Assembly (NCBI GenBank): GCA_947632175.1 | Contig: CANROC010000001.1 | Location: 62,001-126,000, forward strand | Length of the DNA stretch: 64,000 bases | Direction of reading: 5' to 3' | From: an uncultured Oscillospiraceae bacterium | GTDB taxonomy: Bacteria > Bacillota > Clostridia > Oscillospirales > Oscillospiraceae | Program-made: the position numbers and the translations under genes | Shown: positions 1-64,000 of the stretch, piece after piece | How positions within the stretch are numbered: position 1 is the first letter of the stretch | Layout: each line of letters opens with the position of its first letter | The notes under the pieces: model-generated | What the model saw: the letters and a program-made list of their open reading frames with translations, nothing else | Told to the model about the DNA's origin: nothing | Database searches by the model: none

Positions 1-2884
1 AAGTCTTCTGACCCTCGGTGTTGATCTCCTGATAGAGGCTGGCGGCTTCCTCGCCGTTCAGCTCCGCGACATTTCCGGAAGTCCACGGACTGGCAAACCT
101 GCCTCCGCTTTCCAGAAGCTGCACAAGATAGTGCGGAACACGGTTCACCAGATTCGGGGAGGCAGACGTCCTCCAGCCATAGATCTCGGACCTCGGCGTA
201 AAGTTTCCGTAGTAATAGCTTGCGTGGTCAAAGCTCTTGGACACGCTTTCAAACCCGCCGTTCAGCAGCTCCTTACTCAGCAGCCTGACCTTTTTCGCGC
301 CGCTGCGGTCCACCGTGTTGCCGGTGATCTCCACATAGTCGCCATAGACCAGCGTCTTGCTGCCGTCCTCGTTCAGGATAAGGTTGCCGAGGCCGTCGGC
401 GGTGGCGGTGTACCACACGCCGCCGTCCGGGTCGCGGATGGTGTTGCTGGCGCTGCCTTCGCCGTTGATGCGCCAGTAGTAGACGGTGCCCGGCTCAGCG
501 CCGGTGAACTTGGGCTGGAGCCGCTCGTTAACGCCGCTCTGGCCGTTGGTCGCGATCTTGCCGTCGGCGTCGCGCTGGAGCGTAAGCTTGGAGGTATCGG
601 GGCCGATCTCCTTGACGTTGCCGTCCTTGTCGATCTCGATCGTGATGGGGCCGTTATAGTTCTTCCCGCCGACGGTGATGCTGTCGCCGCCGAGAACGGA
701 AACTGTCGCCCTTTCCGATTCCTTCTTGACGGTGACTTCGCCGGTGTGGCTGACATTCACTTTATCATTAAATAGCGTAAACGCCTTGTTGGCGGGTACG
801 GTGGCGTTGTAAGATTCGCCGCCGAACGGGTCGTCCAGGTCATACTCGGTCGCGCCGGTGAAGGTCACGCCGTCGATGGTGACCTCGTCGGTGGCGGTTG
901 CTGTGGCCTTCTCTGTGGCTGTGCCCTCTGCTCCTTCGGCGGGGGTAACGGTGACAGTGACGGTCGTCTCGGTATCCGCGCTGACCTCATGGCCGTTCTT
1001 GGTCTTGACGCTGCCGTCCTTATCGACGGTGGCGGTGCCGCCGGTGAGGGTGACGGAGCCCTTAGAGTCAACAGAGACTTTGGCGTCCGCACCGGTCGTA
1101 AACTTGCCGCCGTCCTTGCCCTCAATGGTGACGTTGGAGGCGACGGTCTGGTCGGTGACAGGGGTCACGGTCGAGCCAACGACGGTGACGGTATTGCCGC
1201 TCGTGGCGGCTTTAAGCGCATCGGCGAGGACGGCGTAATTCTTATCGCCGACCTTCGCCTCAGCGGTCTTGGTGAAGTTGCTGAGATTGACAGTTGAGCC
1301 GCTGAATGTGCTGTCAAAGGTCACGACGAGCTCGTCTTTCTCGTTGATTTTCAGCGTGACACCAGTCATGCTGAACGCCTCGACCTTCGCCGGGTCAAAC
1401 ATCTGGCCCTCGGCGGCGGTCAGGGTGACGGAGGTTGTGCCGTCTGTCACGGGCAGGTAACTGACGACGTTGCCGGTGTGGGTTTCGCAGTTCGTACTGC
1501 CGGTGATGGTGAAGTTGGCGCCGCTGATGGTCACCTTATTTGCCTTGGCAAGCCAGTAGCCCGCGGCGTGAGTGTGGGTGGTGATAGAAACCTTGCCGCC
1601 GTCCTTCAGCGTGTCGTTTGTGCCGTCACAGTGCACGACAACATAGTCCGCGCTGTCAGACTTGACGTATTTAAGGCTTTCCTGCGTCGCACCGTCGCCG
1701 GTGAATACCTGCGCGGAAGAACCGCTGCCGATCGACCCGTTGTGGGTCACGCCGACGGAGGAACCGTCGGCAAGAGACTCGATCGCGACCTTCTTGCCGC
1801 TGGCGATCTGAAGATTCTTTGTGGCGGAATCCATGACGACCTTGCCGGTGAGGGTCGTGCCGTCTTCCGTCACGCTGAACATGGCGGAAGAGCCAAGGCC
1901 GGTCCCGGCGGTATACGTGCCGGAGATCGTGGCGTTTGTCAGGGCCACGGTCTTGTCCACCGTGGCGGTCATATCATATTTGCCGCCCTCAAGGGAGAGA
2001 GCGCCGTCCTTGTGGCCAAGGTGCAGATCCGTGCCCTCGGCAGTGGTGTCGAATGCACTGTTCGTAGTCTCGGCCTTGACATTACCGAAAACCGTCACAG
2101 TGCCGGTCACCGTGATCGTTCCCGTGACATTGGTAATATTTTTGTTTGCGCTGCTGGACAGGTTCAGATTGTAGGTACCGCCATTGAAGGTGGCGCCCTT
2201 TATAGTAAGCCCGCCGTAATAATTTATCGTAGGGCGTCCTGTGGCGCGGCCATTGAACGTCACATTTTCCAGAATGAGGTTCTCAAATACCTCAGCGCTA
2301 TTGGCGCCGCCCCAGTTGGCGATGCAATATTTGTCCCTCGCTGTCGTGGTATTTTCAAGCGTGATACTTTTCAGCGTCAAATCGTTGATTTTCCCCGCCG
2401 AGTTCATTTTAAAAATGGCGCTGTTGCCATTATTGAAATCGTCGGCAACATACAGCTTTGCGCCCTCGGCAAGACCTTCAATCGTCAGGCTTCTGACCGA
2501 GGTACCTATCAACAGCTCAAAGTCCAGATTGTCATGTACGGCAACTGCGCCCGAAACATGGACTATGGCCTTTGTGGCGGTCCTTTCATTCTTGATTATG
2601 CCGTACGCAGAGGTGGAAGCAGTATCGGAGTTCTGGTTCTTCACGAATTGACCGATAGGGCTATCGGCACTTTTTCCGTTCCCGTTCCCGTTTTCGGCGA
2701 CCCAGATCTCCAAAGTATCCGTATCGATCGCCGCCGGCTCGTCGCCAGACTGCGTCTCCACATTCTCCGGCGGGTCGACCACGGATTCATCCGCCCTAAC
2801 GCCTACGCGCATCGCGGGAATCATCCCCACGACCATGCAGACGCTGAGTACGAAGGCCAACAGTTTCGTAAGCTGTTTCTTCAT
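1..2884 (-). CDS. Large secreted surface protein, beta-helix-like, C-terminus outside window
   Basis: An uninterrupted frame runs leftward from ATG at 2884 to the window edge (about 961 codons, no stop seen), so the protein is partial at its C-terminus. The first 32 residues form a signal peptide (MKKQ basic start, hydrophobic core, cut near VRADES). Residues about 90-450 are rich in short T/N/G-containing strand repeats (LTIEG, LTLKSITLEN, LILENVTFNG) typical of right-handed parallel beta-helix surface proteins. Low-complexity Thr/Val-rich segments follow. The last visible part (LLNGGFES, YGWRTSASP, VAELNGEE, LYQEINT) resembles the galactose-binding-like domain of Gram-positive surface proteins. 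RBS AGGAGGAAGAG lies before the ATG. Probably an exported adhesin or cell-wall protein; the ligand cannot be inferred. An anchor motif would lie off the left edge. Confidence 0.88.
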   Translation of the reverse strand, partial: MKKQLTKLLAFVLSVCMVVGMIPAMRVGVRADESVVDPPENVETQSGDEPAAIDTDTLEIWVAENGNGNGKSADSPIGQFVKNQNSDTASTSAYGIIKNERTATKAIVHVSGAVAVHDNLDFELLIGTSVRSLTIEGLAEGAKLYVADDFNNGNSAIFKMNSAGKINDLTLKSITLENTTTARDKYCIANWGGANSAEVFENLILENVTFNGRATGRPTINYYGGLTIKGATFNGGTYNLNLSSSANKNITNVTGTITVTGTVTVFGNVKAETTNSAFDTTAEGTDLHLGHKDGALSLEGGKYDMTATVDKTVALTNATISGTYTAGTGLGSSAMFSVTEDGTTLTGKVVMDSATKNLQIASGKKVAIESLADGSSVGVTHNGSIGSGSSAQVFTGDGATQESLKYVKSDSADYVVVHCDGTNDTLKDGGKVSITTHTHAAGYWLAKANKVTISGANFTITGSTNCETHTGNVVSYLPVTDGTTSVTLTAAEGQMFDPAKVEAFSMTGVTLKINEKDELVVTFDSTFSGSTVNLSNFTKTAEAKVGDKNYAVLADALKAATSGNTVTVVGSTVTPVTDQTVASNVTIEGKDGGKFTTGADAKVSVDSKGSVTLTGGTATVDKDGSVKTKNGHEVSADTETTVTVTVTPAEGAEGTATEKATATATDEVTIDGVTFTGATEYDLDDPFGGESYNATVPANKAFTLFNDKVNVSHTGEVTVKKESERATVSVLGGDSITVGGKNYNGPITIEIDKDGNVKEIGPDTSKLTLQRDADGKIATNGQSGVNERLQPKFTGAEPGTVYYWRINGEGSASNTIRDPDGGVWYTATADGLGNLILNEDGSKTLVYGDYVEITGNTVDRSGAKKVRLLSKELLNGGFESVSKSFDHASYYYGNFTPRSEIYGWRTSASPNLVNRVPHYLVQLLESGGRFASPWTSGNVAELNGEEAASLYQEINTEGQKT

Positions 2885-2912
2885 ATCTCTTCCTCCTGTA
2901 TATAAAAGTTTA

Positions 2913-2940
2913 CCCCCCCCCAGGAAAAATCTGGGAGGGG
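2913..2940 (-). promoter_or_regulatory. G9 tract and strong hairpin in the surface-protein leader
   Basis: On the transcribed strand, CCCCTCCCAG pairs with CTGGGGGGGG around a short U-rich loop, giving a 10-bp stem with one G-U pair. The 3' arm contains an unbroken run of nine G (2913-2921 on the minus strand). It lies about 30 nt upstream of the start codon of the surface protein. Both the hairpin and slippage of the G tract could alter expression; this is inference. Confidence 0.5.
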
Positions 2941-2980
2941 ATACCCTCGCCTCTCGGCGAAGCTATTTACAGTTGGATTT

Positions 2981-3009
2981 ATTGTACCATATTTCCCTAA
3001 ATTTTGCAA
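2981..3009 (-). promoter_or_regulatory. SigA promoter of the surface protein
   Basis: TTGCAA (3009-3004), a 17-bp spacer and TACAAT (2986-2981) on the minus strand give a near-consensus housekeeping promoter. It predicts a leader of roughly 90 nt carrying the G9 hairpin. Confidence 0.75.
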
Positions 3010-3059
3010 CCCTATTTCGAGATTTTTTTGCGTAAGGCAGAAATGGACGAAACCACCCC

Positions 3060-4115
3060 CGCCGCAGCGCGCCACGGTCGGACACATGGGTCCGCCCCTA
3101 CGGGGAATGTGGGAGGGTATCCCATTCAACCGACGCCGGAAATCATCGCAACGCGGGCCGCCAAGAGTGGCGGCCCCTACGGCGTAAATGGAGCGGATTC
3201 CCTTTATCGGAACCGGTCTGTCATCCCACGTTCGCTTCCCCCCTGCCCCCCTCCTACGAGGAGGGGGCTCCGAGACGGAGGCGGGCGCGAATTATTGGAA
3301 CCGTTCCGACAACGCACCTCGTAGGGGCCGCCACTCTTGGCGGCCCGCGTTGCGTCTATTGACCCGTCCCAATCACCGCCGTAGGGGTCGCCGTCCCCGG
3401 CGACCCGCCTATCGTCAATTGACACGTTTCGTACACCGCCGTACGGGCCGCCGCCCACGGCGGCCCTTTCCCCCGGATGACCGACATGTACCGTTTTATC
3501 GGAACCGCCCCCGTCCCACAACGTGCCACGGGCGGACACATGGGTCCGCCCCTACGGGGGATGTGGGAGGGTATGCCATTCAACCAACATTGGAAATCAT
3601 CGCAACGCGGGTCGCCGGGGACGGCGACCCCTACGGCATAATTTGGAGTGGTCCGATTTTCCGGAACCGTTGCGACAACGCACCTTGTAGGGGCCGCCAC
3701 TCTTGGCGGCCCGCACGCAACACATTCGGTTTCCCGGAAGCATCCGTTACGCTCCACGGGCTCGAATACCCCGGCCCTGCGGGGCCACCCCTTTTTCCGA
3801 AAAAGGGGTCAAGGGGAATAAGGTTGCGGCGCTTCGCGCCGCCTTTATAAAAAATTGCGCCGCTATGCGGCGCAAACCTTTTTGACCCCCTTTCCGGGAA
3901 AGGGGGGTAGGGGGGATTCGAGCCCCCGTCCTTCGTCCCCCGTCCCCGCCGCGCGGGTAAATCCAAGACTGCGCCTCAGGCGCAAACCTTTCAAAAAGCC
4001 CCCTCCTCGTAGGAGGGGGGCAGGGGGGCAGCGAACGTGGGATGACGGTGCTGGTATCGATACGCTCGATCCCTCAGTCGCTTCGCGACAGATTTCTTTA
4101 CGAAAGGGAGCCTTT
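3060..4115 (+). repeat. Mosaic hairpin array 1
   Basis: Non-coding array between the surface-protein promoter and the 3' end of the glycosyltransferase gene. It contains, in order, perfect inverted-repeat modules joined by conserved linkers: D (GGGCGGAC/GTCCGCCC), A (GGGCCGCCA/TGGCGGCCC), E (CCCCCTCCT/AGGAGGGGG), reversed A, B (GGGTCGCCG/CGGCGACCC), C (GGGCCGCCG/CGGCGGCCC), D, B, A, then a terminator-like T (ACCCCTTTTTC/GAAAAAGGGGT), F (TTGCGCCGC/GCGGCGCAA), E and a CTCCCTTT/AAAGGGAG hairpin near 4090. The linker word TTTATCGGAACCG recurs. Reading frames here repeat peptides such as GRQEWRPL on several strands and are not genes. Confidence 0.9.
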
Positions 4116-4147
4116 CAGATCGGCCAAAACTTATGTACCCCCCCACA

Positions 4148-5287
4148 TCAGTTAACATAACTTCCCGCCGCGTCGCGGCAGGCCTGGAGGAGGGCGTCGC
4201 ATATCCGGTCGGCGCCGAAGGTCTCCACGGTCAGCGCACGGATGCGCGCCGGGTCGTACCGGGCGGCTGTTTCCGTCATCGTCAGCATGGCCTGCGCCAG
4301 CGCTTGGGCGTCGCCTGTGGGCACCAGCAGGCCGCGCTCCTCGGTCACGATATCCAGCGGCCCGCCGCAGCGGGTGCTGATGACCGGCTTGCCGCAGGCT
4401 CCCGCCTCGTTGAGCACGCAGGAGAGCGTCTCGGTGTGGGAGGAGCAGACGAAGCAGTCGCATCCGTTGATGAAATCCGGCGCCTCCTCCCGGGGCACCG
4501 CCCCCACCAGCCGGCAGCTGTCCTCTAGGCCGTGGCTCCGGATGCGCTCCAGGAGGGCCTCGCGCTGGCCGCCGACGCCGGCGATATCCAGCCGCACCGG
4601 GCGGCGGGCGCGCTCCGTCACCAGGGCGAACGCGTCGATCAGCAGGTCATAGCCCTTGAGCGGCCGCAGCTGGCCCATGGCGCGGAAGATGAAAGCGTCC
4701 CCCGCTTGCGCCTTCCGCGGCGCGGGGACGAACCGCCGGTCGTCCACCGGATCGGGGATGACGCGCGTGTCGCCATAGGGCCGCATGACCTCCGCCAGCG
4801 CCCGGCTCACGCCGGCGTTCACCGCCGCCGCCTCCATGACCGCCGCCAGCCGGCGGCGGGTGGGGCTGTCGGGCGGCTCGGTCATCACCGCCGAAGAGTG
4901 CTCCATAAAAAAGAGCGGCAGTCCCTCCCGCCGGCAAAGCGCCAGCGCCTCATACCCCTGGAGGGACGAGCGCAGATTCACCACATCGGGCCGTCCCCAC
5001 TGGGCGGTCAGCTGCCGGTAAACGCGCTCCAGCATACGGGTCCGCTGCCAGCAGCGCCCCGCCTCCCAACGCGGGGTCAGATTGAGGCGCAGGTACCGCC
5101 AGGTGGGCACGCCGCCCACCGTCTCGCAGGTCAGCCCGTGGCCGCCGCGCCTGCCGTTGACCTCGGTATAGGCCACGGCCACGTCAACGCCGCGCGCCGC
5201 CAGCGCCTCGGCCTGTTCCCGGAAAAAAGAGCCCAGCAGCGGCGCGGCCGGCGTGCCGTACCAGGAGGGGATCATCAGGACCTTCAT
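4148..5287 (-). CDS. Glycosyltransferase family 4
   Basis: 379-residue GT-B-fold glycosyltransferase. The N-terminal domain starts MKVLMIPSWYGTP, with GSFFREQAEALAARG typical of the acceptor side. The C-terminal nucleotide-sugar domain holds the GT4 E-x7-E motif (ETLSCVLNE, about residue 290) followed by CGKPVIST and a GGPLDIV loop. Length is normal for the family. It likely transfers a sugar from a nucleotide donor onto a cell-envelope glycan or lipid carrier in the cytoplasm; neither donor nor acceptor can be read from sequence. RBS AAGGTGA precedes ATG at 5287. It is monocistronic, with its own consensus promoter and a repeat array at its 3' end. Confidence 0.9.
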   Translation of the reverse strand: MKVLMIPSWYGTPAAPLLGSFFREQAEALAARGVDVAVAYTEVNGRRGGHGLTCETVGGVPTWRYLRLNLTPRWEAGRCWQRTRMLERVYRQLTAQWGRPDVVNLRSSLQGYEALALCRREGLPLFFMEHSSAVMTEPPDSPTRRRLAAVMEAAAVNAGVSRALAEVMRPYGDTRVIPDPVDDRRFVPAPRKAQAGDAFIFRAMGQLRPLKGYDLLIDAFALVTERARRPVRLDIAGVGGQREALLERIRSHGLEDSCRLVGAVPREEAPDFINGCDCFVCSSHTETLSCVLNEAGACGKPVISTRCGGPLDIVTEERGLLVPTGDAQALAQAMLTMTETAARYDPARIRALTVETFGADRICDALLQACRDAAGSYVN

Positions 5288-5323
5288 GCGTTCTTCACCT
5301 TGCCTTTCCCGTTTGACCGGTCC

Positions 5324-5352
5324 ATTATATGGTAAACCGCCCGCTTTGTCAA
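5324..5352 (-). promoter_or_regulatory. Perfect-consensus SigA promoter of the glycosyltransferase
   Basis: TTGACA (5352-5347), 17-bp spacer, TATAAT (5329-5324): both hexamers match the consensus exactly. It lies in the short gap after the stop codon of the upstream GTPase-NYN gene. Confidence 0.85.
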
Positions 5353-5364
5353 GCCGCGGGCCGT

Positions 5365-7926
5365 TTACCCGTTATACTCCCTTAAATACTCCCCGATGGC
5401 CCGCTCCACCTCCAGGACCTCGGCCTCGAAGGACAGGGCGGGGACGCGCAGGGCCCCGGCGCCGAGAATGATCATCTGCTCGGCCCCGTCGGAGGTGGCC
5501 ACGCGGACGTTGTGGCGCTTACTGAGGTCGTAGGCGGCCCGCTCGATGTACATGTCGGCGGTCTCCGCCTCTTTGGTGTACACCACGCTGACGCCGCCCA
5601 GGTGCTGGACGCTGCCGGGGTTATTTTTCACCTTGTAGGCGTCGAAGACCACGATGACGGCGTTCTGCCGAAAGCCCTGGTAGTTGCGCAGGCGCTCGAT
5701 GAGCCGCTCCCTGGCGGCGTCCAGGCTCTGGGCGGCAAGGCGTTTGAGGTCCGGCCAGGCGAAGATCACGTTATAGCCGTCCACCAGCACGAACTCCAGC
5801 CCGTCCTTCTGGGGCGGCTTGGGGCGGCGGGGCTCCTTGGGGGCGCTTTTGGGCTCCTTGGGCGCGGGGCGAAGGGCCTCCTCGCCCCGCTCCACTCTGC
5901 CGTAGGTGCGCTCGAAGATGGCCATGAGCTCCTTGTCCGTGGCCACCAGCCGCACATACCGGGCGGCGGCCTCCCGGACCTCGGCGGGCGGTCCCAGCGT
6001 GGGGGCCGGGGCCAGGGCGCTGGGCAGGTGCATCCGCCGGGGCACCTCGTCCCAGGGGACGGTGACGCCGGCGCCGTGGGCGCAGAAGACGCTGTAAGAG
6101 GGGTTCTCCATGTCCCCGTCCGGGTCGTAGCCGATGGCCTCCACCACCGCGTCCTGGTCCCGGCAGGGCTCGTAACCGTGGAAGACGAAGCTGACCCGCC
6201 CCTGCCCTCTCGTGTAGGCCGCCACCTCCGCCGGGTACTCCCGGAGGGCGCTGACGGGCCCGGACCCGGTGAGGACGGCCATATTGGCCCCGCCCTCCCC
6301 CTGCTCAAAGGCCGCGCCGGCCAGGGTCAGGTCCGCCATGGCCCGGCCCACGTTCTCCGCCGGCAGCTCCAGCCGGAAGTCGTACCAGGGCTCCAGGAGC
6401 ACGCACTGCGCCCCCATGAGCCCCTGACGCACCGCCCGGTAGGTGGCCTCCCGGAAGTCCCCGCCCTCGGTGTGCTTCAGGTGCGCCCGGCCGGAGGCTA
6501 AGGTGATCTTCACGTCCGTCAGCGGCGAGCCGGTGAGCACGCCGATGTGCTGTTTTTCTCTGAGATGCGTCAAGATGAGCCGCTGCCAGCTCCCCGCTAA
6601 AGTGTCCGGCGGGACGGCGGAGGCGATCTCCACGCCGCTGCCCCGCTCCCCCGGCTCTATAATCAGGTGGACCTCGGCGTAGTGGCGCAGGGGCTCGTAG
6701 TGGCCCACGCCCTCCACGCGGTTGGCCAACGTCTCCCGGTAGATGATGGCGCCGGGGCCGAAGGCGATGTCCAGGTCGAACCGGTCCTTCACCTGGCGCT
6801 TTAAGACCTCCAGCTGGACGCGGCCCATGATCTGGGCGTTGAGCCGTCCGGACCGGCGGTCCCAGAGAAGCCTGAGCTCCGGTTCCTCCTCCTCCAGCTC
6901 GTGAAGCTGCGCCAGGGCCCTGTGGATGTCCGCCCGATCGGGCAGGAGGACCTCGTAGTTGAGGACCGGCTCCAGCACCGGCGCGCGGCCGTCCGGCTCC
7001 TCCCCCAGCCCCTCCCCGGCGTAGGTGGCGGAAAGGCCGGTAACGGCCACCACCTCCCCGGCGCGCGCCTCGTCCACCGGGGTAAATTTCGCCCCGGAGT
7101 AGACCCGCAGCTGCGTGACCTTCTCCTCCCAGCCGTCGCCGGAGAGGGTGTCCCGGACCCGTAAAGTCCCGCCGGTGACCTTCATGTGCGTGAGCCTCTT
7201 GCCCTCGGCGTCCCGGGAGATCTTGAAGACCCTGGCCCCGAATTTCTCCCCGTAGTCCCGGACCGGGGCGAAGCGCGCAAGGCCGTCCAGCAGCTCCTCC
7301 ACGCCCTGGAGCTTCAGCGCCGCGCCGAAGTAGCAGGGGTAGACGTGCCCCCGGGCGAAGGCGGCGTTGAGGGCCTCGTCAGAGAGGGTCCCCCTCTCCA
7401 GGTGCTCCTCCAAAAGCGCCTCGTCCGTCAGGGCCAGGGCCTCCGGGTCCGGCCGGTCCGGCTCAAAAAAGCCGTCGCCCAGCTGGTCTGTGAGCTCCGC
7501 CAGCACCCGCTCCCGGTCCGCCCCGGGCAGGTCCATCTTGTTGACGAACACCAAGGTCGGGATCTCCCGCCGCCGCAAAAGTCCCCACAGCGTCCGCGTG
7601 TGGCTCTGGACGCCCTCCGGCGCGGAGACCACCAGAACGGCGCAGTCCAGCACGTCCAGCGTCCGCTCCGTCTCGGCGGAGAAGTCCACGTGCCCCGGCG
7701 TGTCGAGAAGCGTGGCGGTGCGCTCCCCGATGGTCAGGCGCGCCTCCTTGGAGAAGATGGTGATACCCCGCTCCCGCTCCAGGGCGAAGTTATCGAGGAA
7801 GGCGTCGGCGTGGTCCACCCGCCCGAGCTTCCGGATGTCCCCGGCGCAGTATAAAAGCCCCTCGGACAGCGTGGTCTTCCCCGCGTCCACGTGGGCCAGA
7901 AGGCCCATACAGAATGTCCCCGCCAA
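5365..7926 (-). CDS. TetM/EF-G-like ribosomal GTPase fused to Rae1-type NYN nuclease
   Basis: About 853 residues from TTG at 7926. Residues 1-670 form a TetM-type translational GTPase: P-loop AHVDAGKTT (11-19), RGITI switch I, DTPGH switch II, NKMD, then EF-G-like domains II-V. The domain IV tip reads GRAHLKHTEGG instead of the YSPVST loop of true tetracycline-protection proteins, so drug resistance is doubtful. A Lys/Pro-rich linker (about 680-708) leads to a C-terminal NYN/PIN-like nuclease (709-853) with VDGYNVIF, VVFDAY, YTKEAETAD and VATSDGAEQ, the pattern of YacP/Rae1, the ribosome A-site mRNA endonuclease of Bacillus. Inference: a ribosome-rescue or mRNA-surveillance factor. The start is set by GGGGAGG seven bases before the TTG and by the promoter at 7961-7989, which rules out ATG codons further upstream. 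Confidence 0.9.
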   Translation of the reverse strand: MAGTFCMGLLAHVDAGKTTLSEGLLYCAGDIRKLGRVDHADAFLDNFALERERGITIFSKEARLTIGERTATLLDTPGHVDFSAETERTLDVLDCAVLVVSAPEGVQSHTRTLWGLLRRREIPTLVFVNKMDLPGADRERVLAELTDQLGDGFFEPDRPDPEALALTDEALLEEHLERGTLSDEALNAAFARGHVYPCYFGAALKLQGVEELLDGLARFAPVRDYGEKFGARVFKISRDAEGKRLTHMKVTGGTLRVRDTLSGDGWEEKVTQLRVYSGAKFTPVDEARAGEVVAVTGLSATYAGEGLGEEPDGRAPVLEPVLNYEVLLPDRADIHRALAQLHELEEEEPELRLLWDRRSGRLNAQIMGRVQLEVLKRQVKDRFDLDIAFGPGAIIYRETLANRVEGVGHYEPLRHYAEVHLIIEPGERGSGVEIASAVPPDTLAGSWQRLILTHLREKQHIGVLTGSPLTDVKITLASGRAHLKHTEGGDFREATYRAVRQGLMGAQCVLLEPWYDFRLELPAENVGRAMADLTLAGAAFEQGEGGANMAVLTGSGPVSALREYPAEVAAYTRGQGRVSFVFHGYEPCRDQDAVVEAIGYDPDGDMENPSYSVFCAHGAGVTVPWDEVPRRMHLPSALAPAPTLGPPAEVREAAARYVRLVATDKELMAIFERTYGRVERGEEALRPAPKEPKSAPKEPRRPKPPQKDGLEFVLVDGYNVIFAWPDLKRLAAQSLDAARERLIERLRNYQGFRQNAVIVVFDAYKVKNNPGSVQHLGGVSVVYTKEAETADMYIERAAYDLSKRHNVRVATSDGAEQMIILGAGALRVPALSFEAEVLEVERAIGEYLREYNG

Positions 7927-7960
7927 GTCCCCGCCTCCCCGGTCGAAATCGAATGGACCC

Positions 7961-7989
7961 ATTATACCACCCCGCGCCGCCCGTTGCAA
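7961..7989 (-). promoter_or_regulatory. SigA promoter of the GTPase-NYN gene
   Basis: TTGCAA (7989-7984), 17-bp spacer, TATAAT (7966-7961). It predicts transcription from about 7954, only some 28 nt before the TTG start, and lies inside the longest possible open frame, which would begin at 8055. Confidence 0.75.
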
Positions 7990-8074
7990 GCGTCCCCGCC
8001 GGGGCATGAAAAAAGCGCCGATTCGACAAAACTTCCTATTTACATTTTGTCCCATATGCGCTACTATAAAAGCA

Positions 8075-8178
8075 CAGCTTATCCGATCCTCGAAATTTTC
8101 CCATCGAAGACCGTAAGCTCATATCTTTATCCCACAACCCTATTTCTTGGCGGGCCCAAAAGGCCCGCCGCTTTTTTT
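8075..8178 (+). ncRNA. Candidate small RNA between divergent genes
   Basis: A promoter-like TTTACA (8039-8044)-17-TACTAT (8062-8067) precedes about 100 nt without an open frame. These end in a perfect intrinsic terminator: GGCGGGCC, a 5-nt loop, GGCCCGCC, then GC and seven T (8149-8178). No coding gene upstream on this strand needs this terminator. The transcript is inferred, not shown. Confidence 0.4.
8149..8178 (+). terminator. Intrinsic terminator upstream of the DUF2752 gene
   Basis: An 8-bp perfect GC stem (GGCGGGCC/GGCCCGCC), A-rich loop and T7 tract. It separates the candidate small RNA from the next promoter at 8199. Confidence 0.75.
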
Positions 8179-8198
8179 GAAAACTTTTGAAAAAAAAG

Positions 8199-8227
8199 TT
8201 GCATTTTGTCACATAGTCTGCTATAAT
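8199..8227 (+). promoter_or_regulatory. SigA promoter of the DUF2752/TM2 pair
   Basis: TTGCAT (8199-8204), 17-bp spacer, TATAAT (8222-8227). The spacer begins TTTGTCACATA, very like the candidate promoter at 8039 (TTTTGTCCCATA), suggesting a duplicated promoter. Confidence 0.8.
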
Positions 8228-8300
8228 TCACACATAGTTCATAAATTGACCGTATGACACGGTCGTTTGGCCGGTCAACGCCGGCGCGGTGCGGTCTGCC

Positions 8301-8654
8301 ATGTCCAAAAAAACCGTTTTTATCCTGAAGCTGGCGTTCCTTGCCCTGTGCGGCGGGGTCCTGCTGACGGTCTACCTTCTGGATGTCCCCTGCCCCGTCC
8401 TGACCCACCTGGGCTTCCCCTGTCCCGGGTGCGGCATGACCCGGGCGTATCTGAGCTTTCTGCGGCTGGACATCCGCGGGGCGTTTTCCTACAACGGCGC
8501 TTTCTGGACGGTGCCCTTTTTCTTCCTGCTCCTTGTGAAGGATGGGCGTCTCGTCCGTTCGGTCCGGGCGAATACGGCGCTGGTCACCCTTTTGTTGAGC
8601 TGCGTGGCCGTCTCCTATGCGGTCGCGCTCTTGAAATTTTTTATCCCCGGCTGA
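8301..8654 (+). CDS. DUF2752 family membrane protein
   Basis: A 117-residue integral membrane protein. The first hydrophobic segment covers residues about 5-27. The DUF2752 signature CPGCGMTRA (C41, C44) follows, with two more hydrophobic segments (about 70-85 and 92-115). The Cys pair followed by TRA suggests a metal- or redox-linked site at the membrane surface, but the family has no known function. It sits 32 bases before a TM2-domain gene, a common pairing for DUF2752. ATG at 8301 is chosen; GTG at 8289 is an alternative, and neither has a strong RBS. Confidence 0.8.
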   Translation: MSKKTVFILKLAFLALCGGVLLTVYLLDVPCPVLTHLGFPCPGCGMTRAYLSFLRLDIRGAFSYNGAFWTVPFFFLLLVKDGRLVRSVRANTALVTLLLSCVAVSYAVALLKFFIPG

Positions 8655-8686
8655 AAAATGACATTTTTTTGAGGAGGAAACCAAAA

Positions 8687-9115
8687 ATGTATTGTAGAAA
8701 TTGCGGCAATGTCATGGACGACAACGCTGTCGTCTGCGTCAAGTGCGGTGTGGCCAAGAACGTCGGCACCAACTTCTGCCCCAACTGCGGCACCAACACC
8801 GTCCCCAATGCGGTGGTCTGCGTCAAGTGCGGCGTGCCCCTGAACAACCCCACCACCCCCGGCCCCGGCCCCAACCCCCTGGTCCCGCAGAAGTCCAAGA
8901 TGGCCGCCGGCCTTCTGGGCATCTTCCTGGGCTCCCTGGGCGTCCACAACTTCTATCTGGGCTACACCGGCAAGGCCATCGCGCAGCTGTGCATCTCCCT
9001 GCTGAGCTGCGGCATGCTCGCCGTCGCCAGCGAGATCTGGGGCCTTGTGGAGGGCATCATGATCCTCACCGGCTCCATCAACAAGGACGGCAAGGGCAAC
9101 CCCCTGAAAGACTAA
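8687..9115 (+). CDS. Double zinc-ribbon TM2 domain membrane protein
   Basis: 142 residues from ATG at 8687, directly behind a strong GAGGAGG site. Two zinc ribbons come first: YCRNCG...VCVKCG (residues 2-20) and FCPNCG...VCVKCG (29-49), each CxxC-x(n)-CxxC. A Pro/Gly linker leads to a TM2 domain: about residues 66-100 carry GLLGIFLGSLGVHNFYLG, the classic first helix of TM2, and a second hydrophobic stretch follows. Probably an inner-membrane protein with a cytoplasmic zinc-ribbon head; no function is established. It appears co-transcribed with the DUF2752 gene and is followed by a strong terminator. Confidence 0.88.
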   Translation: MYCRNCGNVMDDNAVVCVKCGVAKNVGTNFCPNCGTNTVPNAVVCVKCGVPLNNPTTPGPGPNPLVPQKSKMAAGLLGIFLGSLGVHNFYLGYTGKAIAQLCISLLSCGMLAVASEIWGLVEGIMILTGSINKDGKGNPLKD

Positions 9116-9130
9116 ACGCGAAAAACAAAA

Positions 9131-9170
9131 ATATCCCCCAAGGCCTTGACGCCCTGGGGGATATTTTTTG
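9131..9170 (+). terminator. Terminator after the TM2 gene
   Basis: ATATCCCCCAAGG pairs with the CCCTGGGGGATAT arm and is followed by a T6 tract. Confidence 0.8.
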
Positions 9171-9200
9171 CCTGTCGGGAAGAGGGAACGCGCGGAGGAA

Positions 9201-10168
9201 GCGGGGGCCCCTACGGCGTAATTGGAACAGGTTCGATTTGCCGGAACCGCTCTCACATCCCACGCTCGCTTCCCCCCTGCCCCCCTCCTACGAGGAGGGG
9301 GCTCCGGGACGGGGGCGGGCGCGATTTATCGGAACCGTTGCAACAACTTACCTTGTAGGGGCCGCCACTCTTGGCGGCCCGCCTTTCGTCTATTGACACG
9401 TCCCAAACACCGCCGTAGGGGTCGCCGTCCCCGGCGACCCGCCCATCGTCTATCGACACGTCCCGAACACCGCCGTACGGGCCGCCGCCCACGGCGGCCC
9501 ATGCCCCCGTTGACCGGGATGTACCGTTTTATCGGACCCGCCCCCGTCCCACCACGCGCCACGGGCGGACACACGGGTCCGCCCCTACGGGGGATGTGGG
9601 AGGTTATCCCATTCAACCGACATGGGAGGTCATCGGAACGCGGGCCGCCAGGAGTGGCGGCCCCTACGGCGTAATTGGGGCGGATTTGTTTTGCCGGAAC
9701 CGCTCTCACATCCCACGCTCGCTTCCCCCCCGCCCCCCTCCTACGAGGAGGGGGCTCCGAGACGGGGGCAAGTGCGATTTTTCGAACCAGTTCCGTCAAC
9801 GCACCTTGTAGGGGCCGCCACTCCTGGCGGCCCGCACGCAACACATTCGGTTTCCCGGAAGCATCCGTTACGCCCCACGGGCTCGAATACCCCGCCGCCG
9901 CGGCGGCACCCCTTTTTCCGAAAAAGGGGTCGGGGGGAACAAGGTTGCGGCGCTTCGCGCCGCCTTTTAAAAAATTGCGCCGCAAAGCGGCGCAAACCTT
10001 TTTGGCCCCCTTTGGGGCAAAGGGGGCAAGGGGGATTCGAGCCCCCGTCCTTCGTCCCCCGTCCCCGCCGCGGCGGGCAATCCAAGAATGCGCCGCAGGC
10101 GCAAACCTTTTAAAAAGCCCCCTCCTCGTAGGAGGGGGGCAGGGGGGCAGCGAACGTGGGACGACAGA
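9201..10168 (+). repeat. Mosaic hairpin array 2
   Basis: Fills the convergent junction between the TM2 gene and the serpin gene. Module order is the same as in array 1: partial A, E, reversed A, B, C, D, A, E, reversed A, a (CCGCCG)(CGGCGG) hairpin, T, F, and a final E. Linkers such as CGGAACCGCTCTCACATCCC and GCGTTGCG are shared with the other arrays. No gene is supported. Confidence 0.9.
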
Positions 10169-10209
10169 GCGGCCCCGATGAACGCACTTACCTCATCCGG
10201 CGCCCTCTC

Positions 10210-11664
10210 TCACGGCTCGTTGACGATCCCCGTGAAAACCGGCAGGCCGTTTTGCAAAACGGCGAAGAGGAAGGGGCGGTCGAAGGTGAGGACGATCTTT
10301 TCCGTCTCGACGGGGGGCGCGGCGCCGTCGCTCAGATAGATAAACGTATAGGCCGCGCCCTCGCCGCCGTCCTCGTCCACCTTCACCCTGGCGCCGTGGA
10401 GGGCGCCGGAGAGGTAGAGCTGGGCCGGGGTCCCGTCGGAGCGCACGGCGTTCAGGGGGGAGAAATCGGCGGCATCCACGTCAAAGGCGTCGGTGATACC
10501 GAGAGCCTTCAGCGCGTCGTTCAGGGGCCCGTCGCTGCGCACATCGAAGCGCGGGAGGGTCAGCGCGATCTCATACGCCCCGGACCTGTCGTAGTCGCGC
10601 TCCCCGCACAGCATCGCCAGGGCCTGGGGATCATGGAGGAGCTCCTCCGGCGTCACGCCCTCGTCGGGGAGCATGAGGAGCATCTGGCAGTTCTCAAAGC
10701 TCTTGATCACAGCCCCGTACCTGTCGCCCCAGTAGTAGAGGTCGTCGTAGGTCTGGTGCATGAAGTCCGCCTCGGTGTCGCCGCCGGGGGCGTGGAACAC
10801 CCCCTTTTCCGTGAGGGACTTGTCAAAGGACCAGGCGTCCTTGAAATACACCGTGGACACCAGGGCCATGGCGGTGTCCGGCGTCAGCCTGAGGCTCCCC
10901 GTCTCCTCCTTGAGCATATCCCCGGTGTGAGCGTCGATCCAGTTTCGAAGGGCCTCGTCGAGCTCCGCGCTGCCCATCTTCCCTGAGAAGACCGAGGCGT
11001 AGTAGTCCTCCGAGAGGGTATCGAGGACGCCCCGGTCGAACGTCATCCCCTCCCGCAGCCACACAGAGGTGGCAAGCTCCATTCTGGACACCCCGTCGTT
11101 GACATAGAGGGCGTTCCAGGCCCGCTTCGTAAGCGCCCGGACCTCCTCCACGCTGTCCATCCCCAAAAGCTCCAAGAGCTGCTGACGCGTCCCGCCGCCC
11201 GCGGTCTCCGTTAGCATGGCAAGGCCGATATACACGTCCATGGGCGAGCATACCACGTTCTCCCCGCTCCCGCCCGAGAGGAAGGCGGGGATGGCCGCCT
11301 CCAGATAGGGCCGGAAGGCCTCCCGCTCCTCCCTGTAAAGCTTGAGCTCCGACCTTTGCTCCTCCCACTCGTCGTAGTTCCACTTGGAATACTGCACCCG
11401 CTCCGGGTAGACGGCCTTTGCCAGCCTCACCACCCCGTCGGGGACGCGCAGAGTGTCGTCCGGGGCAAGCCCGCTTTGATACCGCCGCCACGCGGCGAAG
11501 CCCCCCACGCCCACGGCCAGAAGCAGGGCCGCCGCCACGGCCAGCGCCGTCCAGCGGCGCTTCCATGAGCCTGTCTTGCCTCTTCGGGGCGTCAGCTCCC
11601 CCGCCGCCTCTATGTGCCGCTCGTCGATCTCGCCGAGGGCGTCGATGAGATCGTTTTTCTTCAT
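10210..11664 (-). CDS. Membrane-anchored serpin, co-operonic with an ECF sigma factor
   Basis: 484 residues. The cytoplasmic N-terminus (residues 1-35, DLIDALGEIDERHIEAA) resembles the helical sigma-binding tails found in anti-sigma-like proteins. One membrane helix follows (about 41-58), then a complete extracytoplasmic serpin fold (about 105-484) with NVVCSPMDVYIGLAML, STVYFKDAW, a breach/shutter region and the C-terminal FDRPFLFAV strand. The reactive-centre hinge DGGEGAAYT (432-440) keeps mostly small residues, so inhibition is plausible; by alignment P1 is Gly447 (LSDG/AAPP), suggesting an elastase- or subtilisin-like target. ATG at 11664 overlaps the sigma stop as ATGA. The pairing suggests an anti-sigma with a protease-sensing ectodomain; this is inference. 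Confidence 0.88.
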   Translation of the reverse strand: MKKNDLIDALGEIDERHIEAAGELTPRRGKTGSWKRRWTALAVAAALLLAVGVGGFAAWRRYQSGLAPDDTLRVPDGVVRLAKAVYPERVQYSKWNYDEWEEQRSELKLYREEREAFRPYLEAAIPAFLSGGSGENVVCSPMDVYIGLAMLTETAGGGTRQQLLELLGMDSVEEVRALTKRAWNALYVNDGVSRMELATSVWLREGMTFDRGVLDTLSEDYYASVFSGKMGSAELDEALRNWIDAHTGDMLKEETGSLRLTPDTAMALVSTVYFKDAWSFDKSLTEKGVFHAPGGDTEADFMHQTYDDLYYWGDRYGAVIKSFENCQMLLMLPDEGVTPEELLHDPQALAMLCGERDYDRSGAYEIALTLPRFDVRSDGPLNDALKALGITDAFDVDAADFSPLNAVRSDGTPAQLYLSGALHGARVKVDEDGGEGAAYTFIYLSDGAAPPVETEKIVLTFDRPFLFAVLQNGLPVFTGIVNEP

Positions 11665-12218
11665 AACCAATCCTCCTTTTCCAAAAAGGTCCGCAGCTTC
11701 GCACGGGTCCGGTGGAGAGACTGCTTGACGGCCCCCTCGCTGACTCCCGCGTCCTGCGCAAGGCGTTTGAGGTCCTCAAAGCCGAAGTACCGCCGGAGGA
11801 AAAGGCTCCGCTCCCGCGCCGAGAGCCCGTCCAGGAACCGGTCCAGCGCCCGGGCCAGCTCCGCCGTCTCCACGGCCCTTTCCGTGTCCTCCCCGGCGGG
11901 CAAAATCTCCGCAAGCTCGTCGATGGCGGCCTCCGCCTCCCCGCCGCCCCGCTTTTGCGTAAGGCGGGCGCGCAGGCGGGTGAGGCTCAGCCTCCGGGTA
12001 AGCTTTGCCAGATACGCCCCCAGCCTCTCCGGCCGGTGCTCCGGCATGGAGCTCCAGGCGGCCATGTACGTGTCGTTGACGCACTCCTCCGCGTCCCGCT
12101 CGTCCCCCACAATGTTGGCGGACAGCCGTTTGAGGGCCCGCCCGTATTTTTCCGCCGTCTCGTGGACGGCCCTCTGGTCGCGCGCCCAGTAAAGCCCCAC
12201 GATCTCGGTATCCTCCAC
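11661..12218 (-). CDS. ECF-type RNA polymerase sigma factor
   Basis: 185 residues. Region 2 covers about residues 10-80 (GLYWARDQRAV, DAEECVNDTYMAAW, RLGAYLAKLTRRLSL). Region 4 covers about 125-180 (LSARERSLFLRRYFGFEDLKRLAQDAGVS, a helix-turn-helix, ending SLHRTRAKLR). There is no region 3, as expected for ECF factors. The start is GTG at 12218, placed five bases after a perfect AGGAGGTGA; the next GTG at 12227 overlaps that site. It is translationally coupled to the downstream serpin gene, which is probably its membrane-bound regulator. Confidence 0.92.
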   Translation of the reverse strand: MEDTEIVGLYWARDQRAVHETAEKYGRALKRLSANIVGDERDAEECVNDTYMAAWSSMPEHRPERLGAYLAKLTRRLSLTRLRARLTQKRGGGEAEAAIDELAEILPAGEDTERAVETAELARALDRFLDGLSARERSLFLRRYFGFEDLKRLAQDAGVSEGAVKQSLHRTRAKLRTFLEKEDWL

Positions 12219-12383
12219 GCGTCTCACCTCCTCACCCCTAAACTCGCGAAAAAGGACCGTCGGTTACGGTCATATCATAAAAATATCACATAAAATTCCA
12301 CGATGCAAGGGCGGGAGCGCGGCCCTTCGTCTAATATTTGCAAGATTTCATAAATGAAAATTCATTTTTATATGGATTGCCCA

Positions 12384-12412
12384 TTGACAACGGCACTTTA
12401 AAGGAATAAAAT
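12384..12412 (+). promoter_or_regulatory. SigA promoter of gdhA
   Basis: TTGACA (12384-12389), 17-bp spacer, TAAAAT (12407-12412). Just upstream (about 12350-12375) is the palindrome AATGAAAATTCATT, a possible operator that resembles an ArgR-type box only weakly. Confidence 0.78.
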
Positions 12413-12422
12413 GAACGTCGTG

Positions 12423-13848
<1,426 letters not shown>

Positions 13849-13850
13849 GC

Positions 13851-13943
13851 TGGCTTTGAAGGCCGCTTTGCGGCCTTCAAAGCCAAGGGGAAACGTGCGA
13901 AAAAAGCTTTGGAAATGTCTGCGGACATTTCCAAAGCTTTTTT
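13851..13943. terminator. Twin-hairpin terminator element, copy 1
   Basis: The first hairpin is CTTTGAAGGCCGC/GCGGCCTTCAAAG. A linker containing AAACGTGCG follows. The second is a perfect 20-bp stem (13900-13919 with 13924-13943, AAAAAAGCTTTGG... arms) with loop TGCG, ending in T6. It can act in both directions. A second copy with different stem sequences but the same linker and apex lies at 57326-57410. Confidence 0.8.
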
Positions 13944-13997
13944 CTGCCGTTTTGCTCCGCGCACGGCCCCTTTGGGGCCGCACACTCCGCAAAACAA

Positions 13998-14038
13998 AAG
14001 GAATTTTTTCCGACGTACACGCCGTCGGAAAAAATGGC
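13998..14038. repeat. Isolated A/T-flanked inverted repeat
   Basis: TTTTTTCCGACG and CGTCGGAAAAAA flank a short TACACGC loop. It lies between the twin-hairpin element and the start of array 3 and could act as a second bidirectional terminator. Confidence 0.6.
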
Positions 14039-14048
14039 TCGATGGGGG

Positions 14049-14830
14049 GCCTTTCAGTCACGGCCTGTGGCCGTGCCAGCTCCCCCAGGGGGGGAGCTTA
14101 ATAACCTCCCCCCTGGGGGAGGTGCCGAGCGAAGCGAGGCGGAAGGGTCCCCCGGCGGCGAAAAGGTTTGCGGCTTCGCCGCATTCTTATATTCCCCCCA
14201 CCCACCCCCGCCGCCGTGCGGAACCACCCCTGCCGCTTCGCGGCTGTCCCCGACCTTGGAGGGGCAATGTAATCGGGGGCAGGCGCGGGTTATCGGGACC
14301 GTTCCGTCACGCAACGTACCACGGGCGGACACATGGGTCCGCCCCTACGGGGAATAGGGAATGTTATCCCATTCAACCAACGCCGGAAATCATCGAAACG
14401 CGGGCCGCCAGGAGTGGCGGCCCCTACGGCGTAATTGGGGCGGATTCGGTTTATCTGAACCGCTCTCATGTCCAACGTTCGCTTCCCCCCTGCCCCCCTC
14501 CTACGAGGAGGGGGCTCCGAGACGGGGGGCGGGCGCGATTTATCGGAACCGTTGCGACAACTTACCTTGTAGGGGCCGCCACTCTTGGCGGCCCGCACGT
14601 AGCACATTCAGTTTTTCGAAAGCCCCAGTTACGCTCCACGGGCTCGAATACCCCGGCCCTGCGGGGCCACCCCTTTTTCCGAAAAAGGGGTAAGGAGAAT
14701 AAGGTTGCGGCGCTGCGCGCCGCCTTTATAAAAAATTGCGCCGCGAAGCGGCGCAACCCTTTTTCGCCCCCTCCTCGTAGGAGGGGGGGGCAGGGGGGGA
14801 AGCGAAGGTGGGGAGACAGGGCGGTATCGG
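14049..14830 (+). repeat. Mosaic hairpin array 3
   Basis: Fills the convergent gdhA/nrdG junction. It starts with module J (a CACGGCC/GGCCGTG hairpin, then AGCTCCCCC/GGGGGAGCT and CCTCCCCC/GGGGGAGG), then a GCGGCTTCGCCGC hairpin. After that come D, A, E, reversed A, T, F and E in the usual order. No gene is supported. Confidence 0.88.
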
Positions 14831-14863
14831 AAAAATGTACCGTTCCCGCCCCCGTCCGCCCTC

Positions 14864-15397
14864 TCAGCGGCCCATCCCGTCCTCCCACAAGACGATCGTC
14901 CCGGTTCTCAGCGTCTCCGGCAAATCCAGCAGCCGCTGGTTGCGGGAGCCGCGGAAGCGGAGGGAGATGTCCTTTTGGGCCAGGACGAACTTGCCGTCCA
15001 CTAAAACGTCGATGAGGGACAAAAGCTCGTCCGTTACCTCGCATCTCGGGTGGGAACCGTCGCGGAGAAGCTCCTCCAGGGTAAAGCCGGAGTAGCACCA
15101 GACGGTCTTGCCGGGGTATGTCTCCCGGACGCGGCGCACGAAGGGCAGGAGCGCCCGCTGGTTCTGAGGCTCCATGGGCTCGCCGCCGAGTAACGTAAGG
15201 CCGGTGATATACCCCGGCGCCAGCATGTCCAGCAGCTGCGCCTGCGTCTCCTCGGTAAAGGGCTTTCCGTAGTGGAAATCCCACGTTTGGGGCTGGAAGC
15301 ATCCCTCACAGTGGTTGGTGCATCCGGACACAAACAGCGTCACCCGCACGCCGGGTCCGTCGGCGATGTCGCAGTTCTTTATTTCACCGTAGTACAT
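14864..15397 (-). CDS. nrdG: Anaerobic ribonucleotide reductase activating enzyme
   Basis: 177-residue radical SAM enzyme. The [4Fe-4S]-binding CTNHCEGC motif (CxxxCxxC, about residues 26-33) and a GGEPMEPQN SAM-binding loop are visible. It generates the glycyl radical on NrdD using S-adenosylmethionine, in the cytosol under anaerobic conditions. ATG at 15397 (MYYGEIKNCD) fits the GAGGG ribosome site; an in-frame GTG at 15409 lies upstream. It is directly downstream of nrdD in the same operon, with a small inverted repeat in the gap (15415-15446). Confidence 0.95.
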   Translation of the reverse strand: MYYGEIKNCDIADGPGVRVTLFVSGCTNHCEGCFQPQTWDFHYGKPFTEETQAQLLDMLAPGYITGLTLLGGEPMEPQNQRALLPFVRRVRETYPGKTVWCYSGFTLEELLRDGSHPRCEVTDELLSLIDVLVDGKFVLAQKDISLRFRGSRNQRLLDLPETLRTGTIVLWEDGMGR

Positions 15398-15414
15398 AGA
15401 TTCCCTCACATATC

Positions 15415-15446
15415 AATATTCCCGGGACTTTCGCCCCGGGAATATG
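15415..15446. repeat. Inverted repeat between nrdD and nrdG
   Basis: ATATTCCCGGG and CCCGGGAATAT flank a 9-nt loop, giving an 11-bp perfect stem. It has a T-rich flank only on the plus-strand side. In the nrdD-nrdG transcript it may stabilise the upstream mRNA or tune nrdG output. Confidence 0.6.
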
Positions 15447-15452
15447 TGTTTT

Positions 15453-17651
15453 TTACAGGTGTAAGACCCTGTCCCGGATCTCCTGGGTCCGGCCCTGGTT
15501 CCAGAACTGGGTGCCGATGTAGCCGCAGGTGCGGCGGGCGACGTTCATCTTGTTCTGGTCGGTGTTGCCGCACCTGGGGCACCGCCAGATGAGCTTCCCG
15601 TCCTCCTCGGCGATCTGGATCTCGCCGTCCCAGCCGCAGACCTGGCAGTAGTCGGACTTGGTGTTGAGCTCGGCGTAGATGATGTTGTCGTAGATGAACT
15701 TCATCACCTGCAGGACGGCCTCCAGGTTGTTCTGCATGTCCGGCACCTCCACGTAGCTGATGGCGCCGCCGGGGCTGAGATGCTGGAACTGGGCCTCGAA
15801 CTTGAGCTTGGTGAAGGCGTCGATGTTCTCCGTCACGTGGACGTGGTAGGAGTTGGTGATATACCCCTTGTCGGTGATGCCCTTGATGACGCCGAAGCGC
15901 TTCTGGAGGCACTTGGCGAACTTGTAGGTGGTGGACTCCAAGGGCGTGCCGTAGAGGGAGTAGTCGATGTTCTCCGCCGTCTTCCACTCCTTGCACTTGT
16001 CGTTCATCTTCTGCATGATGGAGAGGGCGAAGGGCGTGGCCTCCGGGTCGGTGTGGGACTTGCCGGTCATGTACTTGACGCACTCATAAAGGCCGGCGTA
16101 GCCGAGAGAGATGGTGGAGTAGCCGTTGTAGAGGAGCTTGTCGATGGGCTCGCCCTTGTCGAGGCGCGCCAGCGCCCCGTACTGCCAGAGGATGGGGGCC
16201 ACGTCGGAGGGGGTGCCCAGGAGCCTGTCGTGGCGGCACCGGAGGGCCCGGTGGCACAGCTCCAGGCGGTCCTCGAAAATCTTCCAGAACTTGTCCACAT
16301 CGCCGCCGGAGCTGAGCGCCACGTCGGGGAGGTTGATGGTGACGACGCCCTGGTTGAAGCGGCCGTAGTATTTATGCTTGCCCGGCTCGTAGTTGCGGGC
16401 CTTGGCGATGTTGCCCACGCCGGCGTCTGTGAACCGGTCGGGGGTGAGGAAGGAGCGGCAGCCCATGCAGGTGTAGACGTCGCCCTTGAGCTCTTTCATC
16501 TTCTTTTCGGAGATGTAGTCCGGGACCATCCTCCGGGCGGTACACTTGGCGGCCAGCTTTGTCAGCTCCCAGTACCGGGACCCCTCGGTGATGTTGTCCT
16601 CCTCCAGCACGTAGATGAGCTTGGGGAAGGCGGGGGTGACCCAGACGCCGTCCTCGTTCTTGGTGCCCTCGTAGCGCTGCTCCAGGACCTCCCGGATGAT
16701 GAGGGCCAGGTCCTCCCGCTCCCGCTCAGAACGCGCCTCGCCCAGGTACATGAAGACGGTGACGAAGGGCGCCTGCCCGTTGGTGGTCAGAAGCGTCACC
16801 ACCTGATACTGGATGGTCTGGACGCCCCGGCGGATCTCCTCCAGAAGGCGGCCCTCCACGATCTCCTGGATCTTCTCCTCGGTGGAGGTGACGCCCAGCG
16901 TCTCCAGCTCCTGTTCCACGACCTTCCGGATCTTCTGCCGGGAGATGTCCACAAAGGGGGCCAGGTGCGTGAGAGAAATGGACTGGCCGCCGTACTGGTT
17001 GGAGGCCACCTGGGCGATGATCTGCGTGGCGATGTTGCAGGCGGTGGAGAAAGAGTGGGGCCGCTCGATGAGGGTCCCGGTGATGACCGTGCCGTTCTGG
17101 AGCATGTCCTCCAGGTTCACAAGGTCGCAGTTGTGCATGTGCTGGGCGTAGTAGTCGGTGTCGTGGAAGTGGATGATGCCGGCCTCGTGGGCCTCCACGA
17201 TGTCCCGGGGCAGGAGGATGCGCTCACTGAGGTCGCGGCTGACCTCGCCGGCCATGTAGTCGCGCTGGGTGGAGTTGACCACCGGGTTCTTGTTGGAGTT
17301 CTCCTGCTTGGCCTCCTCGTTGCAGCACTCGATGAGGGACAAAATCTTCTCGTCGGTGGTGTTGCTCTGGCGCACCAGGGACCGGGTGTAGCGGTAGGTG
17401 ATGTAGTTCTTGGCCACCTCGAAAGCGCCGTGGGCCATGATCTGCTTCTCCACCAGGTCCTGGATCTCCTCCACGGAGGGACTGCGGCCCATGTTCTCAC
17501 AGTCCAGGGCCACGGACTCGGAAATACGCTTGATTTGCAGGGCGGTCATCCGGGAGGGCTCCTCCACGGACATATTGGCTTTCCGGATGGCGTTCTCGAT
17601 CTTTTTGATGTCGAAATCCATCTCCATGCCGTTTCTCTTTATGATTTTCAT
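15453..17651 (-). CDS. nrdD: Anaerobic (class III) ribonucleoside-triphosphate reductase
   Basis: 732 residues. An N-terminal ATP-cone (about 3-95, KRNGMEMDFDIKKIENAI) gives allosteric control. The glycyl-radical barrel follows with Cys-containing finger-loop regions. Near the C-terminus a CQVCG...CPRCG zinc site and the radical-bearing RRTCGYIG segment (Gly about 710) are intact. It reduces NTPs to dNTPs without oxygen. ATG at 17651 (MKIIKRNG) follows GAGGTGATACGA; an in-frame extension to 17690 overlaps the promoter and is rejected. Its promoter carries two NrdR-type boxes, and nrdG follows. Confidence 0.96.
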   Translation of the reverse strand: MKIIKRNGMEMDFDIKKIENAIRKANMSVEEPSRMTALQIKRISESVALDCENMGRSPSVEEIQDLVEKQIMAHGAFEVAKNYITYRYTRSLVRQSNTTDEKILSLIECCNEEAKQENSNKNPVVNSTQRDYMAGEVSRDLSERILLPRDIVEAHEAGIIHFHDTDYYAQHMHNCDLVNLEDMLQNGTVITGTLIERPHSFSTACNIATQIIAQVASNQYGGQSISLTHLAPFVDISRQKIRKVVEQELETLGVTSTEEKIQEIVEGRLLEEIRRGVQTIQYQVVTLLTTNGQAPFVTVFMYLGEARSEREREDLALIIREVLEQRYEGTKNEDGVWVTPAFPKLIYVLEEDNITEGSRYWELTKLAAKCTARRMVPDYISEKKMKELKGDVYTCMGCRSFLTPDRFTDAGVGNIAKARNYEPGKHKYYGRFNQGVVTINLPDVALSSGGDVDKFWKIFEDRLELCHRALRCRHDRLLGTPSDVAPILWQYGALARLDKGEPIDKLLYNGYSTISLGYAGLYECVKYMTGKSHTDPEATPFALSIMQKMNDKCKEWKTAENIDYSLYGTPLESTTYKFAKCLQKRFGVIKGITDKGYITNSYHVHVTENIDAFTKLKFEAQFQHLSPGGAISYVEVPDMQNNLEAVLQVMKFIYDNIIYAELNTKSDYCQVCGWDGEIQIAEEDGKLIWRCPRCGNTDQNKMNVARRTCGYIGTQFWNQGRTQEIRDRVLHL

Positions 17652-17680
17652 TCGTATCACCTCGGGCGAAAGTACCACCA

Positions 17681-17732
17681 AATATACCACATCTTGTGTC
17701 CCCGGTCAAGAGCAAAAACATACATCTTGTGT
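17681..17732 (-). promoter_or_regulatory. nrdD promoter with two NrdR boxes
   Basis: TTGACC (17709-17704), 17-bp spacer and TATATT (17686-17681) form a SigA promoter. The 11-mer ACACAAGATGT occurs twice on the minus strand (17732-17722 and 17699-17689), 33 bp apart. One copy sits between -35 and -10. Tandem boxes spaced by about three helical turns are the known arrangement for the ATP/dATP-sensing repressor NrdR. Confidence 0.8.
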
Positions 17733-17874
17733 TTTTGTGATTTGGCATCCCTCGGCCCGCCATTTTTCGCGAATTTTTGGTTTTTTGCCGGTTTTCGCGC
17801 ACAAAAAGGTCGATTTTCGGAAGAAAATGGGGACCAGCGCCCGAGAAAAATTGTGGATTTGCACAAATTGACAA

Positions 17875-18555
17875 TTAAATAACGATGTTGACCGGTTTCC
17901 CGATTTCCATGCTCTCCGGCGTCACGGCGCAGTCGTAGGCCAGCACCCTCACCCCCGCGCTGTGGGCACGCTCCAGGGCCTCGGCGAAGGCCGGATGGGT
18001 CCGGCGGTTGGGCGTGAAACAGCGGACGTCCGCCATCTGGACCACGAAGACGGCGTAGGCCTCGAACCCCGCCCCCACGGCCTGCGTGAGCCCTATAAGG
18101 TGCTTGACGCCGCGTTCCGTCGGCGCGTCGGGGAAGAGGACCGCGCCGTCCTCCTCCAGGGTCACGCCCTTGACCTCCAAAAACGCCCTCCGCTCCCCCG
18201 CCTCCACGTAGAAATCGAAGCGGGAATCGCCAAAGACCGTCTCCGGCCGGACAAGGTCCGGACGCTCGAAAACGCCCCCGGCGGCCAAAAACTCGCCGAA
18301 GGCCCGGTTGGGCGCGGCGGCGTCCATATTGATGAGCCGCTCCCCCTTTTGGACGGCCACCAGGTCAAATTTCGTCCGCCGCATGGGGTTGTCCGCCTCG
18401 GCCAGCCACACTTTAGCCCCGGGGACCAGCAGCTCCCGGCACCGGCCGGTATTCTTGACGTGGCAGACCGTGGGCGCGCCCTCCAGGGCGACCTCCGCGA
18501 TAAACCGGTTGGGCCGGGCAAGAAAAACCCCCTCCCGGACGCGAGCATAACGCAT
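17875..18555 (-). CDS. sfsA: SfsA family DNA-binding/nuclease-like protein
   Basis: 226 residues, normal for SfsA. The N-terminal OB-fold part includes RPNRFIAEV and CHVKNTGRCRELL. The C-terminal PD-(D/E)xK-like core includes SRFDFYVE and the conserved FLEVKGVTLE, followed by FPDAPTERGVKHL. The family was named for sugar fermentation stimulation in E. coli, with a nuclease-related fold; its cellular role is unsettled. ATG at 18555 is spaced six bases from GGAGGG, while the ATG at 18561 touches it. It has its own promoter and is divergent from trkA. Confidence 0.93.
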   Translation of the reverse strand: MRYARVREGVFLARPNRFIAEVALEGAPTVCHVKNTGRCRELLVPGAKVWLAEADNPMRRTKFDLVAVQKGERLINMDAAAPNRAFGEFLAAGGVFERPDLVRPETVFGDSRFDFYVEAGERRAFLEVKGVTLEEDGAVLFPDAPTERGVKHLIGLTQAVGAGFEAYAVFVVQMADVRCFTPNRRTHPAFAEALERAHSAGVRVLAYDCAVTPESMEIGKPVNIVI

Positions 18556-18573
18556 GACCATCCCTCCGAGGCC

Positions 18574-18602
18574 AGTATGCCACGGAAAAGGGGCGGTGTC
18601 AA
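18574..18602 (-). promoter_or_regulatory. SigA promoter of sfsA
   Basis: TTGACA (18602-18597), 17-bp spacer, CATACT (18579-18574), about 20 bp upstream of the sfsA start. Confidence 0.7.
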
Positions 18603-18615
18603 GGGCGGAAAGGTC

Positions 18616-18643
18616 TTGCATTTTCGGGCATTTTTGGTATAAT
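18616..18643 (+). promoter_or_regulatory. SigA promoter of trkA-trkH
   Basis: TTGCAT (18616-18621), 16-bp spacer, TATAAT (18638-18643). It lies back to back with the sfsA promoter, the two -35 elements being 13 bp apart. Confidence 0.75.
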
Positions 18644-18690
18644 CAAACCACTATACCCGCTGAGATAGGAAGAACACGGAGGAACGAGCT

Positions 18691-20061
18691 TTGAACATCA
18701 TCATTGTGGGCGCCGGGGGCGTGGGATACGTGCTGGCGGACAGCCTGAACGGCGAAAATCACCAGATCACCCTCATCGACACCGACGCCGACCGTCTCAA
18801 CGCCGCCTTGGAGAAGCTGGACGTCCAGGGCCTGGTGGGCAACGGCGTCAGCCACGAGGTGCTGGAGGAGGCGGGCATCGCCGCCACGGACCTCTTGATC
18901 GCCGTCACCGACCAGGACGAGGTCAACATGCTCTGCTGTCTCATGGCGAAGAAGCTCTCCGGCTGTCAGACCATCGCCCGTGTGCGCAACCCCGTCTACT
19001 ACCGCCAGATCGACACCCTCAAGGACGAGCTGGGTCTGAGCATGGCCATCAATCCCGAGCTCACCACCGCCGGGGAGATCTGGGACCTCATCCAGGTCCC
19101 CGGCGCCCAGTCCCGGGAGTCCTTCGCCAAGGGGCGTGTCAGCCTCATCGGCATCGTCATCCCTCCCAACTCCGTGGCGGACAACATGACCGTGGCGGAC
19201 TTCGCCGCCAAAATAAGCCGCGGCGCCCTCATCTGCGTCCTGGAACGCCGGGATACCCACGAGGTGATCATCCCCAAGGGCGACACAGTCCTCCACACCG
19301 GGGACAGCATCTACGTCATCGTCCCGCCCCAGGAGCTGACGCCCCTTTTCAAAAAGCTGGGCTTCCAGGTCAAGCCCTCCCGGAACGTGATGGTGGTGGG
19401 CGGAGGCCGCACCGGCTTCTATCTGGCGGAGATGCTTTTGGGCGCGGGCAGCCGTGTGAAGGTCATCGAGAAGAACCGGGCCCTCTGCGAGGAGCTGGCC
19501 GCCGGCCTGCCCGGGGCGGAGGTGGTCTGCGGCGACGCTGTGGACCGGCAGCTCCTTTTGGAGGAGGGCATCGCCGGTCAGGACGTCTTCGTCTCCCTCA
19601 CGGACCTTGACGAGGAGAACATCCTCCTCTCCCTCTACGCCAAAAAAATCTCCAGCGTCCGCGCCATCACCAAGGTCTCCACCGTGGGCTTCACCGAGGT
19701 CACGGAGGAGCTTCCTGTCGGGAGCATCGTCAACCCCAAGGAGATCACCGCCTACCGCATCCTCCGGTACGTGCGGGCCATGTCCAACTCCTCCGACTCC
19801 TCCAACATCGAGTCCCTCTATTATCTCGCGGGCCGCCAGGCGGAGGCGCTGGAGTTCACCATCCGCGCCCAGAGCCCCGTGACGGACGTGGCCCTCTCCG
19901 AGCTGCGGCCCCGGATGATCCCCAACACCCTCATCTGCTGTATCTACCGGGGCGGACGCCTCATCATCCCCCGCGGCAACGACAAAATTCTGAAGGGCGA
20001 CACCGTCATTGTGGTGACCACCGCCCGGATGCTCCGGTCCATCAACGACATTCTGAGGTGA
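18691..20061 (+). CDS. trkA: Trk potassium uptake regulatory subunit TrkA
   Basis: 456 residues made of two RCK units. Each has a Rossmann NAD-binding domain (NIIIVGAGGVGYVLA at residue 1; NVMVVGGGRTGFYLA near 230) followed by a TrkA-C domain (about 145-220 and 375-456). It is the cytosolic nucleotide-gated regulator of the TrkH potassium channel. The start is TTG at 18691, well placed behind GGAGGAACGAGCT. It is followed after three bases by trkH, so the two form an operon. Confidence 0.95.
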   Translation: MNIIIVGAGGVGYVLADSLNGENHQITLIDTDADRLNAALEKLDVQGLVGNGVSHEVLEEAGIAATDLLIAVTDQDEVNMLCCLMAKKLSGCQTIARVRNPVYYRQIDTLKDELGLSMAINPELTTAGEIWDLIQVPGAQSRESFAKGRVSLIGIVIPPNSVADNMTVADFAAKISRGALICVLERRDTHEVIIPKGDTVLHTGDSIYVIVPPQELTPLFKKLGFQVKPSRNVMVVGGGRTGFYLAEMLLGAGSRVKVIEKNRALCEELAAGLPGAEVVCGDAVDRQLLLEEGIAGQDVFVSLTDLDEENILLSLYAKKISSVRAITKVSTVGFTEVTEELPVGSIVNPKEITAYRILRYVRAMSNSSDSSNIESLYYLAGRQAEALEFTIRAQSPVTDVALSELRPRMIPNTLICCIYRGGRLIIPRGNDKILKGDTVIVVTTARMLRSINDILR

Positions 20062-20064
20062 CAC

Positions 20065-21504
20065 ATGAACTATTCCGTCATTCGTTGGCTGGTGGGCTGG
20101 GTCCTGTGCATCGAGGCGGCCTTTCTCCTCATCCCCCTGGCCCTCTGCCTGGGCTATGGGGAGCCCTACGCCGTGGATTACCTCATCGCCATTGCCATCG
20201 CCGCCGTCCCCGGCGTCCTCATGGCCCGCCGGCGGCCGAAGAACATGGCCTTCTACGCCCGGGAGGGCTTTGTCGCCACGGCTCTCTCCTGGATCGTCCT
20301 GTCCCTGGCCGGGGCCATGCCCTTTTACATCTCCCGGTGCGTCCCCCGGTTCGTGGACGCCCTCTTTGAGGTCATCTCCGGCTTCACCACCACCGGCGCG
20401 TCCATTCTCGCCGACGTGGAGGCCATGCCCCGGTCCCTCCTTTTCTGGCGCAGCTTTACCCACTGGCTGGGCGGCATGGGGGTCCTGGTGTTCCTCCTGG
20501 CGCTCCTGCCCATGACCGGCGGGCAGAGCATCCTCATCATGCGGGCCGAATCCCCCGGCCCCAGCGTGGGCAAGCTCATGCCGCGCCTGCGGCGCACCGC
20601 CGTGACGCTCTACGGCATCTATCTGGGCATGACGCTTCTGGAGGTCGCCTTCCTCCTTTGCGGCGGGCTCGACCTCTTCTCCGCCTTCTGCGTCTCCTTC
20701 GGCACCGCCGGCACCGGCGGCTTCGGCATCCTCAACGACTCCTTCGCCAGCTGCTCGGCCTACGTGCAGATCGTGGTCACCGTCTTCATGTTCGCCTTCG
20801 GCGTCAACTTCAACTTCTACTTCTTCCTCCTCATCCGCAAGCTCCGCGCCGCCTTCTCCATGGAGGAGGTCCGGGGATACCTCTTCATCTTCCTGGCGGC
20901 CTTCGCCCTGGTGGCCGTGAATTTGATGACCCAGGGGGGCATGGACGTGGGCGGCGCGCTTCTCCATTCCGCTTTCCAGTGCTCCTCCATCATGACCACC
21001 ACCGGCTTTTCCTCGGTGGACTTTGACCTCTGGCCCACCTTCTCCAAAACGGTGCTCATCTGCCTCATGTTCGTGGGCGCCTGCGCCGGCTCCACCGGCG
21101 GCGGCATCAAGGTCAGCCGGATCCTCATGTACTTCAAGAACATCGGCGCCGAGCTCAAGCGCCTCATCCACCCCCGCACCATCCCCGTGGCGCGGATGGA
21201 CGGAAAGGCCCTGGACAAGGCCATGGTGGGCTCCGTCAACATGTGGCTTCTGGCGTATATCGCCGTGTTCTTCGGCTCCATGGTCCTCGTGAGCTTCGAT
21301 AACTTCGACTTCACCACCAACTTCTCCGCCGTGGCCGCCACCCTCAACAACATCGGCCCCGGCCTCAACCTCGTCGGCCCCAGCCGCAACTTCGGCGACT
21401 ACTCGACCTTCTCCAAGCTGGTCCTCATGTTCGACATGCTCGCCGGCCGCCTGGAAATCTTCCCCATGCTCCTGCTTTTAAGACCGGCCACCTGGCGAAA
21501 ATAA
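20065..21504 (+). CDS. trkH: Potassium uptake channel TrkH/KtrB
   Basis: 479-residue integral membrane potassium translocator. The four selectivity-filter P-loops can be seen as SGFTTTGAS, FGTAGTGGFG, MTTTGFSSV and NNIGPGL, separated by paired membrane helices, as in the TrkH/KtrB superfamily. GAGGTGACAC provides the ribosome site, and ATG lies three bases after the trkA stop. The final residues are short and basic (ATWRK). The conserved glycines suggest function is intact. Confidence 0.95.
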   Translation: MNYSVIRWLVGWVLCIEAAFLLIPLALCLGYGEPYAVDYLIAIAIAAVPGVLMARRRPKNMAFYAREGFVATALSWIVLSLAGAMPFYISRCVPRFVDALFEVISGFTTTGASILADVEAMPRSLLFWRSFTHWLGGMGVLVFLLALLPMTGGQSILIMRAESPGPSVGKLMPRLRRTAVTLYGIYLGMTLLEVAFLLCGGLDLFSAFCVSFGTAGTGGFGILNDSFASCSAYVQIVVTVFMFAFGVNFNFYFFLLIRKLRAAFSMEEVRGYLFIFLAAFALVAVNLMTQGGMDVGGALLHSAFQCSSIMTTTGFSSVDFDLWPTFSKTVLICLMFVGACAGSTGGGIKVSRILMYFKNIGAELKRLIHPRTIPVARMDGKALDKAMVGSVNMWLLAYIAVFFGSMVLVSFDNFDFTTNFSAVAATLNNIGPGLNLVGPSRNFGDYSTFSKLVLMFDMLAGRLEIFPMLLLLRPATWRK

Positions 21505-21508
21505 AAAG

Positions 21509-21534
21509 CCGCCGCCCCCCGGGGCGGCGAACCT
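21509..21534 (+). terminator. Terminator after trkH
   Basis: CGCCGCCCC and GGGGCGGCG form a tight stem directly after the stop codon, followed by AACCTTTTA. Confidence 0.6.
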
Positions 21535-21548
21535 TTTATCCCCACTCC

Positions 21549-22680
21549 GTGGCGGCGGGAAAAGGTTTGCGGCTTCGCCGCATTCTTGGATTTCCCCCGC
21601 CGCCGCGCGTCACTGGCTTGCGTTATCCGCCGTAGGGGTCGCCGTCTCGGCGACCCGCCTCACGACAATCGACCCGTCCCGAACACCGCCGTACGGGCCG
21701 CCGCCCACGGCGGCCCATGGCACCCGATAATCACCAATTTCCGTTTTATCGGAACCGTTCCCGTCCCACAACGTGCCACGGGCGGACACATGGGTCCGCC
21801 CCTACGGGGAATGTGGAAAGTCATCCCATTCAACCAACATGGGTGGTCATCGCAACGCGGGTCGCCGAGGACGGCGACCCCTACGGCGTAAATGGAACTG
21901 TTTTGATTTGTCGGAACCGCTCTGTCATCCAACGCTCGCTGCCCCCCTGCCCCCCTCCTACGAGGAGGGGGCACCGAGACGGGGGCGGTTGCGATTTTTC
22001 GAACCAGTTCCGATAACGCACCTTTTTTGCCCCTCCCTCCGGGAGGGGTGCCCAAGCGAAGCGATGGGTAAGGTGGGGGCGTCTATTTCACCGGCTTGCG
22101 TTATCCGCCGTAGGGGTCGCCGTCTCGGCGACCCGCCCCCCGACAACCGGTATGTACCGTTTATCGGAACCGCCCCCGTCCCGCCACGTGCCACGGGCGG
22201 ACACATGGGTCCGCCCATACGGGGAATGTGGAAAGGTATCCCATTCAACCGACACCGGAGGTCATCGAAACGCGGGTCGCCCGGGAGGGCGACCCCTACG
22301 GCGTTCATCGGAGGCAATCCGAACCCTGCAACGCGGGCCGCCAGGAGTGGCGGCCCCTACAGGGCGCGTTGTCCGAACGGTTTCGATAAAACGAATCCGC
22401 CCCAATTATGTTGTAGGGGCCGCCACTCTTGGCGGCCCGCACGCAGTAAGTTCCGTTTACCGACAGCCCCAGTTACGCTCAACGGGCTCGAATACCCCGC
22501 CGCCGCGGCGGCACCCCTTTTTCCGAAAAAGGGGTCAAGGGGAATAAGGTTGCGGCGCTTCGCGCCGCCGTTATAAAGAATGCGCCGCACAGCGGCGCAA
22601 AACCTTTTAAAAGCCCCCTCCTCGTAGGAGGGGGGCAGGGGGGAAGCGAGCGTGGGTTGATAAAACGGTTCCGAAAAAAG
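21549..22680 (+). repeat. Mosaic hairpin array 4
   Basis: Fills the convergent trkH/asnB junction. It begins with a GCGGCTTCGCCGC hairpin, then B, C, D, B, E, an extra CCTCCCTCCGGGAGGG hairpin (about 22032), B, D, B (variant GGGTCGCCC/GGGCGACCC), A, reversed A, T, F and E. The B variant at about 22275 has a matched change in both arms. No gene is supported. Confidence 0.88.
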
Positions 22681-22681
22681 T

Positions 22682-22702
22682 AGGCGGGTTTGGAACCCGC
22701 CT
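22682..22702. repeat. Boundary hairpin I at the end of array 4
   Basis: AGGCGGGTT-TGG-AACCCGCCT. Related hairpins mark edges of other arrays at about 30115, 35089, 39757 and 57501. Confidence 0.75.
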
Positions 22703-22721
22703 ATGCTTTATTATACTAAAT

Positions 22722-22737
22722 TGTTCCACGTGGAACA
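22722..22737. other. parS-like ParB binding site
   Basis: TGTTCCACGTGGAACA is a perfect 16-bp palindrome. It differs by one base from the Bacillus parS consensus (TGTTNCACGTGAAACA) and matches the symmetric parS form known from Pseudomonas. It is flanked by a direct repeat of TTATTATACTAAA. Established biology: ParB/Spo0J binds such sites and spreads, loading SMC for chromosome segregation, and most sites lie near the replication origin. Function here is inferred from the match. Confidence 0.8.
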
Positions 22738-22758
22738 TTTTATTATACTAAAGTTTCC

Positions 22759-24573
22759 TCACTCGATCCTGACCTTGTACGTCCTCAGCCAGTGGTTGAG
22801 CTGGAGGAACCATGCGATGGTTTGGGGGGTGGTCATGAGCTGGCCGTACCAGGGGGTGGAGACGTCGGAGGCCATGAGGTCACGGAGGGCTTCGGGGCGG
22901 ACCAGGTCGAGGACGGGGGCGGCGGGGTCGGCCAGGACGGCCTCCAGCTCCGCTTTCACCGCGGCGAGGTAAGCGGGGTTGTGGGTCTTGGGGTAAGGGC
23001 TTTTCTTGCGCCAGAGGACCTCGTCGGGAAGCCAGCCGCGCATGGCCTCCCGGAGAAGCCCCTTTTCATACCCGCCGTGGTCCTTGTAGGCCCAGGGGAC
23101 GGTGTAGAGGTACTCGGCGATCCGGTGGTCGCAGAAGGGCACGCGGACCTCCAGAGAGCTCCACATGGACATTCTGTCTTTCCGATCGAGCAGCGTCTGC
23201 ATAAACCAGTCCACGTTGAGGTTCATCATCTCCTTCATCCGTTTTTCCAGGGGGTCCGTGCCGGGGAGGATGTCGCTGTGGGCGCAGGTATCCCGGTAGA
23301 AGCTGTCCACGAACTCGAAGGGCTCGATGGAGCCCAGGACCCCGTCCCTCAAAAAGCCCGCCCGCCAGAGGGTGGACTGGGCCCAGGGGAAGCCCTCCCG
23401 CTCCCGGACGGTGGGGTCCCGGTACCAGGGGTAGCCGCCGAAGAGCTCGTCGGCGCACTCGCCGGACACCGCCACGGTGGCAAGCTTTTTGATGTCCCGG
23501 CAGAAGAGGAGCAGAGACGAGTCCACGTCCGCCATGCCCGGCAGGTCCCGGGCCTCCACCGCCTCATAGAGGGCGCTCACCAGCTCCGGCGTGTCGAGGA
23601 CCGTAAGGCGGTGCTCGCCGGGGAGGTAATCCCACATGCGCTTGATGAACGCCGGGTCCGAGGTGGGCTGGAATTTCCCGGCGCGGAAGTATTTTTCGTT
23701 GTCCCGGTAGTCCACGGACACGGTCCTCAGCGTCTCCCCGCGCTCTTCGAAGTACTTCGCCGCCACGGAGGAGATGAGGGAGGAGTCGAGGCCGCCGGAG
23801 AGGAACGTACACACCGGCACGTCGGACACCAGCTGCCGCCGGATGGCGTCGGTGACGAGAAAGCGCGTCTTCTCCGCGGCCTCCTCAAAGGTGTCCCGGT
23901 TCTCCCCGTCTCTGAGCCGCCAGTAGCGGCGCAGGCGCAGGCGGCCCTTTTCAAAAACGCCGCACTCCCCGGGCAGGAGCTCGAAGACGCCCTTGAAAAC
24001 GCCGCTCCCCGGCACGCGCCCCGGTCCCAGGAGCATCACCTGGGCAAGCCCCTCCCGCGTAATAACCGGCTCGATGTCCGGGTGGCACAAAAGCGCCTTG
24101 AGCTCGGAGGCGAAGATGAGCGCCTCCCCCCTCAGGGCGTAGAAAAGGGGCTTGACGCCCATCCTGTCCCGGCAGAGGAAGAGCCGCCTTCGCTCCTCGT
24201 CCCAGACGGCGAAGGCGTAAATGCCGTTGAGGCGGTCAACGCACGCCTCGCCCCACTGGGCGTAGGCGTGGAGAAGCACCTCCGTGTCCGCGCGCGTCTC
24301 AAAGCGGTGCCCCAGGGCCTCCAGCTCCGCCTTCAGCTCCGGGGTGTTGTAAAGCTCGCCGTTGTAAATGAGCGTGAGCGGCCCATAGCGCATGGGCTGG
24401 CGCCCGTTTTCCGGGTCCATGACGGACAGGCGCGCGTGGACCAGCGCCGCCCCGTCCGTCACCGCCGCGCCCCTCTGGTCCGGCCCCCGGCGGGAGAGGA
24501 CCGCGCGCATTTTTTCAAAAATCGGCAGGAGCGGACGCACATCTCCGCCCACCTGCCCCGCGATTCCGCACAT
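22759..24573 (-). CDS. asnB: Asparagine synthase (glutamine-hydrolysing)
   Basis: 604 residues. It begins MCGIAG, placing the catalytic Cys at position 2 after Met removal, followed by the Ntn glutaminase domain (RGPDQRG, YNGELYN, DTEVLLHAY). The C-terminal synthetase domain has the ATP-pyrophosphatase loop SGGLDSS near residue 265 and SGECADELFGGYPWY. It makes asparagine from aspartate, glutamine and ATP. The start is fixed by the Cys and by GGAGGTAAGCT. A terminator hairpin sits directly before the ribosome site. Confidence 0.95.
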   Translation of the reverse strand: MCGIAGQVGGDVRPLLPIFEKMRAVLSRRGPDQRGAAVTDGAALVHARLSVMDPENGRQPMRYGPLTLIYNGELYNTPELKAELEALGHRFETRADTEVLLHAYAQWGEACVDRLNGIYAFAVWDEERRRLFLCRDRMGVKPLFYALRGEALIFASELKALLCHPDIEPVITREGLAQVMLLGPGRVPGSGVFKGVFELLPGECGVFEKGRLRLRRYWRLRDGENRDTFEEAAEKTRFLVTDAIRRQLVSDVPVCTFLSGGLDSSLISSVAAKYFEERGETLRTVSVDYRDNEKYFRAGKFQPTSDPAFIKRMWDYLPGEHRLTVLDTPELVSALYEAVEARDLPGMADVDSSLLLFCRDIKKLATVAVSGECADELFGGYPWYRDPTVREREGFPWAQSTLWRAGFLRDGVLGSIEPFEFVDSFYRDTCAHSDILPGTDPLEKRMKEMMNLNVDWFMQTLLDRKDRMSMWSSLEVRVPFCDHRIAEYLYTVPWAYKDHGGYEKGLLREAMRGWLPDEVLWRKKSPYPKTHNPAYLAAVKAELEAVLADPAAPVLDLVRPEALRDLMASDVSTPWYGQLMTTPQTIAWFLQLNHWLRTYKVRIE

Positions 24574-24586
24574 AGCTTACCTCCAT

Positions 24587-24618
24587 AAAAAGGGCGTTCA
24601 CCCTCACCGGTGAACGCC
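24587..24618 (-). terminator. Terminator between ispA and asnB
   Basis: GGCGTTCACC and GGTGAACGCC form a 10-bp perfect stem with a 6-nt loop and a T5 tract in the minus direction. The T tract is followed immediately by the asnB ribosome site. It either ends the ispA operon or attenuates asnB. Confidence 0.7.
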
Positions 24619-24672
24619 GTTGTTCGATATAGTCTATGCGCAAAGGGGAAAAAGTGCGCGTGGGAAGGTCTT

Positions 24673-25548
24673 TCAGTTTTCCCGCGCGGCCAGCGCATCG
24701 GCGAGGGCCGGGAGGAAAGTGTTTTCCGGGAAAGCCCCATTGAGGGCGGACTTGGCAAGCTCCGTCTCCCGGAGGACACGGTCCTCCGCGGCCTCCACGC
24801 CCAGGAGGGAGGCGTAGGTGGGCTTGCGGTTTTGTTCGTCCGAGCCCACGGGCTTGCCCAGGACCTCCGGGGTGGAGGTGATGTCCAGGATGTCGTCCCG
24901 GATCTGGAAGGCCCGGGCTAAATGAAGGCCGTAGCCCTCGGCGGCGGCAAGCCGCGCCCCGTCCCCGCCGGCGGCGAGGACGCCCATGGCGCAGGCGGCG
25001 CGCAGGAGGGCGCCGGTTTTCAGGTCGTTGATCCGCGTCAGCGCCTCCAGCGTGGGGTCCGGCTCCCCCGCCGTGTCCAGCTCCTGCCCGCCGCACATGC
25101 CCTCATGTCCGGCGGCGGCGGCCAGAGTCCGCGCGGCCTTTACCACCCGCTCCGCCGGGAGGGGCGCGGACAGCGTAAGCTCCAAGGCGGCGGCCTGGAG
25201 GGCGTCCCCGGCCAGCACCGCCCGGGCCTCCCCGAAGACCACGTGGCTGGTGGGCATGCCCCGGCGCAGGTCGTCGTCGTCCATGCAGGGCAGGTCGTCG
25301 TGGATGAGGGAGTAGGTATGCACAAGCTCCAGCGCCAGGGCCAGGGGCATGGCCTTCTCCGGCTCGCCCCCGGCGGCCTCGCAGAATTTCAGCGTCAAAA
25401 TGGGCCGCAGGCGCTTGCCGCCGGCCAGGAGCGAATAGCGCATGGCCTCCTCAAGCCGCCCGCAGGGCGTCCCGGCGGTGAAGAGCCGTTCCAGCTCCCC
25501 GTCCACCAGCGTCTTCAGGGCCGCGAGCTCGTCGTGGAGGTCCATCAT
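24673..25548 (-). CDS. ispA: Polyprenyl (farnesyl-type) diphosphate synthase
   Basis: 291 residues. Both aspartate-rich motifs are present: DDLPCMDDDDLRRG (first, about residues 81-94) and DDILD (second, about 220), along with GGKRLRP and the lysine-containing DLKTGALL. It condenses IPP with DMAPP/GPP to a C15 or longer prenyl diphosphate; a short-chain product is likely from the family but chain length is not proven. ATG at 25548 overlaps the xseB stop (ATGA), behind GAGGAGG. Confidence 0.93.
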   Translation of the reverse strand: MMDLHDELAALKTLVDGELERLFTAGTPCGRLEEAMRYSLLAGGKRLRPILTLKFCEAAGGEPEKAMPLALALELVHTYSLIHDDLPCMDDDDLRRGMPTSHVVFGEARAVLAGDALQAAALELTLSAPLPAERVVKAARTLAAAAGHEGMCGGQELDTAGEPDPTLEALTRINDLKTGALLRAACAMGVLAAGGDGARLAAAEGYGLHLARAFQIRDDILDITSTPEVLGKPVGSDEQNRKPTYASLLGVEAAEDRVLRETELAKSALNGAFPENTFLPALADALAAREN

Positions 25549-25778
25549 TCCGCCTCCTCGAAGGGCGTCTCCTCCGGCGCGCCCTCGGGGCCCCGGCGGA
25601 GCTTCACCACCTTCTGTTCCGCCTCGTCCAGCGTCTTCCCGCAGGAGCGGATGAGCCGCGTGCCCTCCTCAAAGAGCGCCAGCGCCTCCTCCAGGGGCTT
25701 GTCCCCCCGCTCCAGGGTCTTCACGATCTCGTCGAGCCGTGCGACGGATTCCTCAAACGTCATTTTCTTTGCGGCCAT
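25545..25778 (-). CDS. xseB: Exodeoxyribonuclease VII small subunit
   Basis: 77 residues, all helical, matching XseB: MTFEESVARLDEIVKTLE and KPLEEALALFEEGTRL form the two coiled-coil helices that bind XseA. It overlaps the end of xseA by 26 bp and the start of ispA by 4 bp, showing a tightly coupled operon. Confidence 0.95.
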   Translation of the reverse strand: MAAKKMTFEESVARLDEIVKTLERGDKPLEEALALFEEGTRLIRSCGKTLDEAEQKVVKLRRGPEGAPEETPFEEAE

Positions 25779-26982
25779 GGTCGATGCCCTCCAAAACCCG
25801 GCAGCGGATCTCGTCCGCGCGCAGTCTGATTTTCATTTCGTCTCCCGGTTTCACGTCCCGGGCGGTCCTCACGACGCCGCCGTCCTGGCGCAAGGCGATG
25901 GCGTAGCCCCGGCTTAAGACCTTCAGGGGGCTCATGGCGTCCAGCTTCCCGGAAAGCTCGGCAAAGCGCCGGCGCTGGACCGCTAAAATCGCGGCGGTGA
26001 GGCCCGCCATTTTCTCCCCCCGGGAGTCCAGCATAAGGCGGCACTCGTCGATGTAGTTTTTCGGGTCCTGCAGCACTCTGGCCGAGGCCAGGGTATCCAA
26101 TCTCTCCCGCGCCAGCTTGAGGCGCTTTGTCATGGCGGCGGCGGACCGCTCGGCGCACCCGGAGACGAAGCCGCCGATCTCGGCGATGTCCGGGGCGCAC
26201 AGCTCGGCGGCGTTGGAGGGCGTGGCGGCCCGGAGGTCCGCCACGAAGTCGGCGATGGTCACGTCCGGCTCATGCCCCACGCCGGAGATGACGGGAATGG
26301 AGCACTCAAAAATGGCCCGGGCCACCCGCTCGTCGTTGAAGCACCAGAGATCCTCCATGCTCCCGCCGCCGCGCCCGACGATGAGCGTGTCGCAGACCTG
26401 CCACCGGTCGGCGTAGCGGATGGCCGCCGCGATCTCCGGCGGGGCCTCCGCGCCCTGTACCCGCACGGGCAGGAGGATCACCTTGGCCACGGGCCAGCGC
26501 TTGCGCAGGACCCGGAGGATGTCGTGGATGGCCGCGCCGGCGGCGCTGGTGACGACCCCTACCCGCAGGGGGAAGGCCGGGATGGGCTTTTTGTGGGCCG
26601 GGTCGAAGAGGCCCTCCTTGTAGAGCTTCTCCTTGAGCTGCTCAAAGGCCATCTGCAGGTCCCCCACGCCGTCGGGGGTGAGGGACGCGGCGTAGAGCTG
26701 ATAGACCCCGTCCCGGGGGTAGACGCTGACCCGCCCCACCGCCAGGACCTTCATGCCGTCCTGGGGCCGGAAGCGCAATCGCGCGGCGGCGGACTTGAAC
26801 ATCACGCACCGCAGGGAGCCGCCCTGGTCCTTCATGGTGAAGTAGTGGTGCCCGGAGGGGTAGATTTTATAGTTGGAAAGCTCCCCCCGGACGCAGATGC
26901 CGTCCAGGCGCGGCATGGAGTCAAAGACGTTTTTCAGATACTCGTTGAGCTCGCTTACCGAGACGATGCTTCGCTCATCCAC
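25753..26982 (-). CDS. xseA: Exodeoxyribonuclease VII large subunit
   Basis: 409 residues. The N-terminal OB-fold (about 1-100, VRGELSNYKIYPSGHHYFTMKD) binds single-stranded DNA. The catalytic domain (about 120-320) contains RVGVVTSAAGAAIHDI, GRGGGSMEDLW and SGVGHEPDVTIADFVAD. With XseB it degrades single-stranded DNA to oligonucleotides in repair. The start is GTG at 26982, overlapping the upstream Kae1-like gene. Confidence 0.95.
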   Translation of the reverse strand: MDERSIVSVSELNEYLKNVFDSMPRLDGICVRGELSNYKIYPSGHHYFTMKDQGGSLRCVMFKSAAARLRFRPQDGMKVLAVGRVSVYPRDGVYQLYAASLTPDGVGDLQMAFEQLKEKLYKEGLFDPAHKKPIPAFPLRVGVVTSAAGAAIHDILRVLRKRWPVAKVILLPVRVQGAEAPPEIAAAIRYADRWQVCDTLIVGRGGGSMEDLWCFNDERVARAIFECSIPVISGVGHEPDVTIADFVADLRAATPSNAAELCAPDIAEIGGFVSGCAERSAAAMTKRLKLARERLDTLASARVLQDPKNYIDECRLMLDSRGEKMAGLTAAILAVQRRRFAELSGKLDAMSPLKVLSRGYAIALRQDGGVVRTARDVKPGDEMKIRLRADEIRCRVLEGIDHGRKENDV

Positions 26983-27892
26983 GGGCCGTCACCGCCCTCC
27001 AGGTGAGAATGGCCGTGCCCATGGCGTTGTCGGTGGAATACTGGGGCGCGGCGAAGATGCCCTCGGGCGTCAGCGAGCGCAGGAGCGAGTTGGAGGCCAC
27101 GCCGCCGGAGTAAAGCACCGGCAGGTCGCCGTAGAGCTTCTTGGCCTCCCCGGCGGCCTGGTGGACGGCGCGGACGACGGAGGCTAAAGAGAAGTACGCG
27201 ATCTCCGCGTCCGGCTCGCCACGCTCCCGCATCTCCTTCATCTTGTGCTCCACGCCGGAGAGGGAGAAAAAGCACCCGTCCTTTTTGGGAAGATACGATT
27301 TTTTCTCCGCCGCCTCCCCGGAGAGCTTATCCAATGCCTTTCCGGCGGGGAACGGCAGGCCCAGCAGCTGCCCGGTGCGGTCGATGAGCTGTCCGGCGGA
27401 CACGTCCCTGGTGCCGCCCACGATCTCACACCGCACGGCCACGCCCTCCGGTTGGATGCGCAAAAGCTCCGTGGTCCCGCCGGAGAGGTGCCAGGCAAGA
27501 TGCGGCGTCTCCAGAAGCTCCATGTGCCCGGCCGACCAGGCCGCGGCGGCGATGTGCCCCTGCTGGTGGGAAAAGCCGAAATAGGGGACCCTCAGAAAGT
27601 GCGCCAGCGCCCGGGCCTCCGCCACGCCGGCCAGGAAGCAGGGCATGTAGCTGCCCTCCACCTCCCGGGGCGTCTCGGAGGCGCCCACGGCGATGATGTC
27701 GCCCTCAAAGGGCGCCGCGTCCACGATCTCCGGCAGTCTCCGGACATGGGAAAAAAGGGCGTCCGACTGGCGAAGGCCCAGCTCGCCGGGCCTCACGTCC
27801 AGAAGGCGTCCCACATTCGTCCCCCGCTCCCCGTCAAAGACGGCGCAGGAGGTGGTATAGTTGGAGGTATCAAAAGCGACAACGATGCTCAT
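26975..27892 (-). CDS. Kae1/TsaD-like ASKHA-family protein, paralogue of unknown role
   Basis: 305 residues of the Kae1/TsaD fold. Seen: AFDTSNYTTSCAVFD phosphate-1 loop, metal-binding HQQGH (equivalent of the TsaD HxxGH pair, about residues 109-113), HLSGGTTELL, and a C-terminal YSGGVASNSLL plus NAMG segment. TsaD makes the t6A modification of tRNA, but this gene is shorter and lies in the nusB-xseAB cluster. Inference: it is the divergent paralogue often seen at this locus in Clostridia, not the housekeeping tsaD. It overlaps nusB by ATGA. Confidence 0.8.
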   Translation of the reverse strand: MSIVVAFDTSNYTTSCAVFDGERGTNVGRLLDVRPGELGLRQSDALFSHVRRLPEIVDAAPFEGDIIAVGASETPREVEGSYMPCFLAGVAEARALAHFLRVPYFGFSHQQGHIAAAAWSAGHMELLETPHLAWHLSGGTTELLRIQPEGVAVRCEIVGGTRDVSAGQLIDRTGQLLGLPFPAGKALDKLSGEAAEKKSYLPKKDGCFFSLSGVEHKMKEMRERGEPDAEIAYFSLASVVRAVHQAAGEAKKLYGDLPVLYSGGVASNSLLRSLTPEGIFAAPQYSTDNAMGTAILTWRAVTARG

Positions 27893-28338
27893 TTGGGTAT
27901 TTCTTCTCTCACGAAGGAGCCGAGGATGCCGTTTACGAAGCTCACCGTCTCCGGCTCGTCGTATTTCTTGGCGATCTCCACGGCCTCGTTGATGGCCGCG
28001 CCGTTGGGGATCTCCGGCATGTACAGGATCTCGTACATGGCGGTCTTCACCACCGCCACGGCGGTGCGGGAGATGCGCCCGAAGGCCCAGCCCCGGGCGT
28101 ACTTCTCGATGTACCCGTCCAGCTCCGCCGAGTGCTCCCCCACGCCCCGGACCAGCCGCTCGATGTACTGCCGGTGGTTCTCCTGGGGGCGGGATTCGTA
28201 GAGCTTATCCTCCGGGGCCAGGGACTCATAGTAGTCCCCCTCGAAAAAGTGCTCCAGCACCTCCCCGGCGTCGCACTCACGGCTGGATATCTCAAAGCAC
28301 AGCCTCACCGCGATCTCTCTGGCTTCCGATCTGTTCAT
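27889..28338 (-). CDS. nusB: Transcription antitermination factor NusB
   Basis: 149 residues, the all-helical NusB fold: RSEAREIAVRLCFEIS at the start, LVRGVGEHSAELDGYIEKY in the middle, and RISRTAVAVVKTAMYEILYM plus PNGAAINEAVEIAKKYDEPETVSFVNGIL at the end. It pairs with NusE/S10 for rRNA antitermination. It is the first gene after asp23 in a coupled operon. Confidence 0.95.
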   Translation of the reverse strand: MNRSEAREIAVRLCFEISSRECDAGEVLEHFFEGDYYESLAPEDKLYESRPQENHRQYIERLVRGVGEHSAELDGYIEKYARGWAFGRISRTAVAVVKTAMYEILYMPEIPNGAAINEAVEIAKKYDEPETVSFVNGILGSFVREEIPK

Positions 28339-28369
28339 GGCTTCACCATTCCTCTCTCAGGGGGAAATG

Positions 28370-28732
28370 TCATTTTTTCAGATTGACGCCGATGACGTGG
28401 ACGTTGACCTCCCGGACGGTGAAGCCCGTGGCGGACTCCACGGCGGAGGCCACGGCCTCCTGGACCTTCCGGCCTACCTTGTTCACGGACACGCCCAGCT
28501 TCACGGTGAGCCAGACGTCCAGCTTCAGCTTCTCGCCCTCCACCGTGAGCTTCACGCCCTTGGCCAGGTTCTTCTTCCCCAAAAGCTCGCCCAGGTCGAG
28601 CCCGGCGGACAGCGCCGCCACGCCCTCCGTCTCCAGCGCCGCCGAAGCGGCGATGACGGCGATGACCTCCTCCGAGATGTTGACGCTCCCCTTTTCGTCG
28701 GGGTGGGTGATGTAATCCCTGTTTTCGCCCAT
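28370..28732 (-). CDS. Asp23/Gls24 family envelope stress protein
   Basis: 120 residues matching Asp23/Gls24: GSVNISEEVIAVIAASAALETEGVAAL at the N-terminus and VQEAVASAVESATGFTVREVNVHVIGV at the end. The family includes membrane-associated alkaline-shock or cell-envelope proteins. ATG at 28732 follows CGGAGGCTGAA; a longer frame to 28777 contains no better site. It is encoded just upstream of nusB, the usual clostridial order after spoIIIAH, but here a repeat array separates it from the spoIIIA operon. Confidence 0.9.
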   Translation of the reverse strand: MGENRDYITHPDEKGSVNISEEVIAVIAASAALETEGVAALSAGLDLGELLGKKNLAKGVKLTVEGEKLKLDVWLTVKLGVSVNKVGRKVQEAVASAVESATGFTVREVNVHVIGVNLKK

Positions 28733-28783
28733 TTCAGCCTCCGATTCTCCGTGCCAACGGCACCTTTTTTTGCACATGGGACC

Positions 28784-28812
28784 ATTTTAGCACAGGTCGG
28801 GGAAAAAATAAA
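28784..28812 (-). promoter_or_regulatory. Possible promoter of the asp23-nusB operon
   Basis: TTTATT (28812-28807), 17-bp spacer, TAAAAT (28789-28784). The -35 element is weak. A short GTGCC/GGCAC hairpin lies in the leader. Confidence 0.45.
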
Positions 28813-28854
28813 GGAAAAGTTCTGGGTTTCGAAAAAAACTGAGGTCATGCCCCT

Positions 28855-30112
28855 CAGCCCCTCCCTCCGGGAGGGGGCTTTTAAAAGGTTTTGCGCCGCT
28901 TTGCGGCGCAATTTTTTAAAAGGCGGCGCATAGCGCCGCAACCTTATTCCCCCGACCCCTTTTTCGGAAAAAGGGGTGCCGCCGCGGCGGCGGGGTATTC
29001 GAGCCCGTGGGGCGTCGCTGGGGCTGCCGGTAATCGAGACTTACTGCGTGCGGGCCGCCAAGAGTGGCGGCCCCTACAGGGTGCGTTGTCGCAACGGTTC
29101 CGATAAAACGAATACGCCCAAATTATGCCGTAGGGGCCGCCACTCCTGGCGGCCCGCGTTGCAGGTTTCGGATTGCCCCCGATAAACGCCGTAGGGGTCG
29201 CCGTCCCCGGCGACCCGCGTTGCGATGATTTCCAATGTTGGTTGAATGGAATAACATTCCACATCCCCCGTAGGGGCGGACCCATGTGTCCGCCCGTGGC
29301 ACGGTGCGGGATGGGACGGTTTCGATAAAACGGTACATGTCAGTCAACGGAAGTATGGGCCGCCGTGGGCGGCGGCCCGTACGGCGTTGATTGGGACGTG
29401 TCAATTGTCGATGGGCGGGTCGCCGGGGACGGCGACCCCTACGGCGGTGTTCGGAACGGGTCAATAGACGCAACGCGGGCCGCCAAGAGTGGCGGCCCCT
29501 ACAAGGTACGTTGACAGACCGGTTCCGATAAATCGCGCCCGCCCCCCGTCTCGGAGCCCCCTCCTCGTAGGAGGGGGGCAGGGGGGCAGCGAGCGTTGGA
29601 TGACAGAGCGGTTCCGATAAAACGAATCCGCCCAAATTACGCCGTAGGGGCCGCCACTCCTGACGGCCCGCGTTGCGATGACCACCAATATTGGTTGAAT
29701 GGGATAACATTCCCTACTCCCCGTAGGGGCGGACCCATGTGTCCGCCCGTGGCTACGTTGCGGGACGGGAACGGATCCGATAAAACGGTACATGTCGGTC
29801 AACGAAAAAGGGCCGCTGTGGGCAGCGGCCCGTACGGCGTTGGTCGGGGACGGGTCGATAGACGCAACGCGGGCCGCCAAGAGTGGCGGCCCCTACAGGG
29901 CGCGTTGTCGGAACGGTTCCGGTAAATCGCACCGCCCTCGACGCGTTAGCCCCTCCTACGGAGGGGACAGCCGCGAAGCGGCAGGGGTGGTGACGCGGCG
30001 GCGGGGGCGGGCGGGTGGGGAATATAAAGAATGCGGCGCAAGCCGCAACCTTTTGCCCGCCGCCGCGCGGACCCTTACGGCGCTGCGCGCCACCTCCCCC
30101 GAGGGGGAGGTA
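28855..30112 (-). repeat. Mosaic hairpin array 5 (reverse polarity)
   Basis: Lies between spoIIIAH (3' end) and asp23 (5' end), in the opposite polarity to arrays 1-4. Reading left to right: a CCTCCCTCCGGGAGGG hairpin, reversed F, reversed T, A, reversed A, B, D, C, B, A, E, reversed A, D, C variant, A, then a CTCCTACGGAGG hairpin, GCGGC hairpins and a CCTCCCCC/GGGGGAGG hairpin. The C copy at about 29811 reads CCGCTG/CAGCGG, a matched change in both arms. Confidence 0.88.
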
Positions 30113-30114
30113 AA

Positions 30115-30220
30115 GGGCGGGTTCTAAACCCGCCCCTGTGAAAAATACTTATAAATACTAAAAAGTACTTGACAAATCACTGATTTTGTGGTATAATACG
30201 CTTAGTCGGGGAAAAACGGT
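30115..30220 (+). promoter_or_regulatory. Boundary hairpin plus consensus promoter aimed into spoIIIAH, copy 1
   Basis: Hairpin GGGCGGGTT-CTA-AACCCGCCC (30115-30135), an AT-rich tract, then TTGACA (30169-30174)-17-TATAAT (30192-30197) on the plus strand. Transcription would run into the 3' end of the spoIIIA operon in antisense. About 60 bases match the element at 57438-57500 closely. Confidence 0.75.
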
Positions 30221-30844
30221 TTATTTGATCTCCGATACTGTCAGCATGTTGGCGGGGAGGCCGGTTTCGGCGATGACGATGTCGGTGATCTTGGCCACGG
30301 CGGCCTGGTCGAGGCCGCCCTCGGCGGCGACGGTGACGCTGACGCGCTCGTCGGTGAGGTAGACCACGCAGTCGATGAAGCCCTTGGCTTTTATTTTGCT
30401 CTCGATCTCCGCCTCCTTCACCGCCCGGTCGGCAAGCTGGGTCATGGCTTTCAACGCCCCGTCCACCGTCTCCTGGCTGGCTCCGTCCGCGCCGGCCACG
30501 GCGGAGAGGGTGGCGGCGGCCTCGTCACGGGCCTCGCCGCGCTTTAGGCGCACGTCGGCGAAATACTCGGCCAGGAGCTGGGCGGCGCTGGCGGAAGCGT
30601 CGGCGTCGTCCTGCGTATCCTTCCCCGCCACGGTGTAGTAGAGCCCCGCGCCGCCCTCGTCCACCGTCCCCCCGGCGGGCTTGGTGGCGGCGGGACCTGT
30701 TTCGGCGGGGTCGGTGACCTTCTCCTTGTCCCCGGAGACGGACGCCTCCTCCACCTGCTTGTTGTACGACCAGTTGAGGTACACGGCGGCGCAGATGAAC
30801 AGCATGACGGTGAGGATCACCGCGTTTTTCTTGATGGATTTCAT
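30221..30844 (-). CDS. spoIIIAH: Stage III sporulation protein AH
   Basis: 207 residues: a short basic N-terminus, one membrane helix (about 8-25), an acidic and Thr/Pro-rich linker, and a C-terminal YscJ/FliF-like ring-building domain (about 150-207, GFIDCVVYLTDERVSVTVAA). It is the mother-cell half of the SpoIIQ-SpoIIIAH channel across the forespore septum. The start is ATG at 30844, behind GGAGGAGGCAACT. It is the last gene of the spoIIIA operon; sigma-E control is known for the family. Confidence 0.93.
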   Translation of the reverse strand: MKSIKKNAVILTVMLFICAAVYLNWSYNKQVEEASVSGDKEKVTDPAETGPAATKPAGGTVDEGGAGLYYTVAGKDTQDDADASASAAQLLAEYFADVRLKRGEARDEAAATLSAVAGADGASQETVDGALKAMTQLADRAVKEAEIESKIKAKGFIDCVVYLTDERVSVTVAAEGGLDQAAVAKITDIVIAETGLPANMLTVSEIK

Positions 30845-30860
30845 AGTTGCCTCCTCCATT

Positions 30861-31388
30861 TTAAGGGGTCGCCCCCATTTTCACGATCTTGATGGCGTCG
30901 CTTCCCAGGCCCGTGGCGGCCCGGACGGCCTCGGTGAGCTCCAGACGCACCTGGGCGCTCCCGGCCCCCTCGGCGCAGATGACGGCCCCCCGGTACGCCG
31001 GGTAGCGGTAGGAGATCTCCACCTCGCCGGTCTTGCCGCTGCCCTGGGAGACGGTGACGGTGTCCGTCTCCTCCTCCCAGCGCTCCCCGTCCCGGCTGAC
31101 GCCGGAATCCCGGGCCAGGACGCGCTCGCCGTCGTCGCCCAGGGTCAAGAGGACCTCCACACGGCCCGCGCCTTCGATCTTGGACAAAATAGCCTCCAGC
31201 CGCGCCTCCAGCGCCTCCGGGTCCTCCCGGAGGGCGGGCGTCTCCGGCTGTTCCTGCGCCGTCTCCTCGTTATGCCCCGTGGGGATGAGGAGGATGACGA
31301 GGCCGGCCAGGAGGATAAAGAGCACCGCCCGCCGGGCCTTCAACGCCTCCAGAAGCTTATTGAGCTTTTCCTTTACGCGCTTATCCAT
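30861..31388 (-). CDS. spoIIIAG: Stage III sporulation protein AG
   Basis: 175 residues with a membrane helix at about 21-37 (AVLFILLAGLVILLIP) and an extracytoplasmic ring domain (GAGRVEVLLTLGDDGERVLARD, then EISYRYPAYRGAVICAEGA). SpoIIIAG builds the large ring of the feeding-tube apparatus. ATG at 31388 overlaps the spoIIIAF stop codon; the frame continuing to 31535 is an artefact of the overlapping gene. Confidence 0.93.
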   Translation of the reverse strand: MDKRVKEKLNKLLEALKARRAVLFILLAGLVILLIPTGHNEETAQEQPETPALREDPEALEARLEAILSKIEGAGRVEVLLTLGDDGERVLARDSGVSRDGERWEEETDTVTVSQGSGKTGEVEISYRYPAYRGAVICAEGAGSAQVRLELTEAVRAATGLGSDAIKIVKMGATP

Positions 31389-31860
31389 CGGTCGTTCTCC
31401 AGGTCTGCCTCTCCGGGGGGATTCCCAGCTCCGAGGCGATGACGGCGGCCAGGGCGGCGTCGGGCTCCGCGCCAATCTGGCACGATTCCGGCACCCAGAA
31501 CCCCTCCCCGCTCCACGCGGCGGTGACGGACACATCCGTGAGCGTAAGGCCCAAACCCGCCGCTTTGTCCCATATATATGCTTCGCACTTGTCTTCTATG
31601 ATCGATCTTGTCTGATTCCTCCCCTCCTCCTGGGCGCGGCGGGCGAAGTCCCGCGCCTCCTGGGTAAAGCCCTCCAGGTCGCCCAGGGGGTCCTCGGCGG
31701 AGGGCAGGCGCGCCCCCATCAGCGCCCCCAGGAGGGCAAAGCCGCACACCGCGGCAATGACCTTCTTCCCCATCCCCTCCGGCGCCAGCGCCCGGACGAG
31801 GGCGCAGACCAGGGACGTGCCCACAATGGCCAAAAGCCAGGACCGCAAGGCGGAAAGCAT
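31381..31860 (-). CDS. spoIIIAF: Stage III sporulation protein AF
   Basis: 159 residues with two N-terminal membrane helices (about 5-25 and 33-52) and a soluble ring-building domain containing KAAGLGLTLTDVSVTAAW. It is part of the SpoIIIA complex in the mother-cell membrane. AAAGGAGGG precedes the ATG. Confidence 0.9.
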   Translation of the reverse strand: MLSALRSWLLAIVGTSLVCALVRALAPEGMGKKVIAAVCGFALLGALMGARLPSAEDPLGDLEGFTQEARDFARRAQEEGRNQTRSIIEDKCEAYIWDKAAGLGLTLTDVSVTAAWSGEGFWVPESCQIGAEPDAALAAVIASELGIPPERQTWRTTDG

Positions 31861-31873
31861 TTAGACCCTCCTT

Positions 31874-32962
31874 TCATAAACCGTTCAGCTTGGCCCCGGA
31901 GATGATGGAGACGAGCAGGATCACCGCCTCGGTGCCCGCCAGGGCCAGGGCCATGGCATAAGCGCCGGAGACCGTCTCGATGAGGCCGGTGAGCTTCCTG
32001 TCCGCCACGGTGGAGGCCAGGGCCGCCGCGATCTTAAAGAGCACCGACCCCGCCGCCAGCCGCAAAAAGGGCAGGGCGCAGATGGACAGCACCGCCGCCA
32101 CTCCGAAGGCCCCGGCGGCGGCGCGGATGACGCCCAGGCCCGAGGCCACGGCGTCCGAGGCCTCGGACACCATCCCCCCCACCACCGGCAGGAGGGTGGT
32201 AATGGCGGTCTTGGTGAGCTTCACCGCCGCCGCGTCCGCCGAGGAGGCGATGAGCCCCGTGGCGGTGAGATAGACGGTGAAGGCCAGCACAAGGCCGGTG
32301 AGGGCGTACTTCACGGCGCTCTTCAGAAGCTTGGCCGGCCCCGCCAGCCCCCCGAAGGCCGCCTCCCCCGCCCCGGCGGCGAGGTAGAGATAGATCATGG
32401 GCAGGACCAGCTTCTCCCCCACCGCCATGAGGATATCGAGGAAGAGCATGGACGCGGCGTACTTGGCCGCGCCGGCCATGGCCGCCCCCGACGCCGCCGC
32501 GGCGGAGGCCAGCACCGGGAGCATCACCGTGGAGAAGTCGTGTAAGTCATGCACGCACTGGGCCGCCTCGCCGATGAGGGTCCGCACGCCCCCTACGGAG
32601 GCCGAGAGGATCACGAAGACGCCCACCAGGTTCACGTAGTCGATGCCCTCGGTGCTCTTCCCCGCCAGAGGCGCGGCCACGGAACAGATCGCCGCGGCGG
32701 CCAGCACCGCCACCGCGCCCCCCAGCGCCCCCCGGAAGACCTCCCGGAGGTTGTCCCGGACGGTGTCCAGGACCCGGCCTAAAGCCGCGCCCACGTCCAG
32801 GGACTCGTCCACGCTCTGCCCGTCCAGGACCTCCCGGGCCCCGTCGGGCAGGCCGTCCTCCAACGCCTCCAGGCCGAGGAAGCCGTTGTCCGCCGCCAGG
32901 GCATGTCCCGCCAGCAGGAGGGCCAGCGCGGCGATGAGAAGTATCCGCGCCGCCGCCCTCAT
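31874..32962 (-). CDS. spoIIIAE: Stage III sporulation protein AE
   Basis: 362 residues: signal-like N-terminus (MRAAARILLIAALALLL), then a long polytopic membrane region with about seven hydrophobic segments. It is the large integral membrane component of the SpoIIIA channel. The start ATGA overlaps the spoIIIAD stop. Gly/Ala-rich helices and the SVDESLDVGAALGRVLDTVRDNL segment fit the family. Confidence 0.92.
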   Translation of the reverse strand: MRAAARILLIAALALLLAGHALAADNGFLGLEALEDGLPDGAREVLDGQSVDESLDVGAALGRVLDTVRDNLREVFRGALGGAVAVLAAAAICSVAAPLAGKSTEGIDYVNLVGVFVILSASVGGVRTLIGEAAQCVHDLHDFSTVMLPVLASAAAASGAAMAGAAKYAASMLFLDILMAVGEKLVLPMIYLYLAAGAGEAAFGGLAGPAKLLKSAVKYALTGLVLAFTVYLTATGLIASSADAAAVKLTKTAITTLLPVVGGMVSEASDAVASGLGVIRAAAGAFGVAAVLSICALPFLRLAAGSVLFKIAAALASTVADRKLTGLIETVSGAYAMALALAGTEAVILLVSIISGAKLNGL

Positions 32963-33345
32963 AGAAGCTCCCTCACCGTCTCAAAGACGCCGCGCATCAC
33001 GGGAAGCGCCGCCCAGAGGGCCGCCGCCGCGCCGGCAAGCTCGGCGGCCGAGGCCGCCGCGCCCATGCCGGAGTCCCGGCAGAGGTCCGCCGTCAGCCTG
33101 GAGGCCACGGCCAGGCCCAGGGCCTTGACGAGGGCCGTCAGGGCCGTCTCGGACACGCCGGCGGCGCCGGCCACCTCCTCCACGAAGGCCAGCACCTCCC
33201 CGGCGGCGCCCAGGGCCGAGCCCAGCACCACCAGCGCCGCCGCCAGGGCGATGAGCAGGGCCATGGCCGGGGAGTCGCGCTTCAAAACCCCCGCGAACAG
33301 CGCCGCCGGCACGCAGACCGCGGCGATCTTCATGAGGACCCCCAT
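32959..33345 (-). CDS. spoIIIAD: Stage III sporulation protein AD
   Basis: 128 residues, almost wholly hydrophobic: about four membrane helices with DLCRDSGMGAAASAAELAG, the conserved SpoIIIAD loop. ATG at 33345 gives MGVLMKIAAV, aligning with the usual MDIxQI start, though the ribosome site is weak; translation is probably coupled to spoIIIAC, whose stop codon is one base upstream. Confidence 0.92.
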   Translation of the reverse strand: MGVLMKIAAVCVPAALFAGVLKRDSPAMALLIALAAALVVLGSALGAAGEVLAFVEEVAGAAGVSETALTALVKALGLAVASRLTADLCRDSGMGAAASAAELAGAAAALWAALPVMRGVFETVRELL

Positions 33346-33346
33346 A

Positions 33347-33541
33347 TCAAAGCCCGAAGAGGGACTTGATGAGGTCGAAAAGTCCCGATATCTCCCGCAC
33401 CAGCACCAGCAGGACCACCACAAGCCCCGCGATGGTGGTCATCAGCGCCTGCTCGTCCCGCCCCGACCGGCCCAGGAGGAGGTTTAGCACCGCCACCAGG
33501 ATCCCCACGGCGGCGATTTTGAAAATAAGGTCAACGTTCAT
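33347..33541 (-). CDS. spoIIIAC: Stage III sporulation protein AC
   Basis: 64 residues with two membrane helices, starting MNVDLIFKIAAVGILVAVLN and containing the RSGRDEQALMTT loop typical of SpoIIIAC. GAGGG provides the ribosome site. A longer in-frame reading to 33943 comes from the overlapping spoIIIAB region and is not real. Confidence 0.93.
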   Translation of the reverse strand: MNVDLIFKIAAVGILVAVLNLLLGRSGRDEQALMTTIAGLVVVLLVLVREISGLFDLIKSLFGL

Positions 33542-33564
33542 TTGTTTACCCTCACAGGCCTTCC

Positions 33565-34083
33565 TTAGAGTAAAATCACCGCCGCGAAGAGGCCGGAGAC
33601 GAGGCCGAAGGCGGCGTGGAGCTTGCCGTCCCGGGCCGACTCCTCCTCGGCGCGCTTCAAAAAGACCTCCAGCCGCCGGCGCACACGGCCGATGGCCTCG
33701 GCCTGCTCCCTCACGTCGTAGCGGCCCAGACACAGGCCCAGCTCCGAAAGGCACTGGACCTCCTCCGGCCGCAGGCGCAGCTCCCGGGACTCCCCCACCG
33801 CGCCGTGCCAGATGGCGTAAAAGGAGCACCGGCCTATGGCGCTCATGCGCCCGGCGGCCCGGCGGTAAAAACCCCGGACCGCCTCCGGCGCGGACCTCGA
33901 GAGCATGTCCAGCACGTCGGCCATGGGCGTCAGGCGGGAACAAATTTCGTTCTCCATAAGCTCCAAAGAGACGATGAGCCCCTCCAGCGCCGCCGCCCGC
34001 CGCCGGAGATTAAGCGCCCCCAGCGCCCCCATGGTCCCGGCGGCGGTCACCACCAGCGCCGCCCCCAAAAGGCGTATCACCAT
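33565..34083 (-). CDS. spoIIIAB: Stage III sporulation protein AB
   Basis: 172 residues. N-terminal membrane helix (about 2-24), then a helical GspF/PilC-like domain (AALEGLIVSLELMENEICSR, LGRYDVREQAEAI), and a C-terminal hydrophobic tail (HAAFGLVSGLFAAVILL). It resembles an inner-membrane platform of secretion systems, fitting the SpoIIIA channel. The start overlaps the spoIIIAA stop. Confidence 0.92.
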   Translation of the reverse strand: MVIRLLGAALVVTAAGTMGALGALNLRRRAAALEGLIVSLELMENEICSRLTPMADVLDMLSRSAPEAVRGFYRRAAGRMSAIGRCSFYAIWHGAVGESRELRLRPEEVQCLSELGLCLGRYDVREQAEAIGRVRRRLEVFLKRAEEESARDGKLHAAFGLVSGLFAAVILL

Positions 34084-34985
34084 GTCCGTTCCCCCTTTGT
34101 AAGTTCATAGTCCCGCCGGCCCCGGGCCTCGCGGATGACGATGAGGTTTTCAAAATGCCCGAGAATGTCCCGGTAGAGCGGGCGGCTCTTGAGGTCGGAT
34201 ACCGTGGCGGCGTGGGCGGTGGCCATAAGCTCCACGCCGCAATTGGCGGCGTATTCGATGGCCCGGACGTCCTCGGCGGCGGTGATCTCGTCCAGGGCGA
34301 TGACCTGAGGGTTCATGGTCCGCAGGAGCATCATCACCGCCTCCGCCTTGGGGCAGGCGTCCAGCACGTCCGTCCGGGGCCCCACGTCCAGCTCCGGCGC
34401 GCCGGCCCGCAGGGCGGCGATCTCCCCTCGCTCGTCGCACAGCCCCACCCGGACCCCCGGGCCCGCGGCGCTCCCGCCGGAGATCCTTCGCACCAGCTCC
34501 CGCAACAGCGTGGTCTTGCCCCCGCCGGGCGGGGAGACGATGAGGGTGGACCGGGGGATCCCCGCCCGGTAGAGGGCGGGCAGGAGCCCGTCGGCGATGC
34601 CCCGGACCTCCCGGGCGATGCGGATGCAGGCGGAGGACAGATGGGAAAAGCCGGAGATTTCGCCGTCGGCCAGGATGACCGACCCGCACAGCCCCACCCG
34701 GACCCCGCCCCGGCAGGGGATGAACCCGCGCCGCACCGTCTCCCGGGCGGCGTGGGCCGACGCGCCGGTGGCGATCTCCACCAGCAGCCGCAGGTCCTCC
34801 CCGGTCACCCGGTCCCCGCCCAGCGGCACCTCCCCCTCCGGCAGCACCGCCGCCACACACGAACCCGCCCGGACCCGCAGCTCCGTCGCCGACCGCTTGT
34901 CCGCCGCCGGCAGGCGCAGCGCCCGCTCCCGCAGTCTCCCCGGCAGCAGCCCCGCCGCCGCCTCAAACCTCTCCGCCTCGTCCAC
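34077..34985 (-). CDS. spoIIIAA: Stage III sporulation protein AA, ATPase
   Basis: 302 residues from GTG at 34985, placed after GGGAGGGGTCGGC, giving a length close to known SpoIIIAA proteins. It is a secretion-type ATPase: Walker A SPPGGGKTTLLRELV (about 161-175), Walker B VIALDEI (about 240), and ATAHAATVSDLKSRP after it. It powers assembly or transport of the SpoIIIA complex in the mother cell. The open frame continues to 35732 through repeat DNA, so automatic annotation could wrongly extend the protein to about 550 residues. Confidence 0.94.
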   Translation of the reverse strand: MDEAERFEAAAGLLPGRLRERALRLPAADKRSATELRVRAGSCVAAVLPEGEVPLGGDRVTGEDLRLLVEIATGASAHAARETVRRGFIPCRGGVRVGLCGSVILADGEISGFSHLSSACIRIAREVRGIADGLLPALYRAGIPRSTLIVSPPGGGKTTLLRELVRRISGGSAAGPGVRVGLCDERGEIAALRAGAPELDVGPRTDVLDACPKAEAVMMLLRTMNPQVIALDEITAAEDVRAIEYAANCGVELMATAHAATVSDLKSRPLYRDILGHFENLIVIREARGRRDYELTKGERTW

Positions 34986-35060
34986 GCCGACCCCTCCCGC
35001 TTTTGTTGACTGGTCCACTCTATGCGGGGTTGTCCGGGGGTAGAACGGGGAAGGGAGAAT

Positions 35061-35084
35061 AAAAAAACGCCCCCGAAGGGGGCG
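35061..35084 (-). terminator. Terminator upstream of spoIIIAA
   Basis: CGCCCCC and GGGGGCG, 4-nt loop, T7 tract in the minus direction. It stops leftward transcripts before the spoIIIA operon, so that operon must start within the 75 bp before GTG 34985. A CATAGAGT sequence there is a weak sigma-E -10 candidate. Confidence 0.8.
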
Positions 35085-35086
35085 GG

Positions 35087-36290
35087 AGACGGGCGGGTTT
35101 AGAACCCCGCCCCTACAGTTTTGAATTGTGTTCAATCTACGACGTAGTGGCCGCCGTCCAGGTTGGCCCCCATTGCAAGGTTCGGATTGCCCCCGATAAA
35201 CGCCGTAGGGGCCGCCGTCCCCGGCGACCCGCGTTGCGATGATTTCCGGCGTTGGTTGAAATGGGATAACTTTCCCTATTCCCCGTAGGGGCGGACCCAT
35301 GTGTCCGCCCGTGGTACGTTCCATGATGGGGACGGTCCCGATTAAACGGTACGAGCCGGTTGTCGGGGGCATGGGCCGCTGTGGGCAGCGGCCCGTACGG
35401 CGGTGGTCGGGACGTGTCAATTGTCGATGGGCGGGTCGCCGGGGACGGCGACCCCTACGGCGGTGATTGGGACGGGTCAATAGACGAAAGGCGGGCCGCC
35501 AGGAGTGGCGGCCCCTACATGGTGTGTTGTCGGAACGGTTCCAATAATTCGCGCCCGTCTCCGTCCCAGGGCCCCCTCCTCGTAGGAGGGGGGCAGGGGG
35601 GGCAGCGAGCGTGGGATGACAGAGCGGTTCCGATAAAACGAATCCGCCCCAATTACGCCGTAGGGGCCGCCACTCTTGGCGGCCCGCGTTGCGATGATTT
35701 CCGGCGTTGGTTGAAATGGGATTACATTTCATATTTCCCGTAGGGGCGGACCCATGTGTCCGCCCGTGCGCGGTTGCGGGACGGGGGCGGTTTCGATAAA
35801 ACGGAAAATGGCCGTTATCGGAAGGTGTGGGCCGCCGTGGGCGGCGGCCCGTACGGCGTTGATTTTGGGGCGAGTCAATAGACGAGGGGCGGGTCGCCGG
35901 GGACGGCGACCCCTACGGCGGTGGTCGGTGCGGGTCAATAGACGAAAGGCGGGCCGCCAGGAGTGGCGGCCCCTACATGGTGTGTTGTCGGAACGGTTCC
36001 AATAATTCGCGCCCGTCTCCGTCCCAGGGCCCCCTCCTCGTAGGAGGGGGGCAGGGGGGCAGCGAGCGTTGGATGACAGAGCGGTTTCGGCAAATCAAAA
36101 CAGCTCTATTTACACCGTAGGGGCCGCCGTGGGCGGCGGCCCGTACGGCGGTGGTCGGGACGTGTCAATTGTCGATAGGCGGGTCGCCGAGGACGGCGAC
36201 CCCTACGGCGGATATCGCAAACTGACATAATAGACGCCCCCACCCTGCCCATCGCTGCGCTCGGGCACCCCTCCCGGAGGGAGGGGCTTT
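35087..36290 (-). repeat. Mosaic hairpin array 6 (reverse polarity)
   Basis: Lies between spoIIIAA (5' side) and ribU (3' side). It starts with boundary hairpin I (GGCGGGTT/AACCCCGCC, 35091-35113), then B hybrid, D, C variant (CCGCTG/CAGCGG, about 35370), B, A, E, reversed A, D, C, B, A, E, a hybrid of the A flank and C core (about 36118), B, and a CCTCCCGGAGGGAGG hairpin. The segment at about 35485-35610 is repeated almost exactly at 35940-36070. No gene is supported. Confidence 0.88.
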
Positions 36291-36332
36291 GGAGCGGCGG
36301 ACAGCGTAGGCCTTTTGTTCCGCCAGCCCGGG

Positions 36333-37058
36333 TCAGGCGTCAAGGCGGACGAGGCGTTTGACGCGTTTATAGAGGGGGAGGGTGACGAGGGAGACGAGGA
36401 CGGCTTTGATGAGGTTGAAGGGGGCGACGCACAGGGCGGCCATGGTATAGACGGATGTTACGTGGGAGTTGACGGCCTGGGCCATGGAGATGATGGTCTC
36501 CAGGGGGACGCCGTAGAGCGTGGCGAAGGCGGGGATGAGGTAGACGGCGTTGAAGAGGCTCCCGAAGGCCGTCATGGCAAGGCCGCCGGTCACGAGGGCG
36601 ACGACGGCGCGCTTGAAGGTCCGTTTGGTGTTGTAGATGACGGAGGCCGGCAGGACCATGGAGCATCCCACGGCGAAGTTGGCGAAGTCCCCCACGAAGG
36701 CGGTGGTGGTGCCCTTCAAAAGGAGCTTGAGCATGATCTTCAGAAACTCGCAGACGACCCCCGCCGTGGGGCCCATGGAGAAGGCGCAGATGAGCACCGG
36801 GATCTCGGAGAAGTCCAGCTTATAAAAGTCGGGCGCTATAAAGACCAGGGGGATCTCGAGGTACATGAGTACCCCCGCCAGCGCCGCGAACATGGCCATG
36901 TAGGCCACGTAACGGGCCGGGGTGAGCTTCCGGCGGTCCTTCATGAGGAACCGCTCGCACAGCCACGCCACAAGCGCAAGGCCGGCGAACACGCCTACGA
37001 TCACCAGCACGAAGGAGAGGTTCTCCCGGAAATCGGTCAACAGCTTTTTGAGGTTCAT
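36333..37058 (-). CDS. ribU: Riboflavin ECF transporter S component
   Basis: 241 residues, six hydrophobic helices of an ECF S component. Core: PARYVAYMAMFAALAGVLMYLEIP, FYKLDFSEIPVLICAFSMGP, then a C-terminal helix pair. The LDFSEIP segment is typical of RibU. It binds flavin in the membrane and is energised by a shared EcfAAT module not in this window. ATG at 37058 follows AAGGAG. The FMN riboswitch upstream confirms riboflavin as the substrate. Confidence 0.93.
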   Translation of the reverse strand: MNLKKLLTDFRENLSFVLVIVGVFAGLALVAWLCERFLMKDRRKLTPARYVAYMAMFAALAGVLMYLEIPLVFIAPDFYKLDFSEIPVLICAFSMGPTAGVVCEFLKIMLKLLLKGTTTAFVGDFANFAVGCSMVLPASVIYNTKRTFKRAVVALVTGGLAMTAFGSLFNAVYLIPAFATLYGVPLETIISMAQAVNSHVTSVYTMAALCVAPFNLIKAVLVSLVTLPLYKRVKRLVRLDA

Positions 37059-37085
37059 TTGGATGACTCCTTTACAAAAGAATAA

Positions 37086-37108
37086 CGCCTGAACGTTCCG
37101 TCCAGGCG
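37086..37108 (-). terminator. Riboswitch expression platform of ribU
   Basis: CGCCTGGACG and CGTTCAGGCG around a GAA loop, followed by TTATTCTTTT, lie between the FMN aptamer and the ribU ribosome site. A transcription-terminating off-state is likely. Confidence 0.65.
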
Positions 37109-37145
37109 CTTCATTCGCGCGAAAGGTCGCGGCAAAAGCCGCCAT

Positions 37146-37249
37146 CTTCTCCCATCCAGACTGTACTGTCGGTACCGGAATCGCACCGGTTCGGCGCTCA
37201 TGCGCTCGCGGACTTTACCGCCGGTCGGGATTTTCACCCTGCCCTGAAG
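37146..37249 (-). promoter_or_regulatory. FMN riboswitch (RFN element)
   Basis: All RFN landmarks are present in order on the minus strand: CTTCAGGGCAGGGTG, AAATCCCGACCGGCGGT, AAAGTCCGCGA, CCGGTGCGATTCCGGTACCGAC, AGTCTGGATGGGAGAAG. It binds FMN and turns off the downstream riboflavin transporter. Confidence 0.97.
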
Positions 37250-37274
37250 ACGAATCGTATCAAGTTGTGTCCCT

Positions 37275-37303
37275 ATTATAGGCCAAGCGGGGAAAAATTG
37301 CAA
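37275..37303 (-). promoter_or_regulatory. SigA promoter of ribU
   Basis: TTGCAA (37303-37298), 17-bp spacer, TATAAT (37280-37275), about 25 bp upstream of the FMN aptamer. Confidence 0.82.
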
Positions 37304-37408
37304 GTCTTTTTTTCGCGTCCTCCCGGATATGACCGTTTTCTCTCCCCGCCCCTGTGTACTATTATGGTAAACCATTTTTGGGACTACCAAAGCAAAGGGG
37401 AAATCGTT

Positions 37409-39688
37409 TTGACAGGCATGGAACAGGGGAAGGCCAGGACCGGTCTTCGGACGGCGGACAGGGCGAAGTGGGCGGAACTGGGGGTCCGGTTCGTCCTGGG
37501 GCTCGTGTTGGGGCGCGTGCGCATTTTAGGGGGGCTCTCCCCCTTTGGGGCGGCGCTGGTGGGATCGTCGGTGCCGGGGATGGAGGGGCTTTCCGCCCTT
37601 TTCGGCGTGTGGCTGGGGGCGCTGACGGCGGGGAGCTTCGCCTGGGCCGTGAAGTACATAGCCATCACCGCCATCATCTGGGCGACGCTCCACTTTTTCG
37701 CCAAGGCCGCCCCCTGGTGGTTCCCGCTGGCCGTGACCTTCGGAAGCTCCCTCGTCATTGGGGCCGTCTACGTCTGGGACGCCAAGTGGGAAGTCACCGC
37801 CGCGGCGGAATGGGTGGTGGAGAGCTTCCTGGCCGCCGGGTGCGTCTACTTTTTCGACGCCGCCCTGGCCCCCTGGTCCCGGGACGCGGACCGGGAGAAG
37901 CGGGCGGCCCACTCGGTGAGTTTGGCGGTGCTTTGCTGCGCCCTGCTCATGAGCGCGGCGTCCATCAATTTCCTCGGTGTCCTGGCCCTGGGGCGGGCGG
38001 CGGCGGTGCTGGCGGTGATGATGCTGGCCTATCGTGGCGGGGCGGCCTCCGGCTGTATGGCCGGCGCGGTGCTGGGGGCGGCCATGGACCTTGCCCAGGG
38101 GGGCGTGCCCTTTTTCACCATGAGCTACGCCCTCTCGGCCCTGCTGGGCGGCGTCTTCTCCAGGACCTCACGGCTTGCCTTCACAATAGCGTGGACCTGC
38201 TGCTCGGCCCTGACGGTGATCTGGTTCTGGGGGACCGTCCGGCAAATCTCAGCGCTCTATGAGACCTTCGCCGCCGGCGTCGTTTTCATGCTCCTGCCGG
38301 ACAGGGCCATGACGCGTCTGGGGCTTCTGATGCCCACGGAGACGCCGGGGTTCGGGCTTTTGAAGGTCCGGGAGTACGCCCGGGACCGGGTGGACCGGTG
38401 CGCCGCCGCCTTCAAGGGCCTCTACGACGCCGTCCGCGCCGCCGGGGGCGACGAGACGCGGGAGAGCTTCTCCACCGTCTTCGACCGGGCCGCCGACGCC
38501 GTCTGCCGGGACTGTCCCCACGCCGCCCGGTGCTGGCAGGAGCGGTACGTGGATACGGTGGACGTGATGAACCACCTCACCGCCGTGCTGAAAAAGGGCG
38601 AAGCCCGGCCCGAGGACCTGCCGGAGCACTTCCTGGCCGCCTGCGACCGGTCGGAGCGGCTTCTGGCCGCTGTCAACGCCGAGGCCAAAACGTACCTCAC
38701 CCGCCAGCAGTACCGGGCGCGGATCCGGGAGAACCGGGGCGCGGCCTTTGAGCAGTATCACGACGTCTACCGCATCCTCACCGCCCTCTCCCGGGAGCTG
38801 GGCGGGGAGCTTACGGTGGAGACGGGGCTGGAGCGCAAGCTCCAGAAATGCCTCCGGGGCCTGGGCATGGAGGCTTCGGCGGCGGTGTTCCGTCTCCCCG
38901 GCGGCCGCCTGCGGGCGGAGATCCGGTCCAAGGACCTGAATCTCCTGACCCGGGACGAGACGTGGCTGGAGCGGCTTTCCCAGGTGCTGGGCGTCCGGCT
39001 TTGCACCTGGGACACAAAGGACGACGAGCGCCTCGTCCTCCTGGAGGCCGAGCCCCTGGCGGTCCGGGTGGGCGCGGCGGCGGCCAAGCGCGCCGGGGAG
39101 GCGGTCTCCGGCGACAGGAGCCTCTTTTTCCGCACGGAGGAGGGCGTCCTCTACGTGCTCCTCTCCGACGGCATGGGCTCGGGTCCCGAGGCGGCGCGGA
39201 TGTCCGCCGGGGTCCTGGCCGTTCTGGAGCGGTTTTTGAAGGCCGGCGTGGCGCCGGAGACGGCGCTGGGGATCCTCTCCGACCTCATGCTCTTAAAGTC
39301 CGACGCGGGGCTGGAGAGCGCCACGGTGGATCTTCTGTCCCTCCACATGTTCACCGGGCAGGCCGTCCTCTACAAGTTCGGCGCCGCGCCCTCCTACCTC
39401 GTCCGGGGCAACTCGGTGCGCCGCATCAGCGGCGGGTCCCTGCCCGTAGGGCTGGCCGCGGGGAAAAAGCGCCAGGGCACGCGCCTCACGCTGTCCCCCG
39501 GCGCCATGCTCATCATGGCCTCCGACGGCCTGGTCACCGGCCGGGACGACGCCTGGCTGCGCGCCGCCCTCACCGCCGAGGCCGACGAGCGGGACCAGGC
39601 CAAGAAGCTCCTCTCCGAGGCCCTGAAGCACGGCGCGGGGAACGACGACAGCACCGTCATTTGCGTGAGGTGCGAGGAGAGGCAATAG
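37409..39688 (+). CDS. spoIIE: Stage II sporulation protein E, PP2C phosphatase
   Basis: About 759 residues. The N-terminal third has around ten hydrophobic helices (LGVRFVLGLVLGRV, WLGALTAGSFAW and others). The middle region has a Cys cluster (CRDCPHAARC, about 370). The C-terminal PP2C-type phosphatase (about 555-755) has SDGMGSGPEAARMS and MASDGLV. It dephosphorylates SpoIIAA to free sigma-F in the forespore and acts at the polar septum. TTG at 37409, eight bases from GGGG, is favoured over ATG at 37418; reading upstream to 37265 crosses the divergent ribU promoter. No clear 0A box was found. Confidence 0.92.
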   Translation: MTGMEQGKARTGLRTADRAKWAELGVRFVLGLVLGRVRILGGLSPFGAALVGSSVPGMEGLSALFGVWLGALTAGSFAWAVKYIAITAIIWATLHFFAKAAPWWFPLAVTFGSSLVIGAVYVWDAKWEVTAAAEWVVESFLAAGCVYFFDAALAPWSRDADREKRAAHSVSLAVLCCALLMSAASINFLGVLALGRAAAVLAVMMLAYRGGAASGCMAGAVLGAAMDLAQGGVPFFTMSYALSALLGGVFSRTSRLAFTIAWTCCSALTVIWFWGTVRQISALYETFAAGVVFMLLPDRAMTRLGLLMPTETPGFGLLKVREYARDRVDRCAAAFKGLYDAVRAAGGDETRESFSTVFDRAADAVCRDCPHAARCWQERYVDTVDVMNHLTAVLKKGEARPEDLPEHFLAACDRSERLLAAVNAEAKTYLTRQQYRARIRENRGAAFEQYHDVYRILTALSRELGGELTVETGLERKLQKCLRGLGMEASAAVFRLPGGRLRAEIRSKDLNLLTRDETWLERLSQVLGVRLCTWDTKDDERLVLLEAEPLAVRVGAAAAKRAGEAVSGDRSLFFRTEEGVLYVLLSDGMGSGPEAARMSAGVLAVLERFLKAGVAPETALGILSDLMLLKSDAGLESATVDLLSLHMFTGQAVLYKFGAAPSYLVRGNSVRRISGGSLPVGLAAGKKRQGTRLTLSPGAMLIMASDGLVTGRDDAWLRAALTAEADERDQAKKLLSEALKHGAGNDDSTVICVRCEERQ

Positions 39689-39699
39689 GGCCGGAGAGG

Positions 39700-39778
39700 C
39701 GTTGGGGGGCGACCCTTCCGGCGCTTCGCGCCACCTCCCCCAAGGGGGAGGTAAAGGGCGGGTTCTAAGCCCGCCTGC
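39700..39778 (+). repeat. Short hairpin module between spoIIE and the next gene
   Basis: Holds a GGCGCTTCGCGCC hairpin, CCTCCCCC/GGGGGAGG and boundary hairpin I (GGCGGGTT-CTA-AGCCCGCC). The same order occurs at 30070-30135 at the end of array 5. Confidence 0.8.
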
Positions 39779-39845
39779 GCCCACTTTTTCCCATCCCGCG
39801 TATAATTTTCCTCTCTCCGGGGAAAGATGGTTCCGAGGTGATTGG

Positions 39846-40115
39846 ATGGTCAAGGGCATTTCCCGACGGGTGGTGATGGTGAAGTCGCCGGATCCGGAGA
39901 TTTTTGACGAGGCGATCTTTATCGTCCGGGAGGGCGCGCTGCGGCGGCCCGGGGTCACCGGCGAGAAGCTGGTCAGCGAGGCCATGAGCGTGGCGCAGAC
40001 CTACGCCCGCCGGGCCGGGAGGCCGAAGGCTCCCCTTGCCCTGCCGCCCTGGGCCTGGTCGGTGCTGGGCGGGGCCGTCGTGGGGATCGTGTGGTTCCTC
40101 ACCGCCATCCTTTAA
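39846..40115 (+). CDS. Small C-terminally membrane-anchored protein, unknown function
   Basis: 89 residues. It starts MVKGISRRVVMVKSPDPEIFDEAIFIV, a compact basic/alpha-beta segment, and ends with one membrane helix (about 70-88, WAWSVLGGAVVGIVWFLTAI). No family with a known function is recognised. GAGGTGATTGG gives a strong ribosome site for ATG 39846; the frame continuing upstream lies in repeat DNA. A TATAAT at 39801 is a possible -10. It is a real gene by codon bias and RBS. Confidence 0.75.
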   Translation: MVKGISRRVVMVKSPDPEIFDEAIFIVREGALRRPGVTGEKLVSEAMSVAQTYARRAGRPKAPLALPPWAWSVLGGAVVGIVWFLTAIL

Positions 40116-40162
40116 AAGCGCCCGACCGCTGTGGGAAAAACGCCGAATCCGCGCGCGGGCTC

Positions 40163-40191
40163 TTGAACTTTCTGTCTCCGGATGGTAAAAT
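40163..40191 (+). promoter_or_regulatory. SigA promoter of wecB
   Basis: TTGAAC (40163-40168), 17-bp spacer, TAAAAT (40186-40191), about 38 bp before the start codon. Confidence 0.7.
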
Positions 40192-40228
40192 AAGCTTGAC
40201 CCCACAGTAACTTTATGGAGTTGAGCTT

Positions 40229-41335
40229 ATGAAAAGGATCATGCTGGTCTTCGGCACGCGCCCGGAGGCCATCAAAATGTGCCCGCTGGTCAATGAGCTG
40301 AAGTCCCGCCACGGCGTGGAGACGCTGGTGTGCGTCACCGGCCAGCACCGGGAGATGCTCCGGCAGGTGCTGGACGCCTTCCGGGTGGAGCCGGACTATG
40401 ACCTGGAGGTGATGAGCCCCGGCCAGACGCTCTTCGACGTGACGGAAAAGGTCCTCACCGGCATGAAACGGGTCCTGGAGGCCGCCCGCCCCGACGTGGT
40501 CCTGGTCCACGGGGACACCACCACCACCTTCGCCTCGGCCCTGGCCTGCTTCTATCTGGGCATCCCCGTGGGCCATGTGGAGGCGGGGCTTCGTACATAC
40601 AACGTGAAGGCCCCCTACCCGGAGGAATTTAACCGCCAGGCGGTGGGCATCGTGGCCGACTACAACTTCGCCCCCACTCCTCTGGCGCGGGACAACCTCC
40701 TGCGGGAGGGGAAGCTGCCCCAGTCCATCTGGGTCACCGGCAACACCGCCATCGACGCCCTGGGCACCACCGTGGTCAACGACTTCACTCATCCGGACCT
40801 TTCCTGGGCGGAGGGGTCGCGGCTCGTCATCCTCACCGCCCACCGGCGGGAGAATTGGGGCGAGCCCCTGCACCACATCTTCCGCGCCGTCCGCCGTGTG
40901 GCGGAGGAGTTCCCGGACGTGAAGGTCCTCTACCCCATCCACTTAAATCCCCTGGTGCGCGAGGCCGCCCGGGAGGAGCTGACCGGCTGTGACCGTGTCC
41001 GGCTCATCGAGCCCTTGGACGTGGTGGCCTTCCACAACTTCCTGGCCCGGTCCTACATGATCCTCACCGACTCCGGCGGCATCCAGGAGGAGGCGCCGAG
41101 CTTGGGCAAACCCGTCCTCGTCCTCCGGGACGTGACCGAGCGCCCCGAGGGCGTCAAGGCCGGGACCCTGCGGGTCATCGGCGTCAACGAGGACGTGGTC
41201 TACCGGGAGTTCAAGGCGCTGCTGACCGACGAGGAGCTCTACAACCGCATGTCCCGGGCGCAAAACCCTTACGGCGACGGCCTCGCCTCCCAGCGGATCG
41301 CGGATATCTTGACGAAAGGACGCACAAGCGTGTGA
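40229..41335 (+). CDS. wecB: UDP-N-acetylglucosamine 2-epimerase (non-hydrolysing)
   Basis: 368 residues, GT-B-like epimerase fold. Seen: VFGTRPEAIKMCPLVNEL at the start, VLVHGDTTTTFASALACFY, GHVEAGLRTY, catalytic-region TGNTAID, TAHRRENWGEP, and TDSGGIQEEAPSLGKPVLVLRDVTERPEG. It interconverts UDP-GlcNAc and UDP-ManNAc for teichoic-acid linkage or capsule precursors. GGAGTTGAGCTT provides the ribosome site. It stands alone with its own promoter. Confidence 0.96.
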   Translation: MKRIMLVFGTRPEAIKMCPLVNELKSRHGVETLVCVTGQHREMLRQVLDAFRVEPDYDLEVMSPGQTLFDVTEKVLTGMKRVLEAARPDVVLVHGDTTTTFASALACFYLGIPVGHVEAGLRTYNVKAPYPEEFNRQAVGIVADYNFAPTPLARDNLLREGKLPQSIWVTGNTAIDALGTTVVNDFTHPDLSWAEGSRLVILTAHRRENWGEPLHHIFRAVRRVAEEFPDVKVLYPIHLNPLVREAAREELTGCDRVRLIEPLDVVAFHNFLARSYMILTDSGGIQEEAPSLGKPVLVLRDVTERPEGVKAGTLRVIGVNEDVVYREFKALLTDEELYNRMSRAQNPYGDGLASQRIADILTKGRTSV

Positions 41336-41389
41336 TAAAGACGGGAAACGGGCGGGCCTATGTGCCCGCCCGCGTTGTTCGCAGCCGCT

Positions 41390-42200
41390 CCGTTAACCCA
41401 CGTTCGCTTCCCCCCTGCCCCCCTCCTACGAGGAGGGGGCGAAAAAAGGTTGCGCCGCTTTGCGGCGCAATTTTTTATAAAGGCGGCGCGAAGCGCCGCA
41501 ACCTTATTCCCCCGACCCCTTTTTCGGAAAAAGGGGTGCCGCCGCAGCGGCGGGGTATTCGAGCCCGTGGGGCGTACGGATGCTTCCGGTAAACGAAACT
41601 TACTGCGTGCGGGCCGCCAGGAGTAGCGGCCCCTACGGCATAATTTGGCCGGATTCGTTTTATCGAAACCGTTCGGACAACGCGCCCTGTAGGGGCCGCC
41701 ACTCTTGGCGGCCCGCGTTTCGATGACCTCCGGTGTCGGTTGAATTGGATAACCCTCCATATTCCCCGTAGGGGCGGACCCATGTGTCCGCCCGTGGCAC
41801 GTTGCGGGACAGAAACGGGTTCGATAAAACGGTAAATGGCGGTTATCGGGGGCATGGGCCGCCGTGGGCGGCGGCCCGTACGGCGGTGTTCGGGGCGGGT
41901 CGATTGTCGATGGGCGGGTCGCCGGGCTGCGCCCGCAGGCACGTTTCGTAGCGCAACCGCCGCGCAGCGGCGGCTCTTGGCGCGGAGATGACGGCGACCC
42001 CTACGGCGGATAACGCAAGCCGGCAAAATTGACGCCCCCACCCTGCCCGTCGCTGCGCTCGGGCACCCCTCCCGGAGGGAGGGGCAAAAAAGGTGCGTTG
42101 ACGGAACTGGTTCCAATTATTCGTACCCGCCCCCGTCCCGGGCCCCCTCCTCGCAGGAGGGGGGTAGGGGGGAAGCGAGCGTTGCGGTTTTCGGGCCGTT
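41390..42200 (-). repeat. Mosaic hairpin array 7 (reverse polarity), with a loop insertion
   Basis: Fills the convergent wecB/42220 junction. Left to right: E, reversed F, reversed T, a CCGCCG(CA)GCGGCGG hairpin, A (one mismatch), reversed A, D, C, then a B hairpin whose arms (GGGTCGCCG at 41918, CGGCGACCC ending at 42000) are separated by about 75 nt that contain their own GCCGCCGC/GCGGCGGC hairpin. A CCTCCCGGAGGGAGG hairpin and E complete it. Confidence 0.88.
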
Positions 42201-42219
42201 CCGGCAAAGCGGCGCGGTC

Positions 42220-44319
42220 TTATGCCCCCGCCTTCTCCATGGCGACGACCTCCCCCAGGCGTTCGGGGGCGGTGAAGGCGGAGGGGGAGAGGTTGGTGCG
42301 GGAGGCGAGGGGGGTGACGGTGACCGTGTCGGTGACGGTGATGGTGTCGATGTGCTCGGCGCCGAAGGTAAGGTCGCGCTCGATGAGGTAGAGCGTGGCG
42401 CCGTCCGCCACCAGGATGTTGTCCTCCCCGGCGGTGATGCCGCCCAGGGGGACGGCGCGGCCCTGGGACAGGGCGTAGAAGCGGTAATGGACGGCGCTGC
42501 CGTTTGCTACCCGCACGATGAGCTCCTCCCCGCCGTCGTCGGTGAGGTCCAGGAGGGCGTACTCCGCCAGGCTCTCGGGGCCGGCGTACAGCGCCCCGGT
42601 GCGGTCGATGAGCTCCTCAAAGCTCATGGGCTCGAAAAGCGACGTGTCGTCCGCCGGCATCATGAGCAGCGCCTGTCCCGGCTGGGCGTAGCTTTCAAAT
42701 TTCCCCACTTCCCGCTGGGAGACCGGCTCCTCCGCAACAGTCTCGCCGTTCCAGAGGATCTTGTCCACGGTCTCCTGGCCCATATAGGCGCTGACGCGCC
42801 AAAGCTCCCCGCCGCAGTCGTAGAGAAGCGCGTGTTCGGCGCCGATCTCGCCCAGCCTGCGGGTCTGTCCGTCCTCCATGGTCCAGACCTCCCACATGGC
42901 GTCGGCCTCGCACGTGCCCGTGCCGGCCAGAAGCTCCGGCTCCCCGTCGCCGGTGAGGTCGAAGAGGGCGTAGCGGGTGAACCAGTCGTCCTCATAGGCT
43001 TCCAGATTTTCCGCCAGGACCCGGGCGTAGCCCTCGGGGCTGACGGCCAGGGTCCCGGTATCCGCGCCGCGCAGATACGCCCGGACAGCGGCCACGTTGA
43101 GGCGGCGGTTGTCCACCGCGGCCATGAGGTTCCGGGAGATGCGGGTCTCCTGGTTGAAAGTGCCGTTGCCCACGGCGGTGTAGATGCGCGCCACGCGGTA
43201 GGCCTCGCCCTCGCCGTCGATATAGTCGATGAGCAGGAGGATGTCGGCCCGCCCGTCGCCGTTGAGGTCCTCAAAGCTCACCGCCGCCACCTTTTTAAAG
43301 GTCAGGCCCGTGAGCACGGGGGTGAGCTCGCTGATGGACGTTGTCCCGTCGGCGGTGAAGAAAAAGCGCACGTCCGTAAACTCCTGAGTGGGGGCATAGG
43401 AGATGAAGCGCACCTTCCCCAGGCCCACCAGATTCACTTGGAAGCTCTGGTCGGCGATGATGTTCTCACTCTTCAGCGCCACTCCGGCGCCAAAAGCGAT
43501 GGGCGGGGCCTTCTCCGGGAAGACCGGGCGCGTGACGGTTTCCGGAAGCTCCCAGCGCACGCTCCCGCCGAGAGACCGCAAAAGCCCGGTGTCCGGCGCG
43601 TCGCCGGAAAGGCGCACCGCCATCCAGCAGGACCCCAGGTCCGCGACCATCAGCGTCTCGCCGCCGCCCTCGACAAGGGCCAGGGTACGCTCCCCGGCGT
43701 CAAAGGAGCGGATGTCCCGCCCCTCCAGGTGGCAGAGGCTCATGTAGTTCATGGTCCCTTTTACGGACCGGATGAGCTCATAGGGCACGCGCTCCCCTTC
43801 GGGGCTCAGGAAAGTCCCCTCCAGCCGGAAGGAGCCGTCCTCCTCCACATCGGCGGCGGCGGGGGCGTGGCCGCCGGTGAGGAGCTCCCCGCCCAGGAGC
43901 TCCGTCAGCTCCCCGTAGGTGAAGACCTCGCTCCTTTGGGAGACGGTGAGGCCGTACCGGGCCGCCGCCTCCTCCTGGGACGCCTGTCCCCAGACGAACT
44001 CGTCCCAGGCCTTGGCCTCGTCCGTCTCGTTGTAGGTCTCCACAAAGAGCACGTCGCCGCTCACCTCGATCGCCGGCGGCTCGTGCTCCGGGCCGCCGGT
44101 GGCGGCGGGCTCCGCCAGGCCGAAAAAGCCCGTGGCCGAGGCCGTGATGCCGAAGGCCGCCAGCACGCCCACCGCCGCGGCGGTGAGCAGGAGCTTTTTG
44201 ACCGAGAAAGCGCGGCGCAGGCGCTTTTCCGGCTTTTTCGGCTCGAAATCCTCCATACGGAACTCATAGGAGGATCGGACATGGGAAAAGGTCTCTTTAA
44301 AAAGGTTGCCTGCCATCAC
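42220..44319 (-). CDS. Membrane protein with FG-GAP/VCBS-like repeats, putative anti-sigma partner
   Basis: 699 residues. Cytoplasmic N-terminus of about 40 residues rich in charged helices (KETFSHVRSSYEFRMEDF), one membrane helix (about 42-62), then a large outside part. That part includes Ca-binding-like DLNGDGRADILLLIDY (about 357) and DLTGDGEPELL (about 456), a related DLTDDGGEELIVR (about 597), and beta-rich stretches, suggesting a propeller or dockerin-like fold. ATG 44319 overlaps the sigma-factor stop (ATGA), so the pair is co-translated. Inference: an anti-sigma or sensor for the upstream ECF factor. No catalytic motif was recognised. Confidence 0.8.
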   Translation of the reverse strand: MMAGNLFKETFSHVRSSYEFRMEDFEPKKPEKRLRRAFSVKKLLLTAAAVGVLAAFGITASATGFFGLAEPAATGGPEHEPPAIEVSGDVLFVETYNETDEAKAWDEFVWGQASQEEAAARYGLTVSQRSEVFTYGELTELLGGELLTGGHAPAAADVEEDGSFRLEGTFLSPEGERVPYELIRSVKGTMNYMSLCHLEGRDIRSFDAGERTLALVEGGGETLMVADLGSCWMAVRLSGDAPDTGLLRSLGGSVRWELPETVTRPVFPEKAPPIAFGAGVALKSENIIADQSFQVNLVGLGKVRFISYAPTQEFTDVRFFFTADGTTSISELTPVLTGLTFKKVAAVSFEDLNGDGRADILLLIDYIDGEGEAYRVARIYTAVGNGTFNQETRISRNLMAAVDNRRLNVAAVRAYLRGADTGTLAVSPEGYARVLAENLEAYEDDWFTRYALFDLTGDGEPELLAGTGTCEADAMWEVWTMEDGQTRRLGEIGAEHALLYDCGGELWRVSAYMGQETVDKILWNGETVAEEPVSQREVGKFESYAQPGQALLMMPADDTSLFEPMSFEELIDRTGALYAGPESLAEYALLDLTDDGGEELIVRVANGSAVHYRFYALSQGRAVPLGGITAGEDNILVADGATLYLIERDLTFGAEHIDTITVTDTVTVTPLASRTNLSPSAFTAPERLGEVVAMEKAGA

Positions 44320-44792
44320 ACTCTCTCCTCCACAAGCTTGGCCCGCAGCATCGCCCTGGCGCGGGAAAGGCGGGTCGTAACGTTGGACTCCGTCAGCTCC
44401 AGGATCCCCGCGATCTCTTTGACGGAGTAGTCCTCGTAGTAAAACAGGTACAGCGGCACCCGGTATTTCTCCGGCAGGGACATCACCGCCGTGAAAAGCC
44501 CCAGCTGCTCCTCCGCCTCAAAGGGCACCGACAGCGCCAGCTCCTCCGGGGGCATGGGCGCGCGGCGCTTGGCCGCCCGGGCCAGGTTCCGGCAGTAGTT
44601 CAGCGTCACCCGGATCATCCAGCGCTTCACGTGCTCCTCCCCGTGAAAGGGCCCTTTCGCCGTGTAGAGCCGCATCAGCACCTCCTGGACCGCGTCCTCC
44701 GCGTCCTCGGGACTGCCGGTGAAGTTCAGCGCCACCCGGTACGCCGTGTCCTTGTATGTCCTGGCGTACCGCTCAAATTCCTCCCTGTCCAT
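44316..44792 (-). CDS. ECF-type RNA polymerase sigma factor
   Basis: 158 residues. Region 2: RYARTYKDTAYRVALNF, DAEDAVQEVLMRLY, HVKRWMIRVTLNYCRNL. Region 4: LPEKYRVPLYLFYYEDYSVKEIAGILELTESNVTTRLSRARAMLR, a complete helix-turn-helix. ATG at 44792 is preceded by GGAAGG; GTG at 44801 is the alternative. It is translationally coupled to the 699-residue membrane protein. Confidence 0.93.
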   Translation of the reverse strand: MDREEFERYARTYKDTAYRVALNFTGSPEDAEDAVQEVLMRLYTAKGPFHGEEHVKRWMIRVTLNYCRNLARAAKRRAPMPPEELALSVPFEAEEQLGLFTAVMSLPEKYRVPLYLFYYEDYSVKEIAGILELTESNVTTRLSRARAMLRAKLVEERV

Positions 44793-44829
44793 CTCCCCCA
44801 CCTTCCTTCATTCCGGTGTTCGTTCACCT

Positions 44830-44859
44830 ATTATACACCATAAAGACGCGCTTTGTCAC
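44830..44859 (-). promoter_or_regulatory. Promoter of the second ECF sigma operon
   Basis: GTGACA (44859-44854), 18-bp spacer, TATAAT (44835-44830). It looks like a SigA promoter rather than an autoregulated ECF promoter. Confidence 0.6.
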
Positions 44860-44890
44860 AAAATCCGGGGATTTTCGAGAAAAAAAGGGC

Positions 44891-44920
44891 AAAAAACCGC
44901 CCCTCCCGGCGGGAGGGGCG
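44891..44920 (-). terminator. Terminator after the ECF transporter S component gene
   Basis: CGCCCCTCCC and GGGAGGGGCG with a 2-nt loop, followed by GTTTTTTG in the minus direction. Confidence 0.85.
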
Positions 44921-44935
44921 CGAAAAGCGCATTGT

Positions 44936-45487
44936 TCACCTGTTCAGCATGAGCTTCGCCCGCTCCAGGGCGAAGACGATGAGGGGGATGAGGACGATGT
45001 GGAGGATGATGCCGGGGACGGCGTTCAGGACCGCGCCGGCCAGGAAAGCGGAGAACGGGAAGGTGGTGTGCTGAAGACCGGCGAAGACAAACCGGACCGC
45101 GCCCCAGACGAGGCGGCCCGCCACCATGGCGGCCAGGAGCGAGACATAGACGGCCCAGGGCTTTTTGGGCAGGAGCTTATAGCCAAGCCCCGCCACGGCG
45201 CCGTAGGTCGCCATCTCAAAGGCCATGAAGGCCGCGCCGGGCATGGGCGGCATCCCGAAAATGGCGCTGCGCAAAAGGGGCGCTATGAACCCCACCGCCA
45301 GGCCCCAGGGCCAGCCGCAGACGAATCCGCACAGCAGGGCCGGGATGTGCAGGGGCGACAGCGCCGCGCCGATCTCCGGGATCTGGCCCGTCAAAAACGG
45401 GAGCACCATGGCCAGCGCCAGGAAGAGGGCGGCATAGACGAGCTTCAGGATGGCGAGCCGCGAGCGGCTCATGGTTTCGGTTTTCAT
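44936..45487 (-). CDS. ECF transporter S component, substrate unknown
   Basis: 183 residues, six hydrophobic helices. Seen: LVYAALFLALAMVLPFLTGQIP, ALSPLHIPALLCGFVCGWPWGLAVGFIAPLLRS, FGMPPMPGAAFMAFEMATYG. This pattern belongs to the vitamin-type ECF S components (pantothenate and thiamine relatives are the nearest guess). It would bind a micronutrient and dock to a shared EcfAAT motor. It sits alone, downstream of a 140-nt structured leader with an intrinsic terminator, so ligand- or signal-controlled expression is likely. Confidence 0.85.
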   Translation of the reverse strand: MKTETMSRSRLAILKLVYAALFLALAMVLPFLTGQIPEIGAALSPLHIPALLCGFVCGWPWGLAVGFIAPLLRSAIFGMPPMPGAAFMAFEMATYGAVAGLGYKLLPKKPWAVYVSLLAAMVAGRLVWGAVRFVFAGLQHTTFPFSAFLAGAVLNAVPGIILHIVLIPLIVFALERAKLMLNR

Positions 45488-45627
45488 AGGACGACCTCCA
45501 AAAAAGTAAAAGGTATCATGGCCCTCTGCCGGGACCGCGATACCTTCCTGATACCGATGTTCGCCGTTTGAAAAGGACGCGCGCGGCGGCTTCTGCCGCT
45601 TTCGATCGGCTTCTGCCGGTCGATGGA
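45488..45627 (-). promoter_or_regulatory. Structured leader with terminator, possible riboswitch of unknown class
   Basis: The leader has two successive hairpins with the same core, CGGC-AGAA-GCCG (45588-45628). Later come two copies of GGTATC, the second of which pairs with GATACC to form a terminator (45500-45546: AAGGTATC, inner GGTCC/GGGCC, GATACCTT, then U-rich ACTTTTTT). The ribosome site GGAGG follows. No known riboswitch class was recognised. Confidence 0.55.
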
Positions 45628-45656
45628 ATTGTACCAGACTTTTCCCCGGCGGTCAA
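45628..45656 (-). promoter_or_regulatory. SigA promoter of the ECF S component
   Basis: TTGACC (45656-45651), 17-bp spacer, TACAAT (45633-45628). The -35 element overlaps the stop codon of the gene upstream. Confidence 0.75.
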
Positions 45657-46087
45657 GACTTATATTTGAAATGCTCGTAAATTTTTCGTCCGGCGAGGAT
45701 GAGAAAATGCAGGATCAGCGCCCCCACCGCGGCGGCGGCGTTGCCGCCTCCCACGGACACGCCGTAGGCGGAGGCCACGTACACCGCGTAGGAGGGCCCT
45801 GCCCCCGGCGCTCCCGCGGCCATGGAGGCGTAGTAGGCCACGTCCGCCACCACCAGGAGCGCCAGTCCCAGAAGGAAGGGCTCCATGATGAGGATGGGCC
45901 GCTCCACCGCGGCCATCATCACCGTCTGGGCCGCCAGAGACAGGAAGAAGAACACGGACGCCATGTGAAGGGCGCCGCGAAAGAGCATATCGTCCGCAAA
46001 CATCAAAACGCCGGGCACGGCGAAGAAGAAAACGGCAATGAGCGCCGCCGACACGCCGGGCCTCCGGTCCGTAAACGATTTGATCAT
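45653..46087 (-). CDS. Four-helix membrane protein, unknown function
   Basis: 144 residues. About four hydrophobic segments: ALIAVFFFAVPGVLMFA, LHMASVFFFLSLAAQTVMMAA, FLLGLALLVVADVAYYASM, and GNAAAAVGALILHFLILA, with a short basic C-terminus (RKIYEHFKYKS). No family recognised. ATG at 46087 follows GGGAGGAGAACGG and overlaps the DUF951 stop (ATGA), so it is co-translated in the rarA operon. Confidence 0.75.
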   Translation of the reverse strand: MIKSFTDRRPGVSAALIAVFFFAVPGVLMFADDMLFRGALHMASVFFFLSLAAQTVMMAAVERPILIMEPFLLGLALLVVADVAYYASMAAGAPGAGPSYAVYVASAYGVSVGGGNAAAAVGALILHFLILAGRKIYEHFKYKS

Positions 46088-46272
46088 CCGTTCTCCTCCC
46101 TCTCTATCCGCTTTATTCCCCGCTCCACCTTGGACCGGGGGCTCATGATCTCCCGCCCGCAGCCAAGGCAGGTGAGCTTGAAATCCGCGCCGACTCTCGT
46201 GACCCGCCACTCCGTCGAACCGCAGGGGTGGGGCTTTTTCATGACGAGCTTATCGCCCACTCTCACGTCCAT
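46084..46272 (-). CDS. DUF951 family small protein
   Basis: 62 residues matching DUF951 (YyzM): VGDKLVMKKPHPCGSTEWRVTRVGADFKLTCLGCGREIMSPRS. One Cys in HPCG and two in CLGCG could bind metal. In Bacillus the homologue lies near the chromosome-partition genes; its function is unknown. It overlaps both the rarA end and the next gene. Confidence 0.93.
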   Translation of the reverse strand: MDVRVGDKLVMKKPHPCGSTEWRVTRVGADFKLTCLGCGREIMSPRSKVERGIKRIEREENG

Positions 46273-47536
46273 CGTTCTCCCCCTTTATGGCGTCCCAGTA
46301 TTGCTTGGCCTGCCGCTCCACCTTGTTGTCGCCGTATTCGTAGTAGTGAGCGTCCTTGAGCGTGTCGGGCAGATACTGCTGCTTTACCCAGTGGTTTGGG
46401 AAATTATGGGGGTAGAGATACCCCTGCTCCCGCTCAAAGCCCGTGCCGTCGGCGTGGACGTTCTGGAGCTCGCGGGGGATGGGGCCGGCCTTCCCGGCGT
46501 TCACGTCGGCGAAAGCGCGGTCAATGGCCTCCACCACGGAGTTGGACTTGGGCGCGGTGGCCAGGAGGATCACCGCCTGGGCCAAAGGCAGTCTGGCCTC
46601 CGGCATCCCCAGCTGGAGGGCCGAGTCCACGCAGGCTTTCACGATGGCCGCCGCCTGGGGGTAGGCCATGCCGATGTCCTCGCTGGCGGAGCAGAGAATC
46701 CGCCGGCACGCCCCCGCCAGGTCCCCGGCGCTCAGCGCCCGGGCCAGGTAGTGGAGCGCCGCGTCCACATCCGACCCCCGCAGGGACTTCATGAGGGCGG
46801 AAACGGAGTCGAAATGCTGGTCCCCGTCCCGGTCGTAGCGCATGGCGTTCTTCTGGGCCACGGTTTTGGCGTCCTCTAAAGTGATTTGAAGTTTCCCGTC
46901 CTCTCCTCTCGCCGCGGCGGTGAAGAGAAGCTCCACGGCGTTGACGCTCTTGCGCACGTCCCCGCCGGAGGAGGCGGCGATGTGCTCCAAAACGCCCTCC
47001 CCGATGTCCGCCTCGCCGAAGCGCTCGGCGGCAATCTTCGCCGCCCGCTTCACGGCGCACAGCACATCCTCGGCGGTGAGCTCCTTGAACTCAAAGACGG
47101 TGGAGCGGCTTAAAACCGCGTTGTACACGTAAAAATAGGGGTTCTCCGTGGTGGAGGCGATGAGGGTGATCTTCCCGTTCTCGATGAACTCCAGAAGGCT
47201 CTGCTGCTGTTTTTTGTTGAAATACTGGATCTCGTCGAGATAGAGAAGCACGCCGTTGGGCACGAGGAACGTGTCGAGCTCGGCGATAATGTCCTTAATG
47301 TCCTGCAGGGACGCCGTGGTGGCGTTGAGCCGCCGCAGCTCCCGCTTCGTCTCCCGCGCGATGATGTTGGCCACGGTTGTCTTGCCGGAGCCGGAGGGGC
47401 CGTAGAAAATCATGTTGGGGATCTGGCCGGAGGCGATGATGCGCCGGAGAAGGCCGTTTTCCCCCAGAATATGCTTTTGCCCGTAGACCTCGTCCAGGGT
47501 CTGGGGCCGTATCTCGTCCGCCAGGGGCCTATACAT
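46250..47536 (-). CDS. rarA: Replication-associated recombination protein A, AAA+ ATPase
   Basis: 428 residues. Clamp-loader-like AAA+ core: MIFYGPSGSGKTTVANII (Walker A, about 45-62), LLYLDEIQYF (Walker B), STTENPYF (sensor 1), GGDVRKSVNAVE (sensor 2). The C-terminal tetramerisation part contains RGSDVDAALHYLARALSAGD and IGMAYPQAA. It works at stalled replication forks with single-stranded DNA binding protein. ATG at 47536 is spaced eight bases from GGAG; GTG at 47542 is too close. Confidence 0.95.
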   Translation of the reverse strand: MYRPLADEIRPQTLDEVYGQKHILGENGLLRRIIASGQIPNMIFYGPSGSGKTTVANIIARETKRELRRLNATTASLQDIKDIIAELDTFLVPNGVLLYLDEIQYFNKKQQQSLLEFIENGKITLIASTTENPYFYVYNAVLSRSTVFEFKELTAEDVLCAVKRAAKIAAERFGEADIGEGVLEHIAASSGGDVRKSVNAVELLFTAAARGEDGKLQITLEDAKTVAQKNAMRYDRDGDQHFDSVSALMKSLRGSDVDAALHYLARALSAGDLAGACRRILCSASEDIGMAYPQAAAIVKACVDSALQLGMPEARLPLAQAVILLATAPKSNSVVEAIDRAFADVNAGKAGPIPRELQNVHADGTGFEREQGYLYPHNFPNHWVKQQYLPDTLKDAHYYEYGDNKVERQAKQYWDAIKGENDGRESGR

Positions 47537-47538
47537 GG

Positions 47539-48090
47539 TCACAGCTCCTCTCCCACCGGCGGCAGATACCAGCGCCGCCGAAATTCCTGAATATCCGCCC
47601 GCGTCAGCTCATCTAAAAGCAGCAGCGCCGCCGCGTGGGCGTCGCTCCCCGCCCGGTGGTGGTCCAGGGCGATGTCCAAATATGTACAAAGCGTATTGAG
47701 CTTCTTGTCCGGCAAAAAGGGATAGCACCGCCGCGCCAGCTGGCAGGTACACACGTACGGGGCCTCGGGCTTCCAGAAGATGCCGTAATGCCCCAGGCAC
47801 TTGCTCAAAACCCCCATGTCGAAGGGCGCGTTGTGGGCGACAAGCGTCCCGGTGTCGAAGACGGGCCGGAGCGCCCGCCACACCTCCGGGAAGGCGGGGG
47901 CCTCCGCGGCGGCCTCCGGGGTGATGCCGGTGAGGCGCACGTTGAAGGAGCTGAAGAACGTCTCCGGGTTTATGAGCGTGTCGTACTCCCAGACGATTTG
48001 GCCTGCCTCCACCACGGAGACGCCAATGGCGCTCATCCGGTCGTTGCGGAAATTGGGCGTCTCCACGTCAAAGACCACAAACCGCTCCAT
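47539..48090 (-). CDS. DnaQ-like 3'-5' exonuclease
   Basis: 183 residues with the DEDDh exonuclease pattern: VVFDVETPN (D, E), AHNAPFDMGVL (D), and DHHRAGSDAHAAALL (H, D). It may proofread or trim DNA or RNA; alone it resembles the polymerase III epsilon family without a polymerase partner. ATG at 48090 follows GAGGTGAGGGC. It is the first gene of the operon continuing into rarA, DUF951 and the small membrane protein. Confidence 0.9.
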   Translation of the reverse strand: MERFVVFDVETPNFRNDRMSAIGVSVVEAGQIVWEYDTLINPETFFSSFNVRLTGITPEAAAEAPAFPEVWRALRPVFDTGTLVAHNAPFDMGVLSKCLGHYGIFWKPEAPYVCTCQLARRCYPFLPDKKLNTLCTYLDIALDHHRAGSDAHAAALLLLDELTRADIQEFRRRWYLPPVGEEL

Positions 48091-48115
48091 GCCCTCACCT
48101 CTTTCTCTTCCCCGC

Positions 48116-48167
48116 ATTATATCATTATCTTCCCGCGGTTGCAAGTCTCCGAGAGATGTGTTATACT
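48116..48167. promoter_or_regulatory. Divergent SigA promoters sharing one -35 hexamer
   Basis: TTGCAA at 48139-48144 is its own reverse complement. To the left (minus strand) a 17-bp spacer leads to TATAAT (48121-48116) for the exonuclease-rarA operon. To the right a 17-bp spacer leads to TATACT (48162-48167) for nth. Both promoters use exactly the same six base pairs. Confidence 0.8.
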
Positions 48168-48197
48168 GGGAAAAAACTCGAAAAAGGTCGTGAACCC

Positions 48198-48848
48198 ATG
48201 GACAAAGCCACATCGGACGAGATCGTCGCGCGGTTGGAAAAGGCATACCCCCTGGCATCGTGTACCCTGGACTACGACGACGCCTACCATCTGCTGGTCA
48301 GCGTGCGTCTGGCCGCCCAGTGTACCGACGCCCGTGTCAACGAGGTCACCCCGGCGCTCTTTGAGCGCTTTCCCACGGTGAAGGATATGGCCCAGGCGGA
48401 CGTTGCGGAGGTAGAGCAGTACATCCGCTCCTGCGGCTTTTACCACGGCAAGGCCCGGGACATCGTCAACGCCGCCATCATGATCGAGACGCGGTTTTCC
48501 GGACGCGTCCCGGACAACATGGACGACCTCCTCAAGCTCCCCGGCGTGGGCCGCAAGAGCGCCAATCTCATCCTGGGCGACGTCTACAACGCCCCCGGCG
48601 CCGTGGTGGTGGACACCCACTGCATCCGCATCACCAACCTCTTAGGCTACGTGGACACCAAAGACCCGGCCAAGATCGAGCCCATCCTGCGCGCGATCCT
48701 CCCCCCGGACAAGTCAAGCGACTTCTGCCACCGGATGGTCCTCCACGGCCGCGCCGTCTGCGTGGCCCGCCGCCCCCAGTGCGAATCCTGCGTCCTGGCG
48801 GACCTGTGCCGCCATTACAACAAACAAAATGAGGAGGAAACGGTATGA
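48198..48848 (+). CDS. nth: Endonuclease III
   Basis: 216 residues. Seen: helix-hairpin-helix LPGVGRKSANLI with the catalytic Lys, VDTHCIRITNLLG with the catalytic Asp, and the C-terminal iron-sulfur cluster ligands CVARRPQCESCVLADLC (C-x6-C-x2-C-x5-C). It is a bifunctional DNA glycosylase/AP lyase for oxidised pyrimidines. ATG at 48198 lies ten bases after AAGGT. It overlaps the SLH protein gene by ATGA, an unusual partner. Confidence 0.95.
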   Translation: MDKATSDEIVARLEKAYPLASCTLDYDDAYHLLVSVRLAAQCTDARVNEVTPALFERFPTVKDMAQADVAEVEQYIRSCGFYHGKARDIVNAAIMIETRFSGRVPDNMDDLLKLPGVGRKSANLILGDVYNAPGAVVVDTHCIRITNLLGYVDTKDPAKIEPILRAILPPDKSSDFCHRMVLHGRAVCVARRPQCESCVLADLCRHYNKQNEEETV

Positions 48849-50029
48849 AAAAACGGATTTTTGCCCTAATTTTGGCCCTGACGCTGCTTCTGTCCATGTC
48901 CCTGACCGCCGGCGCGACGGGACACGTCATGGAGTGCCGCCTGGGAGGGACGTACTTCAACAGTCTCGGCGAGGCGCTGAAGGTCTACAGGGAGGGGGAC
49001 GTCATCGAGCTTCTGGTGGAGCTCCACAAATGCTGCCAACTGGCGCCCAATGACGGCGAGATCCGCGTCCGGGGCGTGAACGGCGTGCAGGTGTATGACG
49101 ATCTCTTTACCGTAGGCGTCCACCAGGAGTTTCAGCACCGGGTAGAGGGGGACGTCCACATCTTTCAGTGTGTTGACCTCATACCCGACCCCTCCTGGCC
49201 GGAGGTGACGGTGGAGGAGGGCACCGTGCCCTACGGCAGTATGCACGTAACGGACGCTTACTCCTGGCCGGGGGACACCGTCCGGGTGGAGGTGTCCCCG
49301 TACCCCGGCTGTGAGCTTGCGTCTTTCACGGTGCTGGACAGCGAGTTTAACGTAATCCCCTCCTGGCCGGCGGAGAAGGCCGACTGCGGCAGCTTCGTGA
49401 CTTATGAGTTCGTCCTCCCGGCGGAGCGCCTGCCCGTGAAGATCTACGCCGCCATCCGCCCCGCGGGCTGGACGGACGAGGACTGCCCCAGTGAACACTT
49501 CACCGACGTGGAGGAGGACGCCTGGTATCACCTGGCGGTGGACGAGCTGGTGACGCGGGGGGTCCTCAACGGCCGGACGCTTCACACCATTGAGCCCCAC
49601 GGGACGCTGACCCGCGCCGAGGCGGTGACCATCCTCCACCGGCTCATGAACTGCCCCGAGACGGCCTACGCTCCCGTCTACACCGACGTGCCGGAGGGCG
49701 CGTGGTATACCGACGCCGTCCTGTGGGCGACCGCCGAGGGCGTTGTCAACGGCGTGGGCAACGGCCGCTTCGCCCCGGACGACCCGCTGACCTGGGAACA
49801 GCTCTTGGTCATGCTCCTGCGCCTCTCCGGCGAGGAGTACGATTTCTTCCGCCTCGACACCGAGGAGGCCGTGCGGGCCGGCGAGGTCAGCGCCTACGCC
49901 GCTGACGCTCTCACCTGGGCGCTGGACAACGGCATCTACGCTGACGACCCCATCCACGGCCACGCTGTCCCCACCCGCGCCGAAACCGCCGTCACCGTCT
50001 ACCTCTACCTCCAAAGCCGCGCCGGGTGA
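48845..50029 (+). CDS. Secreted protein with three SLH domains
   Basis: 394 residues with a clear signal peptide (MKKRIFALILALTLLLSMS, cut after AGATG). An N-terminal region (about 30-210) has no recognised family. Three S-layer homology domains follow: FTDVEEDAWYHLAVDELVTRGVLNG (about 218-275), YTDVPEGAWYTDAVLWATAEGVVNG (about 280-335), and AYAADALTWALDNGIYAD (about 350-394). SLH domains bind pyruvylated cell-wall polysaccharide. GGAGG precedes the ATG inside the nth end. Confidence 0.92.
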   Translation: MKKRIFALILALTLLLSMSLTAGATGHVMECRLGGTYFNSLGEALKVYREGDVIELLVELHKCCQLAPNDGEIRVRGVNGVQVYDDLFTVGVHQEFQHRVEGDVHIFQCVDLIPDPSWPEVTVEEGTVPYGSMHVTDAYSWPGDTVRVEVSPYPGCELASFTVLDSEFNVIPSWPAEKADCGSFVTYEFVLPAERLPVKIYAAIRPAGWTDEDCPSEHFTDVEEDAWYHLAVDELVTRGVLNGRTLHTIEPHGTLTRAEAVTILHRLMNCPETAYAPVYTDVPEGAWYTDAVLWATAEGVVNGVGNGRFAPDDPLTWEQLLVMLLRLSGEEYDFFRLDTEEAVRAGEVSAYAADALTWALDNGIYADDPIHGHAVPTRAETAVTVYLYLQSRAG

Positions 50030-50039
50030 AAAAGGTATG

Positions 50040-50705
50040 CGGTTTCGCCGCATTCTTCGATTTCCCCAGGCGGCCCGTTTCGCAAGGTCCCCAAACTTGC
50101 CGCAGCGTTTTTCCGTTTTATCGAAACCGGTCCGTCACGCAACGTGCCACGGGCGGACACATGGCTCCGCCCCTACGGGGGATATGGGAGGTTATACCAT
50201 TCAACCGACATGGGAGGTCATCGCAACGCGGGCCGCCAGGAGTGGCGGCCCCTACGGCGTAATTGGAACGGGTTCGATTTGTCGAAACCGCTCTGTCATC
50301 CAACGCTCGCTTCCCCCCTGCCCCCCTCCTACGAGGAGGGGGCCCTGAGACGGAGACGGGCGCGAATTTTCGAAACGTTTCCCATACCTTACCCTGTAGG
50401 GGCCGCCACTCCTGGCGGCCCGCACGCAGCACATCCGGTTTCTCGAAAGCGTCCGTTACGCTCCACGGGCTCGAATACCCCGCCGCCGCCGCCGCGGCGG
50501 CACCCCTTTTTCCGAAAAAGGGGGCAGGGGGATTCGAGCCCCCTTCCTTCGTCCCCCCGTCCCCGCCGCGCGGGCAAATCAAAGCCTGCGCCGCAGGCGC
50601 AACCTTTTTCGCCCCCTCCTCGTAGGAGGGGGGGCAGGGGGGCAGCGAGCGTTGGACATGAGAGCGGTCCCGATGAACGCACCCACCCCCTGCCCCCTCC
50701 CAAAG
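50040..50705 (+). repeat. Mosaic hairpin array 8
   Basis: Fills the convergent SLH/rqcH junction. Contains D (one mismatch: GGGCGGAC/GCTCCGCCC), A, E, reversed A, a long (CCG)n(CGG)n hairpin near 50480, the A/T-rich T hairpin, GCGCC hairpins and E. It has the same polarity as arrays 1-4. Confidence 0.85.
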
Positions 50706-50724
50706 GGAGGGACTCTTTTTCGCT

Positions 50725-52485
50725 CTATTTCCCCCTCAGCCTCTCCGCCAATTCCTCGTCCGGGGCGGCTATGACCGTGCGATAGGTGTGGTAGATGACC
50801 ATGCCGGGCCTCCCGCCGGCGGGCTTTTTGAGGTGGCGGACCTCGGTGACGTCCACGGGGACCTTGTCCGCGCCGCGGCCCTGGGAGTAGAGGGCGGCGA
50901 GGGAGGCGGCCTCCCGGACGGTCTGCTCGTCCGGGGCCTTGCCCTCGCAGGAGATGACCACGTGGGCGCCGTGGAGCTTGGAGGCGTGGAGCCACAGGTC
51001 CGTCTTGGCGCTGTCCCGGAGGGACAGGGCGTCGTTCTGGGCGTTGTTCCGGCCCACACGGATGAGAAAGCCGGCGGTGGAGCGAAAGCGCATAGGCTGG
51101 CTGGGCTGGCGCTTGGGCTGTCCCCGCTTAATGGGGGCGCGCAGATACCCGCCCTCCGTCAGCTCCTGGCGGATGTCCGCAAGGTCCCGCTCCGTCTCGG
51201 CCCGGTCCAGCTCCTCCAGGACACTCTCGAGGTACGCAAGCTCCCCCTCCCCGGCGGCGATCTGCTCCGTGAGATGCGCCCGGGCGCTCTTGGCGCGGGC
51301 GTAGTCCTTATAATATTTGGCGGCATTCTGCTGTGGCGTCTTCAGGGGATCCAGGGCGACGCGGCGGACGCCGCCCTCCGGGGCGTAGAAGTCCTCCGCC
51401 GCAAGCTCCGTCTGGCCCTTTTTCATGGCGTAGAGGTTGGCGGTGATGAGGTCGCCGCACTCCCGGTACCAGTCGCGCTTTTCCGTATCCGCAAGCTCCC
51501 GGCGCTGGGCCTCCAGCTTGCGCGTAAGGCGCTCCCGGGCGTTTTTCACGGTCCTCAAAAGCTCCCGCGCCCGCTGGCGGCGGCGGTCCTGGGCGTCCTT
51601 CCGGGCGTAAAAGGCGTCCAGCAGCGCCGAAAAGCTCTCAAGCTCCGTGCAAACGTACCCCGCCCCGTACTGGGTAAGGGCCAGCCAGCTGTAGTCCAGC
51701 GGCTCCCCGTCCGGGCCGGCGACCATGGAGGGAACGGTCTGGCCGCCGTTCACCCGGTCCCGCGCCGCTGTAAGCTCCCGCGTCAGCGCCGCGCCGCCGT
51801 CCCTTTCCCGGATCTCAAAGACCCGCGGGGACACGTCGCCGTAAGCCCGGTGGCAAAGCTCCCGGGCCGTCAGGGGCGAGAAGCCCAGAAACGCCCCCAG
51901 GAGGCACCGGTCCGCCTCCCGGTCGGCCTCGAAGCCAGCCACGGCGGCGGCCACGTCCCCGTCGGACATGGCCAGGAGGTCCGCTTTCTCCTGCATGGGC
52001 GGCAGGCGGTAGCGCATCCCCGGCAGGACCGCCCGCTTCTCCTCCGCCGAGCCCACCCGGTAGAGGCAGTCGGTGATCACGCCCTCCCCGTCGGTGAGGA
52101 TGACGTTGGCGGTGCGGCCCATGAGCTCCAGAATAAGCCCCCGCTCCTCCCCCTCCCCGAAGAGCCCGGGGGCGGCGAGGCGCATCGTGAGCACCCGGTC
52201 CGTGGCCGGCTGGGCCACCTCCAGAACGCGCGCGCCGATGAGGTGCTTGCGCAGGAGCATACAGAACATGGGCGGCTCCTGGGGCTTGTCGATGGCGGCC
52301 TCGGTAAAGTAGACCCGGGGCGCGCCGGCGGCGCCGCCGATCATCAGGTCCCGGCGGCGCTCCCCCTTGACGGTGAGGACCACCGCCCCCCGGGCGGGCT
52401 GTTGGATCTTCTCGATCTTCGCCCCGGTGAGCTCCGCCGCCAGCTCCCGGGCCAGGCCCTTTAAGAATAACGCGTCAAATCCCAT
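50725..52485 (-). CDS. rqcH: Rqc2 homologue RqcH (NFACT family)
   Basis: 586 residues. NFACT-N domain (MGFDALFLKGLARELAAELTGAKIEKI), a helix-hairpin-helix region, coiled coils (about 270-420), and the C-terminal NFACT-R domain with DLWLHASKLHGAHVVI. RqcH binds split 50S subunits with peptidyl-tRNA and adds alanine tails to stalled nascent chains. Older annotation calls it a fibronectin-binding protein. ATG at 52485 overlaps the end of mrnC by 11 bp. Confidence 0.94.
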   Translation of the reverse strand: MGFDALFLKGLARELAAELTGAKIEKIQQPARGAVVLTVKGERRRDLMIGGAAGAPRVYFTEAAIDKPQEPPMFCMLLRKHLIGARVLEVAQPATDRVLTMRLAAPGLFGEGEERGLILELMGRTANVILTDGEGVITDCLYRVGSAEEKRAVLPGMRYRLPPMQEKADLLAMSDGDVAAAVAGFEADREADRCLLGAFLGFSPLTARELCHRAYGDVSPRVFEIRERDGGAALTRELTAARDRVNGGQTVPSMVAGPDGEPLDYSWLALTQYGAGYVCTELESFSALLDAFYARKDAQDRRRQRARELLRTVKNARERLTRKLEAQRRELADTEKRDWYRECGDLITANLYAMKKGQTELAAEDFYAPEGGVRRVALDPLKTPQQNAAKYYKDYARAKSARAHLTEQIAAGEGELAYLESVLEELDRAETERDLADIRQELTEGGYLRAPIKRGQPKRQPSQPMRFRSTAGFLIRVGRNNAQNDALSLRDSAKTDLWLHASKLHGAHVVISCEGKAPDEQTVREAASLAALYSQGRGADKVPVDVTEVRHLKKPAGGRPGMVIYHTYRTVIAAPDEELAERLRGK

Positions 52486-52885
52486 GGCCGTCCTCCAAAG
52501 CCGCGGCGAAGAGCTCGTTCAACCGCTCCCGCCGCCCTTTTAAGTAAAGATACCCGAACACCGCCTCCAGCGCCGTGGCGGCGTGGTACTCCTGCAAGGT
52601 GGCCCCGTGGGGGATGGCGTGGGTCTTGGCGTTGCGGCCCCGCTTGTAGACCGCCGCCTCCTCCTCGGTAAAGAGCGGCAGGAGCCTCGCCGCCGCCGCG
52701 GCCTGGGCCGGGGCCTGCACCAGCGCCACCGTGGCCCGGTGGAGCCCGTGGTTCGTCTCCCGCCCCCGGGAGACGAGCCACGTCCGCGCCATCAGCTCAT
52801 AGACCGCGTCCCCCAGATGCGCCAGGGCCAGGGAGGAGAGATTTTGAAGCTGTGTGTCCGTCAGTTCGGCTGTAAAATAGTCCAT
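52475..52885 (-). CDS. mrnC: Mini-ribonuclease III
   Basis: 136 residues: SLALAHLGDAVYELMARTWL (RNase III signature, catalytic Asp/Glu), KRGRNAKTHAIPHGATLQEYHAATALEAVFGYLYLKG. It lacks the double-stranded RNA-binding domain, as MrnC does, and processes 23S rRNA ends. ATG at 52885 follows GAGGTGCTTTCT; a frame extending to 53014 passes through the divergent promoter region. Confidence 0.94.
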   Translation of the reverse strand: MDYFTAELTDTQLQNLSSLALAHLGDAVYELMARTWLVSRGRETNHGLHRATVALVQAPAQAAAAARLLPLFTEEEAAVYKRGRNAKTHAIPHGATLQEYHAATALEAVFGYLYLKGRRERLNELFAAALEDGHGI

Positions 52886-52964
52886 AGAAAGCACCTCAAT
52901 GTAGTCTGTGGCAATTTTACCATAATCCTTCGGAAAATTCCACTCCATATCTTCTCTTTGACCA

Positions 52965-52993
52965 TTGAACTTGCGAAAAAAAGGCTCTATAAT
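52965..52993 (+). promoter_or_regulatory. SigA promoter of the MarR-ABC exporter operon
   Basis: TTGAAC (52965-52970), 17-bp spacer, TATAAT (52988-52993). It yields a leader of about 200 nt. Confidence 0.78.
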
Positions 52994-53033
52994 GTGTCGT
53001 ATGCGACGTTTCATGGTAGCAAGCTACATTTTA

Positions 53034-53194
53034 ATACTAATATCTATTTAAAAGAAGACACCGAGCGGCGAGGATTTTTCGTGTCAGGCAAGGAAGACGC
53101 CGCAGGGAATACTGTATGTATTCCCAAGGCGGCTGACGCAGCATGGCGCGAAAAAGGCCGTCGCGAATGGCTTGTTTTAATTAGATATTAGTAT
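53034..53194 (+). promoter_or_regulatory. Structured leader closed by a long inverted repeat, before the MarR gene
   Basis: A 20-base arm (53034-53053, ATACTAATATCTATTTAAAA) matches the reverse complement of 53175-53194 at 19 of 20 positions. Inside are nested stems: TTTTTCG/CGAAAAA, GTCAG/CTGAC, GCCGC/GGCGGC and GGGAATAC/GTATTCCC. The right arm ends one base before AAGGAG. As RNA it would place the ribosome site at the foot of a long helix; as DNA the arms could be MarR operators. Confidence 0.65.
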
Positions 53195-53200
53195 AAGGAG

Positions 53201-53674
53201 GTGACAGATACGGAAACATGCGAACAACCCCCGCGTCTGGGGCCCAAGCTGAAGGTCATTTCCAACAGCTTCCGGCGCATCGCCGACGAGAGCACCCAGG
53301 AGCTGGGCATCACGGGGATGCAGTCCTTCCTGCTGGGGTATCTCAGCCGGCAAACGGGCACGCCCCCCTGCCAACACGACATCGAGGAGCGCTTCAACAT
53401 CAAGCACCCCACCGCCACGGGGCTTCTGGCGCGGCTTTGCGAAAAGGGCTATGTCAGCTTTGCCTCCGACGAGTACGACGGGCGCTTGAAGCGCATCGTC
53501 ATCACAGAGTCCGGTATCAACGCCGCCGAGCGGACCAAGGCGCGGCTGGACGACATGGAGGCGCGGCTGACCTCCAACTTCACCCCCCAGGAGCTGGAGA
53601 CGCTCCACGCCCTCCTGGATAAGCTGGTGTCCAACGCCAGAGCCGACGGCAGACGCCGTCAGGAAGGAGACTGA
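53201..53674 (+). CDS. MarR family transcriptional regulator
   Basis: 157 residues with a winged helix: GITGMQSFLLGYLSRQ, QHDIEERFNIKHPTATGLLARLCEKGYVSFASDEYDGRLKRIVIT (recognition helix and wing), and a C-terminal dimer helix. It likely represses the downstream ABC exporter until a drug or phenolic ligand binds. The start is uncertain: GTG at 53201 overlaps AAGGAGG with no spacing, and the best-spaced codon is a non-standard ACG at 53210. The gene is five bases from the exporter gene. Confidence 0.88.
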   Translation: MTDTETCEQPPRLGPKLKVISNSFRRIADESTQELGITGMQSFLLGYLSRQTGTPPCQHDIEERFNIKHPTATGLLARLCEKGYVSFASDEYDGRLKRIVITESGINAAERTKARLDDMEARLTSNFTPQELETLHALLDKLVSNARADGRRRQEGD

Positions 53675-53679
53675 ACGCT

Positions 53680-55425
53680 TTGATCAAACGACTCTCCCGG
53701 TGCGTCCGGGAATACACACTGGCCGCCATTATGGCCCCCGTCACCATGATCGGCGAGGTGGCCATGGAGGTCACCATCCCCAAGGTGATGTCCAAGCTCT
53801 ACGACTACGGCATCGAGCTGGGGAACATGCGGGTGGTGCTGGTCCAGTCGGCGCTGCTCATTTTATGCGCCCTGTGCTCCCTTTTCTTCGGCGTGGCCTC
53901 GGCGGCCTTCGCCACCAAGGCCGGCACCGGCTTTGCCAGGAACCTCCGGCACGATATGTACTACCGGGTCCAGGACTTCAGCTTTTCCAACATCGACAAA
54001 TTCTCCACCGCCTCCATCGTCACGCGCCTTACCTCGGACGTGGCCAATCTCCAGATGACCTTCCAGATGATGATCCGTATGGCCATCCGGGCCCCCATGA
54101 CCATGATCCTGGCCTTCATCTCCGCCCTTTCCGTGTCGGTGAAGCTGAGCCTCGTCTACTGCGTGGCCATGCCCATCCTCATCACGGCGCTGGTGTGCCT
54201 GGTGCCCATGGTCCACAAGATCTTCGACCGCGTCTTCCGCACCTACGACAAGCTGAACAACACCGTCCAGGAGAACGTCCACGGCATCCGCGTGGTGAAG
54301 AGCTTCGTCCGGGAGGAGAAAGAGACGGAGAAGTTCACCGAGACCTCCGGCTCCATCTACCGGGATTTCTGCAAGGCCGAGAAGATCCTGGCCCTCAATA
54401 ACCCCATCATGCAGACCTGCGTCTACGGGTGCATCCTGGCCATCTCCTGGTTCGGCGCGAAGATGGTGGTGGCCTCCGGCAACATCCCGGAAAACGGCCT
54501 CACCACCGGCCAGCTCAGCGAGATGTTCACCTACACCACTCAGGTCCTCTCCTCCCTCATGATGCTCTCCATGGTCTACGTCATGATGATCATGTCCCGC
54601 GCGCCTCTGCGGCGTACCTATGAGGTGCTGGTGGAGGAGCCGGACCTTGTGAGCCCCGCCAATGCCGTCACTCAGGTCCCCGACGGGTCCATCGACTTTG
54701 AGAACGTGAGCTTCAAGTATTCCGCCAAGGCCAAGAACATGGCCCTCCGGGACGTGGACCTCCACATCCCCGCCGGCGCCACCGTGGGCATTTTGGGCGG
54801 CACCGGCTCCAGCAAATCCACTCTCGTCCAGCTCATCCCCCGGCTCTACGACGTGACCGAGGGGACGCTGAAGGTCGGCGGCGTGGACGTGCGGGACTAC
54901 GACCTGGAGGCCCTGCGGGACAGCGTTGCCATGGTCCTCCAGAAAAACGAGCTCTTCTCCGGCACTATCAAGGAGAACCTCCGCTGGGGCGACCCGGAGG
55001 CCACGGATGAGGAGCTTATGCACGCCTGCCGTCTCGCCTGCGCCGACGAGTTCATCCAGGGCTTCCCGGATGGATACGACACCTACATCGAGCAGGGCGG
55101 CACCAACGTCTCCGGCGGTCAGAAGCAGCGGCTGTGCATCGCCCGGGCGCTTTTGAAAAAGCCCAAGATCCTGATCCTGGACGACTCCACCTCCGCCGTG
55201 GACACCAAGACGGACGCCATGATCCGTCAGGCCTTCCGGGAGGAGATCCCCGGCACGACGAAGCTCATCATCGCCCAGCGTGTGGCCAGCGTCCAGGACG
55301 CGGACATCATCCTCATCATGGACGGCGGCGCCATTGCCGCCATGGGCACCCACGAGGAGCTTTTGAAGACCTCCCCCATCTACCAGGAGGTCTATTCTTC
55401 CCAGGTGAAAGGAGGCGAGGACTGA
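53680..55425 (+). CDS. ABC exporter half-transporter, degenerate ATP site
   Basis: 581 residues: six-helix exporter domain (about 1-320) and ABC domain. Walker A is GGTGSSKST (Ser for the usual Gly), signature VSGGQKQRLCIARAL. Walker B is ILILDDSTSAVD, with Asp instead of the catalytic Glu. That substitution marks the non-consensus half of heterodimeric exporters such as TM287/288. TTG at 53680 follows AAGGAG. Multidrug or lipid export is likely but unproven; the MarR gene upstream supports drug response. Confidence 0.92.
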   Translation: MIKRLSRCVREYTLAAIMAPVTMIGEVAMEVTIPKVMSKLYDYGIELGNMRVVLVQSALLILCALCSLFFGVASAAFATKAGTGFARNLRHDMYYRVQDFSFSNIDKFSTASIVTRLTSDVANLQMTFQMMIRMAIRAPMTMILAFISALSVSVKLSLVYCVAMPILITALVCLVPMVHKIFDRVFRTYDKLNNTVQENVHGIRVVKSFVREEKETEKFTETSGSIYRDFCKAEKILALNNPIMQTCVYGCILAISWFGAKMVVASGNIPENGLTTGQLSEMFTYTTQVLSSLMMLSMVYVMMIMSRAPLRRTYEVLVEEPDLVSPANAVTQVPDGSIDFENVSFKYSAKAKNMALRDVDLHIPAGATVGILGGTGSSKSTLVQLIPRLYDVTEGTLKVGGVDVRDYDLEALRDSVAMVLQKNELFSGTIKENLRWGDPEATDEELMHACRLACADEFIQGFPDGYDTYIEQGGTNVSGGQKQRLCIARALLKKPKILILDDSTSAVDTKTDAMIRQAFREEIPGTTKLIIAQRVASVQDADIILIMDGGAIAAMGTHEELLKTSPIYQEVYSSQVKGGED

Positions 55426-57323
55426 TGGCGCCCATTCGACCCCGCGGCGACGGCCGTAAGGCCCGCAACCCCAAGAAGACCATGCTGAGACTGCTCAGCT
55501 ACATGAAGAAGTACATCCCCATCCTCGTCATCGTCCTTGTCTGCATCGTCGTCACCGCCTACGCCCAGACCCGCACCTCCACGGCCCTGGGGGATCTGGT
55601 GGACAACTACATCCTCCCCATGGTGGCCTCGGGGAGCACGGATTTCGGGCCCCTGGCCAAATTCCTGGTGCAGGTGGCCGCGGTGCTGGTGGTCGGCGTC
55701 TTCTGCGCGTGGCTCTATAACTTCCTGATGGTCCCCGTGGCCCAGGGCACTCAAAAGGTCATCCGGGACGAGATGTTCACCAAGATGCAAAAGCTCCCCT
55801 TGCGCTACTTCGACCAGAACACCGCCGGCAACATCATGTCCCGCTACACCAGCGACATCGACACTCTCCGCCAGATGGTATCCCAGGCCATCCCCCAGTG
55901 CGCCGCGTCCATCATCACCTTGGTGGTGGTGTCGGTGAACCTCATCCGCACCTCCTGGATCCTGTGCATCGTCATGGTCTTCACCGTGGCGGTCATCACC
56001 TGGGTCACCAAGGTCGTGGTGAGCCGGTCCGGGAAATACTTCCTGGAACAGCAGCACGCCCTGGGCCGCGTCAACGGCTTTGTGGAGGAGATGATCAACG
56101 GCCAGCGGGTGGTGAAGGTCTTCAACCACGAGCACGCCTGCGAGCGGGAATTTGACGAGCTCAACGGCGAGCTTCAGCGCAACGCCTACACCGCCGGCGT
56201 CTACGCCAACGCCATGGGCCCCATCAACAACAACCTCGGCTACATCCAGTACGCCATTCTCGCCGTGGTGGGCGGCGTCCTGGCGGTGACCAGCGGCGGC
56301 TCGGCGCTGAGCCTGGGCAAGCTCATGACCTTCATGATCCTCTCCCGCAGCTTCAACATGCCCATCGCCCAGATCAGCAACCAGATCAACGCCATCGTCC
56401 TGGCTCTCGCCGGCGCGGAGCGCATCTTCGACCTCATGGACCAGGAGCCCGAGACGGACGAGGGCTACGTCACTCTGGTCAACGCCAACATCGCCCCCGA
56501 TGGCACCGTCACCGAATCGGAAAAGCGCACCGGCCACTGGGCCTGGAAGCACCCCCACCAGGCAGACGGCACCGTTACCTATACGGAGCTCAAGGGCGAC
56601 ATCGTCATGGACCGGGTGGACTTCAGCTACGTGCCGGATAAGCAGATCCTCCACGACATCAGCCTCTACGCCAAGCCCGGCCAGAAGCTGGCCTTCGTGG
56701 GCGCCACCGGCGCGGGGAAGACAACCATCACCAACCTCATCAACCGCTTCTACGACATCGAGGACGGCAAGATCCGCTACGACGGCATCAACATCAACAA
56801 AATAAAGAAGGCCGACCTGCGCCGTTCCCTGGGTATGGTCCTCCAGGACGTGAACCTCTTCACCGGCACGGTGATGGACAACATCCGCTACGGCAAGCTG
56901 GATGCCACGGACGAGGAGTGCATCGAGGCGGCGAAGCTGGCCAACGCCCACGACTTTATCACCCGCCTGCCCGAGGGGTACGACACCATGCTGACCAATA
57001 ACGGCGCCCGCCTCAGTCAGGGCCAGCGCCAGCTCATAAGTATCGCCCGCGCCGCCGTGGCGGACCCCCCGGTGATGATCCTGGACGAGGCCACCAGCTC
57101 CATCGACACCCGCACCGAGGCCTTAGTGCAGCGCGGCATGGACCGCCTCATGGAGGGCCGCACCGTCTTCGTCATCGCCCACCGCCTTTCTACCGTCATG
57201 AACTCCAACGCCATCATCGTCCTCGACCACGGCCGCATCATCGAGCGCGGCACCCACGACCAGCTCATCGCCCAAAAGGGCACCTACTACCAGCTCTACA
57301 CGGGAGCGTTCGAGCTGGAGTAA
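55425..57323 (+). CDS. ABC exporter half-transporter, catalytic partner
   Basis: 632 residues: six-helix exporter domain, then an ABC domain with GATGAGKTT Walker A, LSQGQRQLISIARA signature and MILDEATSSID Walker B with an intact catalytic Glu. An inserted segment of about 40 residues before the ABC domain (VNANIAPDGTVTESEKRTG) is unusual. ATG at 55425 overlaps the partner's stop codon. It forms the active ATPase site of the heterodimer with the preceding gene product. Confidence 0.94.
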   Translation: MAPIRPRGDGRKARNPKKTMLRLLSYMKKYIPILVIVLVCIVVTAYAQTRTSTALGDLVDNYILPMVASGSTDFGPLAKFLVQVAAVLVVGVFCAWLYNFLMVPVAQGTQKVIRDEMFTKMQKLPLRYFDQNTAGNIMSRYTSDIDTLRQMVSQAIPQCAASIITLVVVSVNLIRTSWILCIVMVFTVAVITWVTKVVVSRSGKYFLEQQHALGRVNGFVEEMINGQRVVKVFNHEHACEREFDELNGELQRNAYTAGVYANAMGPINNNLGYIQYAILAVVGGVLAVTSGGSALSLGKLMTFMILSRSFNMPIAQISNQINAIVLALAGAERIFDLMDQEPETDEGYVTLVNANIAPDGTVTESEKRTGHWAWKHPHQADGTVTYTELKGDIVMDRVDFSYVPDKQILHDISLYAKPGQKLAFVGATGAGKTTITNLINRFYDIEDGKIRYDGININKIKKADLRRSLGMVLQDVNLFTGTVMDNIRYGKLDATDEECIEAAKLANAHDFITRLPEGYDTMLTNNGARLSQGQRQLISIARAAVADPPVMILDEATSSIDTRTEALVQRGMDRLMEGRTVFVIAHRLSTVMNSNAIIVLDHGRIIERGTHDQLIAQKGTYYQLYTGAFELE

Positions 57324-57325
57324 CT

Positions 57326-57410
57326 GGCTTGAAAGGGCGAAGCCCTTTCAAGGCCAAAAGGAACGTGCGGAAAGCCCCTCGCGAAAGGTCTGCGGACCTT
57401 TCGCGAGGGG
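57326..57410. terminator. Twin-hairpin terminator element, copy 2
   Basis: First hairpin CTTGAAAGGGC-GAA-GCCCTTTCAAG. Linker contains GGAACGTGCGG. Second is a perfect 16-bp stem (57375-57390 with 57395-57410, CCCCTCGCGAAAGGTC arms) with loop TGCG, followed by TTTT. It shares the linker and apex with the element after gdhA but has different stems. Confidence 0.8.
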
Positions 57411-57437
57411 TTTTGTCCGTTTTCTTCCGATGTGCGT

Positions 57438-57521
57438 ATTTTACCACAAAATAAGTAATTTGTCAAGTATTATTTTAGTATTTTGAAGTATTTTTTGTAG
57501 GGGCGGGTTCCAAACCCGCCC
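57438..57521 (-). promoter_or_regulatory. Boundary hairpin plus consensus promoter aimed at the ABC genes, copy 2
   Basis: Hairpin GGGCGGGTT-CCA-AACCCGCCC (57501-57521), an AT-rich tract, TTGACA (57466-57461), 17-bp spacer, TAAAAT (57443-57438), on the minus strand. Transcription would run into the twin-hairpin element and the 3' end of the ABC gene. The spacer ATTACTTATTTTGTGG closely matches the copy at 30175. Confidence 0.75.
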
Positions 57522-57524
57522 GTC

Positions 57525-57790
57525 CCCCCGTCCCCGCCGCGCGGGCAAATCAAAGAATGCGCCGCAAAGCGGCGCAAACCTTTTTCGCCCCCTCCTCGTA
57601 GGAGGGGGGCAGGGGGGCAGCGAGCGTTGGGACAGCACGGCCCCGGCAAATCGAACCGGCTCCATTTACGCCGTACGGGCCGCCACTCCTGGCGGCCCGC
57701 GTTCCGATAACCTCCCATGTCGGTTAAATGGGATGACTTTCCCCATCCCCCGTAGGGGCGGACCCATGTGTCCGCCCGTGCCCACGTTGC
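57525..57790 (-). repeat. Mosaic hairpin array 9
   Basis: Short array between the ABC operon and the PHP gene: GCGCCGC hairpins of the F type, E, reversed A flanked on one side by C-like GTAC sequence, and D, in the reverse polarity. Confidence 0.85.
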
Positions 57791-57821
57791 GGAACCGTAC
57801 CCGCCCCGCCTCCTTTTGACC

Positions 57822-57849
57822 TTGCATTTTTCCCACAACGTGGTATACT
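57822..57849 (+). promoter_or_regulatory. SigA promoter of the PHP gene
   Basis: TTGCAT (57822-57827), 16-bp spacer, TATACT (57844-57849), about 24 bp before the start codon. Confidence 0.7.
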
Positions 57850-57873
57850 TTAGAAAGAACAGGAGGCGAGAGG

Positions 57874-58689
57874 ATGCTGGCGGATTACCACATGCACTGT
57901 CTGCCCTATTCCCCCGACGCGCAGGTGTCCATGGCGGACCTCTTTCAGGGGGCCTTGGACAAGGGCATGACCCACGTGTGCCTCACGAGCCACATGGAAA
58001 ACTGCGTGCAGGACCCCAACTTTGAGGGCCAGTTCCCGCCCTTTCGGGAGTGGGACGCGCTTTTTGCCGAGTTTGAGGCGGCCAAGCGCACATTTGCCGG
58101 GAAGCTGGATCTGCGTTTAGGCGCGGAGATCGGCGCGCCCCACTATCTCCCGGAGGAGGGGCGAAGGCTCTATGCCCACCCCGGTCTTGACTTCGTCATC
58201 GGCTCCATCCACAATCTCCGGAACGCGCCGGACTTCTACTTCTATGAGTACCCCAGCTTCGAGGCGGTGCGGCGGGACGTGGAGACGTACCTGGACGAGT
58301 ACCTGGCGCTGGCCGGGGCGGGGCTGTGCGACGTGCTGGGGCACATCGGCTACATGCAGCGCTACATGGCCCGGCAGGGCACCGGCTTCGACATCATGCT
58401 CTATGAAGACCGCCTGCGGGCCATTTTCCGGACGTGTATCGACCGGGGCGTTGGCATTGAGGTCAACACCTCCGGCCTGCGGGACGCCCTTGGCGACTTC
58501 ATCCCCCAGCCGGCGGCGCTGAAGCTCTACCGCGACATGGGCGGCGAACTCATCACCGCCGGGTCCGACGCCCACCGGGCCCAGGACGCCGGCCAGGGCA
58601 TCCGGGAGGCGTACGCGCTTCTGAAAAGCCTCGGGTTCCGTTACGTCTGCCTTTACAAGGACCACAAACCCGAATTTGTACGGATATAA
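57874..58689 (+). CDS. PHP-domain phosphatase (histidinol-phosphatase-like)
   Basis: 271 residues, PHP (HisK-type) fold. Metal-binding motifs: DYHMHCLPYSPDA (about 4-16), TSHMEN, GAEIG, IGSIHNL and GSDAHRAQ. It removes phosphate from histidinol phosphate or a related substrate; the absence of other his genes nearby leaves the substrate open. AGGAGGCGAGAGG gives the ribosome site. Confidence 0.85.
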   Translation: MLADYHMHCLPYSPDAQVSMADLFQGALDKGMTHVCLTSHMENCVQDPNFEGQFPPFREWDALFAEFEAAKRTFAGKLDLRLGAEIGAPHYLPEEGRRLYAHPGLDFVIGSIHNLRNAPDFYFYEYPSFEAVRRDVETYLDEYLALAGAGLCDVLGHIGYMQRYMARQGTGFDIMLYEDRLRAIFRTCIDRGVGIEVNTSGLRDALGDFIPQPAALKLYRDMGGELITAGSDAHRAQDAGQGIREAYALLKSLGFRYVCLYKDHKPEFVRI

Positions 58690-58702
58690 GGAGGAATTTT
58701 CC

Positions 58703-59149
58703 ATGACTATCGCGCTTGGCTGTGACCACGGCGGCTATGATCTCATGCAGAAGGTGAAGGCGCATCTGGAGGAGCTGGGGCACAGCACCGTCAACTTCGG
58801 CACCTTCTCCAAGGACAGCTGCCACTACCCGGAGTTCGGCGCCAAGGCCGCCCACGCCGTAGCGGATGGGCGGTGCGACCTGGGGGTCGTCGTCTGCACC
58901 ACCGGCATCGGCATCTCCATCGCCGCCAACAAGGTCCCGGGCATCCGGTGCGCCCTGTGCTCGGACTGCTACTCCGCCGAGATGACCCGCCGCCACAACA
59001 ACGCCAATATGCTGGCCCTGGGGGCCAACGTGGTGGGCGAGGGGCTGGCGTTGAAGATCGTGGACACCTTCCTCAGCCACGAGTTTGAGGGCGGCCGCCA
59101 CGCCACGCGGGTGGGCATGATCGCCGCCATCGAGCGCGGGGAGCTTTGA
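58703..59149 (+). CDS. rpiB: Ribose 5-phosphate isomerase B
   Basis: 148 residues: IALGCDHGGYDLMQKVKAHL, active-site CTTGIGISIAANKVPGIRCALC, MTRRHNNANMLALG. It interconverts ribose 5-phosphate and ribulose 5-phosphate. AAGGAGG sits before ATG 58703; the PHP stop is 14 bases upstream, so they share an operon. Confidence 0.95.
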   Translation: MTIALGCDHGGYDLMQKVKAHLEELGHSTVNFGTFSKDSCHYPEFGAKAAHAVADGRCDLGVVVCTTGIGISIAANKVPGIRCALCSDCYSAEMTRRHNNANMLALGANVVGEGLALKIVDTFLSHEFEGGRHATRVGMIAAIERGEL

Positions 59150-59376
59150 TGGAGCGTCCCGTCCGCATCTACCGCAGCCGCAAGCCGGTGAAGACGGCGC
59201 TCACCGTCCTCTTCGCCCTCCTAGCGGTGCTGATCGTCCTGGCGGTGGCCATCTTCTTCGGCTTCAAGCGGTACATCGTCTACACCTCCGAGGGCGTGAA
59301 GCTGGAGGTTCCCTGGCTCACCGAGCCCGCGCAGACGGAGCCCCCCGCCCCCGAGGGCGGAGAGGATACGCCGTGA
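59149..59376 (+). CDS. Small single-pass membrane protein, unknown function
   Basis: 75 residues: basic N-terminus (RIYRSRKPVK), one membrane helix (about 17-38), a short beta-like segment (YIVYTSEGVKLEVPWL) and an acidic Pro-rich tail. No family recognised. It overlaps the rpiB stop and the apbE start, so it is translated within the apbE operon and may be an envelope accessory. Confidence 0.75.
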   Translation: MERPVRIYRSRKPVKTALTVLFALLAVLIVLAVAIFFGFKRYIVYTSEGVKLEVPWLTEPAQTEPPAPEGGEDTP

Positions 59377-60359
59377 GACGGGCGCTTTCGGCGTGCCTGG
59401 CGCTGTGCCTGGTCCTCGGCTCCTGCGCCGCCCAAAAGCGCGAGGGGACCTTTTTCGCCATGGACACGGTGATGGACCTCACCGTCTACGGCGATGAGGT
59501 CCTCATCGCGGACACCGAGGCGCTCATCCGGGACCTGGAGCAAAGGCTCTCCGTCACCCACCCCGGCAGCGAGATCTACGCCCTCAACGAGGCGGGCACG
59601 GCGGCGCTTTCCGAGGACACGGAGGCCCTTTTGCGCCGCGCGCTGGAAATCTGCGCCCTCACCGACGGGGCGCTGGACATCACCGTCTACCCCGTGGTCC
59701 GGGCCTGGGGCTTCACCACCGGCGCGTACCGTGTGCCGGGGGAGGAGGAGCTCGCGGCGCTCCTGGAAAAGGTGGACTATACGAAAATCACCGATCTCAC
59801 CCTCCCGGAGGGCGTCCTTGTGGACCTGGGGGCCGTGGCCAAGGGCTATGCCGCCGACCGCGCGGCGGCCCTCTGGCGGGAGCGGGGCGTGGAAAGCGGC
59901 CTCATGAACCTGGGCGGGAACGTCTACGCCCTGGGCGTGAAGCCCGGTGGCGATCCCTGGCGCGTGGGCCTGCGGGACCCCTTTTCGAAGGCGACCCTGG
60001 CCGCCCTGGAGGTCACGGACAGCGCCGTGGTCACCTCCGGCGGGTACGAGCGGTACTTTGAGGAGGACGGCGTCCGCTACCACCACATCATCGACCCCGC
60101 CTCCGGCACTCCCGCCCGGAGCGGCCTTGCCTCCGTCACCGTCGTGGGCGCGGATGGGACCTTGTGCGACGGGCTCAGCACCGCCTTTTTCGTGATGGGC
60201 CTGGACCGGGCCAGCGCGCTCTGGCGGACGCTGGAGGGCGTGGAGGCGGTGTTCGTCACCGAGGAGCGGGAAATTTTCATCACCGAGGGGCTGGAGGGGC
60301 GCTTTCAGCCCATGAACGACTACAAAAACGCGGAAATCAAGGTGATTCGACGTGGCTAA
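59373..60359 (+). CDS. apbE: FAD:protein FMN transferase, lipoprotein
   Basis: 328 residues with a lipoprotein signal (LVLGSCAA, lipid on Cys18). ApbE core: AMDTVMDLTVYG, VDLGAVAKGYAAD, GLMNLGGNVYALG, VTSGGYERYF, HHIIDPASGTPA. It uses FAD to attach FMN to Thr in exported flavoproteins such as Rnf/Nqr subunits. GTG at 59373 follows AGAGGATACGCC. It forms an operon with the NusG-II and Gx genes; flavin comes through RibU elsewhere in this window. Confidence 0.94.
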   Translation: MRRALSACLALCLVLGSCAAQKREGTFFAMDTVMDLTVYGDEVLIADTEALIRDLEQRLSVTHPGSEIYALNEAGTAALSEDTEALLRRALEICALTDGALDITVYPVVRAWGFTTGAYRVPGEEELAALLEKVDYTKITDLTLPEGVLVDLGAVAKGYAADRAAALWRERGVESGLMNLGGNVYALGVKPGGDPWRVGLRDPFSKATLAALEVTDSAVVTSGGYERYFEEDGVRYHHIIDPASGTPARSGLASVTVVGADGTLCDGLSTAFFVMGLDRASALWRTLEGVEAVFVTEEREIFITEGLEGRFQPMNDYKNAEIKVIRRG

Positions 60360-60723
60360 GACGAGAACATGGATCCTAATCATCCTCGCGATCCTCGTGC
60401 TCTCCCTGGCCGCGTCGGTCTATCTCCTGACGCGCCGGCCCGACGGGCGCGTGGCGCGCATCTACGTGGACGGGGAGCTTATACGGGAGATCGACCTCGA
60501 CGCCCTCGCCGCGCCGGAGCGGTTCACCGTCGCCACGGACCGGGGGGAGAACGTCGTTTTAGCCGAACCGGGCCGGATACGGGTAGAGAGCGCCGACTGC
60601 CCGGACCAGGTGTGCGTCCGCGCCGGCTGGCTGTCCGATTCCGCGACGCCCATCGTGTGCCTGCCCCACCGGCTGGTCATCGAGCTTGCCGGAGAGACGG
60701 GCTTGGACGCGGAGGTGGGCTGA
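60352..60723 (+). CDS. NusG domain II-containing membrane protein
   Basis: 123 residues: one N-terminal membrane helix (about 7-26), then a NusG-domain-II-like outer domain with RIYVDGELIREIDL, VESADCPDQVCVRAG and PIVCLPHRLVIEL. The two Cys in CPDQVC are family hallmarks. It is usually found next to apbE and Gx transporters in clostridial redox or flavoprotein operons. GTG at 60352 follows AAGGTGATTCGAC. Confidence 0.88.
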   Translation: MAKTRTWILIILAILVLSLAASVYLLTRRPDGRVARIYVDGELIREIDLDALAAPERFTVATDRGENVVLAEPGRIRVESADCPDQVCVRAGWLSDSATPIVCLPHRLVIELAGETGLDAEVG

Positions 60724-61223
60724 TGAGCGCCAAACGTCTCGCCCGGGACGGCATCTTCGCCGCCGTGGCCACGGTCATCTTCATGGTGGAGCTGCGCCTT
60801 CCGGAGCTTGCTCCCATCCCCGGCGTGAAGCTGGGCCTTGCCAACATCGTGACGCTGGCGGCGCTCTATCTCATGGGTCCGGCGGACGCGGCGGGGGTCC
60901 TGTGTACCCGCATCGTCCTGGGCGGCGTCTTTGCCGGGAACCTCATGGCCGTGGCGTACAGCGCCGCCGGCGGCGCGGCGGCCTATCTGACGGCGCTGCT
61001 GATGCGAAAACTGGTGACGGAGAAGCAAATTTGGGTATCGTCCGTCTTCATGGCCCTGGCCCACGGCCTCGGGCAAATGGCGGCGGCGGTACTCCTCACC
61101 GCCACACCGGGCCTTGCGGTGTATCTGCCGCCCATGCTGGCCGCCGGCGTGGTCACGGGAACGCTCACCGGCTTCGCCGCCCAGTTCGCGGTGAGCCGAT
61201 TGAAGCCCATTTTGAGGAAATGA
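60723..61223 (+). CDS. Gx transporter family membrane protein
   Basis: 166 residues, five or six hydrophobic helices: ARDGIFAAVATVIFMVEL, VKLGLANIVTLAALYLMGP, RIVLGGVFAGNLMAVAYSAAGG. It matches the Gx transporter family, sometimes annotated as heptaprenyl diphosphate synthase component I. Its place next to apbE and NusG-II genes suggests a role linked to exported flavoproteins or quinones. It overlaps the preceding stop (TGATG). Confidence 0.85.
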   Translation: MSAKRLARDGIFAAVATVIFMVELRLPELAPIPGVKLGLANIVTLAALYLMGPADAAGVLCTRIVLGGVFAGNLMAVAYSAAGGAAAYLTALLMRKLVTEKQIWVSSVFMALAHGLGQMAAAVLLTATPGLAVYLPPMLAAGVVTGTLTGFAAQFAVSRLKPILRK

Positions 61224-61224
61224 C

Positions 61225-61968
61225 ATGGAAAACGAAGCCCTTTTGAAAAACCGCCTCACGGAGCTTGCAAGCCGCGCCTGGGGACGGGGGACCTGGGTCT
61301 TTTCGGAGTTTCTGACCCTGGCCGAGCAGGATACGCTCCTGCGCCTGCGGCCGGAGTGCCCCTTCACCCTCTGGGGCGGCCTTCCCTCCTCGGAGCGGAA
61401 GGTGGCGTGCTTCGGCTCGGAGGCGCTTTGCGGCTACATAGAGCCGCCGCCCCTTGCGTGCCTGCGCATCGAGCCGGTGCAGCAGAAATTCGCCGACGCC
61501 CTGAGCCACCGGGACTTTCTCGGCTCCCTCATGGCCCTGGGCATCCGCCGGGAGCTTCTGGGGGACATCGAGATCGCGGACAACGTGGGGTACCTCTTCT
61601 GCCTTGACTCCATCGCCCCTTACATCGCGGAGAACCTGGCCTCCGTCCGGCGCACCACGGTGCGCTGTGTCCCCTCCGCCCCGCCGGAAAAGCTGTCCTC
61701 TCCCCCGCCGGTCACGGAGCTCGTCGTCGCCTCGGAGCGCTTGGACGCCGCCGTGGCGGCGGTCTACCGCCTCTCCCGCGCCCAGGCCCAGGAGCTCATC
61801 GAAAAGGAGCAGGTCTTCATCTCCGGCCGCCTCGCCCTCTCCCCCTCCGCCGCCCTCCCGGAGGGCGCCCTCGTCTCCGTCCGCCACCACGGCCGTTTCC
61901 AATACGAGGGCATCTCCCGCTCAACCAAAAAAGGCCGCCTCCGCATCCTCGTCCGCATCTGGGCGTAA
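61225..61968 (+). CDS. ylmH: YlmH-like S4-domain RNA-binding protein
   Basis: 247 residues. N-terminal YlmH domain (AEQDTLLRL, FADALSHRDFLGSLMALGIRRELLGDI), then a C-terminal S4 domain (VVASERLDAAVAAVYRLSRAQAQELIEKEQVFISGRL). In Bacillus, YlmH joins the ribosome quality-control pathway with RqcH, which is also in this window. ATG follows the Gx stop by one base. Confidence 0.88.
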   Translation: MENEALLKNRLTELASRAWGRGTWVFSEFLTLAEQDTLLRLRPECPFTLWGGLPSSERKVACFGSEALCGYIEPPPLACLRIEPVQQKFADALSHRDFLGSLMALGIRRELLGDIEIADNVGYLFCLDSIAPYIAENLASVRRTTVRCVPSAPPEKLSSPPPVTELVVASERLDAAVAAVYRLSRAQAQELIEKEQVFISGRLALSPSAALPEGALVSVRHHGRFQYEGISRSTKKGRLRILVRIWA

Positions 61969-61989
61969 ACGGAAAGCGCGGATAATAAA

Positions 61990-62285
61990 ATTTGCGCCGC
62001 TCCGCGGCGCATCCTTTTTAAGCCCCCTCCTCGTAGGAGGGGGGCAGGGGGGGAAGCGAGCGTTGGATGACTGCGCAGTTATCGAAACCTTCGATCCCTC
62101 AGTCTCGCTTCGCTCGACAGCTCCCTTTACGAAAGGGAGCCAACGCAACCCGGAAGCTTTCCGAAAAAGGGAAGGCGACCCTTCCGGCGCTTCGCGCCAC
62201 CTCCCCCAGGGGGGAGGTTATTAAGCTCCCCCCTGGGGGAGCTGGCACGGCCGCAGGCCGTGACTGAGGGGTTCCCCCGTCCGGG
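61990..62285 (+). repeat. Mosaic hairpin array 10
   Basis: Fills the convergent ylmH/sigF junction: TGCGCCGC/GCGGCGCA hairpin, E, CTCCCTTT/AAAGGGAG hairpin (as at 4090), GGCGCTTCGCGCC, CCTCCCCC/GGGGGAGG, AGCTCCCCC/GGGGGAGCT and CACGGCC/GGCCGTG. The last four are module J, as at the start of array 3 in the other direction. Confidence 0.85.
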
Positions 62286-62297
62286 CGGCGCCCCCCT

Positions 62298-63011
62298 TTA
62301 CTCCCCCTCCATCTCCTCCCGCAGCCGCATGACCGCCCTCTTCTCCAGCCGCGACACCTGCACCTGGGACACGCCCATTCGCTCCGCCACGCGCTGTTGG
62401 GTAAGGCCCCGGAAATACCGAAGCGCGATGACCGCCCGCTCCCGGGGCGGCAAAGCGGCGATGGCCTCGCCCAAAGCCACCCGCTCCAGGACCCGCTCCT
62501 CCTGGCCGTCGTCGCCCAAAACCTCCTCCAGCGTGGGCCCGTCGTCCCCGGAAGGCCGCTGGAGGGACTCCGACGGCGCGGTGGCCAGCTCGCAGGCCGC
62601 GATGTCCTCCGCCGTCAGCCCCGTCTTCTCCGCAAGCTCCGACACCGTCGGCTCCCGGCCCAGCGCCTGCTCCAGCTTCGCCCGCGCCGCCCGCACGGCC
62701 TGGGCCCGCTCCTTCAGGCTCCGGCTCACCTTCACCGCCCCGTCGTCCCGGAGAAACCGCCGGATCTCCCCGGCGATCTTGGGCACGGCGTAGGTGGAAA
62801 ACTGGGTCCCGAACTCGTCGTCGAACCCCCGGACGGCCTTCAAGAACCCCACGCACCCCAGCTGATAGAGGTCGTCCGGCTCCACGCCCCGTCCGAAAAA
62901 CCGCCGCGCCACGCTCCAGATGAGCCCGGAATTTTCCCGGATCATCTCCTCCATGGCCCCGTCGTCGCCCGCCCGCGCCGCCTTCAGGGACTTAAGCGTC
63001 CCCGCCGTCAT
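62298..63011 (-). CDS. sigF: Forespore sigma factor SigF
   Basis: 237 residues. Region 2 (NSGLIWSVARRFFGRGVEPDDLYQLGCVGFLKAV, FGTQFSTYAVPKIAGEIRRFLRDDG), region 3 (REPTVSELAEKTGLTAEDI), region 4 (LPPRERAVIALRYFRGLTQQRVAERMGVSQVQVSRLEKRAV). It directs early forespore transcription. ATGA overlap with spoIIAB and the spoIIAA-spoIIAB-sigF order identify it as SigF rather than SigG. Confidence 0.96.
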   Translation of the reverse strand: MTAGTLKSLKAARAGDDGAMEEMIRENSGLIWSVARRFFGRGVEPDDLYQLGCVGFLKAVRGFDDEFGTQFSTYAVPKIAGEIRRFLRDDGAVKVSRSLKERAQAVRAARAKLEQALGREPTVSELAEKTGLTAEDIAACELATAPSESLQRPSGDDGPTLEEVLGDDGQEERVLERVALGEAIAALPPRERAVIALRYFRGLTQQRVAERMGVSQVQVSRLEKRAVMRLREEMEGE

Positions 63012-63448
63012 CGCGCGTGGTTCCTCCGCGCCACCCGCTTGCGCATAGTCACCGCCGTGCCGGAACCGGGCTTTGAGCGGACCTTCACCGAATCCATGAA
63101 GCTCTCCATGATGGTGAAGCCCATGCCGCTCCTGTCCTCCCCGCCGGTGGTGAACAGGGGCTCGCGGGCCTTTTCCACGTCCTCGATGCCCCGGCCCTTG
63201 TCCTTGACCTGGACCTCCAGCGTGTCCCCCTCCAGGATGCGCAGGCGCAGCGTCACCGTCCCCAGCCCCTCGGGGTAGCCGTGGACGATGGCGTTTGTCA
63301 CCGCCTCGGAGACCGCCGTCTTCACGTCATTGAGCTCCGTCAGCGTCATGTCCAGCTGGGCCGCGAAGGCCCCCACCGCCGCCCGGGCGTAGCCCTCGTT
63401 CACCGACCGGGACGGAAACTCCATTTTGACACAGTTCTGCTCCTTCAT
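63008..63448 (-). CDS. spoIIAB: Anti-sigma F factor and serine kinase
   Basis: 146 residues, GHKL kinase fold: N box ELNDVKTAVSEAVTNAIVHGY, DKGRGIEDVEKAREPLFTT, and GMGFTIMESFMD. It binds SigF and phosphorylates SpoIIAA. AAGGAGATGTACAT sits before ATG 63448. Confidence 0.96.
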   Translation of the reverse strand: MKEQNCVKMEFPSRSVNEGYARAAVGAFAAQLDMTLTELNDVKTAVSEAVTNAIVHGYPEGLGTVTLRLRILEGDTLEVQVKDKGRGIEDVEKAREPLFTTGGEDRSGMGFTIMESFMDSVKVRSKPGSGTAVTMRKRVARRNHAR

Positions 63449-63463
63449 ATGTACATCTCCTTG

Positions 63464-63778
63464 CTAATTATTTCCTTCGATGTGGATCATCCTGTCGATG
63501 CCCGAGGCGTCCAGCACCCGCATGGGCTGGTCCGGGACATTGACCACGGTGAGCCGCCCGCCAATGGCCTGGAGCCGCTTATAAAGCCGCAGGATAATGG
63601 CGATGCCCGAGGAATCCATGAACTTAAGGCCCTTAAGGTCCAGGACGCACTCCCGGGGCATGGCGGCCTCCAGGCTCTCCTCCAGCTTCCGCGCCGCCTC
63701 CCGCGCCCCGTGGTGGTCCAGCTCCCCCGCCAGCGCCACGGTCAGCTTCCCGCCGCGCTCCGTCGTCAACAGCCTCAT
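63464..63778 (-). CDS. spoIIAA: Anti-anti-sigma F factor
   Basis: 104 residues, STAS fold, with the phosphorylated Ser in KFMDSSGIAII (about 53-63). Dephosphorylated by SpoIIE, it displaces SigF from SpoIIAB. GGGAGTGAGCGC gives the ribosome site. A strong terminator lies directly upstream, leaving almost no room for a separate promoter. Confidence 0.95.
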   Translation of the reverse strand: MRLLTTERGGKLTVALAGELDHHGAREAARKLEESLEAAMPRECVLDLKGLKFMDSSGIAIILRLYKRLQAIGGRLTVVNVPDQPMRVLDASGIDRMIHIEGNN

Positions 63779-63796
63779 GCGCTCACTCCCTTTAAC

Positions 63797-63831
63797 AAAA
63801 AATACCCGTGTACAAGCTGTACACGGGTATT
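63797..63831 (-). terminator. Terminator between valS and spoIIAA
   Basis: AATACCCGTGTAC and GTACACGGGTATT form a 13-bp perfect stem with a 5-nt loop, and a T6 run on the minus strand follows. The spoIIAA ribosome site begins a few bases later. Confidence 0.85.
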
Positions 63832-63860
63832 GTAAATGATTGTCCGCGCGGATGCTGTCG

Positions 63861-64000
63861 TTATCGGAGACTCTCCAGGGATTTTTCCAGATTTTCTATG
63901 AGCGCCCGGAGCTTTTCGGCCTTGTCCCGCTCGGCGTTGACCACCGCCTCCGGGGCGCGGGAGATGAAGGCCTCGTTGGAAAGCTTCCTCATCTGGCCCT
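63861..64000 (-). CDS. valS: Valyl-tRNA synthetase, C-terminal end only
   Basis: Partial: the last 45 residues before the window edge, ending SLESLR at TAA 63861. KLSNEAFISRAPEAVVNAE followed by a charged coiled coil matches the C-terminal tail of bacterial ValS, which stabilises tRNA-Val. The rest lies to the right of the window. Confidence 0.85.
   Translation of the reverse strand, partial: GQMRKLSNEAFISRAPEAVVNAERDKAEKLRALIENLEKSLESLR

Follow-up and report, generated by a model that had tools for sequence, protein, structure and literature searches.

BIME-like arrays of REP-type hairpins and a RAYT-like gene in a genus of Oscillospiraceae

What are the arrays of GC-rich hairpins that recur between the genes of an uncultured Oscillospiraceae bacterium, and how might they have spread? 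The window, the whole 64,000-nt stretch that was analysed, had been described in an initial annotation as holding at least ten intergenic arrays in both polarities. Defining an array as a cluster of modules, we find ten between 3076 and 62043, the final two short (4 and 2 modules), and arrays of either polarity are present as described. With l denoting a linker, the plus-strand arrays read D- A- l- E- l- A+ B+ C+ l- D- B- l- A+ T+ F+ E+ (3076..4019, from clustering and the sequence itself; those that follow are from clustering), l- E- l- A+ B+ C+ l- D- A- l- E- A+ T+ F- E+ (9237..10138), l- D- A- l- E- l- A+ T+ F- E+ (14289..14787), C+ l- D- B- l- E- l+ l- D- B- A- l+ A+ T+ F- E+ l+ (21695..22678) and l- D- A- l- E- A+ T+ E+ l+ (50117..50677). 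On the minus strand lie the reversed array F+ T- A- l+ A+ B+ D+ l+ C- B- A- l+ E+ l+ A+ D+ l+ C- A- l+ (28891..29926), two units of about 455 bp reading B+ D+ l+ C- B- A- l+ E+ l+ A+ D+ l+ C- B- A- l+ E+ C- B- (35209..36202), and D+ E- F+ T- A- l- A+ D+ l+ C- E+ (41350..42163). The two short ones, with no strand assigned, are F- E+ A+ D+ (57557..57777) and F+ E+ (61992..62043). Arrays of this genus were also found at contig ends, contig C1 beginning within one, and a scan of the window with Rfam at gathering scores returned an FMN riboswitch only.

Four of the modules are built like REP elements. In A, B and D the palindrome has a GTAG foot, present in 89 of 91, 77 of 81 and 63 of 72 copies, respectively, and that of C has a GTAC foot in 46 of 58; the foot was left out of the copy search. 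Example copies are A at 3321..3346 (plus strand; GTAG followed by GGGCCGCCA(CTCT)TGGCGGCCC), B at 3381..3406 (plus; GTAG and GGGTCGCCG(TCCC)CGGCGACCC), C at 3441..3466 (plus; GTAC and GGGCCGCCG(CCCA)CGGCGGCCC) and D on the reverse strand at 3530..3555, where GGGCGGAC(ACATGG)GTCCGCCC is followed by CTAC. The stem foot of E (3247..3267, minus), of the tail module T (3787..3809, plus) and of the tail module F (3855..3875, no strand assigned), a terminator-like hairpin with an A-run before it and a T-run after it, shows no conserved GTAG; these three and the linkers are not REPs. The linker TTTATCGGAACCG, exemplified at 3203..3215 (plus), occurs 34 times in the window at up to two mismatches, whereas 100 shuffles gave 1.14 on average and never more than 4. 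In the whole genome it occurs 96 times exactly (39 of these on C1), and the reversed control gives none. Exact matches to A, B and C in the genome number 182, 144 and 62. The recurrence of the perfect hairpins A, B, C, D, E, F and T and the conservation of the linkers, both proposed initially, are thus borne out. We discarded module density per contig because the sampled contigs differ in GC content (0.444 to 0.647), and the assembly may include foreign contigs.

Modules usually follow the order (A+ B+ C+ D- B-/A- E-)n A+ T+ F- E+; a complete unit measures about 455 bp, and many inter-module spacings are tight. As in BIMEs, REPs of both orientations are joined by linkers and stand in tandem. 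Among the 43 of 50 arrays with assignable orientation (390 modules), neighbouring oriented modules shared 1.90 bits of mutual information, compared with 0.35 (sd 0.034, maximum 0.49) in 2000 within-array shuffles, which speaks against the randomness that had been named as grounds for abandoning the idea. Polarity read from the T tail agreed with that read from D in all 25 arrays having both. D- was followed by B- in 32 of 59 cases, by A- in 17 and by something else in 10, and many arrays are partial. The fixed, shared order of the initial annotation therefore holds as a strong, clearly non-random tendency and not as a rule. The further ground, that modules might be equally common inside genes, is not borne out either: 9 of 452 fall inside predicted genes though coding sequence makes up 78% of the total, the gene calls coming from a home-made hexamer model in which scores below 25 (below 40 in the sister-species comparison) were dropped and spurious short calls are possible.

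A protein query from a relative located one RAYT-like ORF in this genome (G000), of 306 aa at C43:887-1807, in a search with that one query. It lies between a serine dehydratase gene and a gyrase/topoisomerase A gene, and its single copy, housekeeping-like position and neighbours shared in 9 genomes are those of a RAYT. The ORF itself holds five forward A palindromes (four with GTAG, one with GTTG) and one reverse A, and another reverse A stands directly upstream, so that cognate REPs occur at and within the gene as in a REPtron. The NCBIfam model REP_Tyr_transpos (NF047646) matches it at E 1.8e-15, but the 57.1 bits of the match fall short of the curated cut-off of 80; the ORF also scores under Pfam's cut-off, and PDB sequence searches gave no match among solved structures. 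Both histidines of the HuH motif and the tyrosine column are invariant in the six aligned RAYT-like proteins of relatives, with DH[VI]H in six of six and a Y motif of Y[IV]xxN[AP]. PF01797 missed the gene, its sole hits in G000 being two short, partial ORFs of IS200 type; with no intact IS200-type TnpA, an IS200/IS605 element was rejected as the partner of the arrays. Another Y1-type group (272-287 aa; G012, G024, G046 and G048) scores equally well on the RAYT model (56.9 bits) but was set aside, the two members examined being without footed internal hairpins.

Across the genus, a RAYT is kept at the serine dehydratase-gyrA/parC locus in 9 of the 18 genomes that show both flanking genes. All nine of these genes carry an internal footed palindrome, and eight contain two inverted copies of a single type, the feet being GTAG or GTAC in seven and GTAA in G045; usually one copy lies before the HuH motif and its inverse after it, and the REP type varies by species. 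In raw counts, uncorrected for assembly breaks or genome size, A/B/C-type copies number at least 48 in eight of the nine genomes with a locus RAYT and at most 2 in seven of the nine without (one-sided Fisher p 0.008, with ancestry ignored and the threshold picked afterwards). G015 and G017 have no RAYT at the locus, yet hold 161 and 70 such copies; G013 has 17, with no RAYT found. In G008, G009, G011 and G042 the RAYT-like matches were not seen at the locus, and there is no A/B/C copy. A itself is 15-18 fold commoner in G000, the one genome among those examined with A in its RAYT, than in its closest relatives G015 (10 copies) and G017 (12), with 8 in G045, 2 in G022 and none in the other 29 of 34 genomes. 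Loops were compared in two genomes: in G024, 82 of 87 have the loop of the REP in its own RAYT, and in G018, among the copies listed, 16 of 17 do so and one has the reverse complement. In contrast, the RAYT of G048 carries B, yet B, with 26 copies, is outnumbered there by C (34) and GGGCCGATG (57), so a genome's most frequent type need not be that of its RAYT. A second RAYT (G018:C15) contains, as an inverted pair, the stem found in the D slot of G015, the sister species of G000.

Footed palindromes between genes, together with a RAYT-like gene bearing A, suggest more than an analogy with REP/BIME elements. We consider it very probable that the arrays are BIME-like clusters of REPs spread, now or once, by the RAYT/TnpAREP of the genus, mobilisation being deduced from sequence. 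According to the introduction of PMC8266576, the dissemination of REPs has not been elucidated. Here, the RAYT would cut and join single-stranded cognate REPs, the A/B/C class being served by the RAYT of the serine dehydratase-gyrA/parC locus and the D class by a second RAYT lineage. As the REP type of a RAYT switched over time, successive types would be laid down as layers. E, T, F and the linkers are without the REP foot and need a separate account, as RAYT action alone does not explain the units; these ordered units may have arisen when blocks of several REPs, linkers and T-F-E tail included, were duplicated in tandem and copied. More tentatively, and with considerable doubt, one may speculate that the RAYT gene bears its own substrate, an inverted cognate pair within the frame round the HuH motif, that a change of type in both copies together switches the active REP class of a genome, and that blocks bounded by active REPs facing outward (A+ ... 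A-) move as composites with older REPs, linkers and terminators. If so, the array grammar would be a record of successive REP specificities in which former types persist as layers.

The position of the arrays bears on what they do for the host. Of the 50 gaps holding arrays, 28 are convergent, 20 co-directional and 2 divergent, compared with 17 convergent and 42 divergent among 134 array-free gaps (the 184 gaps minus those with arrays). The arrays are real, ordered, intergenic, 3'-biased and mostly not upstream of both neighbours, and the feet, the 3' bias and the RAYT-like gene with module A support the proposed clostridial analogue of REP/BIME, larger and more ordered. It is possible, if doubtful, that the arrays are kept mainly as terminators or stabilisers of mRNA 3' ends and copied by recombination, the RAYT being a bystander. 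Their frequency between convergent genes would suit such a role, but promoter avoidance by a mobile element predicts the same bias toward gene ends. The A- and T-runs flanking F point the same way (the copy at 28891 scored as terminator-like), as do 13 terminator-like sites in 28700-36400 against 6.1 (sd 2.7) in shuffles, some of them outside arrays. Tail modules are retained in the sister species at some shared sites (e.g., C1:203752-204798 and 123968-124297), again in keeping with termination. Shorter or empty counterparts of array sites in relatives, on the other hand, favour spread by a RAYT. However, the gap at 28777-30221, of about 1444 bp in G000 and 426 bp in G015, takes up just 67-222 bp in 12 other relatives, which get by with that, and the number of A copies differs among close relatives as described above and follows the RAYT type. 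With spread by a RAYT as the preferred origin, any effect on the host, selected or not, is likeliest at transcript 3' ends, through putative termination at the T-F tail and RNA hairpins.

A second alternative takes the unit of about 455 bp, or the whole array, as a MITE or composite element moved by another transposase, with the GTAG feet incidental. The preferred order and tight spacings do resemble block copying, and blocks with linkers and the T-F-E tail stand at dozens of separate sites. Nevertheless, the ends differ from array to array, a bare A- A+ pair stands alone at one site in G000 where the sister species has none, and the feet are conserved and the same palindromes lie within RAYT genes, all of which makes this reading improbable. 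BIMEs are known to bind gyrase, IHF or DNA polymerase I. That the arrays act at the DNA level, as candidate sites for gyrase, an IHF-like or a nucleoid protein by analogy with proposals for enteric BIMEs, is also improbable: E. coli REPs are gyrase targets (PMC3733652) and the RAYT gene adjoins that for gyrase/topoisomerase A, but relatives without a RAYT and without A/B/C copies have the same gene neighbourhood.

How far does this system depart from those known? The sections compared here of the survey of GTAG-tagged REPs and BIMEs (Di Nocera et al., 2013; PMC3733652) describe a GTAG foot with a palindrome, high copy number, inverted or tandem clusters, convergent or co-directional gaps and several types per genome, as found here. 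In those sections, the phyla with GTAG repeats are Proteobacteria, Cyanobacteria, Chloroflexi and PVC, with Firmicutes absent and "Clostridi" unmentioned, and most REPs are without association to other repeats; in our arrays, by contrast, four REP types, three other hairpins and linkers make up one unit of preferred order. REPs inserted within the transposase gene are reported in the compared part of Quentin et al. (2018; PMC6006769) for TnpAREP/RAYT subclass 2.4 (Bertels group 4). The genes described here differ from what that part gives in mostly having two inverted REPs, before and after HuH, and in their motifs, DH[VI]H and not NH[IFV]H, Y[IV]xxN[AP] and not YIxNNP. The RayT gene name is already in print for Firmicutes, as tables in Geobacillus genome papers name "RayT" (COG1943) transposase genes. 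Among the open-access papers searched, judged by the starts of their abstracts, none dealt with repeats of this kind in Oscillospiraceae or Clostridia. The initial statement that no description of the grammar was known accordingly stands for the papers searched, but the modules do match a known family of mobile DNA, the REP-RAYT class, and to call the grammar wholly new in kind would overstate the case.

What we describe is very probably a REP/BIME-RAYT system in a lineage without a description in the literature searched, which would extend the range of REP-RAYT to a genus of Oscillospiraceae; its unusual parts are the ordered multi-type unit and the species-specific in-gene REP pairs. The genus offers a natural series, with one conserved gene position, in-gene REPs that vary by species, close relatives lacking the gene, and copy numbers that track these for the most part. 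As in REPINs (REP doublets), inverted pairs occur at fixed spacing, five of the pairs listed in G018 being 106-107 bp apart, whereas the pairs of G000 sit inside larger units with other REP types.

The initial annotation had described ordered mosaic hairpin arrays that looked like a clostridial analogue of clusters (BIMEs) of the short footed palindromes called REPs. Recurrent arrays are indeed present: ten GC-rich hairpin clusters lie between 3076 and 62043 of the window, where the linker TTTATCGGAACCG has 34 matches with at most two mismatches against a mean of 1.14 by chance. Genome-wide, this linker matches exactly 96 times and its reversed pattern not at all. We scored the hairpin modules A, B, C, D, E, F and T, allowing up to four mismatches, across 426,223 bases of the window's own genome (G000), namely the whole of contig C1 (311,287 bases, including the window) and stretches of contigs C4, C8, C14, C16 and C17 picked for containing the linker. 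This sample yielded 452 modules and 50 arrays, an array being counted when it held at least two modules and had a gene on either side. Contig C1 starts within an array (locus L011, 1-30), and this assembly may thus understate copy numbers. Samples of 20 kb from contigs C3, C7, C11 and C15 (loci L164, L165, L167 and L169) held no modules and had GC contents of 0.444, 0.475, 0.563 and 0.551, versus 0.62-0.65 in the remaining samples; the 3.54-Mb bin may contain foreign contigs or large islands.

The shared module order that had been proposed held, as a strong tendency, in the 43 of 50 arrays that could be oriented, the other seven being left out of this analysis. Mutual information between neighbouring oriented modules was 1.90 bits, compared with 0.35 bits (sd 0.034, maximum 0.49) in 2000 within-array shuffles. 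C+ was followed by D- in 32 of 35 steps, B+ by C+ in 23 of 35, D- by B- (32/59) or A- (17/59), A+ by T+ in 22 of 38, T+ by F- in 18 of 25 and F- by E+ in all 18, and the usual string was (A+ B+ C+ D- B-/A- E-)n A+ T+ F- E+. Orientations based on T and on D agreed in all 25 arrays having both. Gaps were near-constant at 38 bp for A-B and B-C, 57 bp for same-strand B-D and A-D and 74 bp for A-T (interquartile range 0-1 bp in every case); E-F (10-14) and B+D- (57-62) were looser. Five of the 18 same-strand D-D distances within arrays were 453-456 bp, and nine fell at 415-480 bp.

In PMC3733652, GTAG REPs are defined by a palindrome and a terminal GTAG. When the flanks of each module were aligned, a foot appeared on just one side of the palindrome: GTAG in A (89/91), B (77/81) and D (63/72), and GTAC in C (46/58), all in the G000 sample, where the same alignment gave no conserved GTAG at the stem foot of E, F or T. 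Stems were best kept in A (88/91 perfect, against 71/81 in B, 44/58 in C and 64/72 in D); in whole-copy identity D was ahead of A (54/72 versus 47/91), and the A loop has two common forms. Using gene predictions from our own hexamer model, only nine of the 452 modules lie inside genes, though 78% of the sequence is coding. Convergent gaps accounted for 28 of the 50 arrays versus 17 of 134 gaps without arrays (p 7e-9), and divergent gaps for 2 of 50 versus 42 of 134 (p 2e-5).

The best reading of the arrays is a system of REPs and a REP-associated tyrosine transposase (RAYT or TnpAREP). The Pfam Y1_Tnp profile missed the RAYT-like gene of G000 and returned just two partial IS200-type transposase ORFs (L011 4830-5450 and L009 1423-1698), the former with a footed D-like hairpin nearby. 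A protein query from a relative located the gene on contig C43 as an open frame of 306 aa (887-1807), with the genes for serine dehydratase alpha and gyrase/topoisomerase A on its two sides. Its match to REP_Tyr_transpos (E 1.8e-15, 57.1 bits) is below the cut-off of 80, and a different group of Y1 proteins in the genus reaches 56.9 bits, so this model alone cannot single it out. Within the frame are five tandem forward A palindromes (four with GTAG, one with GTTG) and one reverse A 3' of the HuH motif; a further reverse A lies ~60 bp upstream. The linker is also present on C43, as are two further exact copies of A, and the serine dehydratase encoded there shares 93% identity with its counterpart in the sister species G015, compared with 91% for SpoIIIAA of the window; C43 thus very likely comes from the same organism.

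The serine dehydratase was matched in 26 of 34 genomes of the genus (G000 included), and in 18 its junction with the topoisomerase gene was visible in the fetched loci. Nine of these hold a RAYT-like gene between both flanks (G000, G048, G045, G001, G024, G002, G012, G019 and G018), and the gene region of all nine contains a footed palindrome. In eight it forms an inverted pair flanking the HuH segment, one copy 5' and one 3'; the G002 region has one perfect copy, and its gene looks broken. Both copies of a pair share one type, which varies by species: A in G000, B in G048, C with a GTAC foot in G001 and G019, GGGCCGATG in G045, G024 and G018, and GGGCCGCC(TCTCTT) in G012, the G002 copy being of this last type. 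Seven genomes have a GTAG or GTAC foot here, and G045 has GTAA. An ATG-started ORF spans both palindrome sites in six of the nine genes, and the G018 and G024 frames are stop-free over 230 and 238 aa. At this locus G015 retains just the gene's first 18 nt and has lost the rest.

In G008, G009, G011 and G042 the relative's query also gave RAYT-like matches, which were not observed at this locus. A second RAYT-like gene in G018 contains an in-frame inverted pair of the GGGCGGGTT stem, and in G015 the D position is occupied by GGGCGGGTT(CCA)AACCCGCCC between similar linkers; the D class may therefore be tied to a second RAYT lineage. Locus L095 (G011, contig C43) carries a broken-up RAYT of that lineage, in which matches to the C-terminal part recur several times in tandem with GGGCGGGTT-type REPs between them. 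Locus L102 (G008, contig C87) has a RAYT-like ORF with, at and near it, a distinct footed palindrome, GGAGCGATG(TGGG)CATCGCTCC + CTAC, possibly a further REP class.

Copy numbers, taken as raw exact-match counts per assembly regardless of genome size or assembly breaks, largely followed the gene. Eight of the nine genomes that carry the gene at the locus have at least 48 A/B/C-like copies, and seven of the nine lacking it there have two at most (p 0.008, with ancestry ignored and the threshold set afterwards). The exceptions without the gene are the closest relatives, G015 (161 copies) and G017 (70). The exception with it, G018, has no A/B/C copies and 32 of the GGGCCGATG type borne by its RAYT; 16 of the 17 loops listed equal its own in-gene loop and one is the reverse complement. 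In G024, 82 of 87 GGGCCGATG copies have its own in-gene loop, two of them within the RAYT gene. Type A is found 182 times in G000, 10 in G015, 12 in G017, 8 in G045, 2 in G022 and in none of the other 29 genomes; the counts in G000, G015 and G017 are 144, 48 and 6 for B and 62, 42 and 24 for C. Against a simple RAYT-type rule, G048, whose RAYT bears B, counts 26 copies of B, 34 of C and 57 of the GGGCCGATG type, G013 contains 17 A/B/C copies and yielded no RAYT, and G008, G009, G011 and G042 combine RAYT-like matches with zero A/B/C copies. G011 has 20 GGGCCGATG copies.

A 181-base piece (linker, A, B and C) was matched in 12 of 40 relatives, all within the 25 genomes of the window's genus and in none of the 15 from other families of the order. 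A scan of one genome per GTDB species, from which the window's own records may be left out, found the exact A pattern in 28 stretches from four assemblies, each of them recorded under the title uncultured Oscillospiraceae (rabbit-type 'Lapin' bins). Sites also differ between genomes. Around the array at 28891-29926, the flanking genes lie ~1444 bp apart in G000, ~426 bp apart in G015 and, in 12 of 17 relatives with a fetched locus, 67-222 bp apart, as judged from alignment ends, one or both of the flanks being missing or partial in four others. Across 135 gene pairs adjacent in both C1 and two G015 contigs (333 kb), footed REP stems were present in both genomes at 11, in G000 only at 7, in G015 only at 1 and in neither at 116; one G000-only site is a bare A- A+ pair.

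In the proposed mechanism, the RAYT would process footed REPs as single strands, an activity that the E. coli RAYT has been shown to have in vitro (PMC8266576). The REPs would settle mostly outside divergent gaps, and their copying in tandem and as blocks, by some further process, would produce the ordered units. REPs within TnpAREP genes are already described for subclass 2.4 in PMC6006769, so in-gene REPs are not new in kind, and RayT-named genes are published for Geobacillus. As far as open-access literature searches reach, what is new is the presence in this clostridial genus of GTAG REPs together with RAYTs, the preferred-order unit of four REP types and three other hairpins, and the inverted in-gene pairs with agreeing copies of species-dependent type.

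The arrays may plausibly, though this is unproved, affect where transcripts end, given that the F module resembles a terminator and that 28700-36400 contains 13 terminator-like sites, some outside arrays, versus 6.1 (sd 2.7) expected. Adjoining the 28891-29926 array is a promoter-like site at 30169-30197 (+), a perfect TTGACA-17-TATAAT with TG before the second hexamer, and an FMN riboswitch lies at 37140-37255 on the minus strand (Rfam RF00050, 120 bits).
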